DNA of 54,551 bases from NCBI GenBank assembly GCA_030605565.1, contig JAUWIB010000119.1, positions 1 through 54,551 of the forward strand, written 5' to 3'. The notes below the pieces were generated by a model. The model was not told where the DNA came from, ran no database searches, and saw nothing but the letters and a program-made list of their open reading frames with translations. Position numbers and translations under genes: made by a program. Positions 1 to 54,551 of this stretch are shown piece after piece; positions within the stretch are counted from its first letter, which is position 1, and each line of letters opens with the position of its first letter. The stretch comes from a bacterium. Lineage in GTDB: Bacteria > Zixibacteria > MSB-5A5 > GN15 > FEB-12.

Positions 1-225
1 CTCCGGCCTCGGCCTGAGTTCTGTGCGCAACTCTTCCATCGCCTGTTCGCGAGCCGATGATTCCCTGGCTATCATAGCCTTGAGATTGGCCTCGACTTTC
101 TCGACCGCGGCCAGTAGCTGGCCGAAGTCCTGGGCCTGCGCGGTCGTCCCGATGAACAACGGCGCCACCAGGGCGATGGCCGCTACAAACAGCAGATTCC
201 TGCCGATTGTGGGTTTCTTTAGCAT
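1..225 (-). CDS. Partial small exported protein (N-terminus only)
   Basis: Reading right to left from an ATG at 225, 75 codons stay open to the window edge. The start is supported by AAGGGG about 8 bases upstream. The first ~30 residues form a signal peptide (MLKKPTIGRN, then a hydrophobic stretch LLFVAAIALVAPLFIG, then TAQAQD as a likely cleavage region). What follows is helical and charged (QLLAAVEKVEANLKAMIARE) and probably coiled coil. The C-terminus lies outside the window, so no family can be named. Its promoter, leader and first ten codons are duplicated upstream of a chemoreceptor-like remnant near 1650. Confidence 0.6.
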   Translation of the reverse strand, partial: MLKKPTIGRNLLFVAAIALVAPLFIGTTAQAQDFGQLLAAVEKVEANLKAMIARESSAREQAMEELRTELRPRPE

Positions 226-348
226 CTTCGAATCCCCTTTGTTTATTGGTCTGTGGTTTTCTGCCCTTTTGCATAGACAATCGGATATTAGATGGCTGGT
301 CACGACGGAGATAATCCTGAGACAGAATGGATACGCCGCGTATGCGGC
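196..348 (-). repeat. Diverged direct duplication, copy A (promoter/leader/start)
   Basis: This stretch aligns without any gap to 1621-1773 at a constant offset of 1425 bases. It covers the first codons of the 225 gene, its leader and its upstream region. The best conserved block is 301-343, including CACGACGGAGATAATCCTGA and the near-palindrome around 331-343. The codons diverge more than this upstream block, so the block is probably regulatory. The rest of the 226-498 gap shows no gene. Confidence 0.7.
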
Positions 349-498
349 AGCGCGGAATGCGACAGGGCTGTTACTGTGGGCGGCAGAGTTCCCGGTCTGC
401 CCTCTGTATCCACGTGGTGCACGAGGACGTACACCACGCACAAAAGACTGCCCCCACACGGTGCGATGCTCATGCAGGCGGGGAGATGGTGCTGGCGG

Positions 499-1359
499 CT
501 AAGTAGTGCTTAGGAAGGAGGTTAGGTTGGCGCCGGTGCTGCTGAGGCCAAGTTTCTTGCGTATCTTTTTGCGCTGCTGCTCTACTGTACCCACCGAGGT
601 ATGCAGCAATTGAGCGACTTCCTTGGACGAGAGCCCTTGTCTGATCAGGTTGCAGATCTGAATCTCGCGGGGAGTAAGGTTTGAGAAGCGGTTTTCCAAG
701 CTTGACACGAAGGGATCTACAATATCTGATAATTGGTTTTCGATTAGAGATATCCGCTTGGAATCAAGTGGATCGGCGCGATCTTTCACGCTTACCACGA
801 GGGGGAGTATAATTCTGTCCACGTTACGTTGAATATTATGTGCGAACCGACGTTTCTCGTTCTCGATTTGGCTGAGGATTTCTTTGAGCGCAGAGTCCTT
901 GGCTTCGAGTGCTTTTTGATTGGTCTCGATAGTCTGTTTGGCTAACTTGATATTCTGCTCAAGCTGCGTAACAGTGGTAATTTCCACAAACTCTTCGATG
1001 ATTCCAGCTACGGAACCATTCTCACGTCTATATGGAATGGTCGTCAGTCTGCAGACGACATGTCTGCCGTCCAAGGCCGTTTTCACAACCTCCTGCTCGA
1101 CTCTTGCCGAGCCAAGCTCTATGATATTCCGAACGGGACATTGATTGGAACGGCAGTTGTGACCACCAAAGACCTCGTAACACTTGCGTCCGTCGATTCG
1201 ATCGGTGGGCCAACCGCATAGCTTCGCGAACGGCGCATTCCATTGCCGGATGTTGTAGTCCGAATCGATCACTCGAATGGTGGTAGTGACGATCTCCAGA
1301 ATCTGGCGAGCAGCTATCAATAGTCGTGGATCATTTTCTTGAGCGTTTCCTTCTGCCAT
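499..1359 (-). CDS. PAS-domain LuxR-family transcriptional regulator
   Basis: A 286-residue one-component-type regulator. Residues ~14-130 form a PAS sensor fold (TTIRVIDSDYNIRQWN near the start, EFVEITTVTQ at its end). Residues ~135-175 are a coiled-coil linker, and ~224-282 are a LuxR/FixJ-type helix-turn-helix (NLTPREIQICNLIRQGLSSK then TSVGTVEQQRKKIRKKLGL). The PAS domain carries a cysteine cluster, C60, C69 and C74, in CYEVFGGHNC and NQCP, a pattern seen in PAS domains of this sort; a metal or redox role is only possible. ATG at 1359 follows an AGAGGCAGG ribosome site. The gene sits between the two copies of the duplicated promoter region, so autoregulation or control of its downstream neighbour is plausible. 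The ligand is unknown. Confidence 0.85.
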   Translation of the reverse strand: MAEGNAQENDPRLLIAARQILEIVTTTIRVIDSDYNIRQWNAPFAKLCGWPTDRIDGRKCYEVFGGHNCRSNQCPVRNIIELGSARVEQEVVKTALDGRHVVCRLTTIPYRRENGSVAGIIEEFVEITTVTQLEQNIKLAKQTIETNQKALEAKDSALKEILSQIENEKRRFAHNIQRNVDRIILPLVVSVKDRADPLDSKRISLIENQLSDIVDPFVSSLENRFSNLTPREIQICNLIRQGLSSKEVAQLLHTSVGTVEQQRKKIRKKLGLSSTGANLTSFLSTT

Positions 1360-1572
1360 TGGGTTAACCTGCCTCTTTCAGTTTTCCATTAACTGATTTC
1401 ATGCCTTTGCACACCACCAAACGATGAGATACATCGTTACGAAGATTCATGTACTGCGTCCTTGCTTATGAACGTGTCCTCTTTCTCGGCTATCACCCGA
1501 GATTATAGGTTTTCACAACAAGAGGATGCGCTCTTTTTGTTATTACCTCATCCACAACTTGTAATTATATCC

Positions 1573-1650
1573 CTACGTAGGAGCAGTTGTCAATAGGACC
1601 ATTCCGAAACCCAGCCCGAGCTTCCTGCCGATCTTGGAATTCCTAAACAT
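1573..1650 (-). pseudogene. Chemoreceptor-like N-terminal remnant
   Basis: An ATG at 1650 opens 25 codons ending at TAG (1573-1575). The peptide starts MFRNSKIGRKLGLGFGMVLL, which is what the first membrane segment of methyl-accepting chemotaxis proteins commonly looks like, and then stops. It is preceded by the duplicated leader (1621-1773), with the ATG at the equivalent position to the 225 gene. I read it as a truncated gene left by duplication or deletion. A real 25-residue membrane peptide cannot be excluded. Confidence 0.35.
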
Positions 1651-1773
1651 CCTCGAATTCCTTCTGTTCATTGGTTTGTGATTTGCTGCCTCTTTGCACG
1701 AATAATCGGATAATAGCTATCCGGGCACGACGGAGATAATCCTGATACGGAATGGATACGCCGCGTATCCGGT
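1621..1773 (-). repeat. Diverged direct duplication, copy B
   Basis: Counterpart of 196-348, colinear and ungapped. It contains the 17-base perfect palindrome at 1754-1770 (GGATACGC C GCGTATCC), which is partly degraded in copy A (329-345). In both copies the palindrome lies ~105-120 bases before the ATG. Confidence 0.7.
1754..1770. promoter_or_regulatory. Palindromic putative operator
   Basis: Two perfect 8-base arms, GGATACGC and GCGTATCC, flank a single central base. The core ATACGCCGCGTAT is retained in the second copy at 331-343, within a block that is almost unchanged between the copies. A dimeric helix-turn-helix regulator is the natural ligand; the PAS-LuxR protein encoded between the copies is the obvious candidate, but this is inference. 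Confidence 0.4.
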
Positions 1774-1824
1774 GGCGCCAGCCGCTTCTGTTGAGGAGGC
1801 GCGATTTGTCGTCACAAGATTTAG

Positions 1825-1854
1825 TTGTTTTGGCTTCCCGTGATATTGTATAAT
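1825..1854 (+). promoter_or_regulatory. Sigma70-like promoter of the kinase module
   Basis: TTGTTT (1825-1830), an 18-base spacer and a perfect TATAAT (1849-1854). Transcription would start at about 1861, only a base or two before the kinase ATG at 1863. No ribosome site precedes that ATG, so the message may be leaderless. Confidence 0.45.
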
Positions 1855-1862
1855 TACAGGTT

Positions 1863-3371
1863 ATGAGTGACGAGTATATCGGCAGCTATAAGGTGCTTGA
1901 GAAGCTGGGAGCAGGTGGCATGGCCCAGGTCTTCCTGGCGGTCCATCAGGATGTGCCTAATCTAAAGGTCGTCTTGAAGGTTCTCAGTGACCCCCGTTTA
2001 GGCGAACGATTCAAGCAGGAAGCTGATAAGCTGGCGCTCTTGGATGGTCACCCGAATATCTGCCGCATCAAACACTTCTTCAGTCACGGTGACGATATCG
2101 TAATCGCTATGGAGTACATCGACGGCGTAACACTGGAGGAGAAAATCGATTCGATGGGTCGCCTTGAGGTTAAGGAGGCGGTTCAAATTTGCGGCGACGT
2201 GCTGGATATCCTGTCCTTTGCTCACCAGAAAGATATCTTCCATCGTGACATCAAGCCGGGCAACATTATGGTAGATAAGTCCGGTCAGGTGAAGGTGATC
2301 GATTTCGGTATCGCCAAGGGCAAGACCGATCCGAACCTGACGATTGCCGGTACCGCCTGCGGGACGCCTGCCTACATGGCGCCGGAGCAATTCAACCCGA
2401 CCGATCAAGCCGACTATGCCCTTTGGGATATCTATGCTGTTGGTACGACACTATACATGATGCTCACCGGTGAATGTCCCTTCAAAGGTGACAATCCGTT
2501 CGCGCTTCGCGACGCCAAACTGTTTTCCGATCCGCCCAGCCCGCACTCGCTTAATCCGGAAATCCCCAAGGCGCTTGAAGATATTGTGTTGAAGTCCCTG
2601 GCGCGCGAGAGTGCGCAACGGTATCAGACAGCAGATGAAATGCGTGCGGCCTTGAGTCAATTCGTGCCTATGGCCCCGGCCAAAGTGTCTACGCCGCCCG
2701 GTGGTGTGACCGTTGAGATCCCCAGGGCGACCGGCAAGAAAACCAACAAGCTCCTATGGCCGGTTTTGGGCGCAGTCGCAGTGGTGGCGCTGGCTTTTGT
2801 CGGCTACAAGTTTGTGCTCTCGAACGGTACCGGCGACACCGATGGCCAGGCCGATCAGTCAGCCGGCGACACGGTTGCGGTCAATGCGGTCGATGTCACT
2901 GAACTGCCGGCGTTTCTTGAAATCAGTGTGAGTCCGTCTGGCGATCTCTATGTTGATGATTCTCTCATACGGTTGGCTACTGACGCGGAGATTGTCGATG
3001 TTGACACGGGCCCGCACATCGTCCGGGTGGAGAACAGCCGAGCGTCCAACCCGATCATAACTGACACCGTGCACGTGGCAGCGGATGAGGCCCGACGACT
3101 CGATTACACTTTCACCATGCCGAAACCCAAGCCCAAACCGCCGGTCCAGGAGAAGAAAGTACAAGTGGGAATCGCTTCGATTCCGCTTGGTTCGACCGTC
3201 TATATCGATGGAAAGCGTCAGACAAAGCCGACGCCATATACGTACCCCTTGGAGAAGGGGGAGCATCGTATACGCCTCGAACACGGCGACGGCGCCGAGC
3301 GACTGCAACGTGACACGACCATAAATGCTGTAGGTGACACACTCACCTTGTTTTTCAACCTGAACAATTAA
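1863..3371 (+). CDS. Transmembrane Ser/Thr protein kinase with PEGA-type repeats
   Basis: A 502-residue PknB-type kinase with all catalytic motifs: glycine loop GAGGMAQV (16-23), Lys39, HRDIKPGN with catalytic Asp129, DFG with Asp147, then GTPAYMAPEQ in the activation/P+1 segment. A single membrane helix (~297-317) separates the cytoplasmic kinase from an outside region. That region holds two beta-rich PEGA-like units (FLEISVSPSGDLYVDD and VGIASIPLGSTVYIDGK) joined by a Pro/Lys linker; such domains are thought to bind or sense the cell envelope. It is the first gene of a plus-strand run with two CsgG-like proteins, a barrel and a lipoprotein, suggesting that the kinase signals on envelope state. 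Its substrates are unknown. Confidence 0.9.
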   Translation: MSDEYIGSYKVLEKLGAGGMAQVFLAVHQDVPNLKVVLKVLSDPRLGERFKQEADKLALLDGHPNICRIKHFFSHGDDIVIAMEYIDGVTLEEKIDSMGRLEVKEAVQICGDVLDILSFAHQKDIFHRDIKPGNIMVDKSGQVKVIDFGIAKGKTDPNLTIAGTACGTPAYMAPEQFNPTDQADYALWDIYAVGTTLYMMLTGECPFKGDNPFALRDAKLFSDPPSPHSLNPEIPKALEDIVLKSLARESAQRYQTADEMRAALSQFVPMAPAKVSTPPGGVTVEIPRATGKKTNKLLWPVLGAVAVVALAFVGYKFVLSNGTGDTDGQADQSAGDTVAVNAVDVTELPAFLEISVSPSGDLYVDDSLIRLATDAEIVDVDTGPHIVRVENSRASNPIITDTVHVAADEARRLDYTFTMPKPKPKPPVQEKKVQVGIASIPLGSTVYIDGKRQTKPTPYTYPLEKGEHRIRLEHGDGAERLQRDTTINAVGDTLTLFFNLNN

Positions 3372-3447
3372 TGCTTTACTACCAATTGAGCGCTGCCTAT
3401 ATTTTTTCAAGCGCGTTACAGGATAACCAATCTCAAGGAGTTCAGAT

Positions 3448-4500
3448 ATGAATGTTCTCGGCGCGAATTGCGGAGGTACCCTGGTGGCCTTGTTGGTTCT
3501 GCTGGGTACCACGGTCGGGCCAGGGGTGGCCACGGTTCAGGAAACGGGTTCGCTGACTGAAAAGATCGGCGAATGCATGGGGCATTACGTCTACGGTCGG
3601 TTCGATGAGGGTATCAACCTGGCCAACGACCTGATCAAGCGGGCTGATTTGACGGCTCAGGACAGCGTGGCCATCTATGAATCCCTGAGTATCCTGAACT
3701 ACGCCAAAGGTGATACCTTTCACCGGAAGTCCGTTGATTATCTGAACAAGATTTCGAAGATCGGACCGTGCGTTATCCAACTGCCACGTGATTTGTGGCC
3801 GGCTGAATTGCGCAACAAGTGGTTTGAAATCACGAACGGTACTGATGCCTTCACTTGCGGCAGTGACGGCAGACCGGGAGTGAAGACGATTGCCATTATG
3901 GAGTTCGATAACTTCTCCGTGCAGAAGTACCAGGACCAATTGGGGCCTATCGGCAAAGGACTGGCCGACTGGTTTGAACATGATTTCAGGAAGATCAGTT
4001 CGCTGACCGTGGTCGAGCGTGATAAGATCAACTTCGTTCTGCAAGAATTGGAGTTGCAGAAATCAGGCACCGTTGACCGGACTACCGCTGTCAAGGCGGG
4101 CAAAGTACTGGGCGCACAGTTCATGGTGTTCGGATCAATCACTCAGCTCGATTCCAAGAGCACCGGCATGGTGGTCAAGGTCGTGAGTGTGGAGACATCC
4201 GAGATCGTGGCCTCCGTCGACCGGCGAGGCAAGCCGAACTACTCCAAAATCGAGCAGGAGTTGGTGGTGGAACTGGCCAAACAACTCGACATAGTGCTCA
4301 GCGATGATGTGAAGAAACTTATCGAAGAGGGTGGCACCGAATCACTCGACGCTACCACCTTCTATTCCAAGGGGCTTGAGTACAGCGACCGATACGACTA
4401 CAAGCAAGCCTACGAGTATTTCAAGAAAGCCTTTGAGCTCGATCCGGACTTCACCGAGGCTAAGCAGAAGATGGATCTCTTGCAGCCTCTGGTGACATAG
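3448..4500 (+). CDS. Exported CsgG-like protein with C-terminal TPR
   Basis: 350 residues. A signal peptide (hydrophobic LVALLVLLGTTVGPGVATV, no lipobox) is followed by an N-terminal helical region. Residues ~145-270 form a CsgG-like domain (TIAIMEFDNF, LADWFEHDFRK, SLTVVERDKINFVLQELELQ, GAQFMVFGSITQ), the fold of curli secretion channels and of many periplasmic proteins of unknown role. A TPR hairpin follows at ~300-340 (YSKGLEYSDRYDYKQAYEYF). AAGGAG lies 7 bases before the ATG. The next gene repeats the same domain type (SLTVVERAKL...), so the two are probably partner paralogues. No curlin or other csg gene is nearby, so a curli role is not supported. Confidence 0.75.
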   Translation: MNVLGANCGGTLVALLVLLGTTVGPGVATVQETGSLTEKIGECMGHYVYGRFDEGINLANDLIKRADLTAQDSVAIYESLSILNYAKGDTFHRKSVDYLNKISKIGPCVIQLPRDLWPAELRNKWFEITNGTDAFTCGSDGRPGVKTIAIMEFDNFSVQKYQDQLGPIGKGLADWFEHDFRKISSLTVVERDKINFVLQELELQKSGTVDRTTAVKAGKVLGAQFMVFGSITQLDSKSTGMVVKVVSVETSEIVASVDRRGKPNYSKIEQELVVELAKQLDIVLSDDVKKLIEEGGTESLDATTFYSKGLEYSDRYDYKQAYEYFKKAFELDPDFTEAKQKMDLLQPLVT

Positions 4501-4539
4501 TGATTGCGGGATGCGTATCGGCAGGATGAAGGAGGTCAG

Positions 4540-5853
4540 ATGATGCGAAATAAGGCAGGTATTGTCCTTGTGCTGGTGTCGTTGGCACTGGCAGGATGCT
4601 CGCAAAGCCTATATATGCAGGGACGACGTCACTTGCAAAACGAGCGCTACGATCCGGCTATCGAATCGTTCTATCAGGAAATCAGCGCTAATCCAACCAG
4701 CCATGAGGCTTGGCGAGAACTCGGGGTTGCTTACTATGAGAAAGGCGACCTGACCAAGTCGGAGGAGGCGCTCAAGCAGGCCAGCAATATAGAACCGGAT
4801 GCGCGCACCCATCTCTATCTCGGCCTCGTCTATGAGCGGCAGGAACTGTACGAGAATGCCATCGACGCCTACACGGCGTCCTTGAGTCTGGGGTCTCGCG
4901 GCCGCACCGCCGAGATCACGCGCGATCATCTCCGGCGACTCGTTCGCAAGAGTCAGGAGGTAGAGATTGCCCGGGCGTTGGAGAATGAAGCGGACATTGA
5001 TGCTGCCACCATCCCCGACAACACTATCGCGGTGCCCAGCTTCGATGGGTCACACCTGCCGCCGGAACTGGCGCCGATAGCTCTGGGTTTATCTGAGTTT
5101 ACTGCGATTGATCTGGCCAAAGTACACTCTTTGACCGTGGTTGAGCGGGCCAAGTTGGCTATCCTCCTCGATGAACTTAAGTTGGGCAGATCAGGCTATA
5201 TCGATCCGGCCACGGCGCCGAGGGTCGGTCGGATTATGAAGAGTCGACGCATCGTCACGGCGTCGGTGCTGGCGCTCGGTGATGAGGGGCTCAGGTTCGA
5301 CGGTTCTGTTGTGAATACGACTGACAGTGCCACCGTGATCCCGGAAGGTGTTGAGGGTAAGATTGAAGATATCTTTGCTCTTCAGAAGAAGTTCGTGTTC
5401 AATATCATCGATAGCCTGGGAATCACGCTGACGGTCGAGGAGCGCGATGCTATTGCCAGGGTTCCGACCGAATCCTATCTGGCTTTCATGGCCTATTGCC
5501 GGGGACTCGACTATCGCCAACGTGGCATGGAGAGCGCTGCGCGTGCCGAGTTCGGCAAGGCGGTGGAGCTTGACGCTGGTTTTGGTGTAGCCGACACCGA
5601 ACTCCACACCGACATCGGCTTAACATCAGATGGCATGTCACTTGAGCAGTCGTTTGAATCTTTGGAAGGAATCGTTAGTCAGGGGGGGGGACCCACAACG
5701 AGTGGCTTGGACTCGCGACTTCGGAATATCGTTGCTAACGGCGGAGTGCTTCCCGGTAGCGACGGTGAGGGAGCGGGGCTAACGCGAGCGCAGACGGACG
5801 CGGAACCCAAACCTTCGACCGTCATCATAAGGGGGGATCTTGATGCGAACTAA
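4540..5853 (+). CDS. TPR lipoprotein with CsgG-like domain
   Basis: An upstream in-frame TTG at 4504 exists, but GGAGG at 4531-4535 points to ATG 4540 or the adjacent ATG 4543; both give a lipoprotein signal ending in LALAGC (Cys20 from 4540). About three TPR units follow (HLQNERYDPAIESFY, LGVAYYEKGDLTKSEEAL, YERQELYENAIDAY). Then comes a CsgG-like domain (NTIAVPSFDG, SLTVVERAKLAILLDELKLG) and a last TPR near residue 340. The C-terminus is low in complexity. The 3-prime end overlaps the next gene by 11 bases, so the two are co-translated. Likely an envelope assembly or scaffold component; the exact role is unknown. Confidence 0.75.
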   Translation: MMRNKAGIVLVLVSLALAGCSQSLYMQGRRHLQNERYDPAIESFYQEISANPTSHEAWRELGVAYYEKGDLTKSEEALKQASNIEPDARTHLYLGLVYERQELYENAIDAYTASLSLGSRGRTAEITRDHLRRLVRKSQEVEIARALENEADIDAATIPDNTIAVPSFDGSHLPPELAPIALGLSEFTAIDLAKVHSLTVVERAKLAILLDELKLGRSGYIDPATAPRVGRIMKSRRIVTASVLALGDEGLRFDGSVVNTTDSATVIPEGVEGKIEDIFALQKKFVFNIIDSLGITLTVEERDAIARVPTESYLAFMAYCRGLDYRQRGMESAARAEFGKAVELDAGFGVADTELHTDIGLTSDGMSLEQSFESLEGIVSQGGGPTTSGLDSRLRNIVANGGVLPGSDGEGAGLTRAQTDAEPKPSTVIIRGDLDAN

Positions 5854-6952
5854 ACTGATACTCGTATTACTGGTTGCTGCTGTTTGGCTGGCAGCGGCCT
5901 CACCGTCACAATGTCAGATTGTATACGGGCGGCCCGCCTCCGGCTCGACTGGTCTTGTTTACAGTAATTGGAGCGTGGAAGACTCGGCGCAGAAAACAGA
6001 TATCACCCAGATCAGTTTCCCCTTGCGATTGTTTCTTCCCCTGCAGGATAATTTTGAGGCCGACGTGTACGTCGCGGCTTCCTCGAACAGTTTGGACCAG
6101 GGCGAGAATGACTACAGCCTTTCGGGTCTCGGTGACCTCCGGGTGCAGGTCAATCGTTCCTTTAGCGATGATCAGTTACTCGTCAGCGTTGGCGTCAACT
6201 TGCCCACCGGGAAAACGAAACTCAATCGTGCCGATGAGACGCCGGTCTTGCAGATGTTGACGCAGGACTACTTGAGCTTCTCGCAACGTCGCTTCGGCGA
6301 GGGACTCGGCTTCAACCTCCTCGTCGGCGGGGCGCAGATGGTCGGGGGTTTGCGAATCGGCGGCGGGATTACTTATCGCTATATCGGCAAGTACGATCCC
6401 TACGAGGGTGTCGAGGAGTATGACCCGGGTGACCTTATCAGTTTCAACGCTGGAGCAGATTGGGAAAACGGGCCCACCACAGTCTCGGGCAATGTCGTTT
6501 TTTCGATGTACGGCAAGGACAAATGGAATGATCGCGAAGTTTTCAAAGAGAGTTCGCAAATCGGGTTCGGTCTCAGCGTCAATCACAACACGGAAGGATT
6601 CAGGGCTGGTGGATCACTTGGGTACATAGCTCGCGGGCGCAATTCGTTCTTTGCGCCTGAAGAGAGCAAACTCAAGGTCTACGGCAATGAACTGTCGTTG
6701 GCGGGCAATCTGTCGTGGCTGCCGCCAAACGGATGGTTCTATGGTCCGAGTGCTACATTGCGGCTGATTGCCGAGAATGAACAGGGATTCGGCAACTCCA
6801 CGATTTTTGGGTTCGGCGGGACGGTGGGACGCAAGCTTGGCGACACAGGATCAGTGGAAGTGAGTCTCAGGTACTTCACCGGTCAGGCTGACGGCGGTAA
6901 TACCGACGTCAGCGGACTGCAGATATCAACCGGCGTCAGAATTAGCAGGTAA
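5843..6952 (+). CDS. Outer-membrane beta-barrel protein
   Basis: 369 residues from ATG 5843, preceded by GGGGGGA at 5831-5837 (a TTG at 5840 is the alternative). A clear signal peptide (TKLILVLLVAAVWLAAASPSQCQ) precedes alternating hydrophobic strands with aromatic girdles (LLVSVGVNLPTG, LRIGGGITYRYIG, AGADWENGPTTVSGNVVFSMYG, SVEVSLRYFTGQ). This pattern is typical of porin-like or transporter barrels of 14 or so strands. It overlaps the upstream TPR lipoprotein gene, so a complex of lipoprotein, CsgG-like proteins and barrel is suggested. The substrate cannot be told. Confidence 0.75.
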   Translation: MRTKLILVLLVAAVWLAAASPSQCQIVYGRPASGSTGLVYSNWSVEDSAQKTDITQISFPLRLFLPLQDNFEADVYVAASSNSLDQGENDYSLSGLGDLRVQVNRSFSDDQLLVSVGVNLPTGKTKLNRADETPVLQMLTQDYLSFSQRRFGEGLGFNLLVGGAQMVGGLRIGGGITYRYIGKYDPYEGVEEYDPGDLISFNAGADWENGPTTVSGNVVFSMYGKDKWNDREVFKESSQIGFGLSVNHNTEGFRAGGSLGYIARGRNSFFAPEESKLKVYGNELSLAGNLSWLPPNGWFYGPSATLRLIAENEQGFGNSTIFGFGGTVGRKLGDTGSVEVSLRYFTGQADGGNTDVSGLQISTGVRISR

Positions 6953-6961
6953 GGAGGTCGG

Positions 6962-7804
6962 ATGATGCAAGGAAACAATATGTTCAGAATCTCGGCCTTG
7001 TTACTCGGTTTAGCATTCGTGCTGACGACGCTGGGTTGTTCGGACAAGACGCTCAATGGAGCTAATGACACGACATCGGTAAATATGAGTTTCAAGGTGA
7101 CCTCACCGGGCATGATCGATGCCGTAAGTCAGTTTCGAGTGATTGTAACCGCATTGGATATCGATCCACCGATCGACAGCCCACTGACTCTCAATGGGCG
7201 TTATCTCGAAGGTATAGTCGAGGTGCCGGCGGGTCCGGATCGCCTCTTCACCGTCATGGCCAGCGATGTCGAGGGGGTGGTTCTTTACCAGGGAGACACA
7301 ACCGTAACCATTTACGACAACGCGGATGTGGAACTACTGATCAACCTCTATCCGCAGGTATCGTTGATCCGAGTATCGCCGCGCTATCTCGAAGTGGCCG
7401 CTGATACGGTTTTCTCCGTCGATATCAGGGCATTCAATGTGCGCAATCTTTATGGTCTTGCCTGTCATCTGCACTGGCAAGGGACCGTTATCTATCCGGA
7501 TAGTGCTCACCCACTGACGCTGCTGGGTACCGATATTCTGTGGGTTGATCGTATTGATCCCAATCTCCACTACTACGCCATCGGGGTTACTCAGTCCGAC
7601 CGGGTTTCACTGCTGGTGGATTCAAATGGTGACGGCGATTTGGCCCGAGTCTTCTTCAGTAGTTTCTCGCCTGATTTCCCTCCGGAGGCGGCAAGACTGT
7701 CAGTTGAGATAACCGAGCTTACGATGCCAAGTGGTGAGTTGATACCGATCGACAGTGTCTCTGTCGATGGGAGTACCATACTGGTCGGTACACCGGAGTT
7801 GTAG
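6962..7804 (+). CDS. Cohesin-like lipoprotein
   Basis: 280 residues. AGGAGG precedes two ATGs (6962 and 6965). The signal peptide ends in the lipobox LTTLGC with Cys26. The first half is a beta-sandwich-like domain (VNMSFKVTSPGMIDAVSQFR ...). The second half (about 138-270) resembles cohesin domains (TVFSVDIRAFNVRNLYGLAC, then VDSNGDGDLARVFFSSF), which bind dockerins. Two dockerin-bearing secreted proteins are encoded in this window, so a surface docking role is conceivable but unproved. It ends the plus-strand envelope module. Confidence 0.65.
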   Translation: MMQGNNMFRISALLLGLAFVLTTLGCSDKTLNGANDTTSVNMSFKVTSPGMIDAVSQFRVIVTALDIDPPIDSPLTLNGRYLEGIVEVPAGPDRLFTVMASDVEGVVLYQGDTTVTIYDNADVELLINLYPQVSLIRVSPRYLEVAADTVFSVDIRAFNVRNLYGLACHLHWQGTVIYPDSAHPLTLLGTDILWVDRIDPNLHYYAIGVTQSDRVSLLVDSNGDGDLARVFFSSFSPDFPPEAARLSVEITELTMPSGELIPIDSVSVDGSTILVGTPEL

Positions 7805-7816
7805 CGGTGGAGTGGT

Positions 7817-7863
7817 GACCTGCTGCTACTTTGTTGAGTGGCAGGTCAGGTCTCAGTGAGACC
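7817..7863 (+). terminator. Hairpins after the envelope module
   Basis: Two consecutive stems: GACCTGC (7817-7823) with GCAGGTC (7841-7847), and GGTCTC-AGT-GAGACC (7849-7863). There is no T-run, so Rho-independent termination is uncertain. Confidence 0.3.
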
Positions 7864-7953
7864 CGAGCGGCAAGCCACATTCTTGCGCTTCGCGCGTTGT
7901 GCGCGGCGTACGTCCTCGTGCGCCGCGAAGAACACCGCCTACTAATGTCGCCC

Positions 7954-8013
7954 TGAGCGGAGTCGAAGGGTGAGCGGAGTCGAAGGGCGAGCGGAGTCGA
8001 AGGGTGAGCGGAG
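7954..8013. repeat. 17-base tandem repeat
   Basis: Three full copies of TGAGCGGAGTCGAAGGG (the third starts with C) at 7954-7970, 7971-7987 and 7988-8004, then a 9-base partial copy. It lies in the noncoding 7805-8114 gap between convergent genes. Similar GGAGTCGAAGGG strings are frequent intergenic repeats in environmental genomes. Confidence 0.9.
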
Positions 8014-8060
8014 ACCTTGTGGTGATAGCAGTTGTAGATTAGATATCTTCGAAGCCTGAT

Positions 8061-8088
8061 AAAAAGTCAGGAGCACAAGGCTCCTGAC
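8061..8088 (-). terminator. Rho-independent terminator
   Basis: On the minus strand a perfect 9-base stem GTCAGGAGC / GCTCCTGAC closes a 5-base loop and is followed by TTTTT. It lies 27 bases after the stop codon of the 8115 gene. The stem belongs to the GTCAGG...CCTGAC hairpin family found elsewhere in the window. Confidence 0.8.
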
Positions 8089-8114
8089 CTACAAATTACT
8101 TTGTCAAGCATGTT

Positions 8115-11100
8115 CTACTTCAACAACATCATGCGCCGGGTTTCACTGAAGTCAGTGGTCTCGAGACGGTAGAAGTAGATGCCGCTGGCGACCTCATGGC
8201 TGGTGGCGTCCGTAGCATCCCAGGTCGCCTCCATATAGCCGGCGTTTACGTGACCATCAATCAACGTCGCCACACGCTGACCGAGCATGTTATAAATCGA
8301 CAGCGTGGCCCGGCCACTGCTCGGCAGGTAGAATCGGATCGTCGTAAATGGATTGAACGGGTTGGGGTAGTTCTGGTATAGCTCCACCGTAGTCGGCAGA
8401 GTCGCCTCAGTCGCAGGCTGTCCCAATGCCGCTTCCAGCGACTCGCGAAGTATGTTCCTGCCCTGACTTTCAGGACAGGTGAGGACGGCCTGATACAGAG
8501 CTTGCAGAACGCTTTCGTCTACACCGTCAAGGGATGTAACCAGACTCGCGCCGTCATCGTTCTTGCCGTCCTCAGAGATCGTGTGTGTCATCGTCCAGTT
8601 GTCGGTGATGCCGCAGATATCATTAGCTTCAACAATACCCGAACCGTCGGCATCGGCGAAGACGCCCCCGAGAGGATCCCATCGTTCACCCTGAAAGGCT
8701 ACATGAACCGGCGCCATTGCCCAACTCAAGTCAGGGACGCTGCCACGCACGGGACCTGTGTTGCCCCAGTACAGTCCCATAGGCAGAACATCCCGTTCGT
8801 CGACGATACCGTCGTCATTGGCGTCGCCCGGATATACCGCCGCGCCGGTGACAAAGGTCTCCACGTACGTCTGGTCCAGACCATAGCCGGCAAGATCGTT
8901 CAGCCCTGCATTGAGCGTAACGCCGATAGTATCAAGCGGTATGAGATGTCCGGTAGCCGCGCCAATCAGCAGATAATGTTGCTGCGGTACATACTCATAA
9001 TTCAGAGCTGCACCCTTGGCGCTGGAGAAAACCAGGTTCGCTACTAATGAGGCCTCGTCGATCGGCTCGTTGAACTGAATCTGTATCGAGTCGGAAATCA
9101 AAATGTCGTCATCCTGACCGGGCGACGGCTTCATACTATCCACGATCAATTGGCGGTTGTCGACATCAATGTAGAGCGTGTCGGCCACCGATGAAAGTTG
9201 ATCGCTGGCAGTGAATATCGCAGAGTAGACAGAATCGACGTCGGAATAATCAGGCGTGAATGAGAAGTCGGCCGTACCATCACCGTTGTCGACGAACGTC
9301 GCGCCGGACGGCTCGCCGTTCCAGATGATCGCGACGGCGCTGCCTTCGGGATCCTGCGCCGCCAGAGCACACTCAAACGGTTGACCCTCCAGCAGGGTAA
9401 CGTCGTCACAGGTTGATATGAAGGAGGGTTCCTGATTGACGACGACAGTCAGCGTTACCGGTACTATCTCTGGTGAGTTGAGGGCGTCATCGCTGTGAAC
9501 AGCGATGGTGTCGAAGTAGTCACCCGGCTCCAAGCCGGCGATGTCAATGCTCACTTCAATGCCGGCGGGAGTGGTTAACTGTGTGTCGGACAGTTGCAGC
9601 CAATCCTGGGCCTTCGTGAGTTCGCAAAACAATGTCCCGCTGCTGTCATTGGTTATGGCCAAGACCTGAGCCTCCGGATTACCGAGGCCGTAGATGCTCG
9701 AAAACTCCAGGGAGGTCGGCTCAACAGCGATCACTCCCGCCGTAACAGTAAGCGTCACCGGGACAATCTGTGGTGAGTTGATCGCGTCGGGGCAGCTTAC
9801 CACCAGGGTGTCATAGTACACGCCGCCAGACAAACCGGTCTTGTTCACACTCACCGATACCGTCGACGGAGCGGTGCCGCCTTCGCTACTGATTTGCAGC
9901 CATGAAGCGCTCTTGGTCAGTGTCCAATTGAGCACGTTGCCACCGAGGTTATTGATCTGAAGGTTCTGAGCCGCCGGGTTGGGACCGTTGACCTGGGTGG
10001 CGAAACTCAGTGAGGCAGGGGAGAGGCTTAGCTCGATGGAGCCGCAGCCGACATCAAAGGCGCCGATAGTTGCACAGCTTGTGTTGGTATCAGCCACCGG
10101 AGAGTTCGCTGTAACGCTGTAGTCGTCGTTAGCTACATCACAGAACAACGGGTCCGCGGAGACGTTGCCGTACTGTCCCAGATAGGGAGCTATGGCACCT
10201 GTCCAGTCGCCGCCGACGTTGCCATAGATATCCGTGCACATGATCTCGATCCAGGCGGACGATTCCAGGTAGACGGGAGCACTCTGTTGATTGTATGCGA
10301 ACAGACATTCTGATATCTCGGCGCCGCCGAGACTCTTGTCGCCCGGTCGAGTTGGTCGTTCGGTGATGTCCTTCCTCTCGGATTGGATGTAAACACCGCT
10401 TCCTGTTACGGCACTATTGTTGACGAAAGTGCAGCCTGAAGGAGAAAACGTTGACCCCCAGTTAACGTATACGGCGCCGCCATACTCCTGAGCGGTGTTG
10501 CCGTCGAACAGGCACTGGGCGAGGTTGGCAGTCGCGTCTGAGAGGTAAATGCCTGCGCCGTTATCAGCAGTGTTGCCATCAAAGGTGGAATTTGTCAGCG
10601 TAATCACTGAGCCACCGTAAGCCCCGATACCACCGCCTCTCTGCAAGTAGTGGCCGGTGTTGCCGACGAAGGTGCAGTTGTCCATGCTCAGGTTGGAGTT
10701 CCAACAGTACAGCCCGAGGCCTTCGTTCTGAAGGAAGCTGCATGATTGGAAAGTCGGTGTGGAGTTGTATACGTACGCGCCGTTACCGTTATTACCTTCA
10801 TTCCCCTGATTGCTTATGAAATCGCAGTTGGTAACTACCGTGTTTGAGTCAGCGTTGAGGCACAAACAGTAACCCGAGTTATCCTGAAAAGTGCAGCCGG
10901 TGATGGTCGCACGGCCATAATAGGAGGTGCTTACACCGCGCCAATAGTTGTTCCTGATGGTACAGTTGGTGATCGTGGCCTGCGCCCATGACCTGATAAA
11001 GATGCCACCATCAGGGCAGTACTCAATAACACAATTGTTGATTGTCACCGACGCGCCGTCACAGTCTATGGCCCCTCCGGTACCTTCGGCACCGGTAGCG

Positions 11101-11768
11101 TTGCGAATGGTGAAGCCCTCAACAGCCGTGCCGGTGCCGGTATACGAGTCGAAGTAAAGACCTCGGCTGGAGTCCTGGCAATCGATAATCGTCGAGGAAG
11201 GACCGCCTGATGATCGCAACTGCACTGACCTGCTGTCGAATTCCCACAGATTGCAATTGCCATAACCGGTATAGGTACCGGGGGCGACCAGCACCTCACC
11301 GCTGTCGGAATACGGGATTGCGCTGATGGCCGAGCGGATATCGGGAAACTCTGACGGCACATCGTAGGGACCGGTGATTCTGAACTTGAAGGGGTCTGAC
11401 CAGCCGCTCGGCTCCTCATACTGGCTCCAGGCCATCACTCGCCAGTAATAGGTGCCGTTTGGGATGGACGAAGAGTCGCTCTTGTAGGACGTCTTAGTGA
11501 TCCTCCACACGGTCGTTGGGTAGGTGAAGCTATCGTTCGTGTCCCATTGCAGATCGTACGTGTAAGCGTTGGTGCTGGCGGTCCAGGAGAAGGTTGGGAA
11601 ATTGTCCTGGATTGTGGCGCCGTTGGCTGGCGCCTTCAATACCGGTACGAGCGGCGGCTTGGCCGCCGTACTGCCGCAGATTGCTATCAACCCAAACAGG
11701 ACAACTGCTGCCAATAGTCCAGCCCTGCCGAGACGGTTCTTTGACCGGTCAACATATTGTCTATTCAT
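8115..11768 (-). CDS. Secreted beta-helix protein with dockerin and type IX-like sorting domain
   Basis: 1217 residues from ATG 11768 (a GTG lies just before). Order: signal peptide (AGLLAAVVLFGLIAICGSTAA); fibronectin-like domain (~38-130, PTFSWTASTNAYTYDLQWD); right-handed beta-helix (~140-570) with many short repeats such as ITNCTIRNN and LTNSTFDGNTADNGAG; two BACON-like units (SWLQISSEGGTAPSTVSV; DWLQLSDTQLTTPAGIEV); an Ig-like and a Big-type domain; a dockerin (GDANDDGIVDERD, DADGSGIVEANDIC); and a C-terminal domain beginning ELYQNYPNPFNPFTTIRF. That last domain is the type A sorting signal of type IX secretion in FCB bacteria, so export to the surface is expected. It may bind or degrade polysaccharide; no catalytic residues were recognised. 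Monocistronic, with its own terminator. Confidence 0.85.
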   Translation of the reverse strand: MNRQYVDRSKNRLGRAGLLAAVVLFGLIAICGSTAAKPPLVPVLKAPANGATIQDNFPTFSWTASTNAYTYDLQWDTNDSFTYPTTVWRITKTSYKSDSSSIPNGTYYWRVMAWSQYEEPSGWSDPFKFRITGPYDVPSEFPDIRSAISAIPYSDSGEVLVAPGTYTGYGNCNLWEFDSRSVQLRSSGGPSSTIIDCQDSSRGLYFDSYTGTGTAVEGFTIRNATGAEGTGGAIDCDGASVTINNCVIEYCPDGGIFIRSWAQATITNCTIRNNYWRGVSTSYYGRATITGCTFQDNSGYCLCLNADSNTVVTNCDFISNQGNEGNNGNGAYVYNSTPTFQSCSFLQNEGLGLYCWNSNLSMDNCTFVGNTGHYLQRGGGIGAYGGSVITLTNSTFDGNTADNGAGIYLSDATANLAQCLFDGNTAQEYGGAVYVNWGSTFSPSGCTFVNNSAVTGSGVYIQSERKDITERPTRPGDKSLGGAEISECLFAYNQQSAPVYLESSAWIEIMCTDIYGNVGGDWTGAIAPYLGQYGNVSADPLFCDVANDDYSVTANSPVADTNTSCATIGAFDVGCGSIELSLSPASLSFATQVNGPNPAAQNLQINNLGGNVLNWTLTKSASWLQISSEGGTAPSTVSVSVNKTGLSGGVYYDTLVVSCPDAINSPQIVPVTLTVTAGVIAVEPTSLEFSSIYGLGNPEAQVLAITNDSSGTLFCELTKAQDWLQLSDTQLTTPAGIEVSIDIAGLEPGDYFDTIAVHSDDALNSPEIVPVTLTVVVNQEPSFISTCDDVTLLEGQPFECALAAQDPEGSAVAIIWNGEPSGATFVDNGDGTADFSFTPDYSDVDSVYSAIFTASDQLSSVADTLYIDVDNRQLIVDSMKPSPGQDDDILISDSIQIQFNEPIDEASLVANLVFSSAKGAALNYEYVPQQHYLLIGAATGHLIPLDTIGVTLNAGLNDLAGYGLDQTYVETFVTGAAVYPGDANDDGIVDERDVLPMGLYWGNTGPVRGSVPDLSWAMAPVHVAFQGERWDPLGGVFADADGSGIVEANDICGITDNWTMTHTISEDGKNDDGASLVTSLDGVDESVLQALYQAVLTCPESQGRNILRESLEAALGQPATEATLPTTVELYQNYPNPFNPFTTIRFYLPSSGRATLSIYNMLGQRVATLIDGHVNAGYMEATWDATDATSHEVASGIYFYRLETTDFSETRRMMLLK

Positions 11769-11819
11769 CACTTAAAACCCGGAATAAGGGTGAAGAAGAT
11801 ATCTTATCTATTCATTGAT

Positions 11820-11847
11820 AAGCTAACAGGTTTTCCCAATCAGTCAA
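11820..11847 (-). promoter_or_regulatory. Possible promoter of the beta-helix gene
   Basis: On the minus strand TTGACT (11847-11842), a 16-base spacer and TAGCTT (11825-11820), about 50 bases before the ATG. No clear ribosome site precedes that ATG. Confidence 0.3.
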
Positions 11848-12165
11848 TAGCAATATTTGAACAATCTGTGCCGGTGATGTCTGGTGCAAGAGCTTGTACA
11901 GGTGCTGTTAGGTGTCTGACAGCTATTGAGTTGGAAGGGGGGTGTCGGGCGGGGTGAGGCTGTCCCATAAGATCGAAAACCAAGGTGACAGAAAACATTA
12001 TTCACAAGAGTGTCACGTAACCCCGCGTAGGGGGCGGCCTTGTGTCGCCCCGGTGAACGCCACTTGTGGCTGGCGGAGACAAGCCCCGCCGCTACGCGAT
12101 AGAAAAAGCGGCTTTTGAGACGACCTCGGGTCGACCTACACCACCCGCAATTGTAGCAATTGTAG

Positions 12166-12187
12166 GTCAGGTTCCTTGGAACCTGAC
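12166..12187. repeat. REP-like hairpin GTCAGGTTC-GAACCTGAC
   Basis: A perfect 9-base stem with loop CTTG. The outer six bases match the hairpins at 8066, 12199, 20202 and 38745, while the inner three differ on both arms in a compensating way. Confidence 0.75.
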
Positions 12188-12198
12188 GCAACCCAGCT

Positions 12199-12221
12199 GT
12201 CAGGATCACAAGGATCCTGAC
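12199..12221. repeat. REP-like hairpin GTCAGGATC-GATCCTGAC
   Basis: A perfect 9-base stem with loop ACAAG followed by CTACAA, as at 8066-8088. It lies just beyond the last gene of the T6SS operon and could stabilise that message's end. There is no T-run on the minus strand. Confidence 0.75.
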
Positions 12222-12253
12222 CTACAAAGAGAGAACCTTTCCGATGGAGTCGA

Positions 12254-12772
12254 TCAATCCATCAGGATGACAATGTCTTCGGCAATCTCGGCTTTGAACG
12301 GCTGGTCGGCCGGGATTTCACCCTGCCCGCCCTTGATGAAAAGACCGAAAATCAGCAGCCAGGACAGCAGCTTTTTGCCTTTGCCTTCGGCTGAGATTTC
12401 ATCGACTGCCTTGAGCATGATTTTCTTGTCACCCTCAGCCTCGTAATTGCCATCCGACTCCAGTTCCAGAAGTTCCACTACAATCGAACCCGGCTTGCCG
12501 CCGCGCCCTGCCGGCGTGACTGACTTGACTCTGGCCGAACCCGGGGCGCCGGCCTTTACAACCGTAAAGCCGCCGATATCTATCGGGGCATTGAGTCGGA
12601 TCGGTACCAGGTCGCCGGGCGCGACATACTTGGAGGACACATCCTGACTAAATACGATTTCCACCTCATGTCCCTGAGGTAGCTCGATATCAGCCCAGAC
12701 GTTCCCTGTCAACGCCATCAGCAATGCCATGAGAACTGTGGAGCACGAGAGTAGGCACTTAGACTTTCGCAT
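12254..12772 (-). CDS. Exported protein of unknown function, last gene of the T6SS operon
   Basis: 172 residues from ATG 12772, chosen because AAGGAG lies 8-10 bases upstream (a GTG at 12781 is the alternative). The signal peptide is CLLSCSTVLMALLMALTGNVWA. The mature part is beta-rich with VFSQDVSSKYVAPGDLVPIRL and GSARVKSVTPAGRGGKPGSIV. It has a hydrophobic stretch, LLSWLLIFGLFI, near residue 140. I do not recognise the family. It follows the TssM-like gene by 39 bases on the same strand. In canonical T6SS the exported partner of TssM is the lipoprotein TssJ; this protein has no lipobox but could fill that place. That is inference from position only. Confidence 0.6.
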   Translation of the reverse strand: MRKSKCLLSCSTVLMALLMALTGNVWADIELPQGHEVEIVFSQDVSSKYVAPGDLVPIRLNAPIDIGGFTVVKAGAPGSARVKSVTPAGRGGKPGSIVVELLELESDGNYEAEGDKKIMLKAVDEISAEGKGKKLLSWLLIFGLFIKGGQGEIPADQPFKAEIAEDIVILMD

Positions 12773-12811
12773 ATCTGTCACTCCTTGTTTGCGCTTGTTA
12801 AGAGTCCAGGC

Positions 12812-15025
12812 TTACCACTTGGGCAACTTCTTTTTCGGATCCTCCTCAAAGCTGAAACTGATCTGCTGGCCCGTGGCGGTAAGCGTGATGATCTCGGTCA
12901 TTTCGAATATCGCGAAGTCGCTGGTTAATTCAGCCAGCGCCTTGTATGTCTCACCCCAACTCTCATCCTCCCCGCCATGATCCTTTTCATGCAGGGCAAT
13001 ATAGATGTGATCGCCGGCTCTCCAGATGATACTGGCCGGTCGATTCAGACGAATCTGCTGCGGTCGCGGCCACTCGTCCGGCTTGCCCTTGCCAACCACC
13101 TTAATATGGACATGATGTCCCGGCGGACAATTGGAGAGGGTGAAACGATACTCACGGTTTTTGTCGAAATTCTTAGCATCTTTCAGGAACTTGTCGATGC
13201 GAGCGACATCTTCCTGTCGGTCCGGGTCGGAGGCCAGTTGTCTACGATAACTTCGGAGTTTCTTAACGGCGGTTCCCAGCAAGAAGGCGGGGTCGGTTTC
13301 CTCGGAAAGCCTCGCAGAGAACTGATCGAATTCACCTGTAGTTTTCTGATGCACGACCTCGCGCTTCTGTTCCAGCTCTCTGGAGTTGACGATTCCAAGC
13401 ATGGTCGCACCGAGTTGTTTGATCTCAGCCGATGGTTTCGGAGTCATGGTCGGATAGAGCTCGACTTGGCGAACAATCGCATCCCAGGCGTCCTGCGATT
13501 CACGCTGAACAAGGGCAGCCTTGAAAAGATCCCACAATTCGAGAGCTCTGGTGCTTCGGGTTTGCAGCGATGATCCATCCGGCGCCTGTGTGTAATGACG
13601 GACGCCGCTTTCCAGCTTTGCCGTCTCCTCTGTCGTCACCACCGTGTCTCCGGTCGGCGCGACTTTGGGCCATCGGGTGGAGTCACGGACGATGTTAGTC
13701 AATTGTCCGATCGACTTCGCCAACTTCTGGAGATCGACGTCCTCGCTGATGGTATTATAGTAATCATAGACATAACTTGCCTGCACGGCGAAATCCTGGA
13801 ATACCCAATTGGTGAATTTCGAACGCGCGTACGAGTTGTAAGCCGTACGGAGATCGAGGCGTCCTTTTTCCGGAATCTCGTGAACCGTTCCTTTGCCTTC
13901 CCAGAGCCGATCCTCCAATGCCGAAATGCGATTCAGTTTCAGATGGAAACTGTATAGATGCGGCGCCGACCAGACGGCGGCAAAGATGAGACTGAACACG
14001 ACGGCGTATTTCGCCAGTTTTCTGAAAGCGACCAGACGGCGGTTGCGTATGATTGACTTCAGCAACCAGTAGAACGGTTCCCTCACGCCTATCGGTTGCA
14101 TCTTGTCGGGTGGTTTGTAGAGCGACCGGCCGACATCGGTGCCGATCTTGGTCGGCTCGACGCCGGTGTTCGAAGTGAAGAACACCTGAAAGTCCAGGGT
14201 GCGACCGATGACCAGCTTGAGGAAGTCTTTGAGCTTGACCAGGATGTCTCGCACCGAGCCGGCCCAGGCGGAGTTGGAGGCGATCCGGTTCGAGGCGAGG
14301 ATGTTCTCAAGGAACAACTCGTAATCTTCGGCCAGGAGATGCTCCTGATCGCTCCGGACCAACACCGTTTGGCCTTCGCCGGAGAAGCCCGGCAATACAT
14401 CGGCCTTGGTAACTACCAAAGCCACCGGAATCGGTAGTCGCCCGCCAGCCGGGGCCAGCATCTCGAGCATATTGACAAACGAGGCAACATGAGCCTGACA
14501 CTGCAACTCGGCGCCGAGGACCTTGGGATCGAAAAAGAACAGAAGCCCCTGACAGCCATACATGAAATCCCTGACCTTGTCGGCCAGTTCGTGTCGCTCC
14601 TGTATCGAGACAGCCTTGCCGTTGTAATCGTAGGTGATGATCGGGATGTTTTTTGAGCGATCGAGGATGACGTTGAACTGAAGGATCTTCTCACTCGGGG
14701 TGGACGGCGGAAACTGTTTATCCTCGCGCAGGTCCACCATCGTACCGGCACTGTCGGACGTCCCCAGTCCCCACAGCGCTCGGTAGTTGGCCAGAAACTC
14801 TCCGGCTGTGATGTTGTCGGTGACCGAGAGGCCGAGGTTTTTCGATACCTTGCACTCCTCGTTGAGCACTGTGAAGTAAACTGTCTTGCCGCTGTTGCTG
14901 TGGCCGAAGACGCCGATCCGCATCCCCGATGGCCAGTCGAAACCACCGCCGACCACCTGGTCTTTGCCTTTGGGGGCTGCCTTGGCGCCCTTCTTGAACA
15001 GCTTGAATATCTTGCCCAGTTTCAC
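12812..15025 (-). CDS. TssM-like membrane GTPase of the T6SS
   Basis: 737 residues. The N-terminal cytoplasmic domain is a Ras-like (TRAFAC) GTPase: Walker A GHSNSGKT (41-48), DYNG (133-136, G3 position) and TKAD (206-209, G4 position). One membrane helix lies at ~338-357 (KYAVVFSLIFAAVWSAPHLY). Beyond it are a long helical region and a beta-rich C-terminal domain (NCPPGHHVHIKVVGKGKP). This topology of NTPase, membrane helix, helical periplasmic part and beta domain parallels TssM/IcmF, but the sequence is not an obvious IcmF protein and is shorter (TssM is usually ~1100 residues). Its place beside TssL-like and TssK genes supports a membrane-complex role. A GTPase switch controlling assembly is possible. 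Confidence 0.6.
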   Translation of the reverse strand: MKLGKIFKLFKKGAKAAPKGKDQVVGGGFDWPSGMRIGVFGHSNSGKTVYFTVLNEECKVSKNLGLSVTDNITAGEFLANYRALWGLGTSDSAGTMVDLREDKQFPPSTPSEKILQFNVILDRSKNIPIITYDYNGKAVSIQERHELADKVRDFMYGCQGLLFFFDPKVLGAELQCQAHVASFVNMLEMLAPAGGRLPIPVALVVTKADVLPGFSGEGQTVLVRSDQEHLLAEDYELFLENILASNRIASNSAWAGSVRDILVKLKDFLKLVIGRTLDFQVFFTSNTGVEPTKIGTDVGRSLYKPPDKMQPIGVREPFYWLLKSIIRNRRLVAFRKLAKYAVVFSLIFAAVWSAPHLYSFHLKLNRISALEDRLWEGKGTVHEIPEKGRLDLRTAYNSYARSKFTNWVFQDFAVQASYVYDYYNTISEDVDLQKLAKSIGQLTNIVRDSTRWPKVAPTGDTVVTTEETAKLESGVRHYTQAPDGSSLQTRSTRALELWDLFKAALVQRESQDAWDAIVRQVELYPTMTPKPSAEIKQLGATMLGIVNSRELEQKREVVHQKTTGEFDQFSARLSEETDPAFLLGTAVKKLRSYRRQLASDPDRQEDVARIDKFLKDAKNFDKNREYRFTLSNCPPGHHVHIKVVGKGKPDEWPRPQQIRLNRPASIIWRAGDHIYIALHEKDHGGEDESWGETYKALAELTSDFAIFEMTEIITLTATGQQISFSFEEDPKKKLPKW

Positions 15026-15063
15026 AGTCTATCTTTTCTTTCTAATAACGGCATACTCGGTTC

Positions 15064-15999
15064 TCACCCGCCTCCTTGCAGCTCGGTGAGATGGTCATGC
15101 ATCTGCTCCAGACGATCCTGCTTGTACTGGCTCCACTTAATCGGAACGTACAGCGCAAAAAGTAGAAATAACACAATGATAATGCTGTAGAAGGCGTAAG
15201 CTGGACTGCGCTGAGTCAGCGACATGCGAAAGTATCTCGAACTTGAAAAAACGCCCTTGATCTTACCGCCCAAGGTGCTAAGAAAACTCTTCACCCGCGA
15301 CCAGAAACCGCCGGCTTTGATTACGTATTGCCAATCCTTAAGGTACCAGTCGAACAGCGGACTGCGCTGGGCCATTTTGGAGAATCCTTCAATGCGATGC
15401 ATATGGAACTCGAGGGTGGAGCGGTCCTGCATGAGTTCGCTGCCGATTTGGAGGCGACGTCGTGCCAACTCCTGAAACTTCAGCGGGTCACTCAAGGCCG
15501 CAAACGCCTCCGGGTTGAGATCGGTCTTCAGGGGCTTGCCGTAGGTGTTCATATAGCGCGCTATCTCCGACAAAAAGAAAGCGTTGAGCGGGAAGTTGTT
15601 GTTGAGGGCTCCATCTCGAAACAGCAGCGGCACGAGGTGGTTCTCAAAGAACGGCACATCCTGCTTGACGGCGCGAAGCCCCCGGCAGTAAGTGTACGAC
15701 CGGTTGGACTGACCATCGATATCCGCCTCTGCCTCAAAGAACGAAACCAAAACCTGAACCGTCAGTTGCCGCAAGTCGGAACTTGTCAGCGGCGCCTGCT
15801 TTATCTTATCGAGCAGGAATTGATCGAGTTCCACCGCCTGGTCGCGCTGCTGACGCAAAGCCTGAAAGACGGCCCCGATACCATTGTATGTCTGCAAGAA
15901 AGCCTCGGTGGCAAACTGCTGGGGGTCTTGCTCGAAACTCTCCAGATATCTGAAAATATCCTCAACATATGTTTTGACAGCGATACGGTTGTTCATCAT
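15064..15999 (-). CDS. TssL-like T6SS membrane protein
   Basis: About 311 residues. Start uncertain: ATG 15999, ATG 15996 or TTG 16005 all lie within a few bases of GGAG. The long N-terminal part is helical and soluble (VEDIFRYLESFEQDPQQFAT, LTVQVLVSFFEAEADIDG). A single hydrophobic helix (AFYSIIIVLFLLFALYVPI) lies ~30 residues from the C-terminus. A cytoplasmic helical domain with one C-terminal membrane anchor is the design of TssL/DotU, and the gene lies between tssK and the TssM-like gene. Direct similarity to TssL is not evident to me, so this is a call by topology and context. Confidence 0.5.
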   Translation of the reverse strand: MMNNRIAVKTYVEDIFRYLESFEQDPQQFATEAFLQTYNGIGAVFQALRQQRDQAVELDQFLLDKIKQAPLTSSDLRQLTVQVLVSFFEAEADIDGQSNRSYTYCRGLRAVKQDVPFFENHLVPLLFRDGALNNNFPLNAFFLSEIARYMNTYGKPLKTDLNPEAFAALSDPLKFQELARRRLQIGSELMQDRSTLEFHMHRIEGFSKMAQRSPLFDWYLKDWQYVIKAGGFWSRVKSFLSTLGGKIKGVFSSSRYFRMSLTQRSPAYAFYSIIIVLFLLFALYVPIKWSQYKQDRLEQMHDHLTELQGGG

Positions 16000-16006
16000 C
16001 TCCAAC

Positions 16007-17455
16007 TCAGATCGCGTATACGATCAAATCCATTTTTGACAGGTTTGTGAATCTCTGACTATCGTCGGCGCCACGGAAAATAAGTATAATCTGGTTTACC
16101 GACGGCGACTTCAGCATGTCCTGGGGGTGCAGCGCCACTTTGTTGCCGTAAGTTACCACGTCGATCTCCACCGGGTCGGTTTCACCAAGACCGCGAGCCT
16201 CATTCAGCCCCAGTCGCACCTGCATACTGGTCCATCGAGCGGCGTCGAACAGATCCTTGTTCAAGAGGACCACGGTGTCACTCATAGCGCGCGCATCGGG
16301 AACATCGATCAGCAGGTAACACAGTTCACCCATAACTTCCGTTTGACAGCCACCATAGTCAACCACGCGGTAAGTCTGTCCGTGATAAGTAAGGGTGTCG
16401 GAAGCCACCGCCTGATCGCCGAGCTGTTCCTTCTTGACCTGGGCCAGAAAACCGAAGACGCCACGCACCTGGCTCAGAATGTCGTCAATAGCCCGGACGT
16501 GGCCGCCGATATCAATATGATTGTAGTCGGCCAGCAGGAAGGCATCGACCTGCGACATGAAGCGACCCACCTCGGAACTCATCTCCTTGATGAAAAAGCG
16601 TTCGTTGAGCAAGTCCTTCAGCCCCGGTTGGAGGTTCAAAAGAGTCGTGAAGGAACGGAACAGTCCCTTGAAGAACATCACCAGGTGAATCGGATGCCCG
16701 GCGTTCTTACCGACCACGTAGCTGTCAAGCGTCGAGGACAGGTGGTAGGCGAACTGATAGATAGTATCCTTGAAAGCCTGCTGCAGTTCAGTCCGCTCAC
16801 CGGAGAGCGCGCCACCAGCGCAAACAGCCATGTATGCGCGTGACGATAACGACAGGAGATTCTCAAGCCGGTTGCGATAGTCAAGACTCTTGGAGGTCAG
16901 TTGTTCGTCGGCATAGAGTGTGACACAGGGCGGGTAGTAGTGCTCGGCTGGAGTGACGTTGCCGCTGTTGACGGACAGTTCGGCGATTTGGAGGCAGCGT
17001 CCCTCGGGCAGATTCGGCGGGGTGCCCAGGGTCAGCAGATAGTTCCCCGTTAGGTATGGCAGGCGGGGGAGATCTTCGTGGGGCTCCGGGTCGCCAACCT
17101 GTTTGCGAGCGGTTGCGTCGATGCCGATGTACACCGGAACCTTGTCGCCGCTGACTTCACCATCCGCGCGAACGGCGGTCTGGTTGTTTTCGTTGATCTC
17201 AATCGCGCCGCCATCGGGGGTCAAGGCCTGACAACGAACCACTTCCACGCGCAGGCGGTTTCCCGACATCGACAAGTTCAGGCTCAAAGCTGGATGGCCG
17301 GAGAACGACTTGCGAATCAAACCGTAGCGATCACCAACGTTGAGCGCATACCAGCGGGCCAGTTCTTCAAAATAGTTCTCCTGGTCCTGCAGATGGCGCT
17401 GGGTGATCAGCATCCCATCCTGCCAGTTAACTGAATATAAGTTCAAGTCAGTCAT
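16007..17455 (-). CDS. tssK: T6SS baseplate subunit TssK
   Basis: 482 residues, slightly longer than usual TssK. The N-terminal signature VNWQDGMLITQRHLQDQENY matches the W-x-D/E-GM-L...H-Q-Q pattern at the start of TssK proteins. The remainder (GGAIEINENNQTAVRAD, YLTGNYLLTLGTPPNLPEG) fits the shell-like and receptor-like domains. TssK trimers link the TssF/TssG wedge to the membrane complex. The ribosome site AAAGGC precedes ATG 17455. It sits between tssG and the TssL-like gene, the order expected of a baseplate-to-membrane segment. The overlap with the next gene is at most a few bases. Confidence 0.85.
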   Translation of the reverse strand: MTDLNLYSVNWQDGMLITQRHLQDQENYFEELARWYALNVGDRYGLIRKSFSGHPALSLNLSMSGNRLRVEVVRCQALTPDGGAIEINENNQTAVRADGEVSGDKVPVYIGIDATARKQVGDPEPHEDLPRLPYLTGNYLLTLGTPPNLPEGRCLQIAELSVNSGNVTPAEHYYPPCVTLYADEQLTSKSLDYRNRLENLLSLSSRAYMAVCAGGALSGERTELQQAFKDTIYQFAYHLSSTLDSYVVGKNAGHPIHLVMFFKGLFRSFTTLLNLQPGLKDLLNERFFIKEMSSEVGRFMSQVDAFLLADYNHIDIGGHVRAIDDILSQVRGVFGFLAQVKKEQLGDQAVASDTLTYHGQTYRVVDYGGCQTEVMGELCYLLIDVPDARAMSDTVVLLNKDLFDAARWTSMQVRLGLNEARGLGETDPVEIDVVTYGNKVALHPQDMLKSPSVNQIILIFRGADDSQRFTNLSKMDLIVYAI

Positions 17456-17524
17456 CGTCTTGCCTTTGACATCTCAGGGTGGAATCTATGTTCGATATGT
17501 TGACGTGTCAAGGTTATATTCCTT

Positions 17525-18475
17525 TCAAACTCCCATTCGTGCCTTGGCGCTGTGGCGGCTTTGCGCAAAGGTAGAGTAGCCGAGAAAGCTCTGACCTCGA
17601 GACGACCCCAGGTTCAGGTCACCCTCGTCCACTTTGATGCGAATCTTGCAGTCCAGGTTCGTCGGCATGCAGATGCTGAGGACCCATTCGATCTTGCGCC
17701 GTTTCGGTTTCCCAGGCAGCAGGTCAGCGACCTCGTCAGGCTTGACGTCGCTGACCGTAAGTGCATAGCTGGAATCATACTCTTGAAAAGAGCGCCCCAT
17801 GACGAGATCATCGCCAAGGCGGCTGTTCCTCCGACCGAGACGACATTGCAGATCAGTCGGGATATCGTACCGGGCTGCGACATTCTCGATGAAGCGAAAG
17901 TCAAACCCCAAAAGGAAGCGCAGCACGTGAGCTACAAACTCGGGGTTGCCGGCCCACAGATGAAACCCCGGCATGATAGCCGCCCACATTAGCGGTTCGC
18001 GTATGTCATCGGGCGGTTCCGGCAGGCTGAAGTTGAACAGTTTCAGATAGCGCAGCAGGTAATCGAGATTGACCAGGGCTAAGGAATACTCCAGTTGCTC
18101 ATGCCTGGCGACGGCGGTGTAACGTATGACCGAGCCGTCGAAAGGCGCCATCAGGTGGCGAGCGTTGTCCTCCCAAACGCGAGCGCCGGCCTGACCGCCG
18201 TGCCAGCCGTAGAAGAACTGGTAGGGCAGCCAGTCGACAGCGCTGGGGAAGCCGACGTCCAGCACGACCGTGGTGCTCTCGTCGACCGGCTTGCCGGCGG
18301 CCGGTTGCTGGCTGAGGATTTCACCCAGGTAATTCCGATGTTCACCAACTGCCCTGATATGAACACGGTGAATATCGATCCCGAGCTTCATCAAAAGCGT
18401 CAGCGCCGTGGCATAACGGAAAGGGTGATGCCGGTTGGTCAACTCCGGCATGATGCGGTGGCCGCTGTTGTTCAT
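17525..18475 (-). CDS. tssG: T6SS baseplate subunit TssG
   Basis: 316 residues. The gene starts inside the stop of tssF (ATGA, 18472-18475), so the two are translationally coupled, as they are in most T6SS loci. Sequence features fit TssG: FFYGWHGGQAGARVWEDN, HVLRFLLGFDFRFIENVAAR, then RLGRRNSRLGDDLVMG leading to a C-terminal beta region with LLPG and a final LGYSTF. Two TssG and one TssF form the baseplate wedge in known systems. A second ATG (MPEL) lies eight codons in. Confidence 0.8.
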   Translation of the reverse strand: MNNSGHRIMPELTNRHHPFRYATALTLLMKLGIDIHRVHIRAVGEHRNYLGEILSQQPAAGKPVDESTTVVLDVGFPSAVDWLPYQFFYGWHGGQAGARVWEDNARHLMAPFDGSVIRYTAVARHEQLEYSLALVNLDYLLRYLKLFNFSLPEPPDDIREPLMWAAIMPGFHLWAGNPEFVAHVLRFLLGFDFRFIENVAARYDIPTDLQCRLGRRNSRLGDDLVMGRSFQEYDSSYALTVSDVKPDEVADLLPGKPKRRKIEWVLSICMPTNLDCKIRIKVDEGDLNLGSSRGQSFLGYSTFAQSRHSAKARMGV

Positions 18476-20136
18476 TTCAACTCTATCTCGACAGCGAATT
18501 GTGTATTAACCGGAGCCCGGGCCTTCAAGAAGTTGGCCAGCCGGATTTTCAGAAGTCCGGTTTCATCTTCACTATGAAAGTCATCCTTGCCCGCGACGAC
18601 GGTCACTACGATACACCGCCGGACGCCCCGTTCGAATCGGTGCACACCGTTGTCGCAGTGAGCATCGGTGATACGAGGATCGAACGAGCGGGCCCAGTTG
18701 GCGATTTCAGCGAAAGTAAGAGCGCGGTCGCGACTCCGCAAACGCGAGGAGGCCTCGGAAACGATTTGTTCTTCGGTCTTGGCCGGTACCGCACCGGCTG
18801 TCGGAATTATGTTGGTGGATGATTCGATACCGGGATGGTTCTCGTACAGTTCGGTTATTTTGTTTGCAGCGATGCCGTTGGCGTCAACCCCGGCTGTAAC
18901 CGTATACGTGACCTTGATAGCATCCGGCGGGTTGTCAACTTCGGTGGTGAAATCAAACCAGAGCGTCAATCTGTCGTCGTGCTCCTCCAACGAGTAGACC
19001 CCCTGGGCCCGATCTGAAAGCACCTGATGAGTGGGGACGTACTCCCGATTGTTGGAGTCAGTGACACTGGTGATCTCAAAGATCGTCGAAATATCATCGG
19101 GAAGTTCCAACTCAACCAGTCGGTTTCCGCCTGTGTGCTTGAACGAGGTCAACTCGGTTTTGTTCACGACGACGAAACAGTCGAAGTAAATGCCCAACGG
19201 TGCAAGCAGTTTCGATCTGTTACCACCCGGTGGGAGGTCGATTCTGATCCAGAACAGGCTCTCCGATGCGGGTGATTCCAATTGGTTCTGCTGGATCAAT
19301 GATGCGAGCGTCTCATCAGCAGGTCCGGAGTCCCAGGTACTGCTGAATTTCTCAGGAAGCACTGCGAAGCTGTCGGCCAGCGGTACGAACAAATCGGAAG
19401 TCGATCGCAGCCCGCCCCAGTCCAATGGTTGGCCGCCGTTCTGAAATATCTGTTCAAGACCAGCGCCCAGTCCGGGACAAAACCCGCTATCTTCGTAGAA
19501 CGACCCAAAGTGACTGCCCGGATACCAATAGGACCAACGTAATTGTCTCAAGGCTTCCGGGTCTCCGTCCATGAACACCACGGCGTCGGTCAAATTGGCA
19601 CTGGGACCCTGGTACTCTACCGCCACAAACAACTGTTGCGCTTCGCTGGCCTCGGCGCCACCCATCGTCGGCGCGCCGCCAACTGGGCTACCTGCGCCAA
19701 GGTCCACCAGTCTGTCGCCGGACCTTAGATAAACATGCTTAATCTCGGCTGCCAGTATTCTCTCGGTACGCAATGGCGAGAAGAACAGTGTCTGCCCGCC
19801 TTCCCGTTTTTCCTTGAAGAAGAACCGGGTGTTAGGGTCTACTTCGACCGCCGGATCAGTCGGCCGACAACGCATCACGGTAAAGGCCGGGACCGGCCAG
19901 CGGCGGCACTCCGGGGCCAGCGATCTGATGAGCGACGTGGTCGCCACATCCCAGGTATGTCCGACTTTGCTGTCGATCGAGGCAAGCTGGCTGGCGTACA
20001 TCTGCATCAGTATCCGCAGAATCGGATCCAGTCGTTCCGATGACTCCGGAATCTCAGAGTTGAATGATCGCAGTTCGCGGTGCATCTGGGCGAAAATGCG
20101 CTCGGCCGATCGAGGTTCGCGTGACTCCATGTTCAT
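18472..20136 (-). CDS. tssF: T6SS baseplate subunit TssF
   Basis: 554 residues, close to the usual 580-620. The N-terminus has the TssF-type helical start with RLDPILRILMQMYASQLASI, followed by SLAPECRRWPVPAFTVMRC, the conserved region after which the wedge domains begin. A later portion has LFWIRIDLPPG and the gp6-like C-terminal helices (TFAEIANWARSFDPRITDAH). It is the core of the baseplate wedge with TssG and TssE. ATG 20136 or 20130. It is separated from tssE by 120 bases holding two REP-like hairpins, an unusually long gap in an otherwise tight operon. Confidence 0.85.
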   Translation of the reverse strand: MNMESREPRSAERIFAQMHRELRSFNSEIPESSERLDPILRILMQMYASQLASIDSKVGHTWDVATTSLIRSLAPECRRWPVPAFTVMRCRPTDPAVEVDPNTRFFFKEKREGGQTLFFSPLRTERILAAEIKHVYLRSGDRLVDLGAGSPVGGAPTMGGAEASEAQQLFVAVEYQGPSANLTDAVVFMDGDPEALRQLRWSYWYPGSHFGSFYEDSGFCPGLGAGLEQIFQNGGQPLDWGGLRSTSDLFVPLADSFAVLPEKFSSTWDSGPADETLASLIQQNQLESPASESLFWIRIDLPPGGNRSKLLAPLGIYFDCFVVVNKTELTSFKHTGGNRLVELELPDDISTIFEITSVTDSNNREYVPTHQVLSDRAQGVYSLEEHDDRLTLWFDFTTEVDNPPDAIKVTYTVTAGVDANGIAANKITELYENHPGIESSTNIIPTAGAVPAKTEEQIVSEASSRLRSRDRALTFAEIANWARSFDPRITDAHCDNGVHRFERGVRRCIVVTVVAGKDDFHSEDETGLLKIRLANFLKARAPVNTQFAVEIELK

Positions 20137-20159
20137 CTATCCGTCAATATTGGGGTGCA

Positions 20160-20221
20160 GTCAGGTGACTCGCCTGGCAGCCCGTGGATTGTACTGCTTG
20201 CGTCAGGCGAGGTCGCCTGAC
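20160..20221. repeat. Pair of REP-like hairpins between tssE and tssF
   Basis: The first is GTCAGGTGA-C-TCGCCTGGC (20160-20178), nine pairs with two G-U wobbles. The second is the perfect GTCAGGCGA-GG-TCGCCTGAC (20202-20221). Both lie within the T6SS transcript and may affect mRNA stability or expression of the genes on either side. Confidence 0.75.
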
Positions 20222-20256
20222 GCCGTGTGGCCCAAAGGGCAGAATCAACAAGTTGC

Positions 20257-20631
20257 TTAGCCGAGGGCATAGCTGGCCTCGAATTTCATTTCTTCTTTGC
20301 CGTCCATGTAGTTGCCGGTGACCTTGACCGTCAGCCCAAGAGTGTGCGGGGACAGATCACTGGCTAATCCGAACGACGCTGTCACGCTGTACAGCCTTTT
20401 CTCGAATTTGTCGATGGCGTTTCTCAAGCTGGCGCGGATGTCGGCCTTATTGGCCGCGTAAAGGTCGGCGTACTCCTTGTCCCATAAATCGCAACCGAAA
20501 TCCGGACTGAAAGGAATGGTGCCGAGGCGGGTGCTCAGGATAAGTCCGACCGTATCTCTGATCGAATCCTGTAATTCAGATCTGGCCAGATAGCCTTCGC
20601 GCAGTACCAGAGGGAGTGACAGGTATTCCAT
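20257..20631 (-). CDS. tssE: T6SS baseplate subunit TssE (gp25-like)
   Basis: About 124 residues from ATG 20631. A TTG at 20643, whose TTGA overlaps the VgrG stop, would add four residues and couple translation. The protein has the gp25/lysozyme-like fold signature: SIRDTVGLILSTRLGTIPFSPDFGCDLWD, in which the run of small and acidic residues around GTIPFSPDFG corresponds to the conserved E/G-R-x-x-x-P-DFG region. It then continues with an amphipathic helix (ASLRNAIDKFEKRLY). TssE joins the wedge to the sheath. Confidence 0.85.
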   Translation of the reverse strand: MEYLSLPLVLREGYLARSELQDSIRDTVGLILSTRLGTIPFSPDFGCDLWDKEYADLYAANKADIRASLRNAIDKFEKRLYSVTASFGLASDLSPHTLGLTVKVTGNYMDGKEEMKFEASYALG

Positions 20632-20639
20632 CGGTTCGG

Positions 20640-22427
20640 TCAATTAATCTTGACAATGCCACCCTTGATCGTGGTCATAGCGTCACCCTGAAGGGTGGCG
20701 GTCGGCGCCTTGACGGTGATGGCTGCGCCGCCCTTCGAGTCGTGGTTGATCCCGCCCTCACTTGAGAAATTCCCACCGGCCTTGATCTTGGTGTCCATCG
20801 AGCTTTCCGCATTGATGGCGCTGCCCGACTTCAGGGTAATGTCACCGGTGGTGGTTTCCAGCGTGATGGTTTTGCCCTTCATGGTGATGTCACCATCAGT
20901 TTCTATAGTGATCTTCGGCCCGTCGGCACTCAGGGTGATGGTGTTGCCGGACGCCTGAGTGATGCAGATGGTCTCGAAGTCGCCCTTATCGTGAAAGTAA
21001 ATCTCGTTGCCGCTCTTGGTGCGGAAAAGTTTCAGGTCATTCTCAGCAGAATCATATCCCGCCGAATGACCAACCGGGGCTTTGTCCACACCGTTGTACA
21101 GGCTGCCAAGGACGACCGGGCGATTGGGGTCGCCGTGCTCAAAAGCGACTAATACCTCATCGTCTATTTCGGGCAGACAGAAGAAGCCCCGATCGTTACC
21201 GCTGTGGGGGGTCAGAACTCTAAGCCAATGATCAGGTTCAGCAACGCTCGGTCCATCGTGCCACATCATCTTGACCTTGACACGACCAAGCCCATCGGGA
21301 TCGTCGGTACTGGTGACGATAGCGCTCTGAATATCCGTGAATGGTTTTTGCGCATACTTTTTCGGTGGATAAGCGGTGTCCAGCGGTGTGCAGGTGAAAG
21401 TATTGTGGTAATCGCCCCTGACATAACGATGACCTACCGACTTGATCCAATGGGGACCGTGGAATTCATCAGGCATACCGGCTATCTTAACGCACCGACC
21501 AATGTTCAAGCGGGGATCACGTGAGCGCCCCGAGCAGTTTACCATCCGACCGACCGAATCCTCGCGCGCCCGTTCAATTGATTTGTCTATGGCCGATTGA
21601 CTGGTCGGCTTGAGTCCGGCAACGAAGCTGCCATTGGGATAGATGTTTTTGGACCCGTCGTGCGACAGTTTCGGTAAGTCCGAAAGGGAGGTCTTCAGCG
21701 CGCCCGACGTCTCACCGTCGTACACTTCTTTCTTAATATAGTCATAGGCCTGAGAGGCGAACTTCTCGGTGCGCGTGCCGAGACCCATTTTGAATTCAAA
21801 GAGCATTTGGCCGAAAGCCAGTTCAATGTCTTTATCGGTAGTCTTGGCCTTACCTGCCGTGAATTTCGATCCATCGTAATAGGCAAATAAACCGCTAAGC
21901 CCAGCCAGACGCATGACAAACTGGAAATCGGTTTCGCGGTACTGTACACAGTAAGGCAGGTTTCCCCCGGTTGCCTCGACCCCTCCGACCGTGATTGCAT
22001 GGCTGTTGAGTACGGCGCTTATTATGTCTTTAGCCGTCTGATCGTGAAACAGCTTGTTGCGCTGCACTCCGTCCATCGTCATGGTCGGACTGTGGGCGGT
22101 GATGGTGATAGCGTTTATCAGGTCGACCGTGTTCTCGTGTCTGACCTCGGTAACTACCCCGATGAACTCCATAGCTGTTATCGGCCGGGCCTCCTCCCAA
22201 ATCTCGTCCGTTTCCATTTTCAACGAAATCGTCTCACCAAGGAAACCGGAGAACTCCTTCGTCCCGGTGAAGGCGCTCATGTCCTCCTCGGCGCCCAGTC
22301 CGTGAAGTTCAAGCCTCAGAACATGGTGCCTGTCGATGTACTGGTCCAGCTTGATACTGGCGAGGGACGACATGAATTCCTGATCGACGGCTTTGTCAGC
22401 AACCTTGATGCGAAAGTCGTAGGCCAT
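20640..22427 (-). CDS. vgrG: VgrG spike protein (TssI)
   Basis: 595 residues with the full gp27-gp5 fusion. Residues ~1-330 are the gp27-like base (YDFRIKVADKAVDQEF, YCVQYRETDFQFVMRLAGLS). An OB-fold follows at ~365-450 (TDDPDGLGRVKVKMMWHDG, RGFFCLPEIDDEVLVAFEHG, PVVLGSLYNG). The last part is a triple-stranded beta-helix with short repeats (TIETDGDITMKGKTITLETT). There is no C-terminal extension, so it is a structural spike rather than an evolved effector; the separate PAAR protein would cap it. The 81-base leader after hcp holds a strong hairpin. Confidence 0.92.
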   Translation of the reverse strand: MAYDFRIKVADKAVDQEFMSSLASIKLDQYIDRHHVLRLELHGLGAEEDMSAFTGTKEFSGFLGETISLKMETDEIWEEARPITAMEFIGVVTEVRHENTVDLINAITITAHSPTMTMDGVQRNKLFHDQTAKDIISAVLNSHAITVGGVEATGGNLPYCVQYRETDFQFVMRLAGLSGLFAYYDGSKFTAGKAKTTDKDIELAFGQMLFEFKMGLGTRTEKFASQAYDYIKKEVYDGETSGALKTSLSDLPKLSHDGSKNIYPNGSFVAGLKPTSQSAIDKSIERAREDSVGRMVNCSGRSRDPRLNIGRCVKIAGMPDEFHGPHWIKSVGHRYVRGDYHNTFTCTPLDTAYPPKKYAQKPFTDIQSAIVTSTDDPDGLGRVKVKMMWHDGPSVAEPDHWLRVLTPHSGNDRGFFCLPEIDDEVLVAFEHGDPNRPVVLGSLYNGVDKAPVGHSAGYDSAENDLKLFRTKSGNEIYFHDKGDFETICITQASGNTITLSADGPKITIETDGDITMKGKTITLETTTGDITLKSGSAINAESSMDTKIKAGGNFSSEGGINHDSKGGAAITVKAPTATLQGDAMTTIKGGIVKIN

Positions 22428-22467
22428 ATCTTATTACCGTATAATGGTCGCGGTTCAGCGCGCAGCG

Positions 22468-22493
22468 CCGGGCGGGAATTCAAACCCGCCCGG
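22468..22493 (-). promoter_or_regulatory. Strong hairpin between hcp and vgrG
   Basis: A perfect 9-base GC stem, CCGGGCGGG / CCCGCCCGG, with an 8-base loop lies just after the hcp stop in the transcript. No T-run follows. It is well placed to protect or partly terminate the hcp message, which must be made in excess over vgrG. Confidence 0.55.
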
Positions 22494-22508
22494 CCGCTAC
22501 CGTCAAAC

Positions 22509-22919
22509 CTATTCCTGCCAACGGTTATCGATCTCGGCGTCGCCGACGACAACCTTGTGGCACGAAATCTCAAAGTAAAGGAATATCTGGTCCTGGGGTC
22601 GGTCCTTGATGTGAGGAATGGTTTCAACGAACTTGGTGATGAAACCCTCTTCCCAGGTCAGTTCTTTCATCGTGGCGTCATCCGGGTTGTGGAAGGTTAC
22701 TTTGCCGGATTTCCAGTTGGGCTTGGATGAATCCATAGCCCAGCGGGCGATATCGACGTTCCCCTCCGGGTCGGATTCGATCGTCACTTTGATGGTTCCC
22801 GCGTGGGCGCGATCGGACGGGCGCCCGGTCTCATCGCGAGCCGTGTAGAGCTCGTACGAGATCTGATAGACGTTGTCGTACTTGACGCCATCAATTTCCA
22901 GAAATGGTCTTCTTGCCAT
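22509..22919 (-). CDS. tssD: T6SS tube protein TssD (Hcp), Bacteroidetes type
   Basis: 136 residues. The pattern FLEIDGVKYDNVYQISYEL, ARDETGRPSD, GTIKVTIES and MKELTWEEGFITKFVE fits the TssD tube family of the Bacteroidetes T6SSiii rather than the proteobacterial Hcp. It forms the stacked hexameric inner tube and usually also carries small effectors. AAGGAG stands 6 bases before ATG 22919. It is transcribed between tssC and vgrG, with a hairpin on each side. Confidence 0.85.
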   Translation of the reverse strand: MARRPFLEIDGVKYDNVYQISYELYTARDETGRPSDRAHAGTIKVTIESDPEGNVDIARWAMDSSKPNWKSGKVTFHNPDDATMKELTWEEGFITKFVETIPHIKDRPQDQIFLYFEISCHKVVVGDAEIDNRWQE

Positions 22920-22981
22920 GGCTGGCTCCTTTTGGTCTCAGCATTCTGTTTTAGACTTGCAGCTATCTCAGTTTTCAACTT

Positions 22982-23011
22982 CACGGCGCAGCGTCGATAT
23001 CCAACGCCGTG
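22982..23011 (-). promoter_or_regulatory. Hairpin between tssC and hcp
   Basis: A perfect 7-base stem CACGGCG / CGCCGTG with a 16-base loop, ending one base before the tssC stop codon. In the transcript it directly follows tssC and precedes the hcp leader. It may set differential expression or mark a processed 5-prime end. Confidence 0.45.
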
Positions 23012-23012
23012 C

Positions 23013-24431
23013 TTACTTGTCCTTCACGGCAGTGGCATCGTCCTCGTTCCAGGCGGTGAACTCAATATTGAACGTCCGCGCCGGGTACTTGGGATTCAGC
23101 GCCACCTTGATATCGATCTCCTGTCGCTTGCGCATTTCTTCATCGGCGAAAATCTCCACGCGGTAGTCCTGGAGGATGTTGTCGCCGCCGGAGATGGCCT
23201 TCATGAACTTGTCGATGTCGCGACGCATGGCGTCGACGAATTTTTGGTCGATCACACTGAACGTCTGTTTGTTCAGGTAGTTGCGCAGCGTTTTGTAAAC
23301 GTAGTCATAGGTGCGACGAATAGAGTAGACGTTGAACGTCTCCTTGGTAAACAACGTCGCAGCACCCATAGCCACCGCCGAACCCTCAAAGCTCACCAGC
23401 GGGTTGACGCCTTTCTCGTTGATCTTGCTGGCGTCCGGCTGGTTGGCTTTGAAACGAATGTACTTGGCGTCGGCGATCTTGCCGTACTTGAATCCGGCCG
23501 ATGGCTGTTGCATCCCGGCTGTGGTGTCACCCTTATACATCATGCCAGCCACCGAGGCCGACGGTGGGATCCACATGTCTTCGTCCTCGTACTGGTTGGC
23601 GCCGCGGGCCTGAAGGTAGTTGGCGAACACCGATACGTACTGCTTGTAGTCATCGATTCCTGGCATGTTAGCGTAGTTTGGATCGTCAAGCATCTCCATG
23701 ACCTCTTCGAAACTCTCGAAGTTCGGCAGGTCGGTCATGACGTGAACCTTGTTGGGCAGTCCCAACTGCCGAGCCACGTTGTCGATATTCTCAACACTGC
23801 CCAGATAGCCGGGTATCACGGCCATAGAGAAACACTCTTTGATGCTCCACTCGCGGTAGAGTTCGGCCACCGCCCTTGAGACTTCTTCAAACTTCTCTTT
23901 GTCGTCCGGGTCGGTCAATTCCTCCGCACTGACGTTGGCGAACCAGGCGTTGACTTTCTCGTCCGGTTCCAGCTGTGCGTTGGCAAAGAACTTGTCAATC
24001 CCACGGTAGGTCGTCTCGAGTTCGCGACTGGCCTGGTGCACCTTCTTCATGTTCTTTTCCAGATTGGTCTCCAGCTTGGCCGACTGCTCGCTGAGAGATT
24101 TGCGAACCTCGTCTAAGTTGTCGCTCTGAGACAAATACTGCACCCACAGCTTAAGCCTCTCACCCAAAAGTTTGCGCTGAACGGCAAAGTCCTTCTTGGT
24201 GAGGAACTCTTTGCGCTGGAAGTCCTTTTTGGGGTCGAGCCACTCGATCCCGCGAACCAGATCACCGTCGGCGGTCTTGAACGACGGCAATAGATTGGCT
24301 AGTTTCTTGAAGTCCCCGAAGGAATCGCTCAGAATCGACGCGAACTCTTCATCGGAGACTTTTTCTGCTGCCGGCTTCGCCTCTGCTGCTTCGGCCGGCT
24401 GCGGCTGAGCTTGTTTTTCTTCTTCGCCCAT
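23013..24431 (-). CDS. tssC: T6SS sheath protein TssC
   Basis: 472 residues. The N-terminal extension is rich in Ala, Glu and Pro. It is followed by sheath-domain sequence including EFASILSDSFGDFKKLANLL and, in the last third, the conserved handle region (AVAMGAATLFTKETFNVYSI, TYDYVYKTLRNYLNKQTFSV). It forms the contractile outer sheath with TssB, whose gene ends 24 bases upstream. The insert NLEKNMKKVHQASRELETTY is coiled-coil-like. No strong ribosome site precedes the ATG, and coupling to tssB is likely. Confidence 0.82.
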   Translation of the reverse strand: MGEEEKQAQPQPAEAAEAKPAAEKVSDEEFASILSDSFGDFKKLANLLPSFKTADGDLVRGIEWLDPKKDFQRKEFLTKKDFAVQRKLLGERLKLWVQYLSQSDNLDEVRKSLSEQSAKLETNLEKNMKKVHQASRELETTYRGIDKFFANAQLEPDEKVNAWFANVSAEELTDPDDKEKFEEVSRAVAELYREWSIKECFSMAVIPGYLGSVENIDNVARQLGLPNKVHVMTDLPNFESFEEVMEMLDDPNYANMPGIDDYKQYVSVFANYLQARGANQYEDEDMWIPPSASVAGMMYKGDTTAGMQQPSAGFKYGKIADAKYIRFKANQPDASKINEKGVNPLVSFEGSAVAMGAATLFTKETFNVYSIRRTYDYVYKTLRNYLNKQTFSVIDQKFVDAMRRDIDKFMKAISGGDNILQDYRVEIFADEEMRKRQEIDIKVALNPKYPARTFNIEFTAWNEDDATAVKDK

Positions 24432-24455
24432 TTATCCGTTACCTCGTTTTGACGT

Positions 24456-24896
24456 CTATTCCGTGAGTAGATCTATGTAATAGCTGGCCGCTTTCAGAAG
24501 TGCTTCCTTCTTTTCCTTATCGCCCAGCGTCTTCTTCAAAGGGTTGTTCTTCTTCAGTTGCTTGTCGAGATCGGCCATCATCTCTTTCTGATAGTAGGTC
24601 TTCTGGAGATAATCGTTCTTCTCAATTAGCTCTTTCGATGAGAAGTCCTTCATCGCCTTGATCTCAAAGTCAGCATTGACCGGTTCCCCCTCGGCCGACT
24701 CCAATTCGGCGGAGAACGACGGTCGGAACTTCTGAAACACTTCTTTGAGGTTGTTACACCGCGTCGGTGTGACATCGGCATCCTCCTCACTGTTCAGTTT
24801 TGCGGCGTAGAGCATCTTGTTGGAGGGGAGAAGCTCGACCGGCACCGAGTCGTCTTTTTTGATCCGTTCCGTTGCCCCAAGAATGAACTTGGCCAT
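24456..24896 (-). CDS. tssB: T6SS sheath protein TssB
   Basis: 146 residues. GGAGG stands 5 bases before ATG 24896. TssB features are VPVELLPSNKMLYAAKLNSE near the N-terminus, the FQKFRPSFSAELESAEGEPV region, and a helical C-terminal tail with DKQLKKNNPLKKTLGDKEKK. It is the small sheath subunit that pairs with TssC. The gene lies immediately downstream of the two clpV halves, the usual neighbourhood of tssB, tssC and tssH. Confidence 0.8.
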   Translation of the reverse strand: MAKFILGATERIKKDDSVPVELLPSNKMLYAAKLNSEEDADVTPTRCNNLKEVFQKFRPSFSAELESAEGEPVNADFEIKAMKDFSSKELIEKNDYLQKTYYQKEMMADLDKQLKKNNPLKKTLGDKEKKEALLKAASYYIDLLTE

Positions 24897-24926
24897 TTAG
24901 TCCTCCGTATTGCTAATTCATCCGGC

Positions 24927-26024
24927 CTACGCCTGCTCCGTAACGGTGAAGACGTAGGCATCATCTTTAACATCTATAGTAATGCGATCACCCGGTGACA
25001 CCTCACCGGTGATTATATCCACGGAAAGCTTGTTGACAATTTCCTTCTCGATAATCCGCTGAATTGGCCGCGCGCCCAGTTCAATCGTGTAGCCGTCGGT
25101 GGCCAGCTTCTTCTGCGCCCCCGGCGAGAGTGTAGCCCGGATGTTCTGATCTTCCAGCAGTGCTCCCAGCCCCTTGAACTCCAGGCCCGCGATCTTCTCA
25201 ACCTGCTCCTGTGTGAACGAATGAAATACGATAATATCAGTGAGCCGGTTGAGAAATTCCGGGCGGAACTTCGTGAACAGAAAGGCGCGGATCTCCTCCA
25301 TGTCGAGTTCGTGTCCCTCACGGTCGGCGTCGAGGATCTTGTCGGCGGCGTAGTTGGAGGTGAGCACCACAACGCAATTGGAAAAATCAACCGTGCGGTT
25401 TTGACCGTCGGTAAGGCGGCCGTCATCAAGCAGTTGCAGTAAAACGTTGAAGACGTCGGGGTGGGCTTTCTCCACTTCGTCAAACAAGACGATCGAGAAC
25501 GGTTTGCGCTTCACCGCTTCGGTCAACACGCCGCCCGCCTCGTAGCCGACATATCCGGGCGGGGCCCCGATCATCTTAGCCACCGAGTGCGGTTCCATGA
25601 ACTCCGACATGTCGAGCCGGACCATGGCGTTCTTGTCGTCAAACAGGAATTCCGCAAGAAGTTTGGCCAGATAGGTCTTGCCGGTGCCGGTGGGGCCAAG
25701 AAACAAGAACGACCCGACGGGACGATTGGGCAGTTTCAGCCCGGCCCGCGCCTTACGCACGGCGTTGGCGATTCCCTTGATGGCGTCCTCTTGACCTATG
25801 ATTTTGGCGGCAAGGAATTCCTCCATCCTAACCAGGCGGTCTTTCTCTGCCGTCAGCATCTTGGAAAGCGGGATGCCGGTCCGCCGCGCTACCACCGCGC
25901 CGATATCGGGGTCGTCGATCACCCGCTCGGCCGTCTCAACTGTTTTGGTGATGTTGGCAAGTTGCTTCTGACGTTTTTCGAGGTCAGTCTTGATATCGGC
26001 CAGGCTCATATTGTCGATTTTCAT
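24927..26024 (-). CDS. tssH: ClpV/TssH C-terminal half (D2 ATPase)
   Basis: 365 residues corresponding to the second AAA+ ring of ClpB/ClpV. The rest of the middle-domain coil lies at 1-70 (DLEKRQKQLANITKTVETAE, RRTGIPLSKML). Walker A is GPTGTGKT (110-117), Walker B SIVLFDEVEKAHPD, the pore loop GAPPGYVGYE, and sensor 2 IELGARPIQRIIEK. It has its own ribosome site (AGGAG 7 bases before ATG 26024), and its start overlaps the stop of the upstream half by four bases (ATGA). With the N-terminal half the pair totals ~849 residues, as in one ClpV. Together they should disassemble the contracted sheath. The split is discussed as a finding. Confidence 0.88.
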   Translation of the reverse strand: MKIDNMSLADIKTDLEKRQKQLANITKTVETAERVIDDPDIGAVVARRTGIPLSKMLTAEKDRLVRMEEFLAAKIIGQEDAIKGIANAVRKARAGLKLPNRPVGSFLFLGPTGTGKTYLAKLLAEFLFDDKNAMVRLDMSEFMEPHSVAKMIGAPPGYVGYEAGGVLTEAVKRKPFSIVLFDEVEKAHPDVFNVLLQLLDDGRLTDGQNRTVDFSNCVVVLTSNYAADKILDADREGHELDMEEIRAFLFTKFRPEFLNRLTDIIVFHSFTQEQVEKIAGLEFKGLGALLEDQNIRATLSPGAQKKLATDGYTIELGARPIQRIIEKEIVNKLSVDIITGEVSPGDRITIDVKDDAYVFTVTEQA

Positions 26025-27475
26025 TGCTCTGCTCCTGTTGCCGCTTCGATGCGGTAACCCCAGGAATCGTGCAACCGATCGAGATCGCGCGTGAAGTCGT
26101 CGTAAGCTTCCTTGAGGGACTCAAACTCCTCGCATTTCTCTGGCGCCTTCTGAGATTCGCACGCCTTAATCATCTCGTCCAGCGAGGTTACCTGCTCGGT
26201 CAGTTGGGGGAGCTTCGACTTGGCGAACTCCTCTTTAACACTGAACTCGGACCCGGCCTCGTCGATAAGGTCCAGGGCCACGTCCGGTAAGTTGCGTTCG
26301 CCGAGATATCGCTGGGAGTACTTGACGGAAGCTGTGACCGCCTCTTTAGTATAGGTCAGTTCGTGGTGCTTGGCGTAGCTTTCGACCACACCTGAGACGA
26401 TCCTGACAGCGTCGTCGTACGGCGGCTCCTCAACTTTCACGCGCTCGAAGCGCCGGTCGAGAGCCTTGTCTTTTTCCAGGTACTTGGTGTACTCTTCTTC
26501 GGTGGTGGCGCCGATCAACCGAATCTGCCCTCGGGCCAGCGGAGGTTTGAGAAGATTAGCCGCATCCATACCGCCGCCCCCCTGGCCGCCGCAGATCATG
26601 TGGACTTCATCGATAAACAGCACGATCTTACCGGCCGACTTGACCACTTCCCCGATCAGCGTCTTGAACCGCTCTTCAAACTCTCCTTTGTATTTCGCGC
26701 CGGCCACCATTGCCCCAAGGTCGACTTCCATGACTTTGACGCCCTCGAGCGCTTTGGGCACCTTACCGTCGATAACCGCTTGGGCGAATCCTTCGACGAT
26801 AGCCGATTTGCCGACCCCGGCGCCGCCGGTGAGAGCCGGACTGTTTTTGCGCCGCCGCAGCAGAATCTGAATCATCTGCTGGAGTTCGGTTTCGCGTCCG
26901 ATCATGTTGTCGAACTCGCCGGCCGCAGCGCGGTTGGTCATGTCGGTGCAGTAACGAAGGGTACCGGAGACTTCCTTTGCGGCCGGTTCGCCCGGAGCGC
27001 CATCGGCGCTCGGTGTGGCAGTGGCGATTTCCTGAACCGATTTGGCCTCGGCGATAGCGCGGTAAATATCTTCCTTGGACAGGTCGATCTTGTCGCGCAC
27101 CACCGGGTTCAGCTTTATCTTGGGGTCGAAGGCCGCGATGAAAATGTGTTCCGGCTCGACCAGCGGGTCGTAGAGTTTGGCTTTTTCCTCCAGCGCCTGG
27201 GTCAGGACTTCGTGGACGGCGGGGGAGATGGCCAACTTTTCACGCGGGGTGGAGCGGCGTGAGGTTTCTTTGAGGTGATCTTCCAGCACCGACTCAACGA
27301 AAGCCGGGCTTTTGCCCACCTGGTTCAGAATTGACTCAACCTCTGAGCCTTCGTGACGGATGACAGCGATGAGGAGGTGTTCGACTTCGATTTCGGGATG
27401 CCGGAACTCGGCGGCGACTTCCTTGGCAACCTTAATAACGGTTCTCGAATCCGATGAGTAGTTGGCGATATCCAT
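26021..27475 (-). CDS. tssH: ClpV/TssH N-terminal half (ClpN and D1 ATPase)
   Basis: 484 residues. Residues 1-145 are a Clp N-domain-like double repeat (EIEVEHLLIAVIRHEGSEVE; DPLVEPEHIFIAAFD). Next come an Ala/Gly/Pro-rich linker and the D1 AAA+ domain with Walker A GGAGVGKS (217-224), Walker B KIVLFIDEVHMI and arginine finger region KALDRRFERVKVEEPP. The protein stops in the middle-domain coil (LKEAYDDFTRDLDRLHDSWG). It is the first gene of the core T6SS operon, behind the promoter at 27563-27592. An 80-base leader has only a weak ribosome site. Confidence 0.88.
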   Translation of the reverse strand: MDIANYSSDSRTVIKVAKEVAAEFRHPEIEVEHLLIAVIRHEGSEVESILNQVGKSPAFVESVLEDHLKETSRRSTPREKLAISPAVHEVLTQALEEKAKLYDPLVEPEHIFIAAFDPKIKLNPVVRDKIDLSKEDIYRAIAEAKSVQEIATATPSADGAPGEPAAKEVSGTLRYCTDMTNRAAAGEFDNMIGRETELQQMIQILLRRRKNSPALTGGAGVGKSAIVEGFAQAVIDGKVPKALEGVKVMEVDLGAMVAGAKYKGEFEERFKTLIGEVVKSAGKIVLFIDEVHMICGGQGGGGMDAANLLKPPLARGQIRLIGATTEEEYTKYLEKDKALDRRFERVKVEEPPYDDAVRIVSGVVESYAKHHELTYTKEAVTASVKYSQRYLGERNLPDVALDLIDEAGSEFSVKEEFAKSKLPQLTEQVTSLDEMIKACESQKAPEKCEEFESLKEAYDDFTRDLDRLHDSWGYRIEAATGAEQ

Positions 27476-27518
27476 AGTAACGCAATTTCCCTATTGCTAA
27501 GACATACGTAGCGGCCAC

Positions 27519-27548
27519 ACATTCCGAAACAACCAATTCGGAAAATGT
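27519..27548 (-). promoter_or_regulatory. Hairpin in the clpV leader
   Basis: On the minus strand ACATTTTCCGAA pairs with TTCGGAATGT across an 8-base loop, leaving a two-base bulge. It lies in the untranslated leader between the predicted start of transcription (~27556) and the ATG at 27475. A regulatory role is possible. Confidence 0.35.
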
Positions 27549-27562
27549 ACCCTCAAACCATC

Positions 27563-27592
27563 ATTATAGACCGTTAAATTCTCAAAAGTCAA
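27563..27592 (-). promoter_or_regulatory. Sigma70-type promoter of the core T6SS operon
   Basis: On the minus strand TTGACT (27592-27587), an 18-base spacer and a perfect TATAAT (27568-27563). The -35 box overlaps the downstream arm of the hairpin at 27589-27612. The same TTGACT-18-TATWAT layout drives the effector cassette at 38184-38213. Confidence 0.6.
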
Positions 27593-27660
27593 GTTGTTTT
27601 GTCTCAACTTGAGAGCGCATGAATAGCCGGACTCCCTCCACATTTCAGGTCCGCGGCTAT
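27589..27660 (-). terminator. Two hairpins ending the effector cassette
   Basis: On the minus strand the first hairpin, AATAGCCG...CGGCTATT, has an inner GGAC/GTCC pair and follows the 27662 gene's stop at once. The second is TCAAGTTG-AGACAAAA-CAACTTGA (27612-27589), followed by CTTTT. Together they probably terminate most readthrough before the core operon promoter. Confidence 0.5.
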
Positions 27661-27661
27661 T

Positions 27662-28612
27662 TCAGTCCCTGTCCACCAACGCCCGCGCTTCATCGACGGC
27701 ATTCAGAAGGCGCGCTTTGGTCTCGTCGTCTTCCGCTCCGGTTTTCGTCTGTTCTTCCACTGCGTCGAGCATGGCGCTGCGACGCAGCAGTCCGGCCAAC
27801 CTGATGGCTTCAGTCCTGACCCTAATGTCAGCGTCCACCATAAACTCCAGGATGATGGAATCAGAGCTGGCTGAGTCATGGGTTCTCAAGCCATAGTAAA
27901 TGTCATCGCCATTTCCGGCCAGCAACTCCTCACGAGCGTACGGTAGAAGCTGTATACGAGTGCCCTTGCTTACTATTACATATGTGACTGCCTCGTGTGT
28001 CAGATCAGTCATGGTCGGGTGTTCGCTTGTGCCTCGAACTGCCGCGATGAGTTGGTCGATTTCATCCGAAGACCAACCCTCGATATCCTGTGCTTCAAGA
28101 GCCGCATCGTACTGAAAGAAGTTGATACCAGACTCCAGCATCCGGAAAATATGGTTCTTCATTCCCTCTGAATCGGGCTTCTCAGCCTCGATGGCCAAGT
28201 AGTCCTTCATATTGGAGAGATATGCTGAACGCAACTCATCCGGGACCAGCACGGGCTCCGACATCGCGACCAGTTCCCAGCTTACCGATGAATCGTCCAA
28301 CGGCTCCTTGCTCGAAACGAGGAACAGCAAATAGGTCGAGCCTGGTTCCAGGTGTGGCGTCCCTTTCCCGGAGACCGGTACAACCAGCGAGTGTGATGCG
28401 GCATCGCCTGTCGCACCGCGCAGAACCTCGCGAAACTCGATCGATATTTGGAGCACTTTCGCTTGACCAGTGGAATCAGTTTGCTCTTTGCTTGGTGTGA
28501 CCAGAGCAACAACCTTCGAGTTTTCGATAATCGGGATTATGCGATCTACCATTCTTCTTTCCTCCATTCTACAGTCACCGGCCACAACACTGGCCATGAT
28601 GAGACCGATCAT
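27662..28612 (-). CDS. Envelope-targeted protein, putative immunity to the metzincin
   Basis: About 316 residues from ATG 28612. This start was chosen because it avoids a 59-base overlap with the effector gene and begins with a signal-like segment (MIGLIMASVVAGDC); a longer frame to 28702 exists. The N-terminal half reads ENSKVVALVTP...EVLRG...GKGTPHLEPGSTYLLFL, the pattern of bacterial secreted domains with a TIMP/netrin-like barrel (my reading, unverified). The C-terminal half is helical and HEAT-like (VDADIRVRTEAIRLAGLLRR). It is the last gene of the effector cassette and directly follows a putative secreted metalloprotease, the position of an immunity gene. An inhibitor-type immunity protein is attractive but inferred. 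Confidence 0.5.
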   Translation of the reverse strand: MIGLIMASVVAGDCRMEERRMVDRIIPIIENSKVVALVTPSKEQTDSTGQAKVLQISIEFREVLRGATGDAASHSLVVPVSGKGTPHLEPGSTYLLFLVSSKEPLDDSSVSWELVAMSEPVLVPDELRSAYLSNMKDYLAIEAEKPDSEGMKNHIFRMLESGINFFQYDAALEAQDIEGWSSDEIDQLIAAVRGTSEHPTMTDLTHEAVTYVIVSKGTRIQLLPYAREELLAGNGDDIYYGLRTHDSASSDSIILEFMVDADIRVRTEAIRLAGLLRRSAMLDAVEEQTKTGAEDDETKARLLNAVDEARALVDRD

Positions 28613-28643
28613 AAAACGATACCACCATAAGGGGCTCAGTCGG

Positions 28644-30149
28644 CTAATCGTCTTGTGGGTCAAAAGGTATACACTCCCGCATATACGTGGCACTCGCGCC
28701 AAGGAACTTCTGTTGTTTCCCAGTCGCCTCCACTCGCCGTTTGAAGGTTCTGGTTCCTCCTGAGTCCATTATGTTCGTGTCGTTAGTAGCCTTATTGTGT
28801 GCGCCGGCATCACCGTCCAACGGCGATGTCAGGGTGGTGCCGTCAATTGTTACTTTGTTCGCGGTCTTGACAATTGAGACTAGTCCAAAGGCGTGTCCTA
28901 CTTCGTGGTTGATGGTGTTGCCAATCATCTTCACAAAGTAGTTAAGTGCTTTCTGTATAGCTTTCCGTCGCTTCTCCGGTACTTTTTTCGGATCGGTTGA
29001 CACTACGGTTACAGCACCATTGGCGTCGATCGTCACCGTCGTACTGCCGGAGTCCACGACCGAACATGCGCCCTTTACCTTGGGATTGGCGATGTCTGTA
29101 TTGTCGATTGTCCGAGTCGTCGCCGTACCTGGCGTCCTGTGATTAGCTGCGACCTCTACGCCAAGTGGAGAGTAGGCTCCCTGGAACTCAGTCTTGTCCG
29201 CAACCGCACCGTATTTGTTGAAGGCCATAAACGTACTCGGAAATACGTTGATGTCTCCGCCCAATCCCGGTCCTATAGCAAAGATATTGTCGACCAACGG
29301 TCTCGGCCCCGCTGGCGTTGTCCCAAGGCTTGTTCCCGTACTGGCCCCACCGATGGAGACGGTGATACTGTTGGTCTTAGACGTTCCTCCATCAATGACA
29401 TAGCGGGCGTTGATGCGGTTGGTGACGGTAGCGTCGTTGATCATATAATCGCGATCACCAAAACAACGTAATGCTGTCTTTAACTTGTCACTGAAAGGCT
29501 CGAGGCCGAACGCCTTCAAATCATCGATCCACTTGGCGTTGAATGTGAGGTTGACGATAGTGGGCACGCTCATGCCCTTGTCAACTGGCTTCAGTTTCTT
29601 GACCTCTGTGGTGCCGTCCAGCAAAGTTATCTGATCGATGACATAGAGTCCGTGGGTAACCTCCTTACCACTGGCGATCTTCTCCATCGGGATGTGGACC
29701 TTGCTGCCGGTGTTGTGGTCTTTCGTTTTGTGGTCACTGAGTTGCCGTGCGACTGCCTTGGTGGCTATGCCGTCCCACACCACTTTCTCCGTGATAGGGC
29801 TGCCTGTACCCGTGACATCCTTTGTTACTTCGGCAACGATGGCGACTGCCGTCTTGGTCTTTCGTCCGATATCGACCTGTAACTTGCGTTTGACCCCATT
29901 CGGCAGGTTGGTAATCTTGATATAGATGTGTGCCTTCTCACCAAGCAGGGGAGCGAAATCGTCATCATCGAATTCCGCCCCCCACTTATCAGTCGTCTTG
30001 ATCTTTTCAAGCTTCAACTCGATTGGCGGCGCTTCAACCGCATCGACATCTTTCCCCGTCTTGTCCTTTACTTCAGACGTGCCGCTACCCGTGGAGGAAG
30101 GGGGCTTTTCGCGATTGAACTGTGCGCGCAAGTGGAAGTTTCTAAACAT
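28644..30149 (-). CDS. Putative metzincin metalloprotease T6SS effector
   Basis: 501 residues, no signal peptide, so export must use another route. The N-terminal ~190 residues are beta-rich (EKAHIYIKITNLPNGVKRKL). The C-terminal part carries the zinc motif HEVGHAFGLVS (His415, Glu416, His419) and a Met-turn NIMDSGG (Met461), the two hallmarks of metzincin peptidases. The third ligand of HExxHxxGxxH would be residue 425, which is Ser here, so another residue must complete the site or zinc binding is altered. It lies in a T6SS-linked cassette after an adaptor-like gene and before a putative immunity gene. Cargo status is inferred from this context. Confidence 0.65.
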   Translation of the reverse strand: MFRNFHLRAQFNREKPPSSTGSGTSEVKDKTGKDVDAVEAPPIELKLEKIKTTDKWGAEFDDDDFAPLLGEKAHIYIKITNLPNGVKRKLQVDIGRKTKTAVAIVAEVTKDVTGTGSPITEKVVWDGIATKAVARQLSDHKTKDHNTGSKVHIPMEKIASGKEVTHGLYVIDQITLLDGTTEVKKLKPVDKGMSVPTIVNLTFNAKWIDDLKAFGLEPFSDKLKTALRCFGDRDYMINDATVTNRINARYVIDGGTSKTNSITVSIGGASTGTSLGTTPAGPRPLVDNIFAIGPGLGGDINVFPSTFMAFNKYGAVADKTEFQGAYSPLGVEVAANHRTPGTATTRTIDNTDIANPKVKGACSVVDSGSTTVTIDANGAVTVVSTDPKKVPEKRRKAIQKALNYFVKMIGNTINHEVGHAFGLVSIVKTANKVTIDGTTLTSPLDGDAGAHNKATNDTNIMDSGGTRTFKRRVEATGKQQKFLGASATYMRECIPFDPQDD

Positions 30150-30176
30150 AAGGCTACACTTCAGGAACTACTACAC

Positions 30177-31073
30177 TCAAGTGGCGTGGTATTGATTCTC
30201 TCCACGGTCATCAAAACTGATGGTTATACTACCGGGAGGGACGTTTTCCTCTCTGGCCCGGCCGTCACTGTCGAGCGTCCCGGTCCTTTCCTGCCCGTCG
30301 GCCGTCCGCAAAGTGTATTTCTTGTCGGCTACCGGCTCGCCGCGGATGTTGACGAGGCTAATGTTGACCCAGTCCTTGAACTCCAGCAAGCCCGACTCCT
30401 GCTTTTTGCCGTACTCGACGCCTTCTGCCTTGATCGTGAAAAAGTACTCCGGGGGGTTGTACTGGCCATCGTACTTGTCGAGTTCCTCTTGCGAGGGGAT
30501 TTCGTCCGTGTCCTCGTGGTACTCGTACTCCCATGCGATCTCGATGCGATCGTTTTCCACCTGTGCCGGTAGTTCAGTGATGCGGTCATTCCTGCCGTCC
30601 CGATCGTACTCATAAATAACCACGGCCAGTTCGGCCTCGTTGGGCAAACCACTAATATCAGCCGAGAGTGTCAAGGTGTCTCCGCGCCGCGCTTCCTGTG
30701 CGCTCCATTTGAGATTGGAAACACGAACCGGGGGATAGGCCGGGATGTGTTCGGACTCGCCGTCGAGACTGTTCCTGGACAGCTTCGCCTCGAAAAAGAC
30801 CTTGTCGCCAAGCTCAATGTCTTCGGGAATCTGAAAGGCTCCACCGAAATGATTGCGTCGCATGACGCCGCTGACCTTACCGAGTTTCTTGCCGTTTTCG
30901 CTCGTGCCTTTGACCTTGATCGGCGCGCCCTCGCCGACCAGTTCAGTTAACACCTCAAAGCTCGCCGTCTGCCCGCCGATAGCCATGCCGCACGTCCACG
31001 AGACCGAGATCAACGACGAATCCAGCTTGACCTCGTGCTCGCTGTCGGTACTCTTGGTGAACTTTAGCGCCAT
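30177..31073 (-). CDS. Beta-rich T6SS adaptor-like protein with transthyretin-like C-terminus
   Basis: 298 residues, no signal peptide. The middle (~115-240) and the C-terminal ~65 residues are paralogous to the C-terminal half of the PAAR protein at 37038. Compare LKWSAQEARRGDTLTLSADI with AEWSTEEAAVGDVVQLKADC, LLEFKDWVNISLVN with LLKFQDWIELRLRD, and GTLDSDGRAREENVPPG with GTLDGDGYAKVENLPPG. The last module resembles transthyretin or carboxypeptidase-regulatory folds, which some spike proteins use to attach effectors. It is encoded just before the metzincin, so it may load that protein onto the spike. It lacks a PAAR domain of its own. Confidence 0.55.
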   Translation of the reverse strand: MALKFTKSTDSEHEVKLDSSLISVSWTCGMAIGGQTASFEVLTELVGEGAPIKVKGTSENGKKLGKVSGVMRRNHFGGAFQIPEDIELGDKVFFEAKLSRNSLDGESEHIPAYPPVRVSNLKWSAQEARRGDTLTLSADISGLPNEAELAVVIYEYDRDGRNDRITELPAQVENDRIEIAWEYEYHEDTDEIPSQEELDKYDGQYNPPEYFFTIKAEGVEYGKKQESGLLEFKDWVNISLVNIRGEPVADKKYTLRTADGQERTGTLDSDGRAREENVPPGSITISFDDRGENQYHAT

Positions 31074-31096
31074 GGTAGTGATCTGCCTTACATCCG

Positions 31097-31519
31097 CTAT
31101 CCGGGAATAAACTCAGCGATCATGCGGTCGACTTCCACGCCGAGCGTCTTGATCGTCTTCTTGGTGAAAGTCGCGTTGAAGTTGTACATCACGTCGTCGT
31201 GCTTCACGAAGACCATTTTCTGAAACACGACCTTGTCTTCCGACGGCGCCCACTTGTAGACAGCTTCGTAAGCCGGAACGCTGCCCGGTAGTTGTTTCTC
31301 TTCTTCCTTGAGAATCTCCACACCGGGGATGCTCTCAAGAACCTGATCGATCCGCTCGCGGGCGTAGTCGGCGAGTTCGTCGGTGTTGGGCTGAGGGTCG
31401 ACCTGAAGCGACAAGCTATGTTGCAAGCCACTCTCTTCGGGACCCATGAAATAGTGCACGGTCTGGTCTTCCCAGCCGTCGGGGAGTTCAATCCTGAATC
31501 TGTTGTTGCTCGGACTCAT
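31097..31519 (-). CDS. DcrB/DUF1795-like protein, candidate effector chaperone
   Basis: 140 residues, no signal peptide. FRIELPDGWEDQTVHYFMG, VLESIPGVEILKEEEKQLPG, FQKMVFVKHDDVMYNFNATF and the final VDRMIAEF fit the PsbP/DcrB-like fold of DUF1795. In known T6SS this fold makes Eag proteins, cytoplasmic chaperones that shield the hydrophobic segments of PAAR- or Rhs-linked effectors. It lies in the effector cassette 24 bases before the adaptor-like gene. I see no obvious pre-PAAR transmembrane segments in its neighbours, so what it would chaperone is open. Confidence 0.6.
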   Translation of the reverse strand: MSPSNNRFRIELPDGWEDQTVHYFMGPEESGLQHSLSLQVDPQPNTDELADYARERIDQVLESIPGVEILKEEEKQLPGSVPAYEAVYKWAPSEDKVVFQKMVFVKHDDVMYNFNATFTKKTIKTLGVEVDRMIAEFIPG

Positions 31520-31534
31520 ATTTTCGTACTCAAT

Positions 31535-32791
31535 CTATTTCAGACAGTGTATCCCGTCGCTGCCGCCATAATAAACCCTACCATCTTCATCCATGATCGG
31601 CCGGGTGCCGATCGGCGTGTCCAGCCATTTGGTGAGAATTTCCTCACCGGTAGCAGAAACATGTACCAAGGCCGTACCTGCGGCGGCCAGCACCGAGTTG
31701 TCGGCCAGTACGGTGATGGCGATGTCGTCCACCGAAGCCGGCAGGGGATACGTCCAAATGATCTCACCATCGCGAATCTGGTGCAGATTGCTTCCCACCA
31801 CCATATATACAAATCCATCCAGTGAAGATGCAGGCGGTTGGTTTGATGGCTGACCCTGTTCAAATGACACCACCCAGCCGACCTCGCCGCTTGGTGCTAC
31901 TTGCTTAAGCTGGGTAACATTTTCGACAATGTCAACAACCAACGCGTTGCCGTCGGCATCCAAAGAGAACGAACTGATGGAGTCGAACTCGACCTCGCTG
32001 ACCTGTTCGTCCGATTCGGCATCAATGGGGAAGGCATGAAACCGGTTGGTCGTGAACATGTAAACGCGCTTGTTGTCTCTCGTCACAAGCGTACCGCGAC
32101 CGATTCCTTCGATCCGATAACGCCAGATTACTTCACGGCGTTCAGCGATATACCGCAGGAATTGGAATGGCGGTATCTCCATTGTCTGACCGGGCGCGTT
32201 GGTCGGTTTGGGATAGGCTTGTGAACTGTAAATCGTCTCACGCTTGAGATCGCGGATGAAGTGCAGTTGCGTGTGCTGGTTCACGCCGGTCAGGGGCTTT
32301 TCTGCTGCCGGCTGTCCGTCATATCCCAGCAGAACGAAGTAGCCGACATGGTCTAAGGTGACAATGCCATCGTCCGTGATGGTCGAAGCGTAATTGCTCC
32401 TGACCTGTCGAGTCCAGTTGACGGAGCCGTCATTTCGGTCGAGCACCGCTACCAGATCGCCGTAACTGACAAACAGATGTTGTCCGCGCAGGCCGAGATG
32501 TATGGGGCTGCGTCCGCCGCCGGGTTCGAGTAATGATTCGCGGAACCATACTTCGTTACCCTGGATCGTGCCGCTCACCGGCAGGTAAGAACTGTTTTGT
32601 TGATCACCGAAAACACTGCGGTTGAGCGTGGCGATATCAGGCATGTTGGTCTCCTCGATACCCGCAGGGGTGTGTGAATGTCTCCCGGCCACACAGCAGA
32701 CAACGAGCACACCGATCAGAACCGCTGTGTATGCTGCCCGCACGGCATAACCGCCTCCGGAAAACTCCGGGCCCGAACTTTGTTGTTTCAC
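31535..32791 (-). CDS. Exported PQQ-type beta-propeller protein, candidate immunity
   Basis: 418 residues starting at GTG 32791 (GGTGGT nearby). A membrane-targeting segment (AAYTAVLIGVLVVCCVAG) near residue 20-38 predicts a periplasmic or anchored protein; it has no proper lipobox. The rest is beta-propeller-like with PQQ-type blades (GDLVAVLDRNDGSVNWTRQV, REVIWRYRIEGIG, RDGEIIWTYPLP, ATGEEILTKWLD). No enzyme motif was seen. It follows the OmpA/metalloprotease gene on the same strand, where an immunity protein is expected. Propellers can also be binding scaffolds, so this role is only a guess. Confidence 0.55.
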   Translation of the reverse strand: MKQQSSGPEFSGGGYAVRAAYTAVLIGVLVVCCVAGRHSHTPAGIEETNMPDIATLNRSVFGDQQNSSYLPVSGTIQGNEVWFRESLLEPGGGRSPIHLGLRGQHLFVSYGDLVAVLDRNDGSVNWTRQVRSNYASTITDDGIVTLDHVGYFVLLGYDGQPAAEKPLTGVNQHTQLHFIRDLKRETIYSSQAYPKPTNAPGQTMEIPPFQFLRYIAERREVIWRYRIEGIGRGTLVTRDNKRVYMFTTNRFHAFPIDAESDEQVSEVEFDSISSFSLDADGNALVVDIVENVTQLKQVAPSGEVGWVVSFEQGQPSNQPPASSLDGFVYMVVGSNLHQIRDGEIIWTYPLPASVDDIAITVLADNSVLAAAGTALVHVSATGEEILTKWLDTPIGTRPIMDEDGRVYYGGSDGIHCLK

Positions 32792-32892
32792 TGACCACCA
32801 CCGTTGTCTCTTCTTTCCAAACTTCCTGTTTCTTTTGATCTGTGTCTACTTATAAAATCCAGACTACTCTGTCCCGCTGACCGGTGCTTCCA

Positions 32893-35800
32893 CTATGGTG
32901 TCGTTGTGGTCGCACTGGGCGCCGGGATTCGCTCCAGCGTGTACGATGCGTTTAGTTTTCCATTTACCCAGGTTTCAATGAATTTCAGAGCCTCAAGCTG
33001 GTCCTCGCCGGGAGCCATGTTCAGGAAATGAAGTTGAAGGTCGTCGGCTGTAATGTTACGAGGTACGTTCAACACACAGGTACTACTGGTCAAACGGTCG
33101 ACCGATGTGCTTTGTTGGTACAGATTGTCCACCGCCGTTTGATCGGCGGCGACAGTGAACAGTCCACGCAACTGGGTCTTTTCACCCGTAGTCATCCTTC
33201 CCTCGAACGACAGCCGATGGGCGGTGGCGTCATACGATGCGTCGGTCACCACTGTTGAGGGGTCTGAACTCGGAGCGTTGGCTACCGTTACTGAAAAGGT
33301 TGTGGTCGAGCGCTGAAAAGTCAACTTGTAACTCCAGGTGCTTCCGGCCGCGCGTTCATCGGCGAAACCTGGTATGAAATACATGAAAACGCGCGAGAAC
33401 TCCGCGGGTCCACCGGTCAACCGGTAGGAACCGTTAAGACGCTGCCACTCCTGTTGAATAGCGACCAGCTTGTCATTCAGTTCCGTGTACTCCGGGTCGG
33501 TTTCCCAGTCTGCCTCAGTCGCGTCCCCTTTTATGCTTAACATTACGCGCACCACCAGCACGGCATGGTATTCATCAGTCTGATTGTCGTGAAAAAACTT
33601 CGTCGAGGATTCGTCCTGTCCCACGTCATAGATGGCAATGTGGACGCGACGAAGTGACTGGGTTTTCTGGTAGAGACGGCTGACTTTGGCCTTGTTGTCG
33701 TCACCGGTAAAAGCGCCGCGCCAGGCGTCCCGTTCCGCCGTGCTCATAGCGCCGGCAGCAATGTCGTAGGTAAGCGTATTGGCGGACGCATCGTGGGTAA
33801 AGTTTGTCTGGTGGGCGGCACTGACTGATGACAGATCGGGCGCAGCACTCACCGAGACGACATTGGGCAACCGCAATCGTTCCTCGACCGTCATTGGCTG
33901 GCGGATGTCGTCCTTGGTTTGAGGAGTATTGGCTGGGGGCGGTGAGACGGTCCCGGACGGTGTCCAGTTGAGATGCCTCTTGTAGATCAACTCCGGTGTG
34001 GCATTGTCGAATTTCACCTTAAAGGCTTTGCCATTCAACCAGGTCGCATCGTTGAGACCGCCACCGCTCAGTGAGTTCTTGTTTATCAAGTGCAGGTGGT
34101 ACCAGCAGTGGTGCAACCGGGGCGCACCGTTGTAATACATCATCGAAGTCTGGTTAGTGGACGGATTGTACTGAACGAAAAACTGATCGAAGCCCGGCAT
34201 TCCCTTGGTGATGTACATGCGGGCCGGAGTGGCACTGTCCTGTGGATCCACATCCTGAGTGTACTCGTCGGAGAGGCTCGTGACGTGGCCCAGCTCGTGG
34301 GCGAGCGTGAAAACACCGTAGCGGGTGCCATCTTCCTGATAGCCCGTATTGTTGTAAGCGAAAATCCCCGTTGTTATCTGGTAGGCCGACTTGTTCAGGA
34401 GCATGAGCGAATGGGGCAGGGTATAGGCGCCGGAGGTCAATCCGCGTACTGCCCAGGCGTAAGCTATACCGTAGTTGACGCCGGCCGCCTGATCGGGGCA
34501 GACAAAAGCTACGAACTTCACCGGTCCACCAAAGGTACGTCTCTGCGCGGTCCGGAAATTCGATCCGGCGCCAAACAGCGCCCGATGATTGGATAGGGTC
34601 CCAAAGTCCGTGTTGGTCGGCAGTTCGGTCAGCGGCATAGTGAACGTCTCGCGCTCATCGAAAAACACAAACCGTCTGATGATGGCGTAGGCATCGCCGG
34701 TGTCGCGTTCTTCGATGAAGTAGTAGCCCTTCCGGTTCCAGTACTCCTGCGCGTTATAGACACCCTGGTGTACGAAATTGTCGACATCGCTCATACCCGG
34801 ATTCTGCGAAGCGCTGGTCCATGCGGCCGCGCTGGGATCCTGCCGGGGGTCAAGCATAAAGTTCATCGTGGCACACACGATGAGCAAACTGACCGGGTGA
34901 TTGCCCTCCAGGTTTATCTGGTGGAAATAGTGCACATCGTAGTCGCCGGTGTAGCTCTTCTCGTGATGGTTGTATTTCATCTCCCACTTTTTGTGCCGGT
35001 CGGGATCATCGCGCAGGGCGATTCGGGCGCCAACGACGTAGGCGCCCTGGTTGCCGGTTTTGTCCATCCAGTCACCGGGCTGGTCGGTCGTGCGGCGGTC
35101 GCCGACAGTGTAGAAGCCATCGCGAAAATGAACGACCTTAACAGCGGGCGCCATGCCGCTTACCAGATTTCTCTCCAGCCTTATCCGCTCTGCGCGCGTT
35201 GTAGTCGAGGAACCTGAGCCACCACCGCCTGAGCCACTGGAGGGAGGTGGGGGGGTTAAGGAGGTGCGATCTTCGTTCGGTCTTTCCCACAACTTGAACT
35301 GATTGGTCGTACTGTCCACCACAAATAGTTTCACGCGCGAGCCGGGATCGGCTGCTCCGGCGCACAAGGCCTTGGCTGTCCCTAACTGGTCGGCATCCTG
35401 TATGTTCTGATCGTGGCCGGTGGCGCTGTCCATAAGCACAATATCGTCCAGTGAGAACATCAACGGTTCGCCTTGACTGGTTACGTTGCTCCCGAACGGT
35501 TTTAGTTGCCGCTTGTCTTTGATATGCTCGTGGAATCGTTCGTCATTGGCATGGGTGCTTTCGTGCCTCGTATGCCAGTTGTGTGAAAACCACTTCATCG
35601 GGAGATCGTAGTACTGGTGTTTTTCGGCGAAGGTCTTGGTATCCCAATCGTCCGGGCGGTTCACGATCACGGGTGTCGCATCCGGCCCCGAGGTGTGGAT
35701 CATCCGAACGACCGGTGTGCCGTCGTGCTCGGGCGCTTCAAAGCCAAAGTAGAGCCACTTGTCGGTGAAGACCGGATTCTCCTCGCCGAATCTGACACGC

Positions 35801-37017
35801 ACGCTGTGTATTCCGTTTTGATACTGGGTGATGCAGGGGATCTCTTCGACCGTGCTCCCGATCGCCGCGTCTCGTTTGTACGCTTTGACGTTCACGCGAC
35901 CGGGAATGTCCTGAAAGTCCTTCTTGATCCGGTCGTAGTAGCGAAACTTCAAATGATATACCACCGCGAACCGGTCACCCGGGCCGATATAGTTGCGTGA
36001 GAAATGGCGCTCGTGCCACATCGGACAGTCGTTCTCAAGATCATGCACGGTCGAAATCGGCATAGTCGGACATACCACCAGGGCGTCACTTTCGGAGTCG
36101 TTCCCCTGGTATATGAGAAGTTCTATACGGCTGTCCGTGGCTGATCTGATCTTGTCATCACCACGTTCGGAATCCGGCACGGCATACGAATGACCACAAC
36201 CAACCATCTTGACCATGTCGCTGACCCAGTTCAGGTCTAAACTCATATCGGCCAGTTCGGTGCGTGTTTTGCCGAGGAAATCGCATACCATCAGTTCATA
36301 GACACTGTACAAAGCCAGCCAGTGACCGGCTGAGAGACGATTGTCGGTTGCTTCGCTAATGATATCACCAAGAGTCGCGGGCAACGGTGCAATCTCTTCT
36401 GAATCATCCGCAATATCACTATTGAAATGCGTGGCGAAATTGTTCAGCGCTGTTTGGGTAGCCTCGTTGAAACTGTTGTCGACATCACCCGGATCGCATT
36501 CCCAATCGCCGTCTTTCCATGATCCAGTGTATTCGTGGAGATACTTCAGTATCTGCTTGTAGTCCTCAACCGTGTGCCGCCCGGCGCATGTCAGAGCCCA
36601 ACGCGCGTCATTTCCCTGCAACATGTACATGACGCATGAGGCGCGCTCGCGTGAAAGGCGAAAACTCTCCGGCACATCACTCTGAGATGCCGTGTGACCG
36701 GTAATCAGTATTCCGCGCTCCGGATACATGGCAGCAAAAAGAAAAGCCATGCCGATCGCCTTGACCCCGGTCATCGGTGCGTTATCGGCAATCGGATCCA
36801 ACCCCGGCACTTCCGGCAGCATGACAGCGCTGTTGTCATGGAAAAGAAGGTCTTCGAATTCGAGGATATCGACCGGGATAGGGGTGAGAGTAGTTTCGGT
36901 TGTGGTGCCCGTGATAGCGTCAGTCCCGACTGAGGCAGCCGCAGAAGTGGTCGTAGTACCTGCCGGAGTCCCGCCCCCACCGCTTGTGGTGCCGCTGCTT
37001 TCCGGGTCGCCAGTCAT
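32893..37017 (-). CDS. Giant putative T6SS effector: OmpA-like domain plus zinc metallopeptidase
   Basis: 1374 residues with no signal peptide. After a Thr/Gly-rich start, an OmpA-like peptidoglycan-associating domain lies at ~90-160 (GILITGHTASQSDVPESF, LSRERASCVMYML) and a possible peptidoglycan-binding segment follows (KQILKYLHEYTGS ... NEATQTALNNFATHF). The central peptidase carries HELGHVTSLSDEY: His907, Glu908, His911 and Asp917 as likely third ligand, near the M64-type pattern, followed by SMMYYNG as a possible Met-turn. The C-terminal region has two related ~45-residue units (TLTYDIAAGAMSTAERDAWR; RLSFEGRMTTGEKTQLRGLF). It is encoded between the PAAR spike and the propeller protein. 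Peptidoglycan docking plus proteolysis is the likely mode. Confidence 0.65.
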   Translation of the reverse strand: MTGDPESSGTTSGGGGTPAGTTTTSAAASVGTDAITGTTTETTLTPIPVDILEFEDLLFHDNSAVMLPEVPGLDPIADNAPMTGVKAIGMAFLFAAMYPERGILITGHTASQSDVPESFRLSRERASCVMYMLQGNDARWALTCAGRHTVEDYKQILKYLHEYTGSWKDGDWECDPGDVDNSFNEATQTALNNFATHFNSDIADDSEEIAPLPATLGDIISEATDNRLSAGHWLALYSVYELMVCDFLGKTRTELADMSLDLNWVSDMVKMVGCGHSYAVPDSERGDDKIRSATDSRIELLIYQGNDSESDALVVCPTMPISTVHDLENDCPMWHERHFSRNYIGPGDRFAVVYHLKFRYYDRIKKDFQDIPGRVNVKAYKRDAAIGSTVEEIPCITQYQNGIHSVRVRFGEENPVFTDKWLYFGFEAPEHDGTPVVRMIHTSGPDATPVIVNRPDDWDTKTFAEKHQYYDLPMKWFSHNWHTRHESTHANDERFHEHIKDKRQLKPFGSNVTSQGEPLMFSLDDIVLMDSATGHDQNIQDADQLGTAKALCAGAADPGSRVKLFVVDSTTNQFKLWERPNEDRTSLTPPPPSSGSGGGGSGSSTTTRAERIRLERNLVSGMAPAVKVVHFRDGFYTVGDRRTTDQPGDWMDKTGNQGAYVVGARIALRDDPDRHKKWEMKYNHHEKSYTGDYDVHYFHQINLEGNHPVSLLIVCATMNFMLDPRQDPSAAAWTSASQNPGMSDVDNFVHQGVYNAQEYWNRKGYYFIEERDTGDAYAIIRRFVFFDERETFTMPLTELPTNTDFGTLSNHRALFGAGSNFRTAQRRTFGGPVKFVAFVCPDQAAGVNYGIAYAWAVRGLTSGAYTLPHSLMLLNKSAYQITTGIFAYNNTGYQEDGTRYGVFTLAHELGHVTSLSDEYTQDVDPQDSATPARMYITKGMPGFDQFFVQYNPSTNQTSMMYYNGAPRLHHCWYHLHLINKNSLSGGGLNDATWLNGKAFKVKFDNATPELIYKRHLNWTPSGTVSPPPANTPQTKDDIRQPMTVEERLRLPNVVSVSAAPDLSSVSAAHQTNFTHDASANTLTYDIAAGAMSTAERDAWRGAFTGDDNKAKVSRLYQKTQSLRRVHIAIYDVGQDESSTKFFHDNQTDEYHAVLVVRVMLSIKGDATEADWETDPEYTELNDKLVAIQQEWQRLNGSYRLTGGPAEFSRVFMYFIPGFADERAAGSTWSYKLTFQRSTTTFSVTVANAPSSDPSTVVTDASYDATAHRLSFEGRMTTGEKTQLRGLFTVAADQTAVDNLYQQSTSVDRLTSSTCVLNVPRNITADDLQLHFLNMAPGEDQLEALKFIETWVNGKLNASYTLERIPAPSATTTTP

Positions 37018-37037
37018 CTATCTTACCAACCGTCGGA

Positions 37038-38132
37038 TTACGGTTGTCCCTGTTCTCGCACATTATAAGACACTCTGGTTCTGCCCGGCGGGAGGTTCTC
37101 CACCTTGGCGTAACCGTCGCCGTCGAGGGTGCCTTCTTTTATTTCACCGTTGGCGCAGTGAACGCGATAAGGCCGATTGCCAATGCTGTTGCCTGCCTCA
37201 TCCCGGAGTCTTAGTTCGATCCAGTCCTGAAACTTCAGGAGCTTCGACCGAGCCGAACATCCACCGGCCTTGGCCTCGAAGTAGTAAGCGGGCGAGGAGT
37301 AACCCTGACGCGCAGCCCGTTCATTCTGGACCGGTAGCAGGTCTTCGTTCAACTCAAACGTCCAGTCCGCCTCGATCTTGTCGCCGTCAACTTCGGACTC
37401 GATGACTCTAATCTTGCGGTCCGGCGCATTGAGATCCCTCAAATAAATGGTCAGGGTAGCCGGTGTGCCCGGTTCCATGCCCGAGCAGTCTGCCTTGAGT
37501 TGTACCACGTCGCCGACCGCTGCCTCCTCCGTTGACCATTCCGCTTTGGAAATAACTCTGAGTTCGATGTCGTAGCTGCCCGCCTCGATCCCGGTCTTGC
37601 TTACGCGTCCGGTCAGGACACCCTCGTCTATGGTAGCACCAGACTTGGCGAGACTATAGGCCACACCCATCACCGGGAAACCGCCCTTGTCGACGAAATC
37701 CACATGGAGAAAATGTTCCTCGCCTTCACTCTCCAGTTCGGTTGAAGCCCCGGCCTCGTCGCCTTCCGCACCCTCTTGTTGTGCCCCGTCTGCTCCCGGT
37801 GTTCCGGCTCCTGCGCCACCGCCGCCGCCGGGTCCGATCAACACGGTCGGCTCCCCGGGCGGAGCGATAGTATCCGGTGGACCGACACAGGTGGCCATGT
37901 CGCCCACGCACGCGGCCGGCACACCGCCGATCAAGACGGTCACTGCTCCGGGTGGCAGGATCGGTCCGCCAACATGCGGGATCGGCGTCGGGGCCGGGGT
38001 TTGCATGGGACAAGTGTGCATATCGCCTACTCTCGCAGCCGGTTTGCCGCCGATCAGCACGGTCGGGCATCCCACTACAATGCTGCCTCCGTGCACTGTC
38101 ATGTCGCCCATCCGTGCGGCCGGTTTACCCAT
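37038..38132 (-). CDS. PAAR spike-tip protein with transthyretin-like C-terminus
   Basis: 364 residues. Residues 1-110 are PAAR repeats (GKPAARMGDMTVHGG; PTVLIGGKPAARVGDMHTC; VTVLIGGVPAACVGDMATC) with the Cys/His ligands expected of the zinc-bound cone that caps VgrG. A Gly/Ala-rich acidic linker follows at ~110-150. Residues ~155-364 are two beta domains paralogous to those of the 30177 protein. The last one (GEIKEGTLDGDGYAKVENL) is of transthyretin type, a fold that can hold effectors on spikes. AAAGGA precedes ATG 38132. It is the first gene of the cassette behind the promoter at 38184-38213, so it probably delivers the next-encoded OmpA/metalloprotease. Confidence 0.85.
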   Translation of the reverse strand: MGKPAARMGDMTVHGGSIVVGCPTVLIGGKPAARVGDMHTCPMQTPAPTPIPHVGGPILPPGAVTVLIGGVPAACVGDMATCVGPPDTIAPPGEPTVLIGPGGGGGAGAGTPGADGAQQEGAEGDEAGASTELESEGEEHFLHVDFVDKGGFPVMGVAYSLAKSGATIDEGVLTGRVSKTGIEAGSYDIELRVISKAEWSTEEAAVGDVVQLKADCSGMEPGTPATLTIYLRDLNAPDRKIRVIESEVDGDKIEADWTFELNEDLLPVQNERAARQGYSSPAYYFEAKAGGCSARSKLLKFQDWIELRLRDEAGNSIGNRPYRVHCANGEIKEGTLDGDGYAKVENLPPGRTRVSYNVREQGQP

Positions 38133-38183
38133 GCGTACAATCCTTTACTGGCTCAAGCGTCCGGTGTATTGCTCACATTACGA

Positions 38184-38213
38184 ATAATACACAGGACCGA
38201 ACTGACAAGTCAA
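38184..38213 (-). promoter_or_regulatory. Sigma70-type promoter of the effector cassette
   Basis: On the minus strand TTGACT (38213-38208), an 18-base spacer and TATTAT (38189-38184), about 50 bases before the PAAR ATG. The design matches the core T6SS promoter at 27563-27592. Confidence 0.55.
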
Positions 38214-38225
38214 CATTTATGTCGG

Positions 38226-38251
38226 TCGCAGGAATCAGGCGACGCCTGCGA
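38226..38251. repeat. REP-like hairpin between divergent promoters
   Basis: TCGCAGG (38226-38232) and CCTGCGA (38245-38251) enclose a second, smaller stem, CAGGCG-A-CGCCTG. It is a weaker relative of the GTCAGG...CCTGAC family and separates the T6SS cassette promoter from that of the archease gene. Confidence 0.5.
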
Positions 38252-38258
38252 ACAACCC

Positions 38259-38287
38259 TTGAGATTCGAGTGTCGCCATGCTATCTT
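38259..38287 (+). promoter_or_regulatory. Probable promoter of archease-rtcB
   Basis: TTGAGA (38259-38264), a 17-base spacer and TATCTT (38282-38287), about 19 bases before the archease ATG. Confidence 0.4.
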
Positions 38288-38305
38288 GACGTTGAGACCG
38301 ACCTT

Positions 38306-38731
38306 ATGAGACGACATGAATTGATAGAGCACACCGCCGACATCGCGATCAAAGCGTATGGCGATGACCTGCCCGGAGCGTTCGCCGCCGCCGGTGAAGC
38401 GTTGTTTGCGGTCATCACCGGTGAGGCATCGATAACGCCCGTAACGAAGGTGACGGTCGAGGTCGAGTCGATAGACATTGAGGGGCTGCTGGTCGGATTC
38501 CTGTCGGAGTTGCTGGTGAAGTTCGAAGTGGACCAGATGGTGCTGAGCGAGTTCGAGGTCACACTTGTCAGTGAGACGCGATTGACGACCACGGCGAGGG
38601 GGGAGAGATTCGATGAACAACGGCACGGGCATGGTCACTATGTCAAAGGTATCTCGTACCATATGATGGAGATAGTCGACAAGTCGGAGAATGACGGTGA
38701 GTGCTATGTGCAGGTGTTATTCGACATTTGA
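38306..38731 (+). CDS. Archease, RtcB activator
   Basis: 141 residues from ATG 38306. The open frame extends further upstream, but the family begins here (RRHELIEHTADIAIKAYG). Archease motifs present: HTADI with a metal-binding Asp, VESIDIEGLLVGFLSELLVKFEVD, and the C-terminal HYVKGISYHMMEI plus final VLFDI with its conserved Asp. Archease speeds guanylation of the RNA ligase RtcB and allows multiple turnovers. rtcB follows 64 bases downstream on the same strand, the usual partnership. The length equals the family's usual ~140. Confidence 0.93.
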   Translation: MRRHELIEHTADIAIKAYGDDLPGAFAAAGEALFAVITGEASITPVTKVTVEVESIDIEGLLVGFLSELLVKFEVDQMVLSEFEVTLVSETRLTTTARGERFDEQRHGHGHYVKGISYHMMEIVDKSENDGECYVQVLFDI

Positions 38732-38744
38732 CGATCACCGTGCC

Positions 38745-38763
38745 GTCAGGCGAGTCGCCTGAC
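38745..38763. repeat. REP-like hairpin between archease and rtcB
   Basis: A perfect GTCAGGCGA-G-TCGCCTGAC stem with a one-base centre. The arm sequence is identical to that at 20202-20221. It has no T-run and lies inside a probable operon. Confidence 0.75.
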
Positions 38764-38795
38764 AGCACGCGAAACCCAAAGCCGGATGTTATGAC

Positions 38796-40274
38796 ATGAG
38801 TTGGACAGGTCCCCTTGAGAAAATCGATGACTGCCGCTTCGTGATTCCACAGGATTACCAAAGCGACGCGATGAAAAGGCATGGCCTGCGCATGAACGTG
38901 CCGGGGATGATTTACGCCGATGATCGAATGATAGATTCCATCACCCGCGATAACGCCCCGGAACAGGTGGTCAATGTGGCCACGCTGCCGGGCATCGTCG
39001 GCTACTCCATCGCCATGCCGGATATCCATCATGGTTACGGTTTTGCCATCGGCGGCGTGGCGGCGTTCGATGCGCACGAGGGTGTTATCTCGCCGGGTGG
39101 GGTCGGTTACGACATCAATTGCGGCGTGCGGTTGTTGCGCACCGATCTTCACTTCGATGATGTCAAACCTCGCATCCAGGAACTGGTCGATACCATGTTC
39201 ACCAACGTCCCGTCCGGCGTGGGCTCCAAGAGCCGACTCCGACTTTCCCGTGAGGATATGGACCGCGTCCTGCGTGATGGTTCCAGTTGGGCGGTGGAGC
39301 ACGGTTACGGTCTACCGGAAGACCTGATTGCAACCGAGGAACAGGGCGGTATCGACGGCGCTGATCCTTCGCTGGTGAGCGACAACGCCAAGAAACGGGG
39401 CCAGCCACAGTTGGGTACGCTGGGGGCGGGGAATCATTTTCTTGAGGTGCAACGGGTTGACGCTATCTATGATACCGAGACAGCGGCCGCCTTTGGGGTG
39501 ACCGAGGTCAACCAGATTCTGGTCATGATCCACACCGGCTCACGCGGCTGCGGTCACCAGATTTGCACCGACTACCTGGAGTTGATGCGGCGCGCCAACA
39601 AGAAGTACGGCTTGCCGTTGATCGACAGAGAGTTGTCCTGTGCCCCCGCGTCGTCGGATGAAGCACAGCGGTACTTTGCGGCCATGAAGTGTGGGGCCAA
39701 TTATGCCTGGGCCAACCGTCAGTTGATCGCACATTGGATCAGGGAATCGTTCGAGGCGGTGTTTGGGCAGAACGCCGATCAACTCGGGCTACGACAGATT
39801 TACGACATCGCGCACAACATCGCCAAACTTGAACAGCATGACACCCCGACCGGTCGGCGCGATCTGTACGTCCATCGTAAGGGGGCCACGCGCGCCTTCG
39901 GTCCGGGACACCCGGCGGTGCCCGATCAGTACGGCCATGTCGGCCAGCCGGTGTTGATCCCCGGCGATATGGGCACGGCCAGCTATCTGTTGGTTGGGAC
40001 TGAGCATGCTATGAGCGAAGCGTTCGGTTCCAGTTGTCATGGTGCGGGACGGCTGATGTCACGTCATGCTGCGATCAAACAGCATCCGGCTGACAAAGTT
40101 GAGAATCAGTTGAAGGACAGCGGTATCTATCTCAGAGCCAAGAACCGTCGCCTTATTAGCGAGGAAGCGCCCGGTGCGTACAAAGACATCGACAACGTGG
40201 TCGACGTATCGCACAAATCCGGGTTGGCCCGCAAGGTGGCCCGTTTGCGCCCGCTGGGTGTGGTCAAGGGGTAA
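38796..40274 (+). CDS. rtcB: RNA-splicing/repair ligase RtcB
   Basis: 492 residues, typical length. RtcB joins RNA 2',3'-cyclic phosphate or 3'-phosphate ends to 5'-OH ends using GTP and manganese. Family motifs seen: IAMPDIHHGYGFAIGGVAAF, GGVGYDINCGVRLLRTD (Asp and Cys metal ligands), GAGNHFLEVQ, HTGSRGCGHQI, and AHNIAKLEQH (metal and guanylate site). Near the C-terminus is GSSCHGAGRLMSRHAA, where the His accepts GMP. It lies after archease. The role in this organism could be RNA repair or tRNA maturation; nothing in the window specifies the substrate. Confidence 0.96.
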   Translation: MSWTGPLEKIDDCRFVIPQDYQSDAMKRHGLRMNVPGMIYADDRMIDSITRDNAPEQVVNVATLPGIVGYSIAMPDIHHGYGFAIGGVAAFDAHEGVISPGGVGYDINCGVRLLRTDLHFDDVKPRIQELVDTMFTNVPSGVGSKSRLRLSREDMDRVLRDGSSWAVEHGYGLPEDLIATEEQGGIDGADPSLVSDNAKKRGQPQLGTLGAGNHFLEVQRVDAIYDTETAAAFGVTEVNQILVMIHTGSRGCGHQICTDYLELMRRANKKYGLPLIDRELSCAPASSDEAQRYFAAMKCGANYAWANRQLIAHWIRESFEAVFGQNADQLGLRQIYDIAHNIAKLEQHDTPTGRRDLYVHRKGATRAFGPGHPAVPDQYGHVGQPVLIPGDMGTASYLLVGTEHAMSEAFGSSCHGAGRLMSRHAAIKQHPADKVENQLKDSGIYLRAKNRRLISEEAPGAYKDIDNVVDVSHKSGLARKVARLRPLGVVKG

Positions 40275-40301
40275 GCCGGCGCCGAGTAGATCGTTGATCT
40301 T

Positions 40302-40796
40302 CTATGCAAAAACAGACGCTGCCTCATTGAGCCGTCGTTCCGCTTCCAACCAGTCCTGATGGTCGTCTCCGTGAGAGTGGCCACGGCTCTCGTATAATGA
40401 GTAGGCGGTTCTTTCGACCAGTTCTCGTCGGCTGTCGTAATCGGAACTGTCGTGTATTACGACCTTAGCTTCAATTCCATCCGCTGATCGGATTGTCAAT
40501 CGTCGATCGGCGCCATCCTGGTCGTGCTCAACCACGATCTCCTTAGGCTTGGTGATCGTTACGACCGGTGCAGCGACTGGTTGGCCATCTGCGGTGGCGC
40601 CAAACAGTTGAACACCGTCGATCAACCGACCCTCTTTCTTGAGGGCTATCCCTACGAATGAGAACCGGTGTGTCCTGTCACCTGGCTCAGCGGTCGATCC
40701 CATCAGTCGGACTTCAGCCTCGCAGAATTGATTAGTGGTACTAAATCTGCGGCAGAAGCGCGACCAATTGTTCCTTTTGATTGTGTTGCTCATCAT
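40302..40796 (-). CDS. DUF5335-like protein with DUF2934-like C-terminus
   Basis: 164 residues from ATG 40796 (a second ATG at 40793); AAGGAG just upstream decides against the longer frame to 40958. The N-terminal part starts NNWSRFCRRFSTTNQFCEAE and continues as a beta-rich domain (DGADRRLTIRSADGIEAKVV). The C-terminal ~40 residues (LVERTAYSLYESRGHSHGDD, then WLEAERRL) match the DUF2934 pattern of a short helical motif with G-x-x-HG-x-D-x-x-W-x-x-AE. Neither domain has a known function. Convergent with rtcB; nothing links them. About 300 bases upstream of it, to 41100, are noncoding apart from the promoter of the next gene. Confidence 0.65.
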   Translation of the reverse strand: MMSNTIKRNNWSRFCRRFSTTNQFCEAEVRLMGSTAEPGDRTHRFSFVGIALKKEGRLIDGVQLFGATADGQPVAAPVVTITKPKEIVVEHDQDGADRRLTIRSADGIEAKVVIHDSSDYDSRRELVERTAYSLYESRGHSHGDDHQDWLEAERRLNEAASVFA

Positions 40797-41021
40797 ACTC
40801 TCCTTGTGTGCTGCGGCCGGAACACACCATCGGGTGGACGGCGGCAAAAAAATCGTCTTGGTATTCCATGTTTTCGGTCGATCTGGTCGAATTCTTGAGT
40901 ACGGATATGGAACTTCTGTCGGGTTGCCATAGTTGTACACCGGTGACCAAAACGACATATTCTCGCTCTTGTCATGTAATCTGCCCGCCCCCTGAACACC
41001 GCGGGTACAAGTACTTTTCGC

Positions 41022-41050
41022 TTGACATCCTCGAGCGTGGAGGGTATGTT
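41022..41050 (+). promoter_or_regulatory. Sigma70 promoter of the 1546-residue secreted protein
   Basis: TTGACA (41022-41027), a 17-base spacer and TATGTT (41045-41050). GGAGGA at 41089-41094 stands 6 bases before the ATG at 41101. Confidence 0.6.
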
Positions 41051-41100
41051 CTCATATATATTTCATACTTCTGTTATGTGCTTTAACCGGAGGAAATCTC

Positions 41101-44100
41101 ATGAAACGACACACCACGTCCATCGTGGCCCTCGTGGCGACCGCTGTAGCGCTGGTCGTCGTCTTGGGAACTGTGCCCGCCAACGCTCAAGATGTAATTC
41201 TTGACGAAAACTTTGACAGCTATTCACCGGGTGACTTCCCGATCGGCTGGGACTCAGTCTACTCCGGGACAGGCTGGCAATATCAGGTTGTGACTAACAG
41301 CCAATGGGTCTCATCGCCCAACAGTTTCACGATGTTAGGCTCAGGCGGTTGGTCGGCGGTCATTGAATACGGATTTGCGGATCCCCCTGAAGAAATTACA
41401 TATTCCGGTCGGGTGCGAGTAGCAGACGGCGCCGTTACCGCCACTCTGGCTGGGCTTTTCCTCTCGAACAAAGACGAAGGCTCCTGGGGTACGTATTACT
41501 GTCGTCTGCGGTTTGAGGATACGGCCATTACTCTGAGCGCCTCCGGGATGGCAGCCACTTACCTGATGAACTACAACAGGAACCAGTGGTATCATGTGAA
41601 AGTTGAGTACGACGCTGTCCTGAGAACGGCATCGGTATGGGTTGACGACGCTCAGGTCGCCACGGACGTTCAGCTTTTGCAGGGTGGTCTTGGTTACAAA
41701 GCCCTGGCACTCGTAAACGAGCACGGCGCCAAACAGTGCTGGTTTGACGATATCTACGTCACCAAACCGTCGTCGGCTCCCCCGAACATCACTTTGGACC
41801 ACGTCGATGGTCTCGGATCTACCGAAGATCAGTTAAAGACTGATACGGATGTGCGATTCCACATCAGGTTGACCAACGATCAGGATTTGGCGATTCTCGC
41901 GTTCCAGCACGGGTTTCAGGTTTACTCGCCCGATGGGGCTTCGTGGCGGCCGATCACATTGGATACGGCCAACCTGGATTGGCCGGGGTTTTTCAACCTC
42001 GGTATCTTTCTCAATTCGTTCAGCGTGACCGGCTCAGGGGCTGACACCGTTTCTCTAGGGGCCGTTGGCTTTACGGGCGGGTTTCCACCCGGTTATGACG
42101 AGGTGATACTCTATATCGAGACCGAGGTGTATCCCTCGGATACGGGCCGACACCTATGTCTGGATTCAGCTTGGTTCCCACCTGGTGGAGTATGGTCCTG
42201 GAATATGTCGGGCGGTGGTTTGGTCATACCCAATTGGGACGGGCCACACTGCTGGGAAATCGTGGAAATACTGAACAACCCTCCTGTAATCACCAATAAC
42301 CCTTACTCTTTGGTTTTCGATCATTGTGACATGGCCATTTACGATTTCGATGCCTTCGATCAGGAAGGTGATCCATACTGGTTTGAGATACTTGCGGGAC
42401 CGGGGGCTATCAACACCGAAACCGGAGTGTGGATGTATCAACCATCCCTGGCCGATGTTGATTACGTGCATGAACTAGTGGTTCGTGCCTGCGACGAGTT
42501 CGGCTGCGGGCCCGAAGAAATCTGCTATCTTACCTTTACCAACATGGCGCCGGTGTTTGTGTCGCCTTGTCCGGATACCGTTTCGGTGACGGCTGGTGAC
42601 GATTTGATCTATCAGTTTCAGGTCGACGACGTCGATTGTGATCCCAGCACCTTCGCGATTATCGATGTCGTCCCCACGCCGGTCGGTCCCTATTACATTA
42701 TCGGTAACGGCGAGTTTACCTTCGAGACCGATGCCTTGGACGAGGGAATCGACTACACATTTACTGTTGAAGTCACCGATGGGTTCTTGAGTTCTGACTG
42801 CATCCTTGTTGTGCGGGTGACGAGAACCTACGAAACTCTGCCGGGTGTCTCGTTGTACCAGATCGACTTCGTGTTTGACTCGGTACAACAGTACGACTCC
42901 GACTGGGGGAGTATCGAGGTTGACGCCGGCGTTCTTCTGGCTTATGAGGATGCGGATCGGCTGTGGATCAACGGCGTAGTCGACGGTGAGTGGGTGATCC
43001 AGAACCTAATCGTAGATTCTGCGTTGGCGAAAGTTCTCAAGACCTATTTCGGCCTGCGCATTCCACCCGGCACAGATACCCATGAGCTTCCGATCGACAT
43101 CCAGATTACTCTGGAACCTCTCATCGAGATACTAGCGGGGATGCCGATCTTCTATCCGGTGGGAGCAAGAGGTTTCAACGCCGAGGGCGCCTCGATTGAC
43201 GGTGAGTCGAACACTATCATTCCGACTATTATGCCGCCGGGAGGGTTTGGTCCCTACATTGAGAACTACGAATGGGTTTGGCCAAACATACCGGGTGAAA
43301 ATATCCAGGCGGCGTGCAACCAGTGCGTCCCCATGTCGGTGGCCAACAGCCTCAAGTGGCTTGCGAACACTTATCCCACCGACATAACTATTAATGATCC
43401 TCATGTCCCCGGGCTTCGCGGGGATACCACGTTGGTGGGACAACTTGGTGAGTGCATGGAACGAGCGGTGGTAGATCGCGCTCACGGGGAAGGCGTTGGT
43501 TTCAGAAAAATGCTCGAGGGGAAGCTCCTTTACCTGAAGGATAAGGGACTGAAAGACAAGATTGTCAACAAGCACCAGGCGGATATCTCAATAGTGAGTA
43601 ACGGCTGGCTTGATCCCGGTACCGTGCACTACACCGAAGATAGCAGTGTCTCCTCCGCCAACGAGACTGCGCCGAACGGCCGGGTCAGTTGGGATTGGAT
43701 ATATCAGCAAATCCATGATGGCGAGGATGTCGAGTTGATCTACGGCTATTACGACAGTGCCGGTGTTCGTCGTGGCGGCCACGCCGTGCGTGTGTTCGGC
43801 GCCGGTAAGACCAACGGTCGGCCCTGGCTGATGGTCAAGCACGACGCTCTGCAGACGAACCATGATCACGGCGATACCCTGGGTCTCCAGGAGTGGTTCC
43901 AGTGGGTGGATACGCTTGATGACGGCACTATGACGTTCGGCTCCGAAAACATCAAAGTCGACTTCGCCCTCTCCGAGTCGCCGGCCGATCACGATCCGAC
44001 GTTGCATTTTTACCAGCTTGATCTGATACTCGACGATATCCCTTATACCGATTTGGATTGGGGTGAACTTGATCTTACGCTTACGCCACAAGACGACACC

Positions 44101-45741
44101 GACCTGGTCTATGTGAACGTGACGGTCAACGGCAGTTGGCAGGTTGAGAACATACCCATTTGGCCCCCCACTGCCGACGAGGGGTCGAAGACGTTCAGTA
44201 TCGACTTCGATCTCGGTGTGCCCGCAGGAAGCACCATCACGTATGTGAACTACGGCTACTCACTAACCAGTACTACAGTAAGTGGCCCGCCGGCCGAGAC
44301 CGGCATAACGGTGGTAGCAAACCGCGAGGGTGTCATTAACAGCGGTATTCGTGACAAAACGGTACCGCCGCCGAAACCGGCTAAGGGGGCAAAGGGCGGC
44401 GAGGTAGCTGATCCCATCAAACATGCCCACAAGAACTTCCCCAATCAGGAATGTGACTCGTGTGAGTGTAACCCTGCGGCTGTGTCGAACAGTCTGAAGT
44501 TCCTGAACAAGAAACACAACATGGGTCTGAACGATGCTGATCTTTCAATCGCCAAGATGAAAACAGCGTGCAATACTGATAATGACGGTAGCTGGATAGA
44601 CCATGACGACAACCGACCTGTCGGTCAGCGTAATGCCTGGTGGGAGGACAAGAAGAAATACATGGAGAAGAACAAGATTCCTGTCACTACGCGGAAGATC
44701 ACTGATATGTCCAAACTGGCTGCCGAGATCGATGCCGGACAGGATGTCGAGATACAGGGTGATTGGCACTGCGCAGCCTTGGTCTGTATCATCCCCTTGG
44801 CTGATGGCAAGTACCAACTCGAAGTGAGCCACGACACCGAACAGCATCCCACTGCGAATGGTGGTCTAGTGAACAATGATCCGATTACGTACGATCCGGT
44901 GACGGATGAATTCGAGGGTAGCTCCGGCCACTTCGATGGTTCGTCATTCCGCTATGCCGTTGTCGAATGCCCCAAGGTGGATCCGACCCCGGGCATTCAT
45001 CGTAACCCTGAGGACGGCTACACGCCGCAGGACGGAAGTCCCGTCGGTCGCGTTTGGCATGAAAAGCGTCCCAACTACTGTACTTGGTGGGCCGTTATCG
45101 ATTGGGAGGATAACGGCGACGACTGGTTCGGATATGGTGACTATGTAACGTTCCTCAACGAATCGACCGAGGAAACCTCCCGCGAGCACGTCGAGGAAGT
45201 GACGGCCATTATCACGCTTGTGCCGATGGCGGATCCGTCAGACACTACCTATCTCGACTTCTGGTACGGTCGTCCCGATATGGAGCCGATTGTCCCCGAA
45301 CAGGGCGACCTGTGGCACGAGATCTGGCCCGATTACTGCACTATGTACGAGTTCGAATACTGGGAAGACAACGGCAACGGCTACCTCGATTCCTGCGATT
45401 ACATAGGTCTGTATGTGCTAAGTGGACCGGATTCAGGTATGGTTCTGGATTACCATGTTGAGGCCATCGAGACCGATGTCATCTCAATGCCGACGACTTG
45501 CTGTCTCGGTGAGTTACGTGGCAATATTGACTTTGATCCGGGCGACAACATCGACATAGCGGATCTGGTGTTCCTGGTTGACTACATGTTCAACCAGGGT
45601 CCGGCGCCGCCGTGCTTCGAGGAGGCGGATGTGAACTGTGACGGCTCCATCGACATAGCAGACTTGGTTCATCTGGTTGACTACATGTTCACTGGTGGCC
45701 CGCCACCCTGTCGCTGCGACTGTGCTGATTGTCCGCAATAA
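41101..45741 (+). CDS. Large secreted dockerin protein with duplicated C39-like peptidase modules
   Basis: 1546 residues. A signal peptide (SIVALVATAVALVVVLGTVPANAQ) precedes a lectin-like jelly-roll (~30-225, GWQYQVVTNSQW) and a cadherin/Ig-like segment (~395-575). Then a module of beta domain plus C39-like cysteine-peptidase fold occurs twice. Copy 1 has Cys742 in QCVPMSVANSLKW and His894 in GGHAVRVFG. Copy 2 has Cys1123 in ECNPAAVSNSLKF and His1223 in GDWHCAAL. Both copies keep the paired preceding motif (LYQIDFVFDSVQQYDSDWG; FYQLDLILDDIPYTDLDWG). Two further related repeats follow (WHEKRPNYCTWWAV; WHEIWPDYCTMYEF). The end is a two-unit dockerin (FDPGDNIDIADLVFLVDYMF; ADVNCDGSIDIADLVHLVDY). 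Activity is not proven. Confidence 0.8.
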   Translation: MKRHTTSIVALVATAVALVVVLGTVPANAQDVILDENFDSYSPGDFPIGWDSVYSGTGWQYQVVTNSQWVSSPNSFTMLGSGGWSAVIEYGFADPPEEITYSGRVRVADGAVTATLAGLFLSNKDEGSWGTYYCRLRFEDTAITLSASGMAATYLMNYNRNQWYHVKVEYDAVLRTASVWVDDAQVATDVQLLQGGLGYKALALVNEHGAKQCWFDDIYVTKPSSAPPNITLDHVDGLGSTEDQLKTDTDVRFHIRLTNDQDLAILAFQHGFQVYSPDGASWRPITLDTANLDWPGFFNLGIFLNSFSVTGSGADTVSLGAVGFTGGFPPGYDEVILYIETEVYPSDTGRHLCLDSAWFPPGGVWSWNMSGGGLVIPNWDGPHCWEIVEILNNPPVITNNPYSLVFDHCDMAIYDFDAFDQEGDPYWFEILAGPGAINTETGVWMYQPSLADVDYVHELVVRACDEFGCGPEEICYLTFTNMAPVFVSPCPDTVSVTAGDDLIYQFQVDDVDCDPSTFAIIDVVPTPVGPYYIIGNGEFTFETDALDEGIDYTFTVEVTDGFLSSDCILVVRVTRTYETLPGVSLYQIDFVFDSVQQYDSDWGSIEVDAGVLLAYEDADRLWINGVVDGEWVIQNLIVDSALAKVLKTYFGLRIPPGTDTHELPIDIQITLEPLIEILAGMPIFYPVGARGFNAEGASIDGESNTIIPTIMPPGGFGPYIENYEWVWPNIPGENIQAACNQCVPMSVANSLKWLANTYPTDITINDPHVPGLRGDTTLVGQLGECMERAVVDRAHGEGVGFRKMLEGKLLYLKDKGLKDKIVNKHQADISIVSNGWLDPGTVHYTEDSSVSSANETAPNGRVSWDWIYQQIHDGEDVELIYGYYDSAGVRRGGHAVRVFGAGKTNGRPWLMVKHDALQTNHDHGDTLGLQEWFQWVDTLDDGTMTFGSENIKVDFALSESPADHDPTLHFYQLDLILDDIPYTDLDWGELDLTLTPQDDTDLVYVNVTVNGSWQVENIPIWPPTADEGSKTFSIDFDLGVPAGSTITYVNYGYSLTSTTVSGPPAETGITVVANREGVINSGIRDKTVPPPKPAKGAKGGEVADPIKHAHKNFPNQECDSCECNPAAVSNSLKFLNKKHNMGLNDADLSIAKMKTACNTDNDGSWIDHDDNRPVGQRNAWWEDKKKYMEKNKIPVTTRKITDMSKLAAEIDAGQDVEIQGDWHCAALVCIIPLADGKYQLEVSHDTEQHPTANGGLVNNDPITYDPVTDEFEGSSGHFDGSSFRYAVVECPKVDPTPGIHRNPEDGYTPQDGSPVGRVWHEKRPNYCTWWAVIDWEDNGDDWFGYGDYVTFLNESTEETSREHVEEVTAIITLVPMADPSDTTYLDFWYGRPDMEPIVPEQGDLWHEIWPDYCTMYEFEYWEDNGNGYLDSCDYIGLYVLSGPDSGMVLDYHVEAIETDVISMPTTCCLGELRGNIDFDPGDNIDIADLVFLVDYMFNQGPAPPCFEEADVNCDGSIDIADLVHLVDYMFTGGPPPCRCDCADCPQ

Positions 45742-45790
45742 GCATTGCCTCTCTTATCGGCGACTGCGTTGATACTGTGCTAACAAAATG

Positions 45791-45816
45791 GCCGCCTCTG
45801 CTGATGCAGGGGCGGC
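45791..45816. terminator. Bidirectional terminator-like hairpin
   Basis: An 11-base stem GCCGCCTCTGC / GCAGGGGCGGC (one G-T pair) with loop TGAT sits between the convergent 41101 and 45859 genes. The minus-strand side is followed by CATTTTGTT, so it may serve the DinB gene best. Confidence 0.6.
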
Positions 45817-45858
45817 TGTATTGTTGGTCGTCTATTAGTTGTACTTCAGAACCGCGCT

Positions 45859-46362
45859 CTATACCGGCGGTTCCTCCTGGCCGAAAGCCGCCCAGTCCTC
45901 CTTGGCCGGACCGTACAGTCCCGGCACTCTGATGCCCGCCTGGCGCATCAGCACCGTCATCTGACCACGGTGATGGATCTCGTGCTCGACCAGCGCCCGC
46001 AGTCCGAACCCTCGCTGCCACTTCTCGCCGTACATATCGACCTCTGAGGTCAGGACATCATCGTCCCAATCCAGCTTGACGCGATCGATCAGTGTCTTGG
46101 CCAGTTTCAAATAAGTATCGACGATCTCCTGGGCAATCTTGGGTACAGGTTGTTCCCATTCGAAACCGCCGAAATCAAGACCCATCTGTTCGGCCATTTC
46201 CGGGATGGTCATGGTGATATGCCAGGCGATTCGCCCCAGGGTGCGATGGTCATCCGCGACCGCCTGGTTCAGCGACTCATCGGTCAGCGCGTGCAGCATC
46301 TTCAACGTGTTGGTGGAGGTTTTCCCCCAGACCTCAGTGAATTCATCAATCTTGTGAAACAT
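45859..46362 (-). CDS. DinB-family protein
   Basis: 167 residues, a four-helix bundle of the DinB/YfiT type. The conserved metal-binding histidines appear as RIAWHITMTIPEM (first) and VEHEIHHRGQMTVLMRQ (second and third), matching the family pattern of one His in helix two and an HxxxH/HxxH-like pair in the last helices. Members include thiol transferases and DNA-damage-induced proteins with nickel or zinc sites; which applies here is unknown. AGGAGA stands 5 bases before ATG 46362. Single gene, divergent from the menaquinone operon. Confidence 0.8.
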   Translation of the reverse strand: MFHKIDEFTEVWGKTSTNTLKMLHALTDESLNQAVADDHRTLGRIAWHITMTIPEMAEQMGLDFGGFEWEQPVPKIAQEIVDTYLKLAKTLIDRVKLDWDDDVLTSEVDMYGEKWQRGFGLRALVEHEIHHRGQMTVLMRQAGIRVPGLYGPAKEDWAAFGQEEPPV

Positions 46363-46488
46363 CTTTGTCTCCTATCCACGATTTCATCTAATGAATAGTA
46401 CAAAAACGAATCTGTACGGGCAAGGTGCATTTGGCCGAGCGGTGAGAGACCGACTGTCGCGCAGAATCCTGGCCGGACAAACGGGTAC

Positions 46489-46516
46489 TTGTATTCGATG
46501 CCGAAATCGGTATATT
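46489..46516 (+). promoter_or_regulatory. Possible promoter of the menaquinone operon
   Basis: TTGTAT (46489-46494), a 16-base spacer and TATATT (46511-46516), about 50 bases before the ubiE/menG ATG at 46565. Confidence 0.35.
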
Positions 46517-46564
46517 GACCCTGCTCTGTGGGATGGGCCGTTGTGTCCCCGGGTGAGTCGAAAT

Positions 46565-47389
46565 ATGGAAGCGAAATCTCATACTGTGCCCAAGAAGGAG
46601 CCGGCCAACATAAGCCAAATATCCGCGGACGAATCGACCGCTGCGCAACAGCGTGACAATGCGCGGATGTTCGACCGGATCGCTCACCGCTACGATTTTC
46701 TGAACAGGTTACTCTCGCTTCGGTGCGATGTGACTTGGCGGCGACGGATGGCCGAGTGCTTGCCGTCGACAAAGAATCTTCACATTCTGGACGTGGCCAC
46801 CGGTACAGCCGATTCGCTGTTGTCTCTGGTGCAGCATTGTGATCGTATCGAACTGGGGGTCGGACTGGATATGGCAGAGCGGATGCTCCGGATGGGTCAG
46901 GCAAAACTACAAGAAGGCGGACAGTGCAAAAAGCTGTCGCTGGTGCGCGCCGACGGTGTCACTATGCCCTTTGAAGGCGCTAGTTTCGATGCTGTTACGA
47001 TCGCTTTTGGTATACGCAATTTCGCTGACACCATCGGAGGGCTGCGCGAGTTCCACAGGGTCCTCAAGCCGGGTGGCCGTTTGCTGGTGCTTGAGTTTTC
47101 GCTGCCGACCAATTCGTTCTTGCGTCGCTGCTACCTGGCTTACTTTCGGTGTGTTATGCCGGTGATTGGGAGGCTTTTGTCTGGTGATGCCGCCGCTTAC
47201 CGCTATCTCAACCGCTCGGTGGAGAACTTCCCGTACGGATCGGAGTTCTGTGAGTTGATCGTGGCAGTCGGTTTTGCCGACGTGCATGCTCATCCACTCA
47301 CTCTTGGCGTCGCGACTATCTATCAGGGGCAGAAGGAACCTGCCTCTGACGTGTCACAACTCAACACCGAAGGTGACGGAACGGACTGA
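46565..47389 (+). CDS. ubiE: Demethylmenaquinone methyltransferase
   Basis: 274 residues from ATG 46565. The frame is open further up to 46391, but the protein family starts near here, and the stretch before it overlaps the promoter area. SAM-dependent C-methylation of demethylmenaquinone, the last step of the pathway (also called menG). Motifs: MFDRIAHRYDFLNRLLSL, HILDVATGTADSLLSL (SAM motif I), RADGVTMPFEGASFDAVTIA and FGIRNFADTIGGLREFHRVL, with VLKPGGRLLVLEFS typical of UbiE. It begins a tight plus-strand run; its stop and the start of menF share a base (TGATG). Confidence 0.92.
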   Translation: MEAKSHTVPKKEPANISQISADESTAAQQRDNARMFDRIAHRYDFLNRLLSLRCDVTWRRRMAECLPSTKNLHILDVATGTADSLLSLVQHCDRIELGVGLDMAERMLRMGQAKLQEGGQCKKLSLVRADGVTMPFEGASFDAVTIAFGIRNFADTIGGLREFHRVLKPGGRLLVLEFSLPTNSFLRRCYLAYFRCVMPVIGRLLSGDAAAYRYLNRSVENFPYGSEFCELIVAVGFADVHAHPLTLGVATIYQGQKEPASDVSQLNTEGDGTD

Positions 47390-48789
47390 TGGTTCTCACT
47401 GCTGAACAGATCAGGGTTAGCGAGTTTTCGCAGGCCTTGCCTGCTATGGCCGAACTGATTGAATCCACTCTTTGCTCTGCACCCTCCGTCGAGCAGTCTG
47501 AGTCTCGCCCGATTCGATTGTCGGTTGGACTCCCCGCGATCGATCCGCTTCATTGGTTGGAAGGGCAGGTTGCGACCGATCGTCTGTACTGGTCCGATCG
47601 TGCCGGTGCTTTTGAAACGGCTGGAATCGGCGTGGCCGATCAGATTAATGCCAACCCTGGGGACGTACTTGGTACGGAACTGTCGCGCCTCCGGAAGATG
47701 CTGACCCCGGAGTCTGAGCCACTGAGATACTATGGCGGCTACCGGTTCCACGATGGACAAGGCGACTCCGATAACGAATGGAACGGATTCGGTCCGGGTC
47801 GTTTCATGCTGCCGAGGTTTGAACTGTATCGTAAGGACGGGCAAAGCCAGTTCGTGTGCAATCTGGCGCCTTTCTCAGATCGTGGGCGACGAGCCGAACT
47901 AATCAAGGCGCTAAAGAATGTTACGTTCACAATCGACAATAGTTCACCAATCTCGCCTTCTCAAATTGGGCGAATCGATCTGCCGGACCGCGCGGCGTGG
48001 CAGGCGGGCGTGGAGGCAATCCTCAAGGCAGTGAACAACGACCAGTTGTCAAAGGTTGTGCTGGCTCGTCGCACGACGCTGGAGTTCGACGTTGCCCCGG
48101 ACCCCTTGCAGTTGTTGCGCCATCTGAAAGCGCATTCGACCGGTTGCTTTCATTTCTGTTTTCAGTTTTCAGGGTCGGCGACTTTTGTTGGCGCCTCGCC
48201 GGAACGGCTGTACCGGCGCGTCGGTCGTTATATCGAATCCGAGGCGGTCGCCGGCACCCGGCCGAGAGGGGCGACTTCAAATGAGGACACTCGCATTGGC
48301 CGAGAACTCCTGGCCAGCGAGAAGGATGTTTACGAGCATGCCTTTGTAGTAAATGATATTACGCGAGTGCTGAAACAAATCTGCCGACGCTGGAGAACGG
48401 TCGAGGGTGACGCCGCCGGTTCATTGATGAAACTGGCGCGTGTTCAGCACCTGGTCACCAGACTGGAAGGTGAACTGGCCGACGGCTACGACGACTCCGC
48501 GATACTCACGAGTCTGCATCCGACCTCCGCGGTAGGTGGCGTACCGACTTCGAGGGCGATACCGCTGATAGAGAAGCTGGAATCATTTGATCGCGGCTGG
48601 TACGCTGCTCCGGTGGGATGGGTGGGCAATGACGCTGCTGAATTTGCCGTCGGGATTCGTTCCGGGTTGGTCGATGGCCGCAAGTTGCATCTGTACTCCG
48701 GCGCTGGAATTGTACAAGGCTCTTCAGCCGAAGAGGAGTGGCGCGAGATCGACAGTAAGCTGTCCGGTTTTCTTGCTGCCCTGAACTGA
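47389..48789 (+). CDS. menF: Isochorismate synthase
   Basis: 466 residues. Converts chorismate to isochorismate with magnesium, the first committed step to menaquinone. The family core is in the C-terminal two thirds: NNDQLSKVVLARRTTLEFD, FVGASPERLYRRVGRYIESE, AVAGTRPRG, LASEKDVYEHAFVVNDI, TSLHPTSAVGGVPTSRA and FDRGWYAAPVGWVG, which contain the chorismate- and magnesium-binding residues. The N-terminal third is less conserved, as usual. One base separates it from menD (TGATATG). Confidence 0.93.
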   Translation: MVLTAEQIRVSEFSQALPAMAELIESTLCSAPSVEQSESRPIRLSVGLPAIDPLHWLEGQVATDRLYWSDRAGAFETAGIGVADQINANPGDVLGTELSRLRKMLTPESEPLRYYGGYRFHDGQGDSDNEWNGFGPGRFMLPRFELYRKDGQSQFVCNLAPFSDRGRRAELIKALKNVTFTIDNSSPISPSQIGRIDLPDRAAWQAGVEAILKAVNNDQLSKVVLARRTTLEFDVAPDPLQLLRHLKAHSTGCFHFCFQFSGSATFVGASPERLYRRVGRYIESEAVAGTRPRGATSNEDTRIGRELLASEKDVYEHAFVVNDITRVLKQICRRWRTVEGDAAGSLMKLARVQHLVTRLEGELADGYDDSAILTSLHPTSAVGGVPTSRAIPLIEKLESFDRGWYAAPVGWVGNDAAEFAVGIRSGLVDGRKLHLYSGAGIVQGSSAEEEWREIDSKLSGFLAALN

Positions 48790-48790
48790 T

Positions 48791-50566
48791 ATGTCCGATC
48801 AAACAGGTGCCTACAATCTCCATGCGGGCGAATTGATGATTGAGGAGTTGGTGCGCTGCGGAGTCGAACAGTTTTGCCTGTCGCCCGGTGCGCGATGCAC
48901 TCCGCTCACGATCGCGGTGGCCGATCACCCAACGGCCAAGCGACGTATCTTCCATGACGAACGCGCGGCGGCCTATCATGCTCTCGGTTATGCCCGCGCT
49001 ACCGGTCGTGCGGCGGTGCTGATTTGCACTTCGGGAACGGCCGCCGCCAACTATCTACCAGCCGTGGTGGAAGCCTCTATGGACATGGTTCCCATGATTC
49101 TCCTGACCGCCGATCGCCCGCCGGAACTTCGCGACTGTGGCGCCAACCAGGCCATTGACCAACTGAATCTGTACGGTCATTATACGCGATGGCATTTCGA
49201 CGTGCCGTGTCCTGACAAGAATGTCCTTCCGGAATCCATCCTGACCATGATTGACCAGGCAGTCCATCGCGCACACTCAAGTCCGGCCGGGCCGGTGCAT
49301 CTCAACTGCATGTTTCGCGAACCGCTTTTGCCGGGCCCTCATACCGATTCAGCTCTATCCGACAGTTCTGCTCTGGCGACCTGGCGTGGTCGGCAGCGGC
49401 CGTTCACGACCTACGAGCCGCGACAGACCGTACTCGGCGATGACCAACTCAAGCACGCGAGCGACATCATAAACTCGGCAGCGTCCGGGTTGCTCGTGGT
49501 AGGCCGACTTTCGAATGACACGGAGCGCACTGCGGTCGAACGGTTCGCTCGGCATCTCGGATGGCCGGTATTGCCCGATATTTCATCGGGGCTGAGACTC
49601 GGGGCCGATGTGGATAACATCATTCCGTACTATGACCTCCTGTTACAGTCGGTCGATGCCTGGAGAATCGCCCGTCCGGCTGTGGCGCTGCATCTCGGTG
49701 GTCGAGTAGTATCGAAACGGTTGATGACGTTTCTTAAGGTGGCGTCCTTCGATGAACTGCTGCACGTAGTCGATCATCCGTACCGCCACGACTGGCAGCA
49801 CATGGTGACGCACCGATTTGAATGTTCGCCGGTCGCATTCTGTGAAGCTGTAATCCCGTTGGTTACAACCGCCGGGGAGTTCGACCTCAAGAGGCAACTG
49901 CGGCAGGCCTCGGTGCGGGTCGCTTCGATTGTGCAGCGCACTACAGTGGGCGGTCGCGATCTTAGTGAACCCGGTATCGCGCGCCTGATCTCGCAGAACA
50001 TTCCCGATGATGTCGGTTTGTTCGTCGGCAACAGCCTGTCGATTCGCCTGATGGACAGCTTCGCTGATTTTACCAAAAAGTCGGTTACACAAACGCCACC
50101 GATGGCGTGCAATCGCGGCGCCAGCGGGATCGACGGCACTATCGCCACGGCGGCGGGGTACGCGGTCGGACTGGCACGTCCCGTGACGCTCCTGCTGGGT
50201 GATCTGACGCTGTTGCACGATCTCAACTCGCTGGCCATCGTTCGGTCGCTGGAGCATCCGATGACTATCGTGCTGATTAACAACGATGGCGGTGGCATCT
50301 TTTCGCTCCTGCCAGTGGCGGAGCGTGAAGATATTTTCGAGAAGTACTTCACAACACCGCACGGGTTGACCTTTGCGTCGAGCGCCAGGCAGTTCGGATT
50401 GGAGTATCATACGCCTACGACACCGGACGAGTTCGTGGAGTGCTATCGGAGAACTGTTGGGTCGGAACGTCCTTCGTTGATCGAAGTGAAAACCAACCGA
50501 GAGAGCACTCGTGACCTATATCGAAAGCTGCTCTCGGAGGCGGCTCAAACCACTCCAGAGTTCTGA
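48791..50566 (+). CDS. menD: SEPHCHC synthase
   Basis: 591 residues (family ~560-590). Thiamine-diphosphate enzyme that adds the 2-oxoglutarate-derived succinyl unit to isochorismate. Key parts: VEQFCLSPGARCTPLTIAVA, HDERAAAYHALGYARATGRA with the catalytic Glu, VLICTSGTAAANYLPAVVEA, ADRPPELRDCGANQAIDQL, and the ThDP/magnesium motif near the C-terminus (LLGDLTLLHDLNSL and INNDGGGIFSLLP). Directly adjoins menH (TGAATG). Confidence 0.95.
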   Translation: MSDQTGAYNLHAGELMIEELVRCGVEQFCLSPGARCTPLTIAVADHPTAKRRIFHDERAAAYHALGYARATGRAAVLICTSGTAAANYLPAVVEASMDMVPMILLTADRPPELRDCGANQAIDQLNLYGHYTRWHFDVPCPDKNVLPESILTMIDQAVHRAHSSPAGPVHLNCMFREPLLPGPHTDSALSDSSALATWRGRQRPFTTYEPRQTVLGDDQLKHASDIINSAASGLLVVGRLSNDTERTAVERFARHLGWPVLPDISSGLRLGADVDNIIPYYDLLLQSVDAWRIARPAVALHLGGRVVSKRLMTFLKVASFDELLHVVDHPYRHDWQHMVTHRFECSPVAFCEAVIPLVTTAGEFDLKRQLRQASVRVASIVQRTTVGGRDLSEPGIARLISQNIPDDVGLFVGNSLSIRLMDSFADFTKKSVTQTPPMACNRGASGIDGTIATAAGYAVGLARPVTLLLGDLTLLHDLNSLAIVRSLEHPMTIVLINNDGGGIFSLLPVAEREDIFEKYFTTPHGLTFASSARQFGLEYHTPTTPDEFVECYRRTVGSERPSLIEVKTNRESTRDLYRKLLSEAAQTTPEF

Positions 50567-51379
50567 ATGACAGGCCATAGATCCATACAGTTCCACTACC
50601 GTCAATACGGTGACCCGAAACAGACGACAGTGGTAATGCTGCACGGCTTCATGGGAGCGGCGGATGACTGGACGGGTGAGATAACCGAGCCACTGATAGA
50701 GTCAGGGTTTCAGGTGTTAGCTATCGATCTGCCCGGTCATGGCAAAACCATCGTTCAGGGTGACGTCGACAGCTACCGGATGGACAACTGTGCCGCCGAG
50801 ATTGTGCGGCTGTTCGACAAACTGAAACTCCCCTCGGTGCACCTGGTCGGCTACTCGATGGGGGGACGGTTGGCGTTGTATCTTGCCGTTCACTACCCGG
50901 ATCGCATCAACCGGATTGTGCTGGAATCGGCCTCGCCCGGTCTCAAGACAGTGGCGGAGCGAAAGGCTCGAATAGCTCAAGACGCCCTGTTAGCCGTGCG
51001 CATGATTTCGCAGCCTCTGAAGGAGTTCCTGCTCGAATGGTACGCGCAGCCGTTGTTCGCGTCGATGTCTTCGAGACCGGAGATGTTGGAGGCGCTCATC
51101 GCTCGACGCCTGAACAATGATCCTCGGAGTCTGGGTTTGTCGCTTCAGGGAATGGGCACGGGAGCGCAACCGTCGTTGTGGGAAAACCTCGATCAATTGA
51201 CGACGCCGCTGCTCTTGATCGTGGGCGAAAAAGATGCTAAGTTTAGTGCTATCGGTCGCGCAATGGCCGAACGATGTCCGGTCGCGCAGTTGCGAGTAGT
51301 GCCGGACGCCGGGCACAACGTACACTGGGAACAACCGCGCCTTTTCGGCAGTCTGGTGCGGGATTTTCTGATGTCTTGA
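50567..51379 (+). CDS. menH: SHCHC synthase (alpha/beta hydrolase)
   Basis: 270 residues. Removes pyruvate from SEPHCHC. Alpha/beta-hydrolase motifs: [12 protein letters not shown] (oxyanion region), nucleophile elbow [12 protein letters not shown], acidic residue in IVGEKDAKF, and His in [13 protein letters not shown]. The oxyanion and elbow patterns fit MenH, and the position between menD and menB confirms the role. ATG follows the menD stop without a gap. Confidence 0.9.
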
Positions 51380-51393
51380 ACATGGAGTTATCT

Positions 51394-52215
51394 ATGGCCG
51401 CGATAAAATGGAAAGACGCCGGAACTTACGATGATATCAGGTACCACAAGGCTGAAGGTATCGCCAGGATCACTATCAATCGTCCGGAGAAGCGCAACGC
51501 CTTTCGACCCAGGACGGTCTTCGAGATGGCTCGGGTTTTTGAGGATGCTCGTCAGGATGCGCAGATAGGCGTGATCATTATTACCGGCGAGGGAGACAAG
51601 GCGTTCTGTTCCGGGGGCGACCAGACTGTCAGAGGTGATGCCGGCTATGTCGACGACGATGGTGTCGCCCACCTGAATGTGCTTGACTTTCAGCGCCAGA
51701 TACGAACCTGTCCCAAACCGGTGATCGCCATGGTGGCGGGGTACGCTATTGGCGGCGGACAGATTTTGCACATGATGTGCGATCTGACCATTGCCGCCGA
51801 CAACGCCGTGTTCGGGCAGACCGGTCCCAGGGTCGGCTCTTTCGATGGTGGCTACGGCGCCAGCTACATGGCGCGGATTGTCGGACAGAAAAAGGCGCGG
51901 GAGATATGGTTCCTCTGTCGTCAGTACGATGCTCAGCAGGCGCTTGAGATGGGGTTGGTCAATTGCGTGGTGCCGCTGGACCGTCTGGAGGAGGAGACTG
52001 TCAAATGGTGTCGCGAGATACTGGAGAACTCCCCCATGGCGATTCGGTGTCTCAAGGCGGCCTTGAACGCCGACTGCGACGGTCAGGCCGGACTGCAGGA
52101 GTTGGCCGGTAATGCGACCATGCTGTTCTACATGACAGCAGAAGGTCAGGAGGGTCGTGACGCCTATGTGCAAAAGCGTAAGCCGGATTTCTCCAAGTTC
52201 CCGCGTCAGCCGTGA
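51394..52215 (+). CDS. menB: 1,4-dihydroxy-2-naphthoyl-CoA synthase
   Basis: 273 residues from ATG 51394, chosen for the GGAG six bases upstream and the usual family length; an ATG at 51382 and a longer frame exist. A crotonase-fold ring-closing enzyme acting on o-succinylbenzoyl-CoA. Highly conserved: [93 protein letters not shown] and the C-terminal KRKPDFSKF. The QTGP Gly marks the bicarbonate-dependent type. Confidence 0.97.
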
Positions 52216-52385
52216 TGCGTCAGATCACTTGGAACAAAGTTGGACATAGGTTGATTCGCGATGTACTCCAGTGAGCATTTGAGTTCGACCCAACGGAGTG
52301 ATCCACTCGTCGTACATTTGGCGGGCTATACCCGCATGGAAAGATGTTGTTCGATACTATGTTTAGGAATATGAGGAAGTAGAGT

Positions 52386-52682
52386 ATGGTGACCGTAGAC
52401 GAATTCGTTAGAAATAACTTCGGTGAGGAGAGCGAAGATAAGTACATCAAGTTGCTCGAGCGATCGGGATTTTTGTCGTCCGCGTCTGTAGGCCCCTTTG
52501 ACTACGAAGTCAGAGTATTCATAATACAGCGCTTGGCGAGAATAGGTGGGGAAAAGTCAATCCCGATTCTTGAAGAACATGAGAAACTATATTCCTCTAG
52601 TGAGTTCGGTGGTGCTGAGATCATGGCTGCCTGTAAACACTCTATTTCCGAGATTAGGTATGTTATTGAAAACAAGAAGTAA
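52386..52682 (+). CDS. Small orphan protein inside the menaquinone operon
   Basis: 98 residues, acidic and helical (EESEDKYIKLLERSGF, EVRVFIIQRLARIGGEKSIP, SEIRYVIENKK), resembling one HEAT-like helical repeat pair. ATG 52386 has a weak GAGGAAG upstream. The gene and its ~170-base upstream spacer are visibly richer in A+T than the flanking men genes and break the otherwise gapless operon, suggesting later insertion. I do not recognise a family; small orphan proteins of this sort are sometimes immunity or contact-system remnants, but nothing here shows that. Confidence 0.55.
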   Translation: MVTVDEFVRNNFGEESEDKYIKLLERSGFLSSASVGPFDYEVRVFIIQRLARIGGEKSIPILEEHEKLYSSSEFGGAEIMAACKHSISEIRYVIENKK

Positions 52683-52728
52683 CTGGGTCTTCTGACAAGC
52701 ACATGAGATCAAGGGCGCAATTCTTGAC

Positions 52729-53613
52729 GTGGCAGAATCGCAAATGAAACTCTGGTGGCTGGCGGCACGCCCCAAGACCCTGCCGGCCGCTATTGCACCG
52801 GTTGTGATCGGCGCAGCCATGGCGCAGGCCGACGGCGCTACGGTTTTCCTTCCGGCGCTGGCGGCATTGTTCGGGGCGGTCATGATACAGATCGGGACCA
52901 ACCTCGCCAACGACTACTACGATTATGTCAAGGGAGCTGACGCCGGGGTCCGGCTTGGACCAACACGACTCACCCAAGCCGGGCTAATCAAACCATCGGC
53001 CATGAAGCAGGCGGCCATGATTGCTTTCGGCCTGGCGTTGCTGATCGGTTGCTATCTGGTCTGGCGCGGCGGCTGGCCGATCGTCATTATCGGTCTGTCG
53101 TCAATTCTGTTCGGCGTGCTCTACACCGGCGGACCCTATCCGCTCGGGTATCACGGGCTGGGGGATATCTTCGTGCTGATTTTCTTCGGACCGGTAGCGG
53201 TGGGGGGAACGTATTACGTCCAGATGCTCGATATTAATGCGGTCGTTGTCGTCGCCGGTTTGGCTCCGGGTTTGTTCTCGGTGGCGATTCTGACCATCAA
53301 CAATCTACGCGATATCGATAGCGACCGTCAAGCGGGCAAACGAACGCTGGCTGTTCGCTTGGGGCGATGTTTCGCTCGCTGCGAATATATCGTCGCGGTG
53401 CTGGCCGCCTGCGCGGCGTCACCGGCGCTGTACATCTGGACCGGAGACCACCCGTTTTCGCTATTGGCCATGGCCACCGCGTTCGCTGCCATCCCGGCCT
53501 TTCGTACGGCGTTGACCTCAACCGATGGGACCGCTCTCAACGGTGTGCTGGCAGCCACCGGCAAGCTTTTGCTGTTATACAGCGTTTTGTTTTCAATCGG
53601 GTGGGCGCTATGA
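52729..53613 (+). CDS. menA: 1,4-dihydroxy-2-naphthoate polyprenyltransferase
   Basis: 294 residues from GTG 52729; an ATG at 52744 (MKLWWLAARPKT) is equally possible. Integral membrane UbiA-type enzyme attaching the isoprenoid tail to DHNA. Motifs: ARPKTLPAAIAPVVIG at the start, first Asp-rich motif NDYYDYVKGADAG, second motif RDIDSDRQAGKRTLAVRLG, and about eight hydrophobic helices throughout. Its stop overlaps the menC start by four bases (ATGA). Confidence 0.93.
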   Translation: MAESQMKLWWLAARPKTLPAAIAPVVIGAAMAQADGATVFLPALAALFGAVMIQIGTNLANDYYDYVKGADAGVRLGPTRLTQAGLIKPSAMKQAAMIAFGLALLIGCYLVWRGGWPIVIIGLSSILFGVLYTGGPYPLGYHGLGDIFVLIFFGPVAVGGTYYVQMLDINAVVVVAGLAPGLFSVAILTINNLRDIDSDRQAGKRTLAVRLGRCFARCEYIVAVLAACAASPALYIWTGDHPFSLLAMATAFAAIPAFRTALTSTDGTALNGVLAATGKLLLLYSVLFSIGWAL

Positions 53614-54551
53614 AAATCGCATCCATGCGCCTTTATCGCTATAGTCTACCGTTATCGAAACCTCTCGATCTCGGTGGTCACTCGCTTCAATGCCGCCGGG
53701 GAATTATTGTCGAACTGAGAGATGAAACCGGCTGCACTGCCTTTGGCGAAGTAGCACCGTTGGTCGGTTTCAGTCGCGAGTCACTCGACGATGCCGAGCA
53801 GCAATTGACCCGCTTGCGGTTCTCGGTGACGGATGCTGTTATCCCCGACAACCTGGAAGAATTGTCCGGCGGTTTCGAGACATGGCTTGGCGCGTACGAC
53901 CTGTCGCCATCGGTGCGGTTTGGATTCGAGGCTGCGACATTGTCGTTAATAGCGTCACAGCGAGGTGTGCCGTTGTGTCGGCTGATTTCGGATCATCCGC
54001 TGGACAAAATCACTGTCAACGCCCTGCTCACCGGGGAGCAGTCGGAGATTCTGGAACGAGCGGGAATACTCCGCGACGAGGGTTGGTGTGCCTTTAAGCT
54101 CAAGGTGGGTCGGCGTGCTGTGGACGACGACATTCGGCTAACTCAGCAGGTGCGACAACGGATCGGCCCGGATGCTATCTTGCGGTTGGACGCCAACCGG
54201 CGCTACAGTCTCAGTGAGTTCGCACAGTTCGCTGAGGCCGTACACGAGTGCGATATCGACTACATTGAAGAGCCGCTGTCGTCTGCGGCCGACTTGCAGG
54301 TTCTTCTGGAAGCATCTGAGCCACCATTGCCGTTGGCGCTGGATGAGACTCTACAGATCATCAAGCCTGAGGATTTGCATCGCTGTCATAACATCAAGGC
54401 AATTGTGCTCAAGCCTACCATGCTCGGACTGGAACGGGCGGCGCAGTTTGCACGCGTAGCTATCGGGCGCGGCGTGGAGGTGGTGATCAGTTCATCGTTT
54501 GAATCGGGGGTTGGTCTGGTTACACTCGCACAGTTGGCGGCGGGTATCAAT
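53610..54551 (+). CDS. menC: o-Succinylbenzoate synthase (cut by window edge)
   Basis: 314 codons open to the end of the window. An enolase-superfamily dehydratase making o-succinylbenzoate. Seen: FGEVAPLVGFS near the start, FKLKVG (catalytic Lys pair), RLDANRRYS, DYIEEPL, ALDET (the three metal-ligand positions Asp, Glu, Asp), IVLKPTMLG and SSSFESGVGL. Nearly the whole protein is present; only the C-terminal end is missing. menE is not in the window and may follow. Confidence 0.92.
   Translation, partial: MKIASMRLYRYSLPLSKPLDLGGHSLQCRRGIIVELRDETGCTAFGEVAPLVGFSRESLDDAEQQLTRLRFSVTDAVIPDNLEELSGGFETWLGAYDLSPSVRFGFEAATLSLIASQRGVPLCRLISDHPLDKITVNALLTGEQSEILERAGILRDEGWCAFKLKVGRRAVDDDIRLTQQVRQRIGPDAILRLDANRRYSLSEFAQFAEAVHECDIDYIEEPLSSAADLQVLLEASEPPLPLALDETLQIIKPEDLHRCHNIKAIVLKPTMLGLERAAQFARVAIGRGVEVVISSSFESGVGLVTLAQLAAGIN

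What the first reader, a model, noticed from the sequence alone, without database searches (positions are those of the whole stretch)
12254..38132. A T6SS locus of mixed and apparently unusual composition
One ~26-kb minus-strand locus encodes recognisable TssB, TssC, TssD, VgrG, TssE, TssF, TssG, TssK, ClpV (split) and PAAR, plus TssL-like and TssM-like proteins and an exported protein. The tube protein follows the Bacteroidetes (T6SSiii) TssD pattern. From established knowledge, T6SSiii lacks TssL/TssM and uses TssN-R instead, while T6SSi has TssJ-L-M. This locus seems to combine a T6SSiii-like tube with its own kind of membrane complex, and no tssA or tssJ is evident. It may be a separate T6SS subtype of this lineage.
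Basis: partly seen in the sequence, partly recalled or inferred. Interest (0 to 1): 0.85.

Follow-up and report, generated by a model that had tools for sequence, protein, structure and literature searches.

The report
T6SS with a new-looking membrane base
A little-known group of uncultured bacteria carries a molecular spear gun whose barrel resembles that of Bacteroidota but whose predicted membrane anchor is built around a different GTPase, a combination that I have not found described.

Summary
The window, by inference from Candidatus Zixiibacteriota, carries a complete single-strand T6SS operon. TssB, C, D, F and K are clearly closer to Bacteroidota T6SSiii than to T6SSi, but lie outside the clade of the Bacteroidota references. 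TssN/O/P/R, TssJ, TssA and DotU are not detected. After tssK come two unnamed membrane proteins: a helical protein with one C-terminal TM (TssL position and topology) and a GTPase-TM-periplasmic protein (TssM position). The GTPase belongs with the DO-GTPase2 family of bacterial conflict systems (pairwise profile E 6e-19); it is more weakly related to the IcmF/TssM GTPase (3e-6) and shares its TKxDxxxGF motif. Six deeper relatives have the DO-GTPase partner GAP1-N2 next door. TssC is in 65 and the TssM-like in 64 of 129 phylum genomes (63 with both). The split ClpV is real and conserved (18 of 22 complete loci). A conserved neighbouring cluster (kinase, CsgG-like proteins, lipoprotein) may supply regulation and the outer-membrane part. 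I judge this a new T6SS variant: T6SSiii-type tail with its own GTPase-based membrane module. That L and M form the membrane complex is inferred, not shown.

The parts
12254..12781 (-). exported 175-aa protein, signal peptide, conserved directly after the tssM-like gene in the main group; candidate periplasmic partner
   Evidence: 22 sequences aligned (of 45 listed), no lipobox seen; no significant Pfam family; not TssJ by profile (E 0.056, two references)
12812..15025 (-). TssM-like: GTPase domain (res 35-305), one TM (~337-355), helical and C-terminal beta region, periplasmic by topology
   Evidence: AlphaFold2 pLDDT 83.1, pTM 0.52; DO-GTPase2 20/20 members; profile 5.7e-19 to DO-GTPases, 3.4e-6 to IcmF GTPase domain; one TM in 49 of 52 distinct sequences
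15064..16005 (-). TssL-like: helical cytoplasmic domain with one C-terminal TM (271-289)
   Evidence: AlphaFold2 pLDDT 86.7, pTM 0.70; one TM in 55 of 56 distinct sequences; no DotU profile hit
16007..17455 (-). TssK baseplate
   Evidence: PF05936, TIGR03353; T6SSiii profile 1.4e-30
17525..18475 (-). TssG baseplate
   Evidence: PF06996 E 4.8e-17
18472..20136 (-). TssF baseplate
   Evidence: no Pfam hit; profile 8e-30 to Bacteroidota TssF, 1.1e-7 to T6SSi
20257..20643 (-). TssE baseplate (gp25)
   Evidence: PF04965
20640..22427 (-). VgrG/TssI spike
   Evidence: PF04717, PF05954
22509..22919 (-). TssD tube protein, T6SSiii type; only PF17642 match in the genome
   Evidence: PF17642 E 1.9e-21
23013..24431 (-). 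TssC sheath, T6SSiii type
   Evidence: PF17541 E 5.7e-70; profile 2.5e-64 to T6SSiii vs 0.02 to T6SSi
24456..24896 (-). TssB sheath
   Evidence: PF05591
24927..26024 (-). ClpV half 2 (second AAA+ domain, Walker A)
26021..27475 (-). ClpV half 1 (Clp_N + first AAA+ domain, Walker A)
27662..28702 (-). unknown 346-aa ORF beside a probable effector (candidate immunity protein); start uncertain
   Evidence: position only; inference
28644..30149 (-). HExxH protein, candidate metalloprotease cargo
   Evidence: motif HEVGH at 415; no significant family
30177..31073 (-). protein sharing a domain with the PAAR C-terminus; homologues upstream of clpV in several relatives
   Evidence: 34% identity, E 7e-33
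31097..31519 (-). DcrB-family protein; likely effector adaptor (Eag-like, recalled)
   Evidence: PF08786 E 1.8e-15
31535..32791 (-). membrane-anchored or exported beta-propeller protein
   Evidence: PF13360; hydrophobic segment 16-34
32893..37017 (-). 1374-aa candidate effector with HELGH zinc motif
   Evidence: weak TIGR03296 1.9e-4
37038..38132 (-). PAAR spike tip with C-terminal extension
   Evidence: PF05488 1.6e-23
6962..7804 (+). 280-aa lipoprotein-like protein of the conserved divergent neighbour cluster
   Evidence: no Pfam hit; homologue in 16 of 22 relatives with 8 kb or more read; lipobox-like N-terminus
5840..6952 (+). 370-aa predicted exported protein of the neighbour cluster
   Evidence: no Pfam hit; 16 of 22; signal-like N-terminus
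4504..5853 (+). TPR + CsgG-like lipoprotein of the neighbour cluster
   Evidence: PF07719 2.3e-15, PF03783 1.7e-5; 16 of 22
3448..4500 (+). CsgG-like exported protein of the neighbour cluster, possible outer-membrane partner (inference)
   Evidence: PF03783 4.7e-13; 16 of 22
1863..3371 (+). Ser/Thr protein kinase with PEGA domain, possible regulator (inference)
   Evidence: PF00069 7e-45; 15 of 22

Best explanation
A cell-anchored, contact-dependent contractile weapon. TssD tube, TssBC sheath and VgrG/PAAR spike carrying cargo (probable metalloproteases) assemble on a TssEFGK baseplate. The baseplate docks, probably through TssK, on an inner-membrane complex made of the TssL-like tail-anchored helical protein and the TssM-like DO-GTPase. 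The TssM-like periplasmic part, with the exported 175-aa protein and perhaps the neighbouring CsgG-like lipoproteins, bridges towards the outer membrane. GTP binding or hydrolysis by the TssM-like protein probably gates docking or firing; in deeper relatives GAP1 modulates it. A two-piece ClpV recycles the sheath. Shown: gene content, conservation, family ties and predicted topology. Inferred: that L and M form the membrane complex, the GTP switch, the outer-membrane partners, and the cargo function.
For: T6SS families. Core order in the 14 close loci and again in the longer loci. TssC and TssM-like co-occur (63 genomes with both; 65 with TssC, 64 with TssM-like, of 129). T6SSiii affinity of B, C, D, F, K and trees. 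TssL/M have the position (K-L-M, as in same-phylum T6SSi loci) and, for L, the topology of DotU. GTPase residues G41, K47, D133, G136, K207, D209 invariant in 38 members. DO-GTPase profile 5.7e-19, IcmF 3.4e-6; TKxDxxxGF in 43 of 52 distinct TssM-like and 13 of 13 IcmF. All 13 DO-GTPase2 matches at E<=1e-5 in the phylum are these proteins. GAP1-N2 next to it in 6 genomes. TssN absent 0/129, control 3/3.
Against: No direct evidence that the two proteins bind TssK or each other. No detectable DotU similarity for the TssL-like (E 0.25) and no structural neighbour listed. The TssM periplasmic part has no detectable relation to IcmF (0.035); the IcmF tie covers only the later half of the GTPase domain. 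TssM domain packing is uncertain (pTM 0.52). In family f16 the TssM-like gene lies away from the operon, and in G078 it is about 420 kb from TssL and TssC on the same contig. The 53 named relatives are MAGs or bins; nothing is expressed or tested.
Confidence: 0.74

Rival explanations
1. The TssL-like and TssM-like proteins are simply very diverged DotU and IcmF, so this is a T6SSi-type membrane complex under a T6SSiii-type tail.
For: Same K-L-M order, same TM placement for L, GTPase-TM-periplasm order for M, GTPase profile E 3.4e-6 with shared TKxDxxxGF and a late motif.
Against: No DotU signal; M lacks the two leading TMs seen in 13 of 13 IcmF; its GTPase is far closer to DO-GTPases (5.7e-19 vs 3.4e-6); periplasmic parts not alignable; 13 canonical IcmFs show no DO-GTPase2 hit up to E 0.1.
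Confidence: 0.3
2. The DO-GTPase (with GAP1) is a regulatory or self-sacrifice switch bolted onto the T6SS, and the true membrane complex is unidentified or absent.
For: DO-GTPase/GAP1 are described as switches of conflict systems (PMC7159879 passages); M is unlinked in f16; envelope proteins in the neighbour cluster could be the anchor instead.
Against: M and L accompany the tail genes in nearly all genomes and lie in the core operon; the neighbour cluster is missing in 6 of 22 loci read far enough, among them the deep ones.
Confidence: 0.15
3. It is an extracellular or cytoplasmic contractile injection system (eCIS, T6SSiv-like), not a T6SS.
For: Contractile sheath, VgrG, PAAR and AAA+ are shared by such systems (recalled); TssC also hits phage-like sheaths weakly.
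Against: TssK, TssF, TssG, ClpV and a single TssD/TssC pair with T6SSiii profiles; no second sheath or tape-measure family among the 20 locus genes scanned.
Confidence: 0.03
4. Ordinary Bacteroidota T6SSiii acquired by horizontal transfer.
For: T6SSiii-type TssB/C/D/F/K.
Against: Bacteroidota references form their own clade (support 1.0); no TssN/O/P/R; wide spread in the phylum.
Confidence: 0.03

Closest known systems
T6SSiii of Bacteroidota (Bacteroides fragilis type, TssNQOPR)
   Same: TssB, TssC, TssD, TssF, TssK closest to it; no TssA, TssJ, DotU
   Different: no TssN, O, P or R; has TssL/M-like pair; ClpV split; outside the clade of the Bacteroidota references
T6SSi of Pseudomonadota (TssJLM); DotU/IcmF also in 11-12 of 129 genomes of this phylum
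   Same: K-L-M gene order, DotU-like topology, GTPase-TM-periplasm order, weak GTPase homology
   Different: tail proteins of another branch; no DotU profile; M without the two leading TMs; no TssJ, no TssA
DO-GTPase/GAP1-N2 conflict systems (Kaur et al. 2020)
   Same: GTPase family; GAP1-N2 neighbour in six deep relatives
   Different: embedded in a contractile secretion operon; periplasmic domain of its own; no GAP1 in the window's own locus

Membership tests
Type VI secretion system (general) | TssB, C, D, E, F, G, H, I, K genes together | tested here: met
T6SSiii | TssC/TssD/TssB of the T6SSiii type | tested here: met
T6SSiii | membrane complex TssN, O, P, Q, R | tested here: not met
   TssN 0/129 with control 3/3; TssN/O/P/R phmmer none in the new loci or window, TssO control weak; TssQ had no sure reference
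T6SSiii | falls within the Bacteroidota clade | tested here: not met
   five references monophyletic, support 1.0; small reference set, rest of the grouping unsettled
T6SSi | TssL with DotU profile | tested here: not met
   0 of 19 by hmmscan; hhalign E 0.25
T6SSi | TssL with DotU fold | tested here: inconclusive
   50 rows shown each, no match above background
T6SSi | TssM with IcmF-related and IcmF_C domains | tested here: not met
   not among the 25 of 32 families shown for 20 members, none in the window protein; IcmF_C none in own genome; only the GTPase domain is distantly related
T6SSi | TssJ lipoprotein | tested here: not met
   no family hit; the exported protein shows no lipobox and does not match TssJ (two references)
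DO-GTPase2 family | PF19993 above the curated cut-off | tested here: inconclusive
   met in 13 of 129 genomes; window itself 22.8 bits, cut-off 27; profile-profile E 5.7e-19
DO-GTPase/GAP1 conflict system | GAP1 neighbour | tested here: not met
   no GAP1-N2 in the window's genome; present beside the TssM-like in 6 deep relatives
eCIS | free particle, no membrane anchoring | not testable with these tools
   needs microscopy

The most novel reading that the evidence does not exclude
A third kind of T6SS membrane complex, powered or gated by a DO-GTPase, sits under T6SSiii-type tails. It links the IcmF/TssM GTPase of T6SSi with the DO-GTPases of conflict systems, so that the ancestral T6SS had a GTPase-based L-M membrane complex which Bacteroidota later replaced with TssNQOPR.
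Probability: 0.35. Interest if true: 0.88.

Novelty: new variant of a known kind. Interest (0 to 1): 0.76.

Why it matters
Bongiovanni et al. 2024 state that T6SSiii occurs only in Bacteroidota with an obligate TssNQOPR complex, and leave open whether the membrane complex was replaced or gained twice. This system has the T6SSiii-type tail without TssN, O, P or R and with an L-M pair distantly tied to T6SSi, which makes the question testable. It also gives DO-GTPases, predicted conflict-system switches, a possible defined machine. T6SS surveys based on DotU/IcmF or TssN models would probably miss or misfile it (inference).

Tried and rejected
DotU fold for the TssL-like: Foldseek (291 matches up to E 10, none with E<=0.001, best 0.55, 50 shown) and VIA-align (best Z 7.7, helical background, 50 rows shown) listed no DotU chain; inconclusive, not an exclusion. 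PDB sequence search with the two profiles: nothing for TssL; ten weak matches for TssM, mostly GTPases, best E 0.035. IcmF fold for M: the structure rows shown are GTPases (best Z 15.9), so the periplasmic part is barely tested. Full-length TssM against IcmF gave E 2.2e-4; 3.4e-6 comes from the GTPase domains cut out. A rogue fused protein (1249 aa, L109) was in the first T6SSi TssC profile; I removed it and equalised reference numbers for TssB, C, F and K, result unchanged. Only one T6SSi Hcp reference for TssD; TssE and VgrG were not compared with either type and TssG only with T6SSi. Monophyly of all new loci: support 0.109 concatenated, 0.955 TssB, 0.63 TssC; in the TssF and TssK trees the Bacteroidota sequences fall among the new loci. 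The nine T6SSi sequences were the outgroup, so their monophyly is not tested. The 42 new rows are 34 distinct. Against a plain 'iii' label: the new B, F and K match T6SSi better (1e-7, 1e-7, 1e-14) than the Bacteroidota profiles do (6e-5, 0.007, 4e-12), perhaps through profile depth, perhaps a real intermediate place. Frameshift or assembly error as cause of the split ClpV: rejected, gaps of -4, -1, -52, -88 and +37 to +75 with a Walker A in each half in 18 of 22 complete loci; 4 are fused; 14 loci with only an edge fragment were not counted. TssM-like on plasmids: window none, L052 none, L049 three remote GTPases. TssL-like on plasmids: one weak Enterobacter hit, E 0.1, not followed. My note that the downstream cluster is absent from the window was wrong; the check found it at 1863-7804.

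Limits: the one genome-contig scan relied on two short peptide patterns (222 stretches, 53 relatives), so other phyla are not excluded. In one search only 20 candidates per genome were scored. Reference sets are small: T6SSiii 5 in the tree, up to 6 in profiles (8 for TssD at first); T6SSi 9 in the tree, up to 14 in profiles; DO-GTPases 5 in the profile.


Full report
OBSERVATION. The window is contig C73 of a 3.39-Mb genome in 152 contigs. Twenty ORFs on one strand (12254-38132) were scanned against Pfam and NCBIfam. TssB, C, D, E, G, K, VgrG, PAAR and both halves of ClpV are recognised; TssF mainly by profile comparison. The VipB model PF05943 gives nothing in the whole genome (control E. 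coli positive), while PF17541, the TssC model, gives E 5.7e-70. Gaps in the core run from -4 to 120 bases, as in an operon (inference).

WHOSE IT IS. No tool names the window. One scan of genome contigs with the TssM-like alignment returned 53 loci: 32 titled Candidatus Zixiibacteriota, 1 Zixibacteria, 2 GN15, 4 Krumholzibacteriia/Krumholzibacteriota (an NCBI phylum of its own), 3 with other phylum or genus names, 1 FCB group, 10 unnamed bacteria. Contigs of the window's phylum match such records in length and place (e.g. G068:C14,576 bases, and JAGLON010000013.1, titled Zixiibacteriota), hence my inference. In that phylum the TssL-like is in 63 of 132 genomes, the TssM-like in 64 of 129, T6SSiii-type TssC in 65 of 129. 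TssC and TssM-like occur together in 63; two genomes have TssC only and one TssM-like only. Many genomes are fragmented, so the counts are lower bounds. DotU is in 11 and IcmF_C in 12 of 129; one genome (G083) has DotU and the new type.

GENE ORDER. In the 14 close loci read, the order is ClpV1-ClpV2-B-C-D-VgrG-E-F-G-K-L-M-exported protein; L045 lacks a detected TssE and L044 has two TssD. Loci that are long enough show the same core order, with two exceptions: L058 (TssM-like without T6SS genes upstream; in the same genome, G078, TssL and TssC lie about 420 kb away) and L098/L099. In family f15 the order holds without the exported protein; in f5 TssE is not detected in L137 and L140; in f16 (two genomes) the TssM-like lies elsewhere, near a PAAR gene with one opposite ORF between. 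Upstream of clpV the genes vary between relatives, as cargo would. In the window they comprise two HExxH proteins, a DcrB-family protein, a beta-propeller and a protein sharing a domain with the PAAR extension (34% identity, E 7e-33).

NEIGHBOURS. Beyond a large secreted protein (8115-11771) the plus strand carries a cluster at 1863-7804: a Ser/Thr kinase with PEGA domain (7e-45), a CsgG-like protein (4.7e-13), a TPR+CsgG-like lipoprotein, and two unknown proteins with signal- or lipobox-like N-termini. Of the 22 loci with at least 8 kb after the TssM-like match, the two CsgG-like genes and the 370-aa gene are found in 16, the kinase in 15, the 280-aa gene in 16 (counted by me from its lists); in the six relatives printed they stand in this order on the opposite strand. 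L082, L087 and the deep loci L097-L099 lack it. It may supply an outer-membrane part and kinase control (inference).

WHICH T6SS. Profile-profile comparison, pairwise E, reference numbers equalised for B, C, F and K: TssC 2.5e-64 to T6SSiii against 0.02 to T6SSi; TssB 3.6e-27 against 1.4e-7; TssK 1.4e-30 against 1.4e-14; TssF 8e-30 against 1.1e-7; TssD 2.2e-22 against 0.49 (one Hcp reference). In the concatenated tree the five Bacteroidota references form one clade (support 1.0) and the 42 new rows (34 distinct) lie beside it. A single clade of all new loci is not supported (0.109); three deep branches (main group, f5, f15/f16) are seen. TssN is not found in 129 genomes, though the model rings in 3 of 3 Bacteroidota plasmids. 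TssN, P and R of Bacteroides and Capnocytophaga find each other (TssO only weakly), and none of N, O, P, R finds anything in the new loci or window.

THE MEMBRANE PAIR. The TssL-like (313 aa) is predicted at pLDDT 86.7 as a helical domain with a C-terminal TM helix. One TM is found in 55 of 56 distinct members and in 14 of 14 distinct DotU proteins of 200-300 aa, near the C-terminus in both. No sequence or structure link to DotU was found. The TssM-like (737 aa, pLDDT 83.1, pTM 0.52) has a GTPase fold (best Z 15.9 to Arl3, 161 residues, 2.2 A), one TM near residue 337 (49 of 52 distinct), then a helical and a C-terminal beta region, periplasmic by topology. The 13 IcmF have two leading TMs (in L110 after an extension). 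G41, K47, D133, G136, K207 and D209 are invariant in 38 members.

FAMILY OF THE GTPASE. Pfam's DO-GTPase2 matches all 20 members scanned (best 6.1e-8) and IcmF_N 11 of 20 (best 0.0019) at E up to 1. Thirteen canonical IcmFs match IcmF_N (best 1.2e-95) and show no DO-GTPase2 up to 0.1. In the phylum DO-GTPase2 reaches E<=1e-5 in 13 of 129 genomes, all 13 at the TssM-like gene (compared; 20 candidates scored per genome). Profile comparison: TssM-like GTPase domain to five cyanobacterial DO-GTPases 5.7e-19; to IcmF 3.4e-6 (later half of the domain); IcmF to DO-GTPases 2.5e-4. TKxDxxxGF occurs in 43 of 52 distinct TssM-like and 13 of 13 IcmF, and not in the G4 stretches printed for the five DO-GTPases and the Haliovirga protein. 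In six deep relatives the next gene is GAP1-N2-like: two scanned at E 5e-4 and 1e-4, both under the cut-off; all six homologous; 7 of 129 genomes have GAP1-N2 at E<=0.001, 6 of them these, two of the six over the cut-off. Kaur et al. (PMC7159879, passages) describe the DO-GTPase-GAP1 pair as a conflict-system switch with no close relatives elsewhere; the words T6SS, TssM and IcmF do not occur in their text.

CLPV. Both halves carry a Walker A motif; the split is in the window and in 18 of 22 complete relatives, fused in 4 (families f15/f16). A search for a split ClpV found 11 papers, 8 listed; none fits by title or start of abstract.

MECHANISM. Shown: gene content, conservation, family relations, topology predictions. 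Inferred: the TssL/M-like pair replaces TssJLM or TssNQOPR as the anchor; TssK contacts it; GTP turnover gates assembly; the exported protein and perhaps the CsgG-like neighbours reach the outer membrane; the HExxH proteins are cargo.

AGAINST LITERATURE. Bongiovanni et al. 2024 (PMC10781749; abstract and passages, section 13) hold T6SSiii to be restricted to Bacteroidota, with an obligate TssNQOPR complex, and offer three scenarios for its origin. Abby et al. 2016 (PMC4793230, passages) report T6SSiii only in Bacteroidetes; PMC9113992 (passages) lists types i-iv and seven phyla, not this one. Searches: Zixibacteria + type VI (2 papers; one opened, unrelated mentions; the other not opened), Krumholzibacteri + type VI (0), broader terms (listings, in part capped), DO-GTPase terms (350 papers, 10 listed). 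None shows this system; the held library lacks most subscription journals and preprints.

VERDICT. A real, conserved and, as far as I can see, undescribed T6SS variant. It works like a T6SS (inferred from its parts); it is not T6SSi (no DotU profile, T6SSiii-type tail) and not T6SSiii as defined (no TssN).

Noticed in passing
window 1863-7804 and relatives (e.g. L057, L060, L065, L072, L084, L095): Conserved opposite-strand cluster beyond the T6SS: Ser/Thr kinase, two CsgG-like proteins, two exported unknowns; possible regulator and outer-membrane part.
   Followed up: partly
L048, L098, L099 (family f16, two genomes): The TssM-like gene lies far from the main T6SS operon, near a PAAR gene homologous to the window's.
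   Followed up: partly
L158:14944-17067: Haliovirga abyssi plasmid: 707-aa GTPase protein resembling the TssM-like, with no T6SS gene annotated nearby.
   Followed up: partly
window 28644-30149, 32893-37017: Two HExxH proteins in the cargo module, candidate metalloprotease effectors.
   Followed up: partly
window 31097-31519: DcrB-family protein; recalled to be the family of Eag effector chaperones.
   Followed up: no
G083 (L136): The only genome of those searched with both DotU/IcmF and the new type.
   Followed up: no
G078 (L058): TssM-like lies about 420 kb from TssL and TssC, and the TssL match stops at residue 236: rearrangement or misjoin.
   Followed up: no
L106 (Runella plasmid): ClpV and TssF each appear in two pieces; probably a decaying T6SSiii.
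   Followed up: no
window 8115-11771: Large secreted beta-helix protein with a type IX-like sorting domain.
   Followed up: no
   Followed up: no

What the first reader, a model, noticed from the sequence alone, without database searches (positions are those of the whole stretch)
12812..15999. Ras-like GTPase fused to a periplasmic arm in place of TssM, with a TssL-topology partner
The 737-residue protein has G1 (GHSNSGKT), DxxG-type (DYNG) and TKAD motifs, one membrane helix and a large outer part with a beta-rich C-terminus. Its neighbour has a cytoplasmic helical domain and a single C-terminal membrane helix, as in TssL. The architecture is TssM/TssL-like but the sequences are not plainly IcmF/DotU. 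A GTP switch gating assembly would be new.
Basis: partly seen in the sequence, partly recalled or inferred. Interest (0 to 1): 0.7.

Follow-up and report, generated by a model that had tools for sequence, protein, structure and literature searches.

The report
G-protein anchor of a secretion machine
In one little-studied bacterial phylum, a spear-like protein-injection machine (type VI secretion) lacks the usual membrane anchor proteins and instead carries a membrane-crossing GTP-switch protein with a small helical partner, which may be a new way to hold and control such a machine.

Summary
The 737-aa protein (12812-15025, minus) has an intact Ras-like GTPase domain, one membrane helix, a helical arm and a beta-rich C-terminus; its 313-aa neighbour is helical with one C-terminal membrane helix. 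Both follow tssK in a T6SS cluster. In 132 genomes of the phylum the GTPase occurs in 65, window-type TssK in 64, both in 63; IcmF/TssM over Pfam's cut-off occurs in 12, only one of which has the GTPase. Sheath, tube and baseplate resemble Bacteroidota T6SSiii, not the classical T6SSi also found in the phylum. The GTPase is of the DO-GTPase2 family (over cut-off in 23 genomes, always on this protein). A similar GTPase-membrane-arm protein with the same linker motif lies outside any annotated T6SS on a Haliovirga plasmid. Kinship to TssM is not established: profile ranking against Der and Obg depends on the set used, and arm and partner show none detectable. Best reading: a T6SSiii-like machine with a third kind of membrane complex built on a recruited membrane G protein. 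It works like TssM/TssL but is not shown to belong to them. GTP binding, TssK contact and function are untested.

The parts
12812..15025 (-). Membrane-anchored GTPase (called GTPase_M here), 737 aa: conserved basic amphipathic N-terminus (1-27), Ras-like GTPase domain (about 28-305), PP-x-P-x-GV-x-P-x-W linker (306-330), membrane helix (about 338-357), helical arm (361-622), beta-rich C-terminal domain (623-737)
15064..16005 (-). TssL-topology partner (called L-like here), 313 aa from TTG (ATG alternative at 15999): cytoplasmic helical domain, one C-terminal membrane helix (271-289)
12254..12781 (-). Small exported protein (175 aa, signal peptide judged by eye) conserved directly downstream of the GTPase gene; candidate periplasmic third part
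   Evidence: no Pfam family over cut-off
16007..17455 (-). TssK (baseplate adaptor), the likely docking partner
   Evidence: PF05936 over cut-off, TIGR03353 below its cut-off; 64 of 132 genomes
17525..18475 (-). TssG
   Evidence: PF06996 over cut-off
18472..20136 (-). TssF
   Evidence: Position and blastp match to TssF of the Hymenobacter T6SSiii locus; no Pfam family at E 0.1
20257..20643 (-). TssE (gp25-like)
   Evidence: PF04965
20640..22427 (-). VgrG
   Evidence: PF04717 and PF05954
22509..22919 (-). Hcp/TssD tube protein
   Evidence: PF17642
23013..24431 (-). TssC sheath
   Evidence: PF17541; best plasmid matches are Bacteroidota
24456..24896 (-). TssB sheath
   Evidence: PF05591
24927..26024 (-). 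ClpV/TssH second half (AAA D2 and ClpB_D2-small)
26021..27475 (-). ClpV/TssH first half (Clp_N, AAA D1, lid)
37038..38132 (-). PAAR-repeat tip protein
   Evidence: PF05488

Best explanation
The two genes encode the inner-membrane part of a type VI secretion machine whose tail and baseplate are related to Bacteroidota T6SSiii. The 737-aa protein is a membrane-anchored G protein of the DO-GTPase2 family: its GTPase faces the cytoplasm next to the baseplate, one helix crosses the inner membrane, and a helical arm with a beta-rich tip reaches into the periplasm. The 313-aa partner holds a helical domain in the cytoplasm through one C-terminal membrane helix. Together, probably with the 175-aa exported protein, they do the job of TssL and TssM (or of TssN and its partners in T6SSiii): they anchor TssK and so the baseplate. 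GTP binding would change the GTPase face, and perhaps the hold of the amphipathic N-terminus on the membrane as in Arf proteins (recalled comparison), to license docking of the baseplate or to relay a signal to or from the arm. SHOWN: intact G motifs, predicted fold, predicted membrane topology, family, position, co-occurrence, absence of detectable TssJ/L/M/A in the genome. INFERRED: that they form a complex, that they bind TssK, that GTP is bound and hydrolysed, and that the switch controls assembly.
For: Co-occurrence in 132 genomes: GTPase 65, L-like 63, TssK 64; GTPase with TssK 63, GTPase with L-like 62, GTPase with IcmF_N over cut-off 1. The L-like gene lies directly upstream on the same strand in 29 of 30 loci. 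Own genome, 96.29% complete: no IcmF_N or DotU over cut-off, no SciN or ImpA_N at E 1. DO-GTPase2 over cut-off in 23 of 132 genomes, each time on this protein. GTPase fold: VIA Z 16.0, rmsd 3.1, 178 aligned to LokiRagO; Z 15.6, rmsd 2.7, 165 aligned to Arl6. G1, G3 and G4 kept in 30 of 30. Tail parts match T6SSiii loci: TssB, C, D, E, F, K, VgrG and both ClpV halves. In three genomes (G078, G114, G115) the GTPase gene lies away from the cluster but is still present; in G114 and G115 it is near a PAAR gene.
Against: No biochemical data. Co-folding with TssK was not possible. The L-like model has no confident structural match (best Foldseek E 0.16; VIA Z 8.4 to a proteasome chain). No Gln follows DxxG, so hydrolysis may be slow or need a partner (reading). 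The amphipathic N-terminus is only moderately supported: reached by 5% of shuffles or fewer in 22 of 30 homologues, and the segment tested was the best of 11, which flatters it. The GTPase gene lies away from the T6SS cluster in G078, G114 and G115. Related DO-GTPases occur outside T6SSs.
Confidence: 0.6

Rival explanations
1. GTPase_M is a very diverged true IcmF/TssM and L-like a very diverged DotU/TssL: same descent, sequence worn away, two N-terminal membrane helices lost.
For: 31 of 42 sub-threshold IcmF_N rows in the phylum fall on this protein, mostly ending near profile position 82, at the TKxD-xx-GF stretch, up to 17.4 bits against a cut-off of 25. hhalign aligns G4 to G5 including the insert between them (prob. 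72%), and with the near homologues alone TssM (67%) ranks above Der (43%) and Obg (4%). The canonical TssM model gives one homologue, L006, 7.0 bits, E 0.0017 in a set of 30, partly in the arm. Same order tssK-L-M and TssL-like topology.
Against: With all 30 sequences Obg (89%) and Der (81%) rank above TssM (72%), and with the diverged 8 likewise (95%, 95%, 79%). Models of the family score canonical TssM at 4.7 bits or less and the Haliovirga non-T6SS protein at 34.8 to 42.1 bits. The linker motif PP..x.P.GV..P..W: 24 of 30 strictly and the other 6 loosely, Haliovirga protein yes, canonical TssM 0 of 9. Arm and partner against canonical ones stay near reversed controls. The tail is T6SSiii-like, while IcmF in this phylum sits with a T6SSi tail where checked.
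Confidence: 0.15
2. The pair is a regulatory or defence module of the DO-GTPase conflict type that travels with the T6SS and is not part of its envelope complex.
For: DO-GTPases are described as switches of predicted conflict systems (passages of PMC7159879). The family occurs outside T6SSs. In G078, G114 and G115 the gene is away from the cluster.
Against: Near-strict co-occurrence with TssK (both 63; GTPase without TssK 2, TssK without GTPase 1). No other membrane complex was found in the window or, for TssJ/L/M, in the genome. Gene order K-L-GTPase is kept across large sequence distance.
Confidence: 0.2
3. The GTPase domain is a structural relic that no longer switches, as in TssM homologues without nucleotide motifs.
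For: No Gln after DxxG. Some TssM homologues lack the nucleotide motifs (passage of PMC9972734).
Against: G1, G3 and G4 kept in 30 of 30. The GTPase part is far more conserved than the arm: 80 of 278 against 11 of 262 invariant columns.
Confidence: 0.1

Closest known systems
T6SSiii of Bacteroidota with the TssNQOPR membrane complex (PMC10781749, abstract and passages seen)
   Same: Tail, tube and baseplate proteins related; lacks detectable TssJLM; membrane part encoded next to tssK and tssG
   Different: TssN has five membrane helices and TssQ, O, P one N-terminal helix each (paper passages); here one GTPase with a single mid-protein helix and one C-terminally anchored partner; the family models match no ORF of two T6SSiii loci at E 0.1; ClpV split in two genes
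TssM (IcmF) of T6SSi
   Same: Cytoplasmic nucleotide-binding domain, membrane passage, large periplasmic arm, insert between G4 and G5
   Different: One membrane helix instead of three (three: passage); arm about 380 instead of about 700 residues; GTPase of the DO-GTPase2 family; no detectable arm homology
TssL (DotU)
   Same: Cytoplasmic helical domain with a single C-terminal membrane helix; gene next to tssK
   Different: No profile similarity above reversed controls; larger cytoplasmic domain
DO-GTPase2 (PF19993) of predicted conflict systems (PMC7159879, passages seen)
   Same: GTPase domain family; some have membrane segments according to the paper
   Different: Described there with GAP1 proteins and variable effectors; none of the passages found ties them to a T6SS
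Haliovirga abyssi plasmid protein (P0001, 707 aa)
   Same: GTPase domain, same PP-x-P-x-W linker, one hydrophobic segment, long outer part
   Different: Beside a second membrane protein among metabolic genes; no T6SS gene annotated within 12 kb

Membership tests
TssM / IcmF | Match to IcmF profiles over cut-off | tested here: not met
   Own genome PF14331 best 11.7 bits, cut-off 25; no IcmF family in Pfam scans of the window protein, L067, L075, L074
TssM / IcmF | GTPase domain closer to that of TssM than to other GTPases | tested here: inconclusive
   hhalign, all 30: TssM 72%, Der 81%, Obg 89%; near 22: 67%, 43%, 4%; diverged 8: 79%, 95%, 95%
TssM / IcmF | Three membrane helices, two before the GTPase | tested here: not met
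   One segment, after the GTPase, in 27 of 30, none in 3
TssM / IcmF | Periplasmic arm homologous to the IcmF arm | tested here: inconclusive
   Profile comparison weak (prob. 0.6 to 2.9%); the arm was not folded or searched alone
TssL / DotU | Match to DotU profile | tested here: not met
   (best 13.3 bits, elsewhere in the genome; cut-off 27)
TssL / DotU | DotU fold | tested here: inconclusive
   No confident structural match of the L-like model
TssL / DotU | Single C-terminal membrane helix with cytoplasmic domain | tested here: met
   One C-terminal segment in 25 of 25; the side of the domain is inferred
DO-GTPase2 (PF19993) | Profile match over cut-off | tested here: met
   23 of 132 genomes over 27 bits, all on this protein; the window member itself 22.8 bits, below the cut-off
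DO-GTPase conflict system | GTPase paired with a GAP1 protein | tested here: not met
   No GAP1 family among the window proteins scanned
T6SSiii | Bacteroidota-type TssC (PF17541) and TssD (PF17642) | tested here: met
T6SSiii | TssNQOPR membrane complex | tested here: inconclusive
   27 window ORFs gave no blastp match to the TssN and TssO genes of L181/L182; the rest of the genome was not searched for them
T6SSi | TssJ, TssL, TssM, TssA present | tested here: not met
T6SS membrane complex (any) | Contact with TssK | not testable with these tools
   No co-folding offered

The most novel reading that the evidence does not exclude
A third, independently assembled membrane complex for T6SSs: a T6SSiii-like machine recruited a membrane-anchored G protein from the DO-GTPase world as its envelope anchor, so that a true GTP switch, with an Arf-like amphipathic N-terminus, couples an outer sensing arm to baseplate docking and firing.
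Probability: 0.4. Interest if true: 0.82.

Novelty: new variant of a known kind. Interest (0 to 1): 0.62.

Why it matters
Two unrelated T6SS membrane complexes are described in the papers read here (TssJLM and TssNQOPR). A third, built on a regulatory G protein, would show that the contractile tail has been fitted with different envelope anchors more than once. It would also make a long-open question testable: whether a nucleotide switch decides when a T6SS docks or fires. And it gives DO-GTPases, so far known as predicted conflict-system switches, a concrete machine to work on.

Tried and rejected
Rejected: filing the pair as IcmF/DotU. The full-length hhalign of the family against canonical TssM gave prob. 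30% on the P-loop region only; domain-only comparison with Der and Obg as controls showed that the signal is not specific on the full set, though the near-only set ranks TssM first. PDB profile searches with both families gave nothing useful. The VIA listing for GTPase_M covers residues 33-332 only, so arm and beta domain were not tested by fold; in the L-like listing no DotU structure appeared, which proves nothing. The canonical TssM profile matched PDB chains only from position 450 onward, so no solved GTPase domain of TssM was on hand for comparison. A VirB10-like look of the 175-aa protein was suspected by eye and found no support in Pfam or NCBIfam. Plasmid and viral searches with the window GTPase or its alignment gave no relative; L-like in plasmids none; the diverged GTPase L067 found three plasmid relatives. 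The scan of genome contigs found only three near MAG contigs. Paper searches; none listed a T6SS with a DO-GTPase; most subscription papers and all bioRxiv preprints are not held. The phylum is not named by the tools; Zixibacteria was only a guess from recall and is not used.
Full report
WHAT IS THERE. On the minus strand, from 27475 down to 12254, lies a T6SS cluster: ClpV in two genes, TssB, TssC, Hcp/TssD, VgrG, TssE, TssF, TssG, TssK, then the two genes of the finding, then a small exported protein.

THE GTPASE PROTEIN. At E 0.1 Pfam finds one family, DO-GTPase2, at residues 36-216 with 22.8 bits, below the cut-off of 27. Across the phylum DO-GTPase2 passes its cut-off in 23 of 132 genomes, and all 23 places coincide with homologues of this protein. 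G1, G3 and G4 motifs were found in 30 of 30 selected homologues, which go down to about 30% identity. The AlphaFold2 model (mean pLDDT 75.8, pTM 0.43) gives a Ras-like domain, a long helix over the membrane segment, a helical arm and a beta-rich end. Its GTPase part aligns best with LokiRagO (Z 16.0, rmsd 3.1, 178 aligned) and Arl6 (Z 15.6, rmsd 2.7, 165 aligned). Conservation falls from GTPase (80 of 278 columns invariant) to arm (11 of 262) and beta domain (9 of 115). The N-terminus is basic and amphipathic; the best of 11 eighteen-residue windows has a moment reached by 5% of shuffles or fewer in 22 of 30 homologues, more often in the other 8; choosing the best window flatters this number.

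THE PARTNER. 313 aa, helical (mean pLDDT 79.7, pTM 0.70), one C-terminal membrane segment in 25 of 25. Near and diverged members are one family (hhalign 99.9%). It has no family in Pfam at E 0.1 or NCBIfam at E 1 and no convincing fold match.

CO-OCCURRENCE. In the 132 genomes of the phylum the GTPase is found in 65, the partner in 63, window-type TssK in 64; GTPase and TssK together in 63, GTPase without TssK in 2 (G002, G017), TssK without GTPase in 1 (G118). IcmF_N over cut-off is in 12, DotU in 12, together in 11; GTPase and IcmF_N meet in one genome, G083 (Fisher p 0.004, relatedness not corrected). 56 of 132 have neither. In 29 of 30 loci the partner gene lies directly upstream of the GTPase on the same strand; L009 (genome G078) is the exception. 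In diverged loci L074 and L084, where tblastn missed it, an ORF of the right size fills the slot. In G078, G114 and G115 the GTPase gene lies far from the partner and cluster, in the last two near a PAAR gene. L-like was not found in 3 genomes with the GTPase, G005, G016, G069; in G005 an ORF fills the slot (L084).

NOT THE CLASSICAL COMPLEX. The own genome (96.29% complete) has no IcmF_N or DotU over cut-off and no SciN or ImpA_N at E 1, while the E. coli control rings each time. Against my reading: 31 of 42 sub-threshold IcmF_N rows in the phylum fall on this GTPase, mostly at the TKxD stretch, up to 17.4 bits against 25; hhalign aligns G4 to G5 with canonical TssM; and with the 22 near homologues alone TssM (67%) ranks above Der (43%) and Obg (4%). 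With all 30 sequences the order turns (TssM 72%, Der 81%, Obg 89%), and with the 8 diverged ones likewise (79%, 95%, 95%). So the test shows a P-loop GTPase and does not decide for or against IcmF descent. Arm against arm and partner against DotU stay near reversed controls.

WHICH MACHINE. Hcp matches the TssD family PF17642, TssC matches PF17541. TssC finds Bacteroidota plasmids as its best full-length matches (9 of 19 records covered to 80% or more). Nine window proteins match two Bacteroidota T6SSiii loci, and none of the T6SS proteins matches the IcmF loci of its own phylum at E 0.001. Those loci are classical T6SSi where checked: L103 with VipB, VasE, SciN, ImpA and FHA, L110 with VipB and VasE. 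So the phylum has two T6SS kinds, and the GTPase goes with the T6SSiii-like one. The described T6SSiii complex is TssNQOPR (PMC10781749, abstract and passages); models of our two families match no ORF of the two T6SSiii loci at E 0.1.

WHERE THE GTPASE COMES FROM. A diverged member finds three plasmid relatives. Two cyanobacterial ones are DO-GTPase2 over cut-off among unknown or defence-like genes. The third, in Haliovirga abyssi (Fusobacteriota), is a 707-aa protein with the same GTPase (34.8 to 42.1 bits with our models; below the DO-GTPase2 cut-off, 13.2 bits), the same linker motif, one hydrophobic segment and a long outer part, beside another membrane protein among metabolic genes, with no T6SS gene annotated within 12 kb. 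The simplest account is that a membrane-anchored DO-GTPase existed outside T6SSs and was recruited; the direction is inferred, not shown.

HOW IT MAY WORK. By position and topology the pair puts two cytoplasmic domains beside TssK and one arm into the periplasm. In T6SSi TssK contacts TssL and TssM, in T6SSiii TssN (passages). Agrobacterium TssM changes shape on ATP binding, and this matters for Hcp recruitment (passages of PMC3953482). I therefore propose a GTP-dependent anchor: nucleotide state sets docking of the baseplate or relays arm contact inward. None of this was measured.

NOVELTY. Ten paper searches listed no T6SS with a DO-GTPase; the paper on the family has no 'IcmF' or 'DotU', and its one 'type VI' is in the reference list.

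Noticed in passing
window 24927-27475: ClpV/TssH is split into two overlapping genes (D1 half with Clp_N, D2 half). The same split is seen in L078, L081, L083 and L085, while T6SSiii loci L181 and L182 have one full-length gene.
   Followed up: partly
window 28644-30149 and 32893-37017: Two large ORFs in the VgrG/PAAR island carry HExxH-like motifs (HEVGH, HELGH; read by eye), the second also an OmpA-like stretch (sub-threshold): candidate metallopeptidase cargo.
   Followed up: no
window 1863-7804: A Ser/Thr kinase with PEGA domain, two CsgG-like genes and two unknown genes; relatives of these recur beside the T6SS in L079 and (without the kinase in the stretch held) L082: possible regulatory neighbours of the machine.
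   Followed up: no
L069, L071 (genomes G114, G115) and L076 (G078): The GTPase gene lies away from the T6SS cluster: with a PAAR gene nearby in G114 and G115, with the 175-aa partner gene in G078.
   Followed up: partly
L178 11944-15370 (Haliovirga abyssi plasmid): A two-gene module of a membrane-anchored GTPase and a second membrane protein whose C-terminal region looks similar by eye, outside a T6SS.
   Followed up: partly

What the first reader, a model, noticed from the sequence alone, without database searches (positions are those of the whole stretch)
24927..27475. ClpV sheath-disassembly ATPase split into two coupled genes
The N-domain plus D1 (484 residues) and D2 (365 residues) are separate proteins that meet inside the middle-domain coil. 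The stop and start overlap as ATGA, and the second gene has its own AGGAG site, which argues against a simple sequencing frameshift. The middle domain binds regulators in ClpB-type proteins, so splitting there could change ring assembly or control. Both halves keep intact Walker A and B motifs.
Basis: seen in the sequence. Interest (0 to 1): 0.75.

Follow-up and report, generated by a model that had tools for sequence, protein, structure and literature searches.

The report
Naturally split T6SS ClpV-type ATPase
In Zixibacteria the ring-shaped motor of the type VI secretion locus, elsewhere one double-ATPase protein, is made from two overlapping genes; the split is old and conserved, so it is real biology and gives a natural way to test whether the two motor rings need a covalent link.

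Summary
Two ORFs, A (484 aa: N-domain, D1, M-domain hairpin) and B (365 aa: one helix plus D2), overlap as ATGA at 26021-26024 (minus strand), with AGGAG 7 nt before the second start. It is not a sequencing frameshift. I read 52 distinct junctions in Zixibacteria genomes (47 of the window's T6SS type, 5 of a second type) and all are split at the same loop. Of these, 46 overlap by ATGA/TAATG-like geometry and 49 have a Shine-Dalgarno-like site, against 25 of 434 internal ATGs; six lie in another frame or beyond a gap, against programmed frameshifting. Nine genomes of the Krumholzibacteriota group carry the same syntenic locus with one continuous protein (about 840 aa where complete), no residues missing at the join; five Zixibacteria of the second type are also unsplit. 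Trees favour one old fission and a later re-fusion, but the root is not settled (AU p = 0.065). The cut falls in a loop after the M hairpin, not inside the coil. Most likely A and B form stacked homohexameric rings (A6B6) acting as the sheath-disassembly motor. That is inferred, helped by published in-trans reconstitution of ClpB halves. New variant of a known kind.

The parts
26021..27475 (-). gene A: N-domain + D1 AAA+ + M-domain hairpin (484 aa), ends ...WGYRIEAATGAEQ
   Evidence: ORF; Clp_N, AAA, AAA_lid_9; 35 of 35 relatives reaching it have it as a separate ORF
24927..26024 (-). gene B: one N-terminal helix + D2 AAA+ + D2-small domain (365 aa)
   Evidence: ORF; AAA_2, ClpB_D2-small
26021..26024 (-). 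ATGA: start of B overlapping stop of A
   Evidence: sequence; same or TAATG/GTGA/TTGA/TGATG geometry in 46 of 52 junctions
26032..26036 (-). AGGAG Shine-Dalgarno-like site for B, inside the end of A
   Evidence: sequence; SD-like site in 49 of 52 junctions vs 25 of 434 internal ATGs
26804..26827 (-). D1 Walker A GGAGVGKS (A residues 217-224)
   Evidence: translation; G217, G218, G220, V221, G222, K223 invariant in 18 relatives
25674..25697 (-). D2 Walker A GPTGTGKT (B residues 110-117)
   Evidence: translation; invariant in 18 relatives
24456..24896 (-). TssB-like sheath subunit
   Evidence: PF05591; directly after B in every locus checked
23013..24431 (-). TssC sheath subunit, the expected substrate
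   Evidence: PF17541
22509..22919 (-). Hcp/TssD tube protein
   Evidence: PF17642
20640..22427 (-). VgrG/TssI spike
   Evidence: PF04717, PF05954
20257..20643 (-). TssE (gp25-like)
   Evidence: PF04965
18472..20136 (-). TssF-like baseplate protein (by position; weak TIGR02243 match)
   Evidence: TIGR02243 E 2.4e-05, below cut-off; synteny
17525..18475 (-). TssG
   Evidence: PF06996
16007..17455 (-). TssK
   Evidence: PF05936; TIGR03353 below cut-off

Best explanation
The T6SS-locus Hsp100 (ClpV/TssH type) of Zixibacteria is a stable two-gene motor produced by an old gene fission. The break lies in the loop between the M-domain hairpin and the helix that leads into D2, so neither folded unit is damaged. 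The genes sit as a co-transcribed, translationally coupled pair (ATGA/TAATG with a Shine-Dalgarno site inside the end of A), which should give near-equal amounts of A and B. Inferred function: A (N+D1+M) and B (D2) each form hexameric rings with complete trans active sites (Walker A/B in both, arginine-finger residues conserved), the rings stack through the D1/D2 interface and the A hairpin/B helix contact into an A6B6 assembly, and this threads contracted TssB/TssC sheath subunits to recycle them. Shown: two genes, conservation, intact motifs, coupling signals, unsplit homologues in the same locus. Inferred: stoichiometry, stacking, sheath substrate.
For: Split at the same site in all 52 distinct Zixibacteria junctions, spanning several families. 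SD-like site in 49/52 vs 25/434 internal ATGs; 46/52 overlaps. Strong conservation of both halves (mean column identity 76% and 81% in 18 relatives) with invariant Walker, arginine-finger-type (R341, R342 of A; R260 of B) and pore-loop residues (KYKG of A, GYVG of B) and conserved W472/R475 at the end of A. Unsplit homologues in nine Krumholzibacteriota-group genomes align through the junction with no residues lost. Gene order A-B-tssB-tssC-hcp-vgrG-tssE-F-G-K is the same in split and unsplit loci. The host also keeps a separate unsplit Hsp100 (831 aa), so the split pair is not the general chaperone. Bacterial ClpB can be reconstituted in trans from separate NTD-NBD1-MD and NBD2 proteins (Beinker et al. 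2005, as stated in PMC7343390; separate expression of NBD1-M and NBD2 also in PMC4239642).
Against: No expression, complex or activity data. No prediction of the A+B complex could be run. The sheath substrate is inferred from gene order only; the ClpV1 model cut-off is not met. The published in-trans reconstitution used a cut after the M domain, not at this loop.
Confidence: 0.77

Rival explanations
1. A and B are joined during expression by programmed ribosomal frameshifting, so the working protein is full length and the split is only apparent.
For: 46 of 52 junctions have B in the same relative frame, but overlap of stop and start forces that geometry. One junction (L056) has an A-run heptamer at the end of A.
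Against: Only 3 of 52 junctions have any slippery heptamer of the type searched in the last 90 nt of A, and none is conserved. B has its own SD-like site in 49 of 52. Six junctions are in other frames, four of the six across gaps of 37-75 nt.
Confidence: 0.05
2. Assembly or sequencing frameshift, or a decaying pseudogene.
For: The genomes are metagenome assemblies; a Runella plasmid ClpV is broken in D2 and looks like such a case.
Against: Same split in dozens of independent assemblies and in single-contig genomes, with both halves under strong constraint and with conserved start signals.
Confidence: 0.01
3. The halves work apart: A6 and B6 are independent rings with different jobs, for example A recognises and unfolds sheath while B serves another substrate.
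For: Each half has a complete AAA+ module; NBD1-M of ClpB alone is an active ATPase (PMC4239642).
Against: The genes were never found apart in any locus read; the junction elements of A (WGHR) and the B helix stay conserved; unsplit homologues occupy the same locus.
Confidence: 0.12

Closest known systems
ClpV / TssH, type VI secretion Hsp100 (TIGR03345)
   Same: N-D1-M-D2 parts, position in a T6SS locus next to tssB-tssC, both ATPase sites
   Different: two polypeptides; scores 385 and 307 bits against a cut-off of 885 and is nearer the ClpB model
ClpB/Hsp104 disaggregase
   Same: best sequence match of both halves, D2 and pore loops
   Different: split; M domain shorter (E. coli ClpB residues about 468-508 not matched); lies in a T6SS operon, with a separate Hsp100 in the genome
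Engineered split ClpB, NBD1-M + NBD2 in trans (Beinker et al. 2005, cited in PMC7343390)
   Same: two-piece Hsp100 that works without covalent link
   Different: laboratory construct cut after the M domain; here a natural gene pair cut in the loop before the last linker helix
Bacteroidota T6SSiii
   Same: TssC and Hcp match the Bacteroidota-built Pfam families
   Different: TssC only about 27-30% identical; ClpV of the Bacteroides and Hymenobacter plasmid loci is one protein; no TssN/O/P/Q/R matches found in the window

Membership tests
ClpV/TssH | encoded in a T6SS locus with tssB/tssC | tested here: met
ClpV/TssH | passes TIGR03345 curated cut-off (885 bits) | tested here: not met
   halves 384.6 and 307.0 bits, 692 together
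ClpV/TssH | two AAA+ modules with Walker A/B | tested here: met
   divided over two proteins
ClpV/TssH | binds TssC and disassembles contracted sheath | not testable with these tools
   needs biochemistry
ClpV/TssH | single polypeptide | tested here: not met
   two ORFs in all Zixibacteria junctions read
ClpB | passes TIGR03346 cut-off (1232 bits) | tested here: not met
   393.4 and 461.2 bits
Type VI secretion system | TssB, C, D, E, F, G, H, I, K core | tested here: met
   TssF by weak match and position
Type VI secretion system subtype i | TssJ, TssL, TssM membrane complex | tested here: inconclusive
   no family match above cut-off; possible diverged TssL/TssM-like pair at 15064-16005 and 12812-15025
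Type VI secretion system subtype iii | TssN, Q, O, P, R membrane complex | tested here: inconclusive
   no matches in the window proteins scanned with Pfam and NCBIfam
Translationally coupled gene pair | stop and start within 10 nt, conserved across relatives | tested here: met
   47 of 52 junctions (offsets -8, -4, -1); criterion as in PMC3711429

The most novel reading that the evidence does not exclude
A natural Hsp100 whose two ATPase rings are separate gene products for a whole bacterial lineage (obligate A6B6), and which was later re-fused into one chain after transfer to Krumholzibacteriota: a matched split/unsplit pair in the same operon made by evolution.
Probability: 0.5. Interest if true: 0.75.

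Novelty: new variant of a known kind. Interest (0 to 1): 0.6.

Why it matters
Double-ring Hsp100 motors are discussed as machines in which D1 and D2 of one chain are coupled. A lineage-wide natural split shows that the covalent D1-D2 link can be given up over long evolution, and split and unsplit forms in the same locus allow a direct comparison of inter-ring coupling. Practically, annotation pipelines and T6SS finders that demand a full-length ClpV will miss or mis-score this T6SS group.

Tried and rejected
One align call with a single sequence failed. Frameshift error, pseudogene and programmed frameshifting were considered and rejected (see rivals). TAG recoding in the f5 family, whose A genes all end in TAG, was considered: in L158 B is not in frame with A, so reading through would not join them. 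Re-fusion as proven was rejected: the AU test with L118 alone as outgroup does not resolve the root (p 0.57), and with five genes and the second-type loci as outgroups it only leans that way (p 0.065). No paper describing a natural ClpV or Hsp100 split of this kind was found in the library; that library lacks most subscription journals.

Full report
OBSERVATION. The minus strand holds A (26021-27475, 484 aa) and B (24927-26024, 365 aa), overlapping by ATGA. AGGAG lies 7 nt before the B start at 26032-26036. A carries Clp_N, AAA and AAA_lid_9; B carries AAA_2 and ClpB_D2-small. Against the full-length ClpB model A covers positions 4-459 and B 499-852; against ClpV1 4-477 and 504-837, so only a short M-domain stretch is not matched.

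LOCUS. B is followed by TssB, TssC, Hcp, VgrG, TssE, a TssF-like protein, TssG and TssK. This is a T6SS operon. The same genome has another Hsp100 in one 831-aa frame. The organism belongs to Candidatus Zixiibacteriota, judged from the named records nearest to it.

RELATIVES. TssC was found in 43 of 61 related genomes. In all loci that reach far enough A and B are separate frames (35 of 35 including the window). In the phylum survey (132 genomes) 50 genomes have a B of at least 68% identity, none inside a long frame; three of these run to or near contig ends, so the frame length says less there. I read 52 distinct junctions directly: 47 of the window's type and 5 of a second, divergent T6SS type (B 50-55% identical; families f5 and genome G030). 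All are split at the homologous place. Offsets of B start from A end: -4 in 36, -1 in 10, -8 in 1, and gaps of 24-75 nt in 5. A Shine-Dalgarno-like site precedes 49 of 52 starts, but only 25 of 434 ATGs inside B. Independent assemblies, including single-contig genomes, agree.

UNSPLIT HOMOLOGUES. Nine genomes whose records name Krumholzibacteriota, Latescibacterota or no phylum (searched together as one phylum) have the same operon with one continuous reading frame, 841-851 aa where complete, 70-78% identical in the B part. The sequence runs ...YWGHRLDRETHASPPFERIKKENF... through the position where Zixibacteria have stop and start; nothing is missing on either side. Five Zixibacteria of the second T6SS type (families f15, f16) also have one frame, with a shorter M region.

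DIRECTION. With the junction columns left out, the unsplit Krumholzibacteriota-type clade falls inside the split Zixibacteria clade, next to L039/L044 (SH-aLRT 99; 99/97); a tree of six other tss genes, unrooted, puts it beside L077, the same genome as L039 (100/99). The whole state pattern needs two changes: one fission, one re-fusion. But rooting is weak: the AU test does not reject Zixibacteria T1 as one clade (p 0.57 with one distant outgroup; p 0.065 with five genes and nine second-type rows). I regard re-fusion as the more likely history, not as shown.

STRUCTURE. AlphaFold models: A has mean pLDDT 78.7 with a complete M-domain hairpin (helices 398-440, 449-471), then a short end. The unsplit homologue (pLDDT 83.8) has the hairpin 402-441/448-470, a loop 471-484, then helix 485-507 leading to D2. 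The cut lies in that loop. Closest solved folds are ClpC, ClpB and Hsp104; whole-chain TM-scores are low because the relative domain placement is uncertain (pTM 0.49-0.52).

MECHANISM. Both halves keep Walker A/B, arginine-finger-type and pore-loop residues invariant among 18 relatives, and W472/R475 at the end of A are invariant though A has been a chain end there for a long time. Bacterial ClpB works when rebuilt from separate NTD-NBD1-MD and NBD2 (Beinker et al. 2005, as reported in PMC7343390), and NBD1-M of ClpB is an ATPase on its own (PMC4239642). The simplest reading is an A6 ring stacked on a B6 ring, made in near-equal amounts by translational coupling, acting on TssB/TssC sheath. 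Stoichiometry, stacking and substrate are inferred.

STATUS. It works like ClpV by locus; by family models it is an Hsp100 between ClpB and ClpV1 that passes neither cut-off. A literature search found no description of such a natural split, within an incomplete library. I rate it a new variant of a known kind.

Noticed in passing
window 12812-15025(-) and 15064-16005(-): Conserved pair after tssK: a 737-aa protein with an N-terminal GTPase-like domain (DO-GTPase2 E 8.5e-05, IcmF-related E 0.12) and a hydrophobic stretch near 335-355, and a 313-aa protein with one C-terminal transmembrane segment (271-289). They could be strongly diverged TssM- and TssL-like anchors.
   Followed up: partly
window 7-40 kb, T6SS locus as a whole: A T6SS outside Bacteroidota whose TssC and Hcp match Bacteroidota-built families but with only about 27-30% TssC identity to Bacteroidota, and without recognisable TssJLM or TssNOPQR: may be an undescribed T6SS subtype.
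   Followed up: partly
window 27662-38132(-): Upstream cargo-like block: DcrB/DUF1795 protein (31097-31519), PAAR protein (37038-38132), a 1374-aa protein without family match (32893-37017), and a 501-aa protein with HEVGH, a zinc-metallopeptidase-like motif (28644-30149).
   Followed up: no
L191 330-2827 (Runella rosea plasmid): Bacteroidota-type ClpV broken in the middle of D2 near Walker B into 661 + 171 aa; different site, looks like a frameshift.
   Followed up: partly
L157-L160 (genomes G062-G065): Second T6SS type in family f5: split with 24-75 nt gaps, all A genes ending in TAG.
   Followed up: partly
G049:C540:10775-11842 (L138): A copy of B with one in-frame TAG.
   Followed up: no
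L097, L100, L104, L107, L111: The T6SS locus is present in only 8 of 80 genomes of the Krumholzibacteriota phylum and nests near Zixibacteria in trees, which suggests horizontal transfer of the whole operon.
   Followed up: partly
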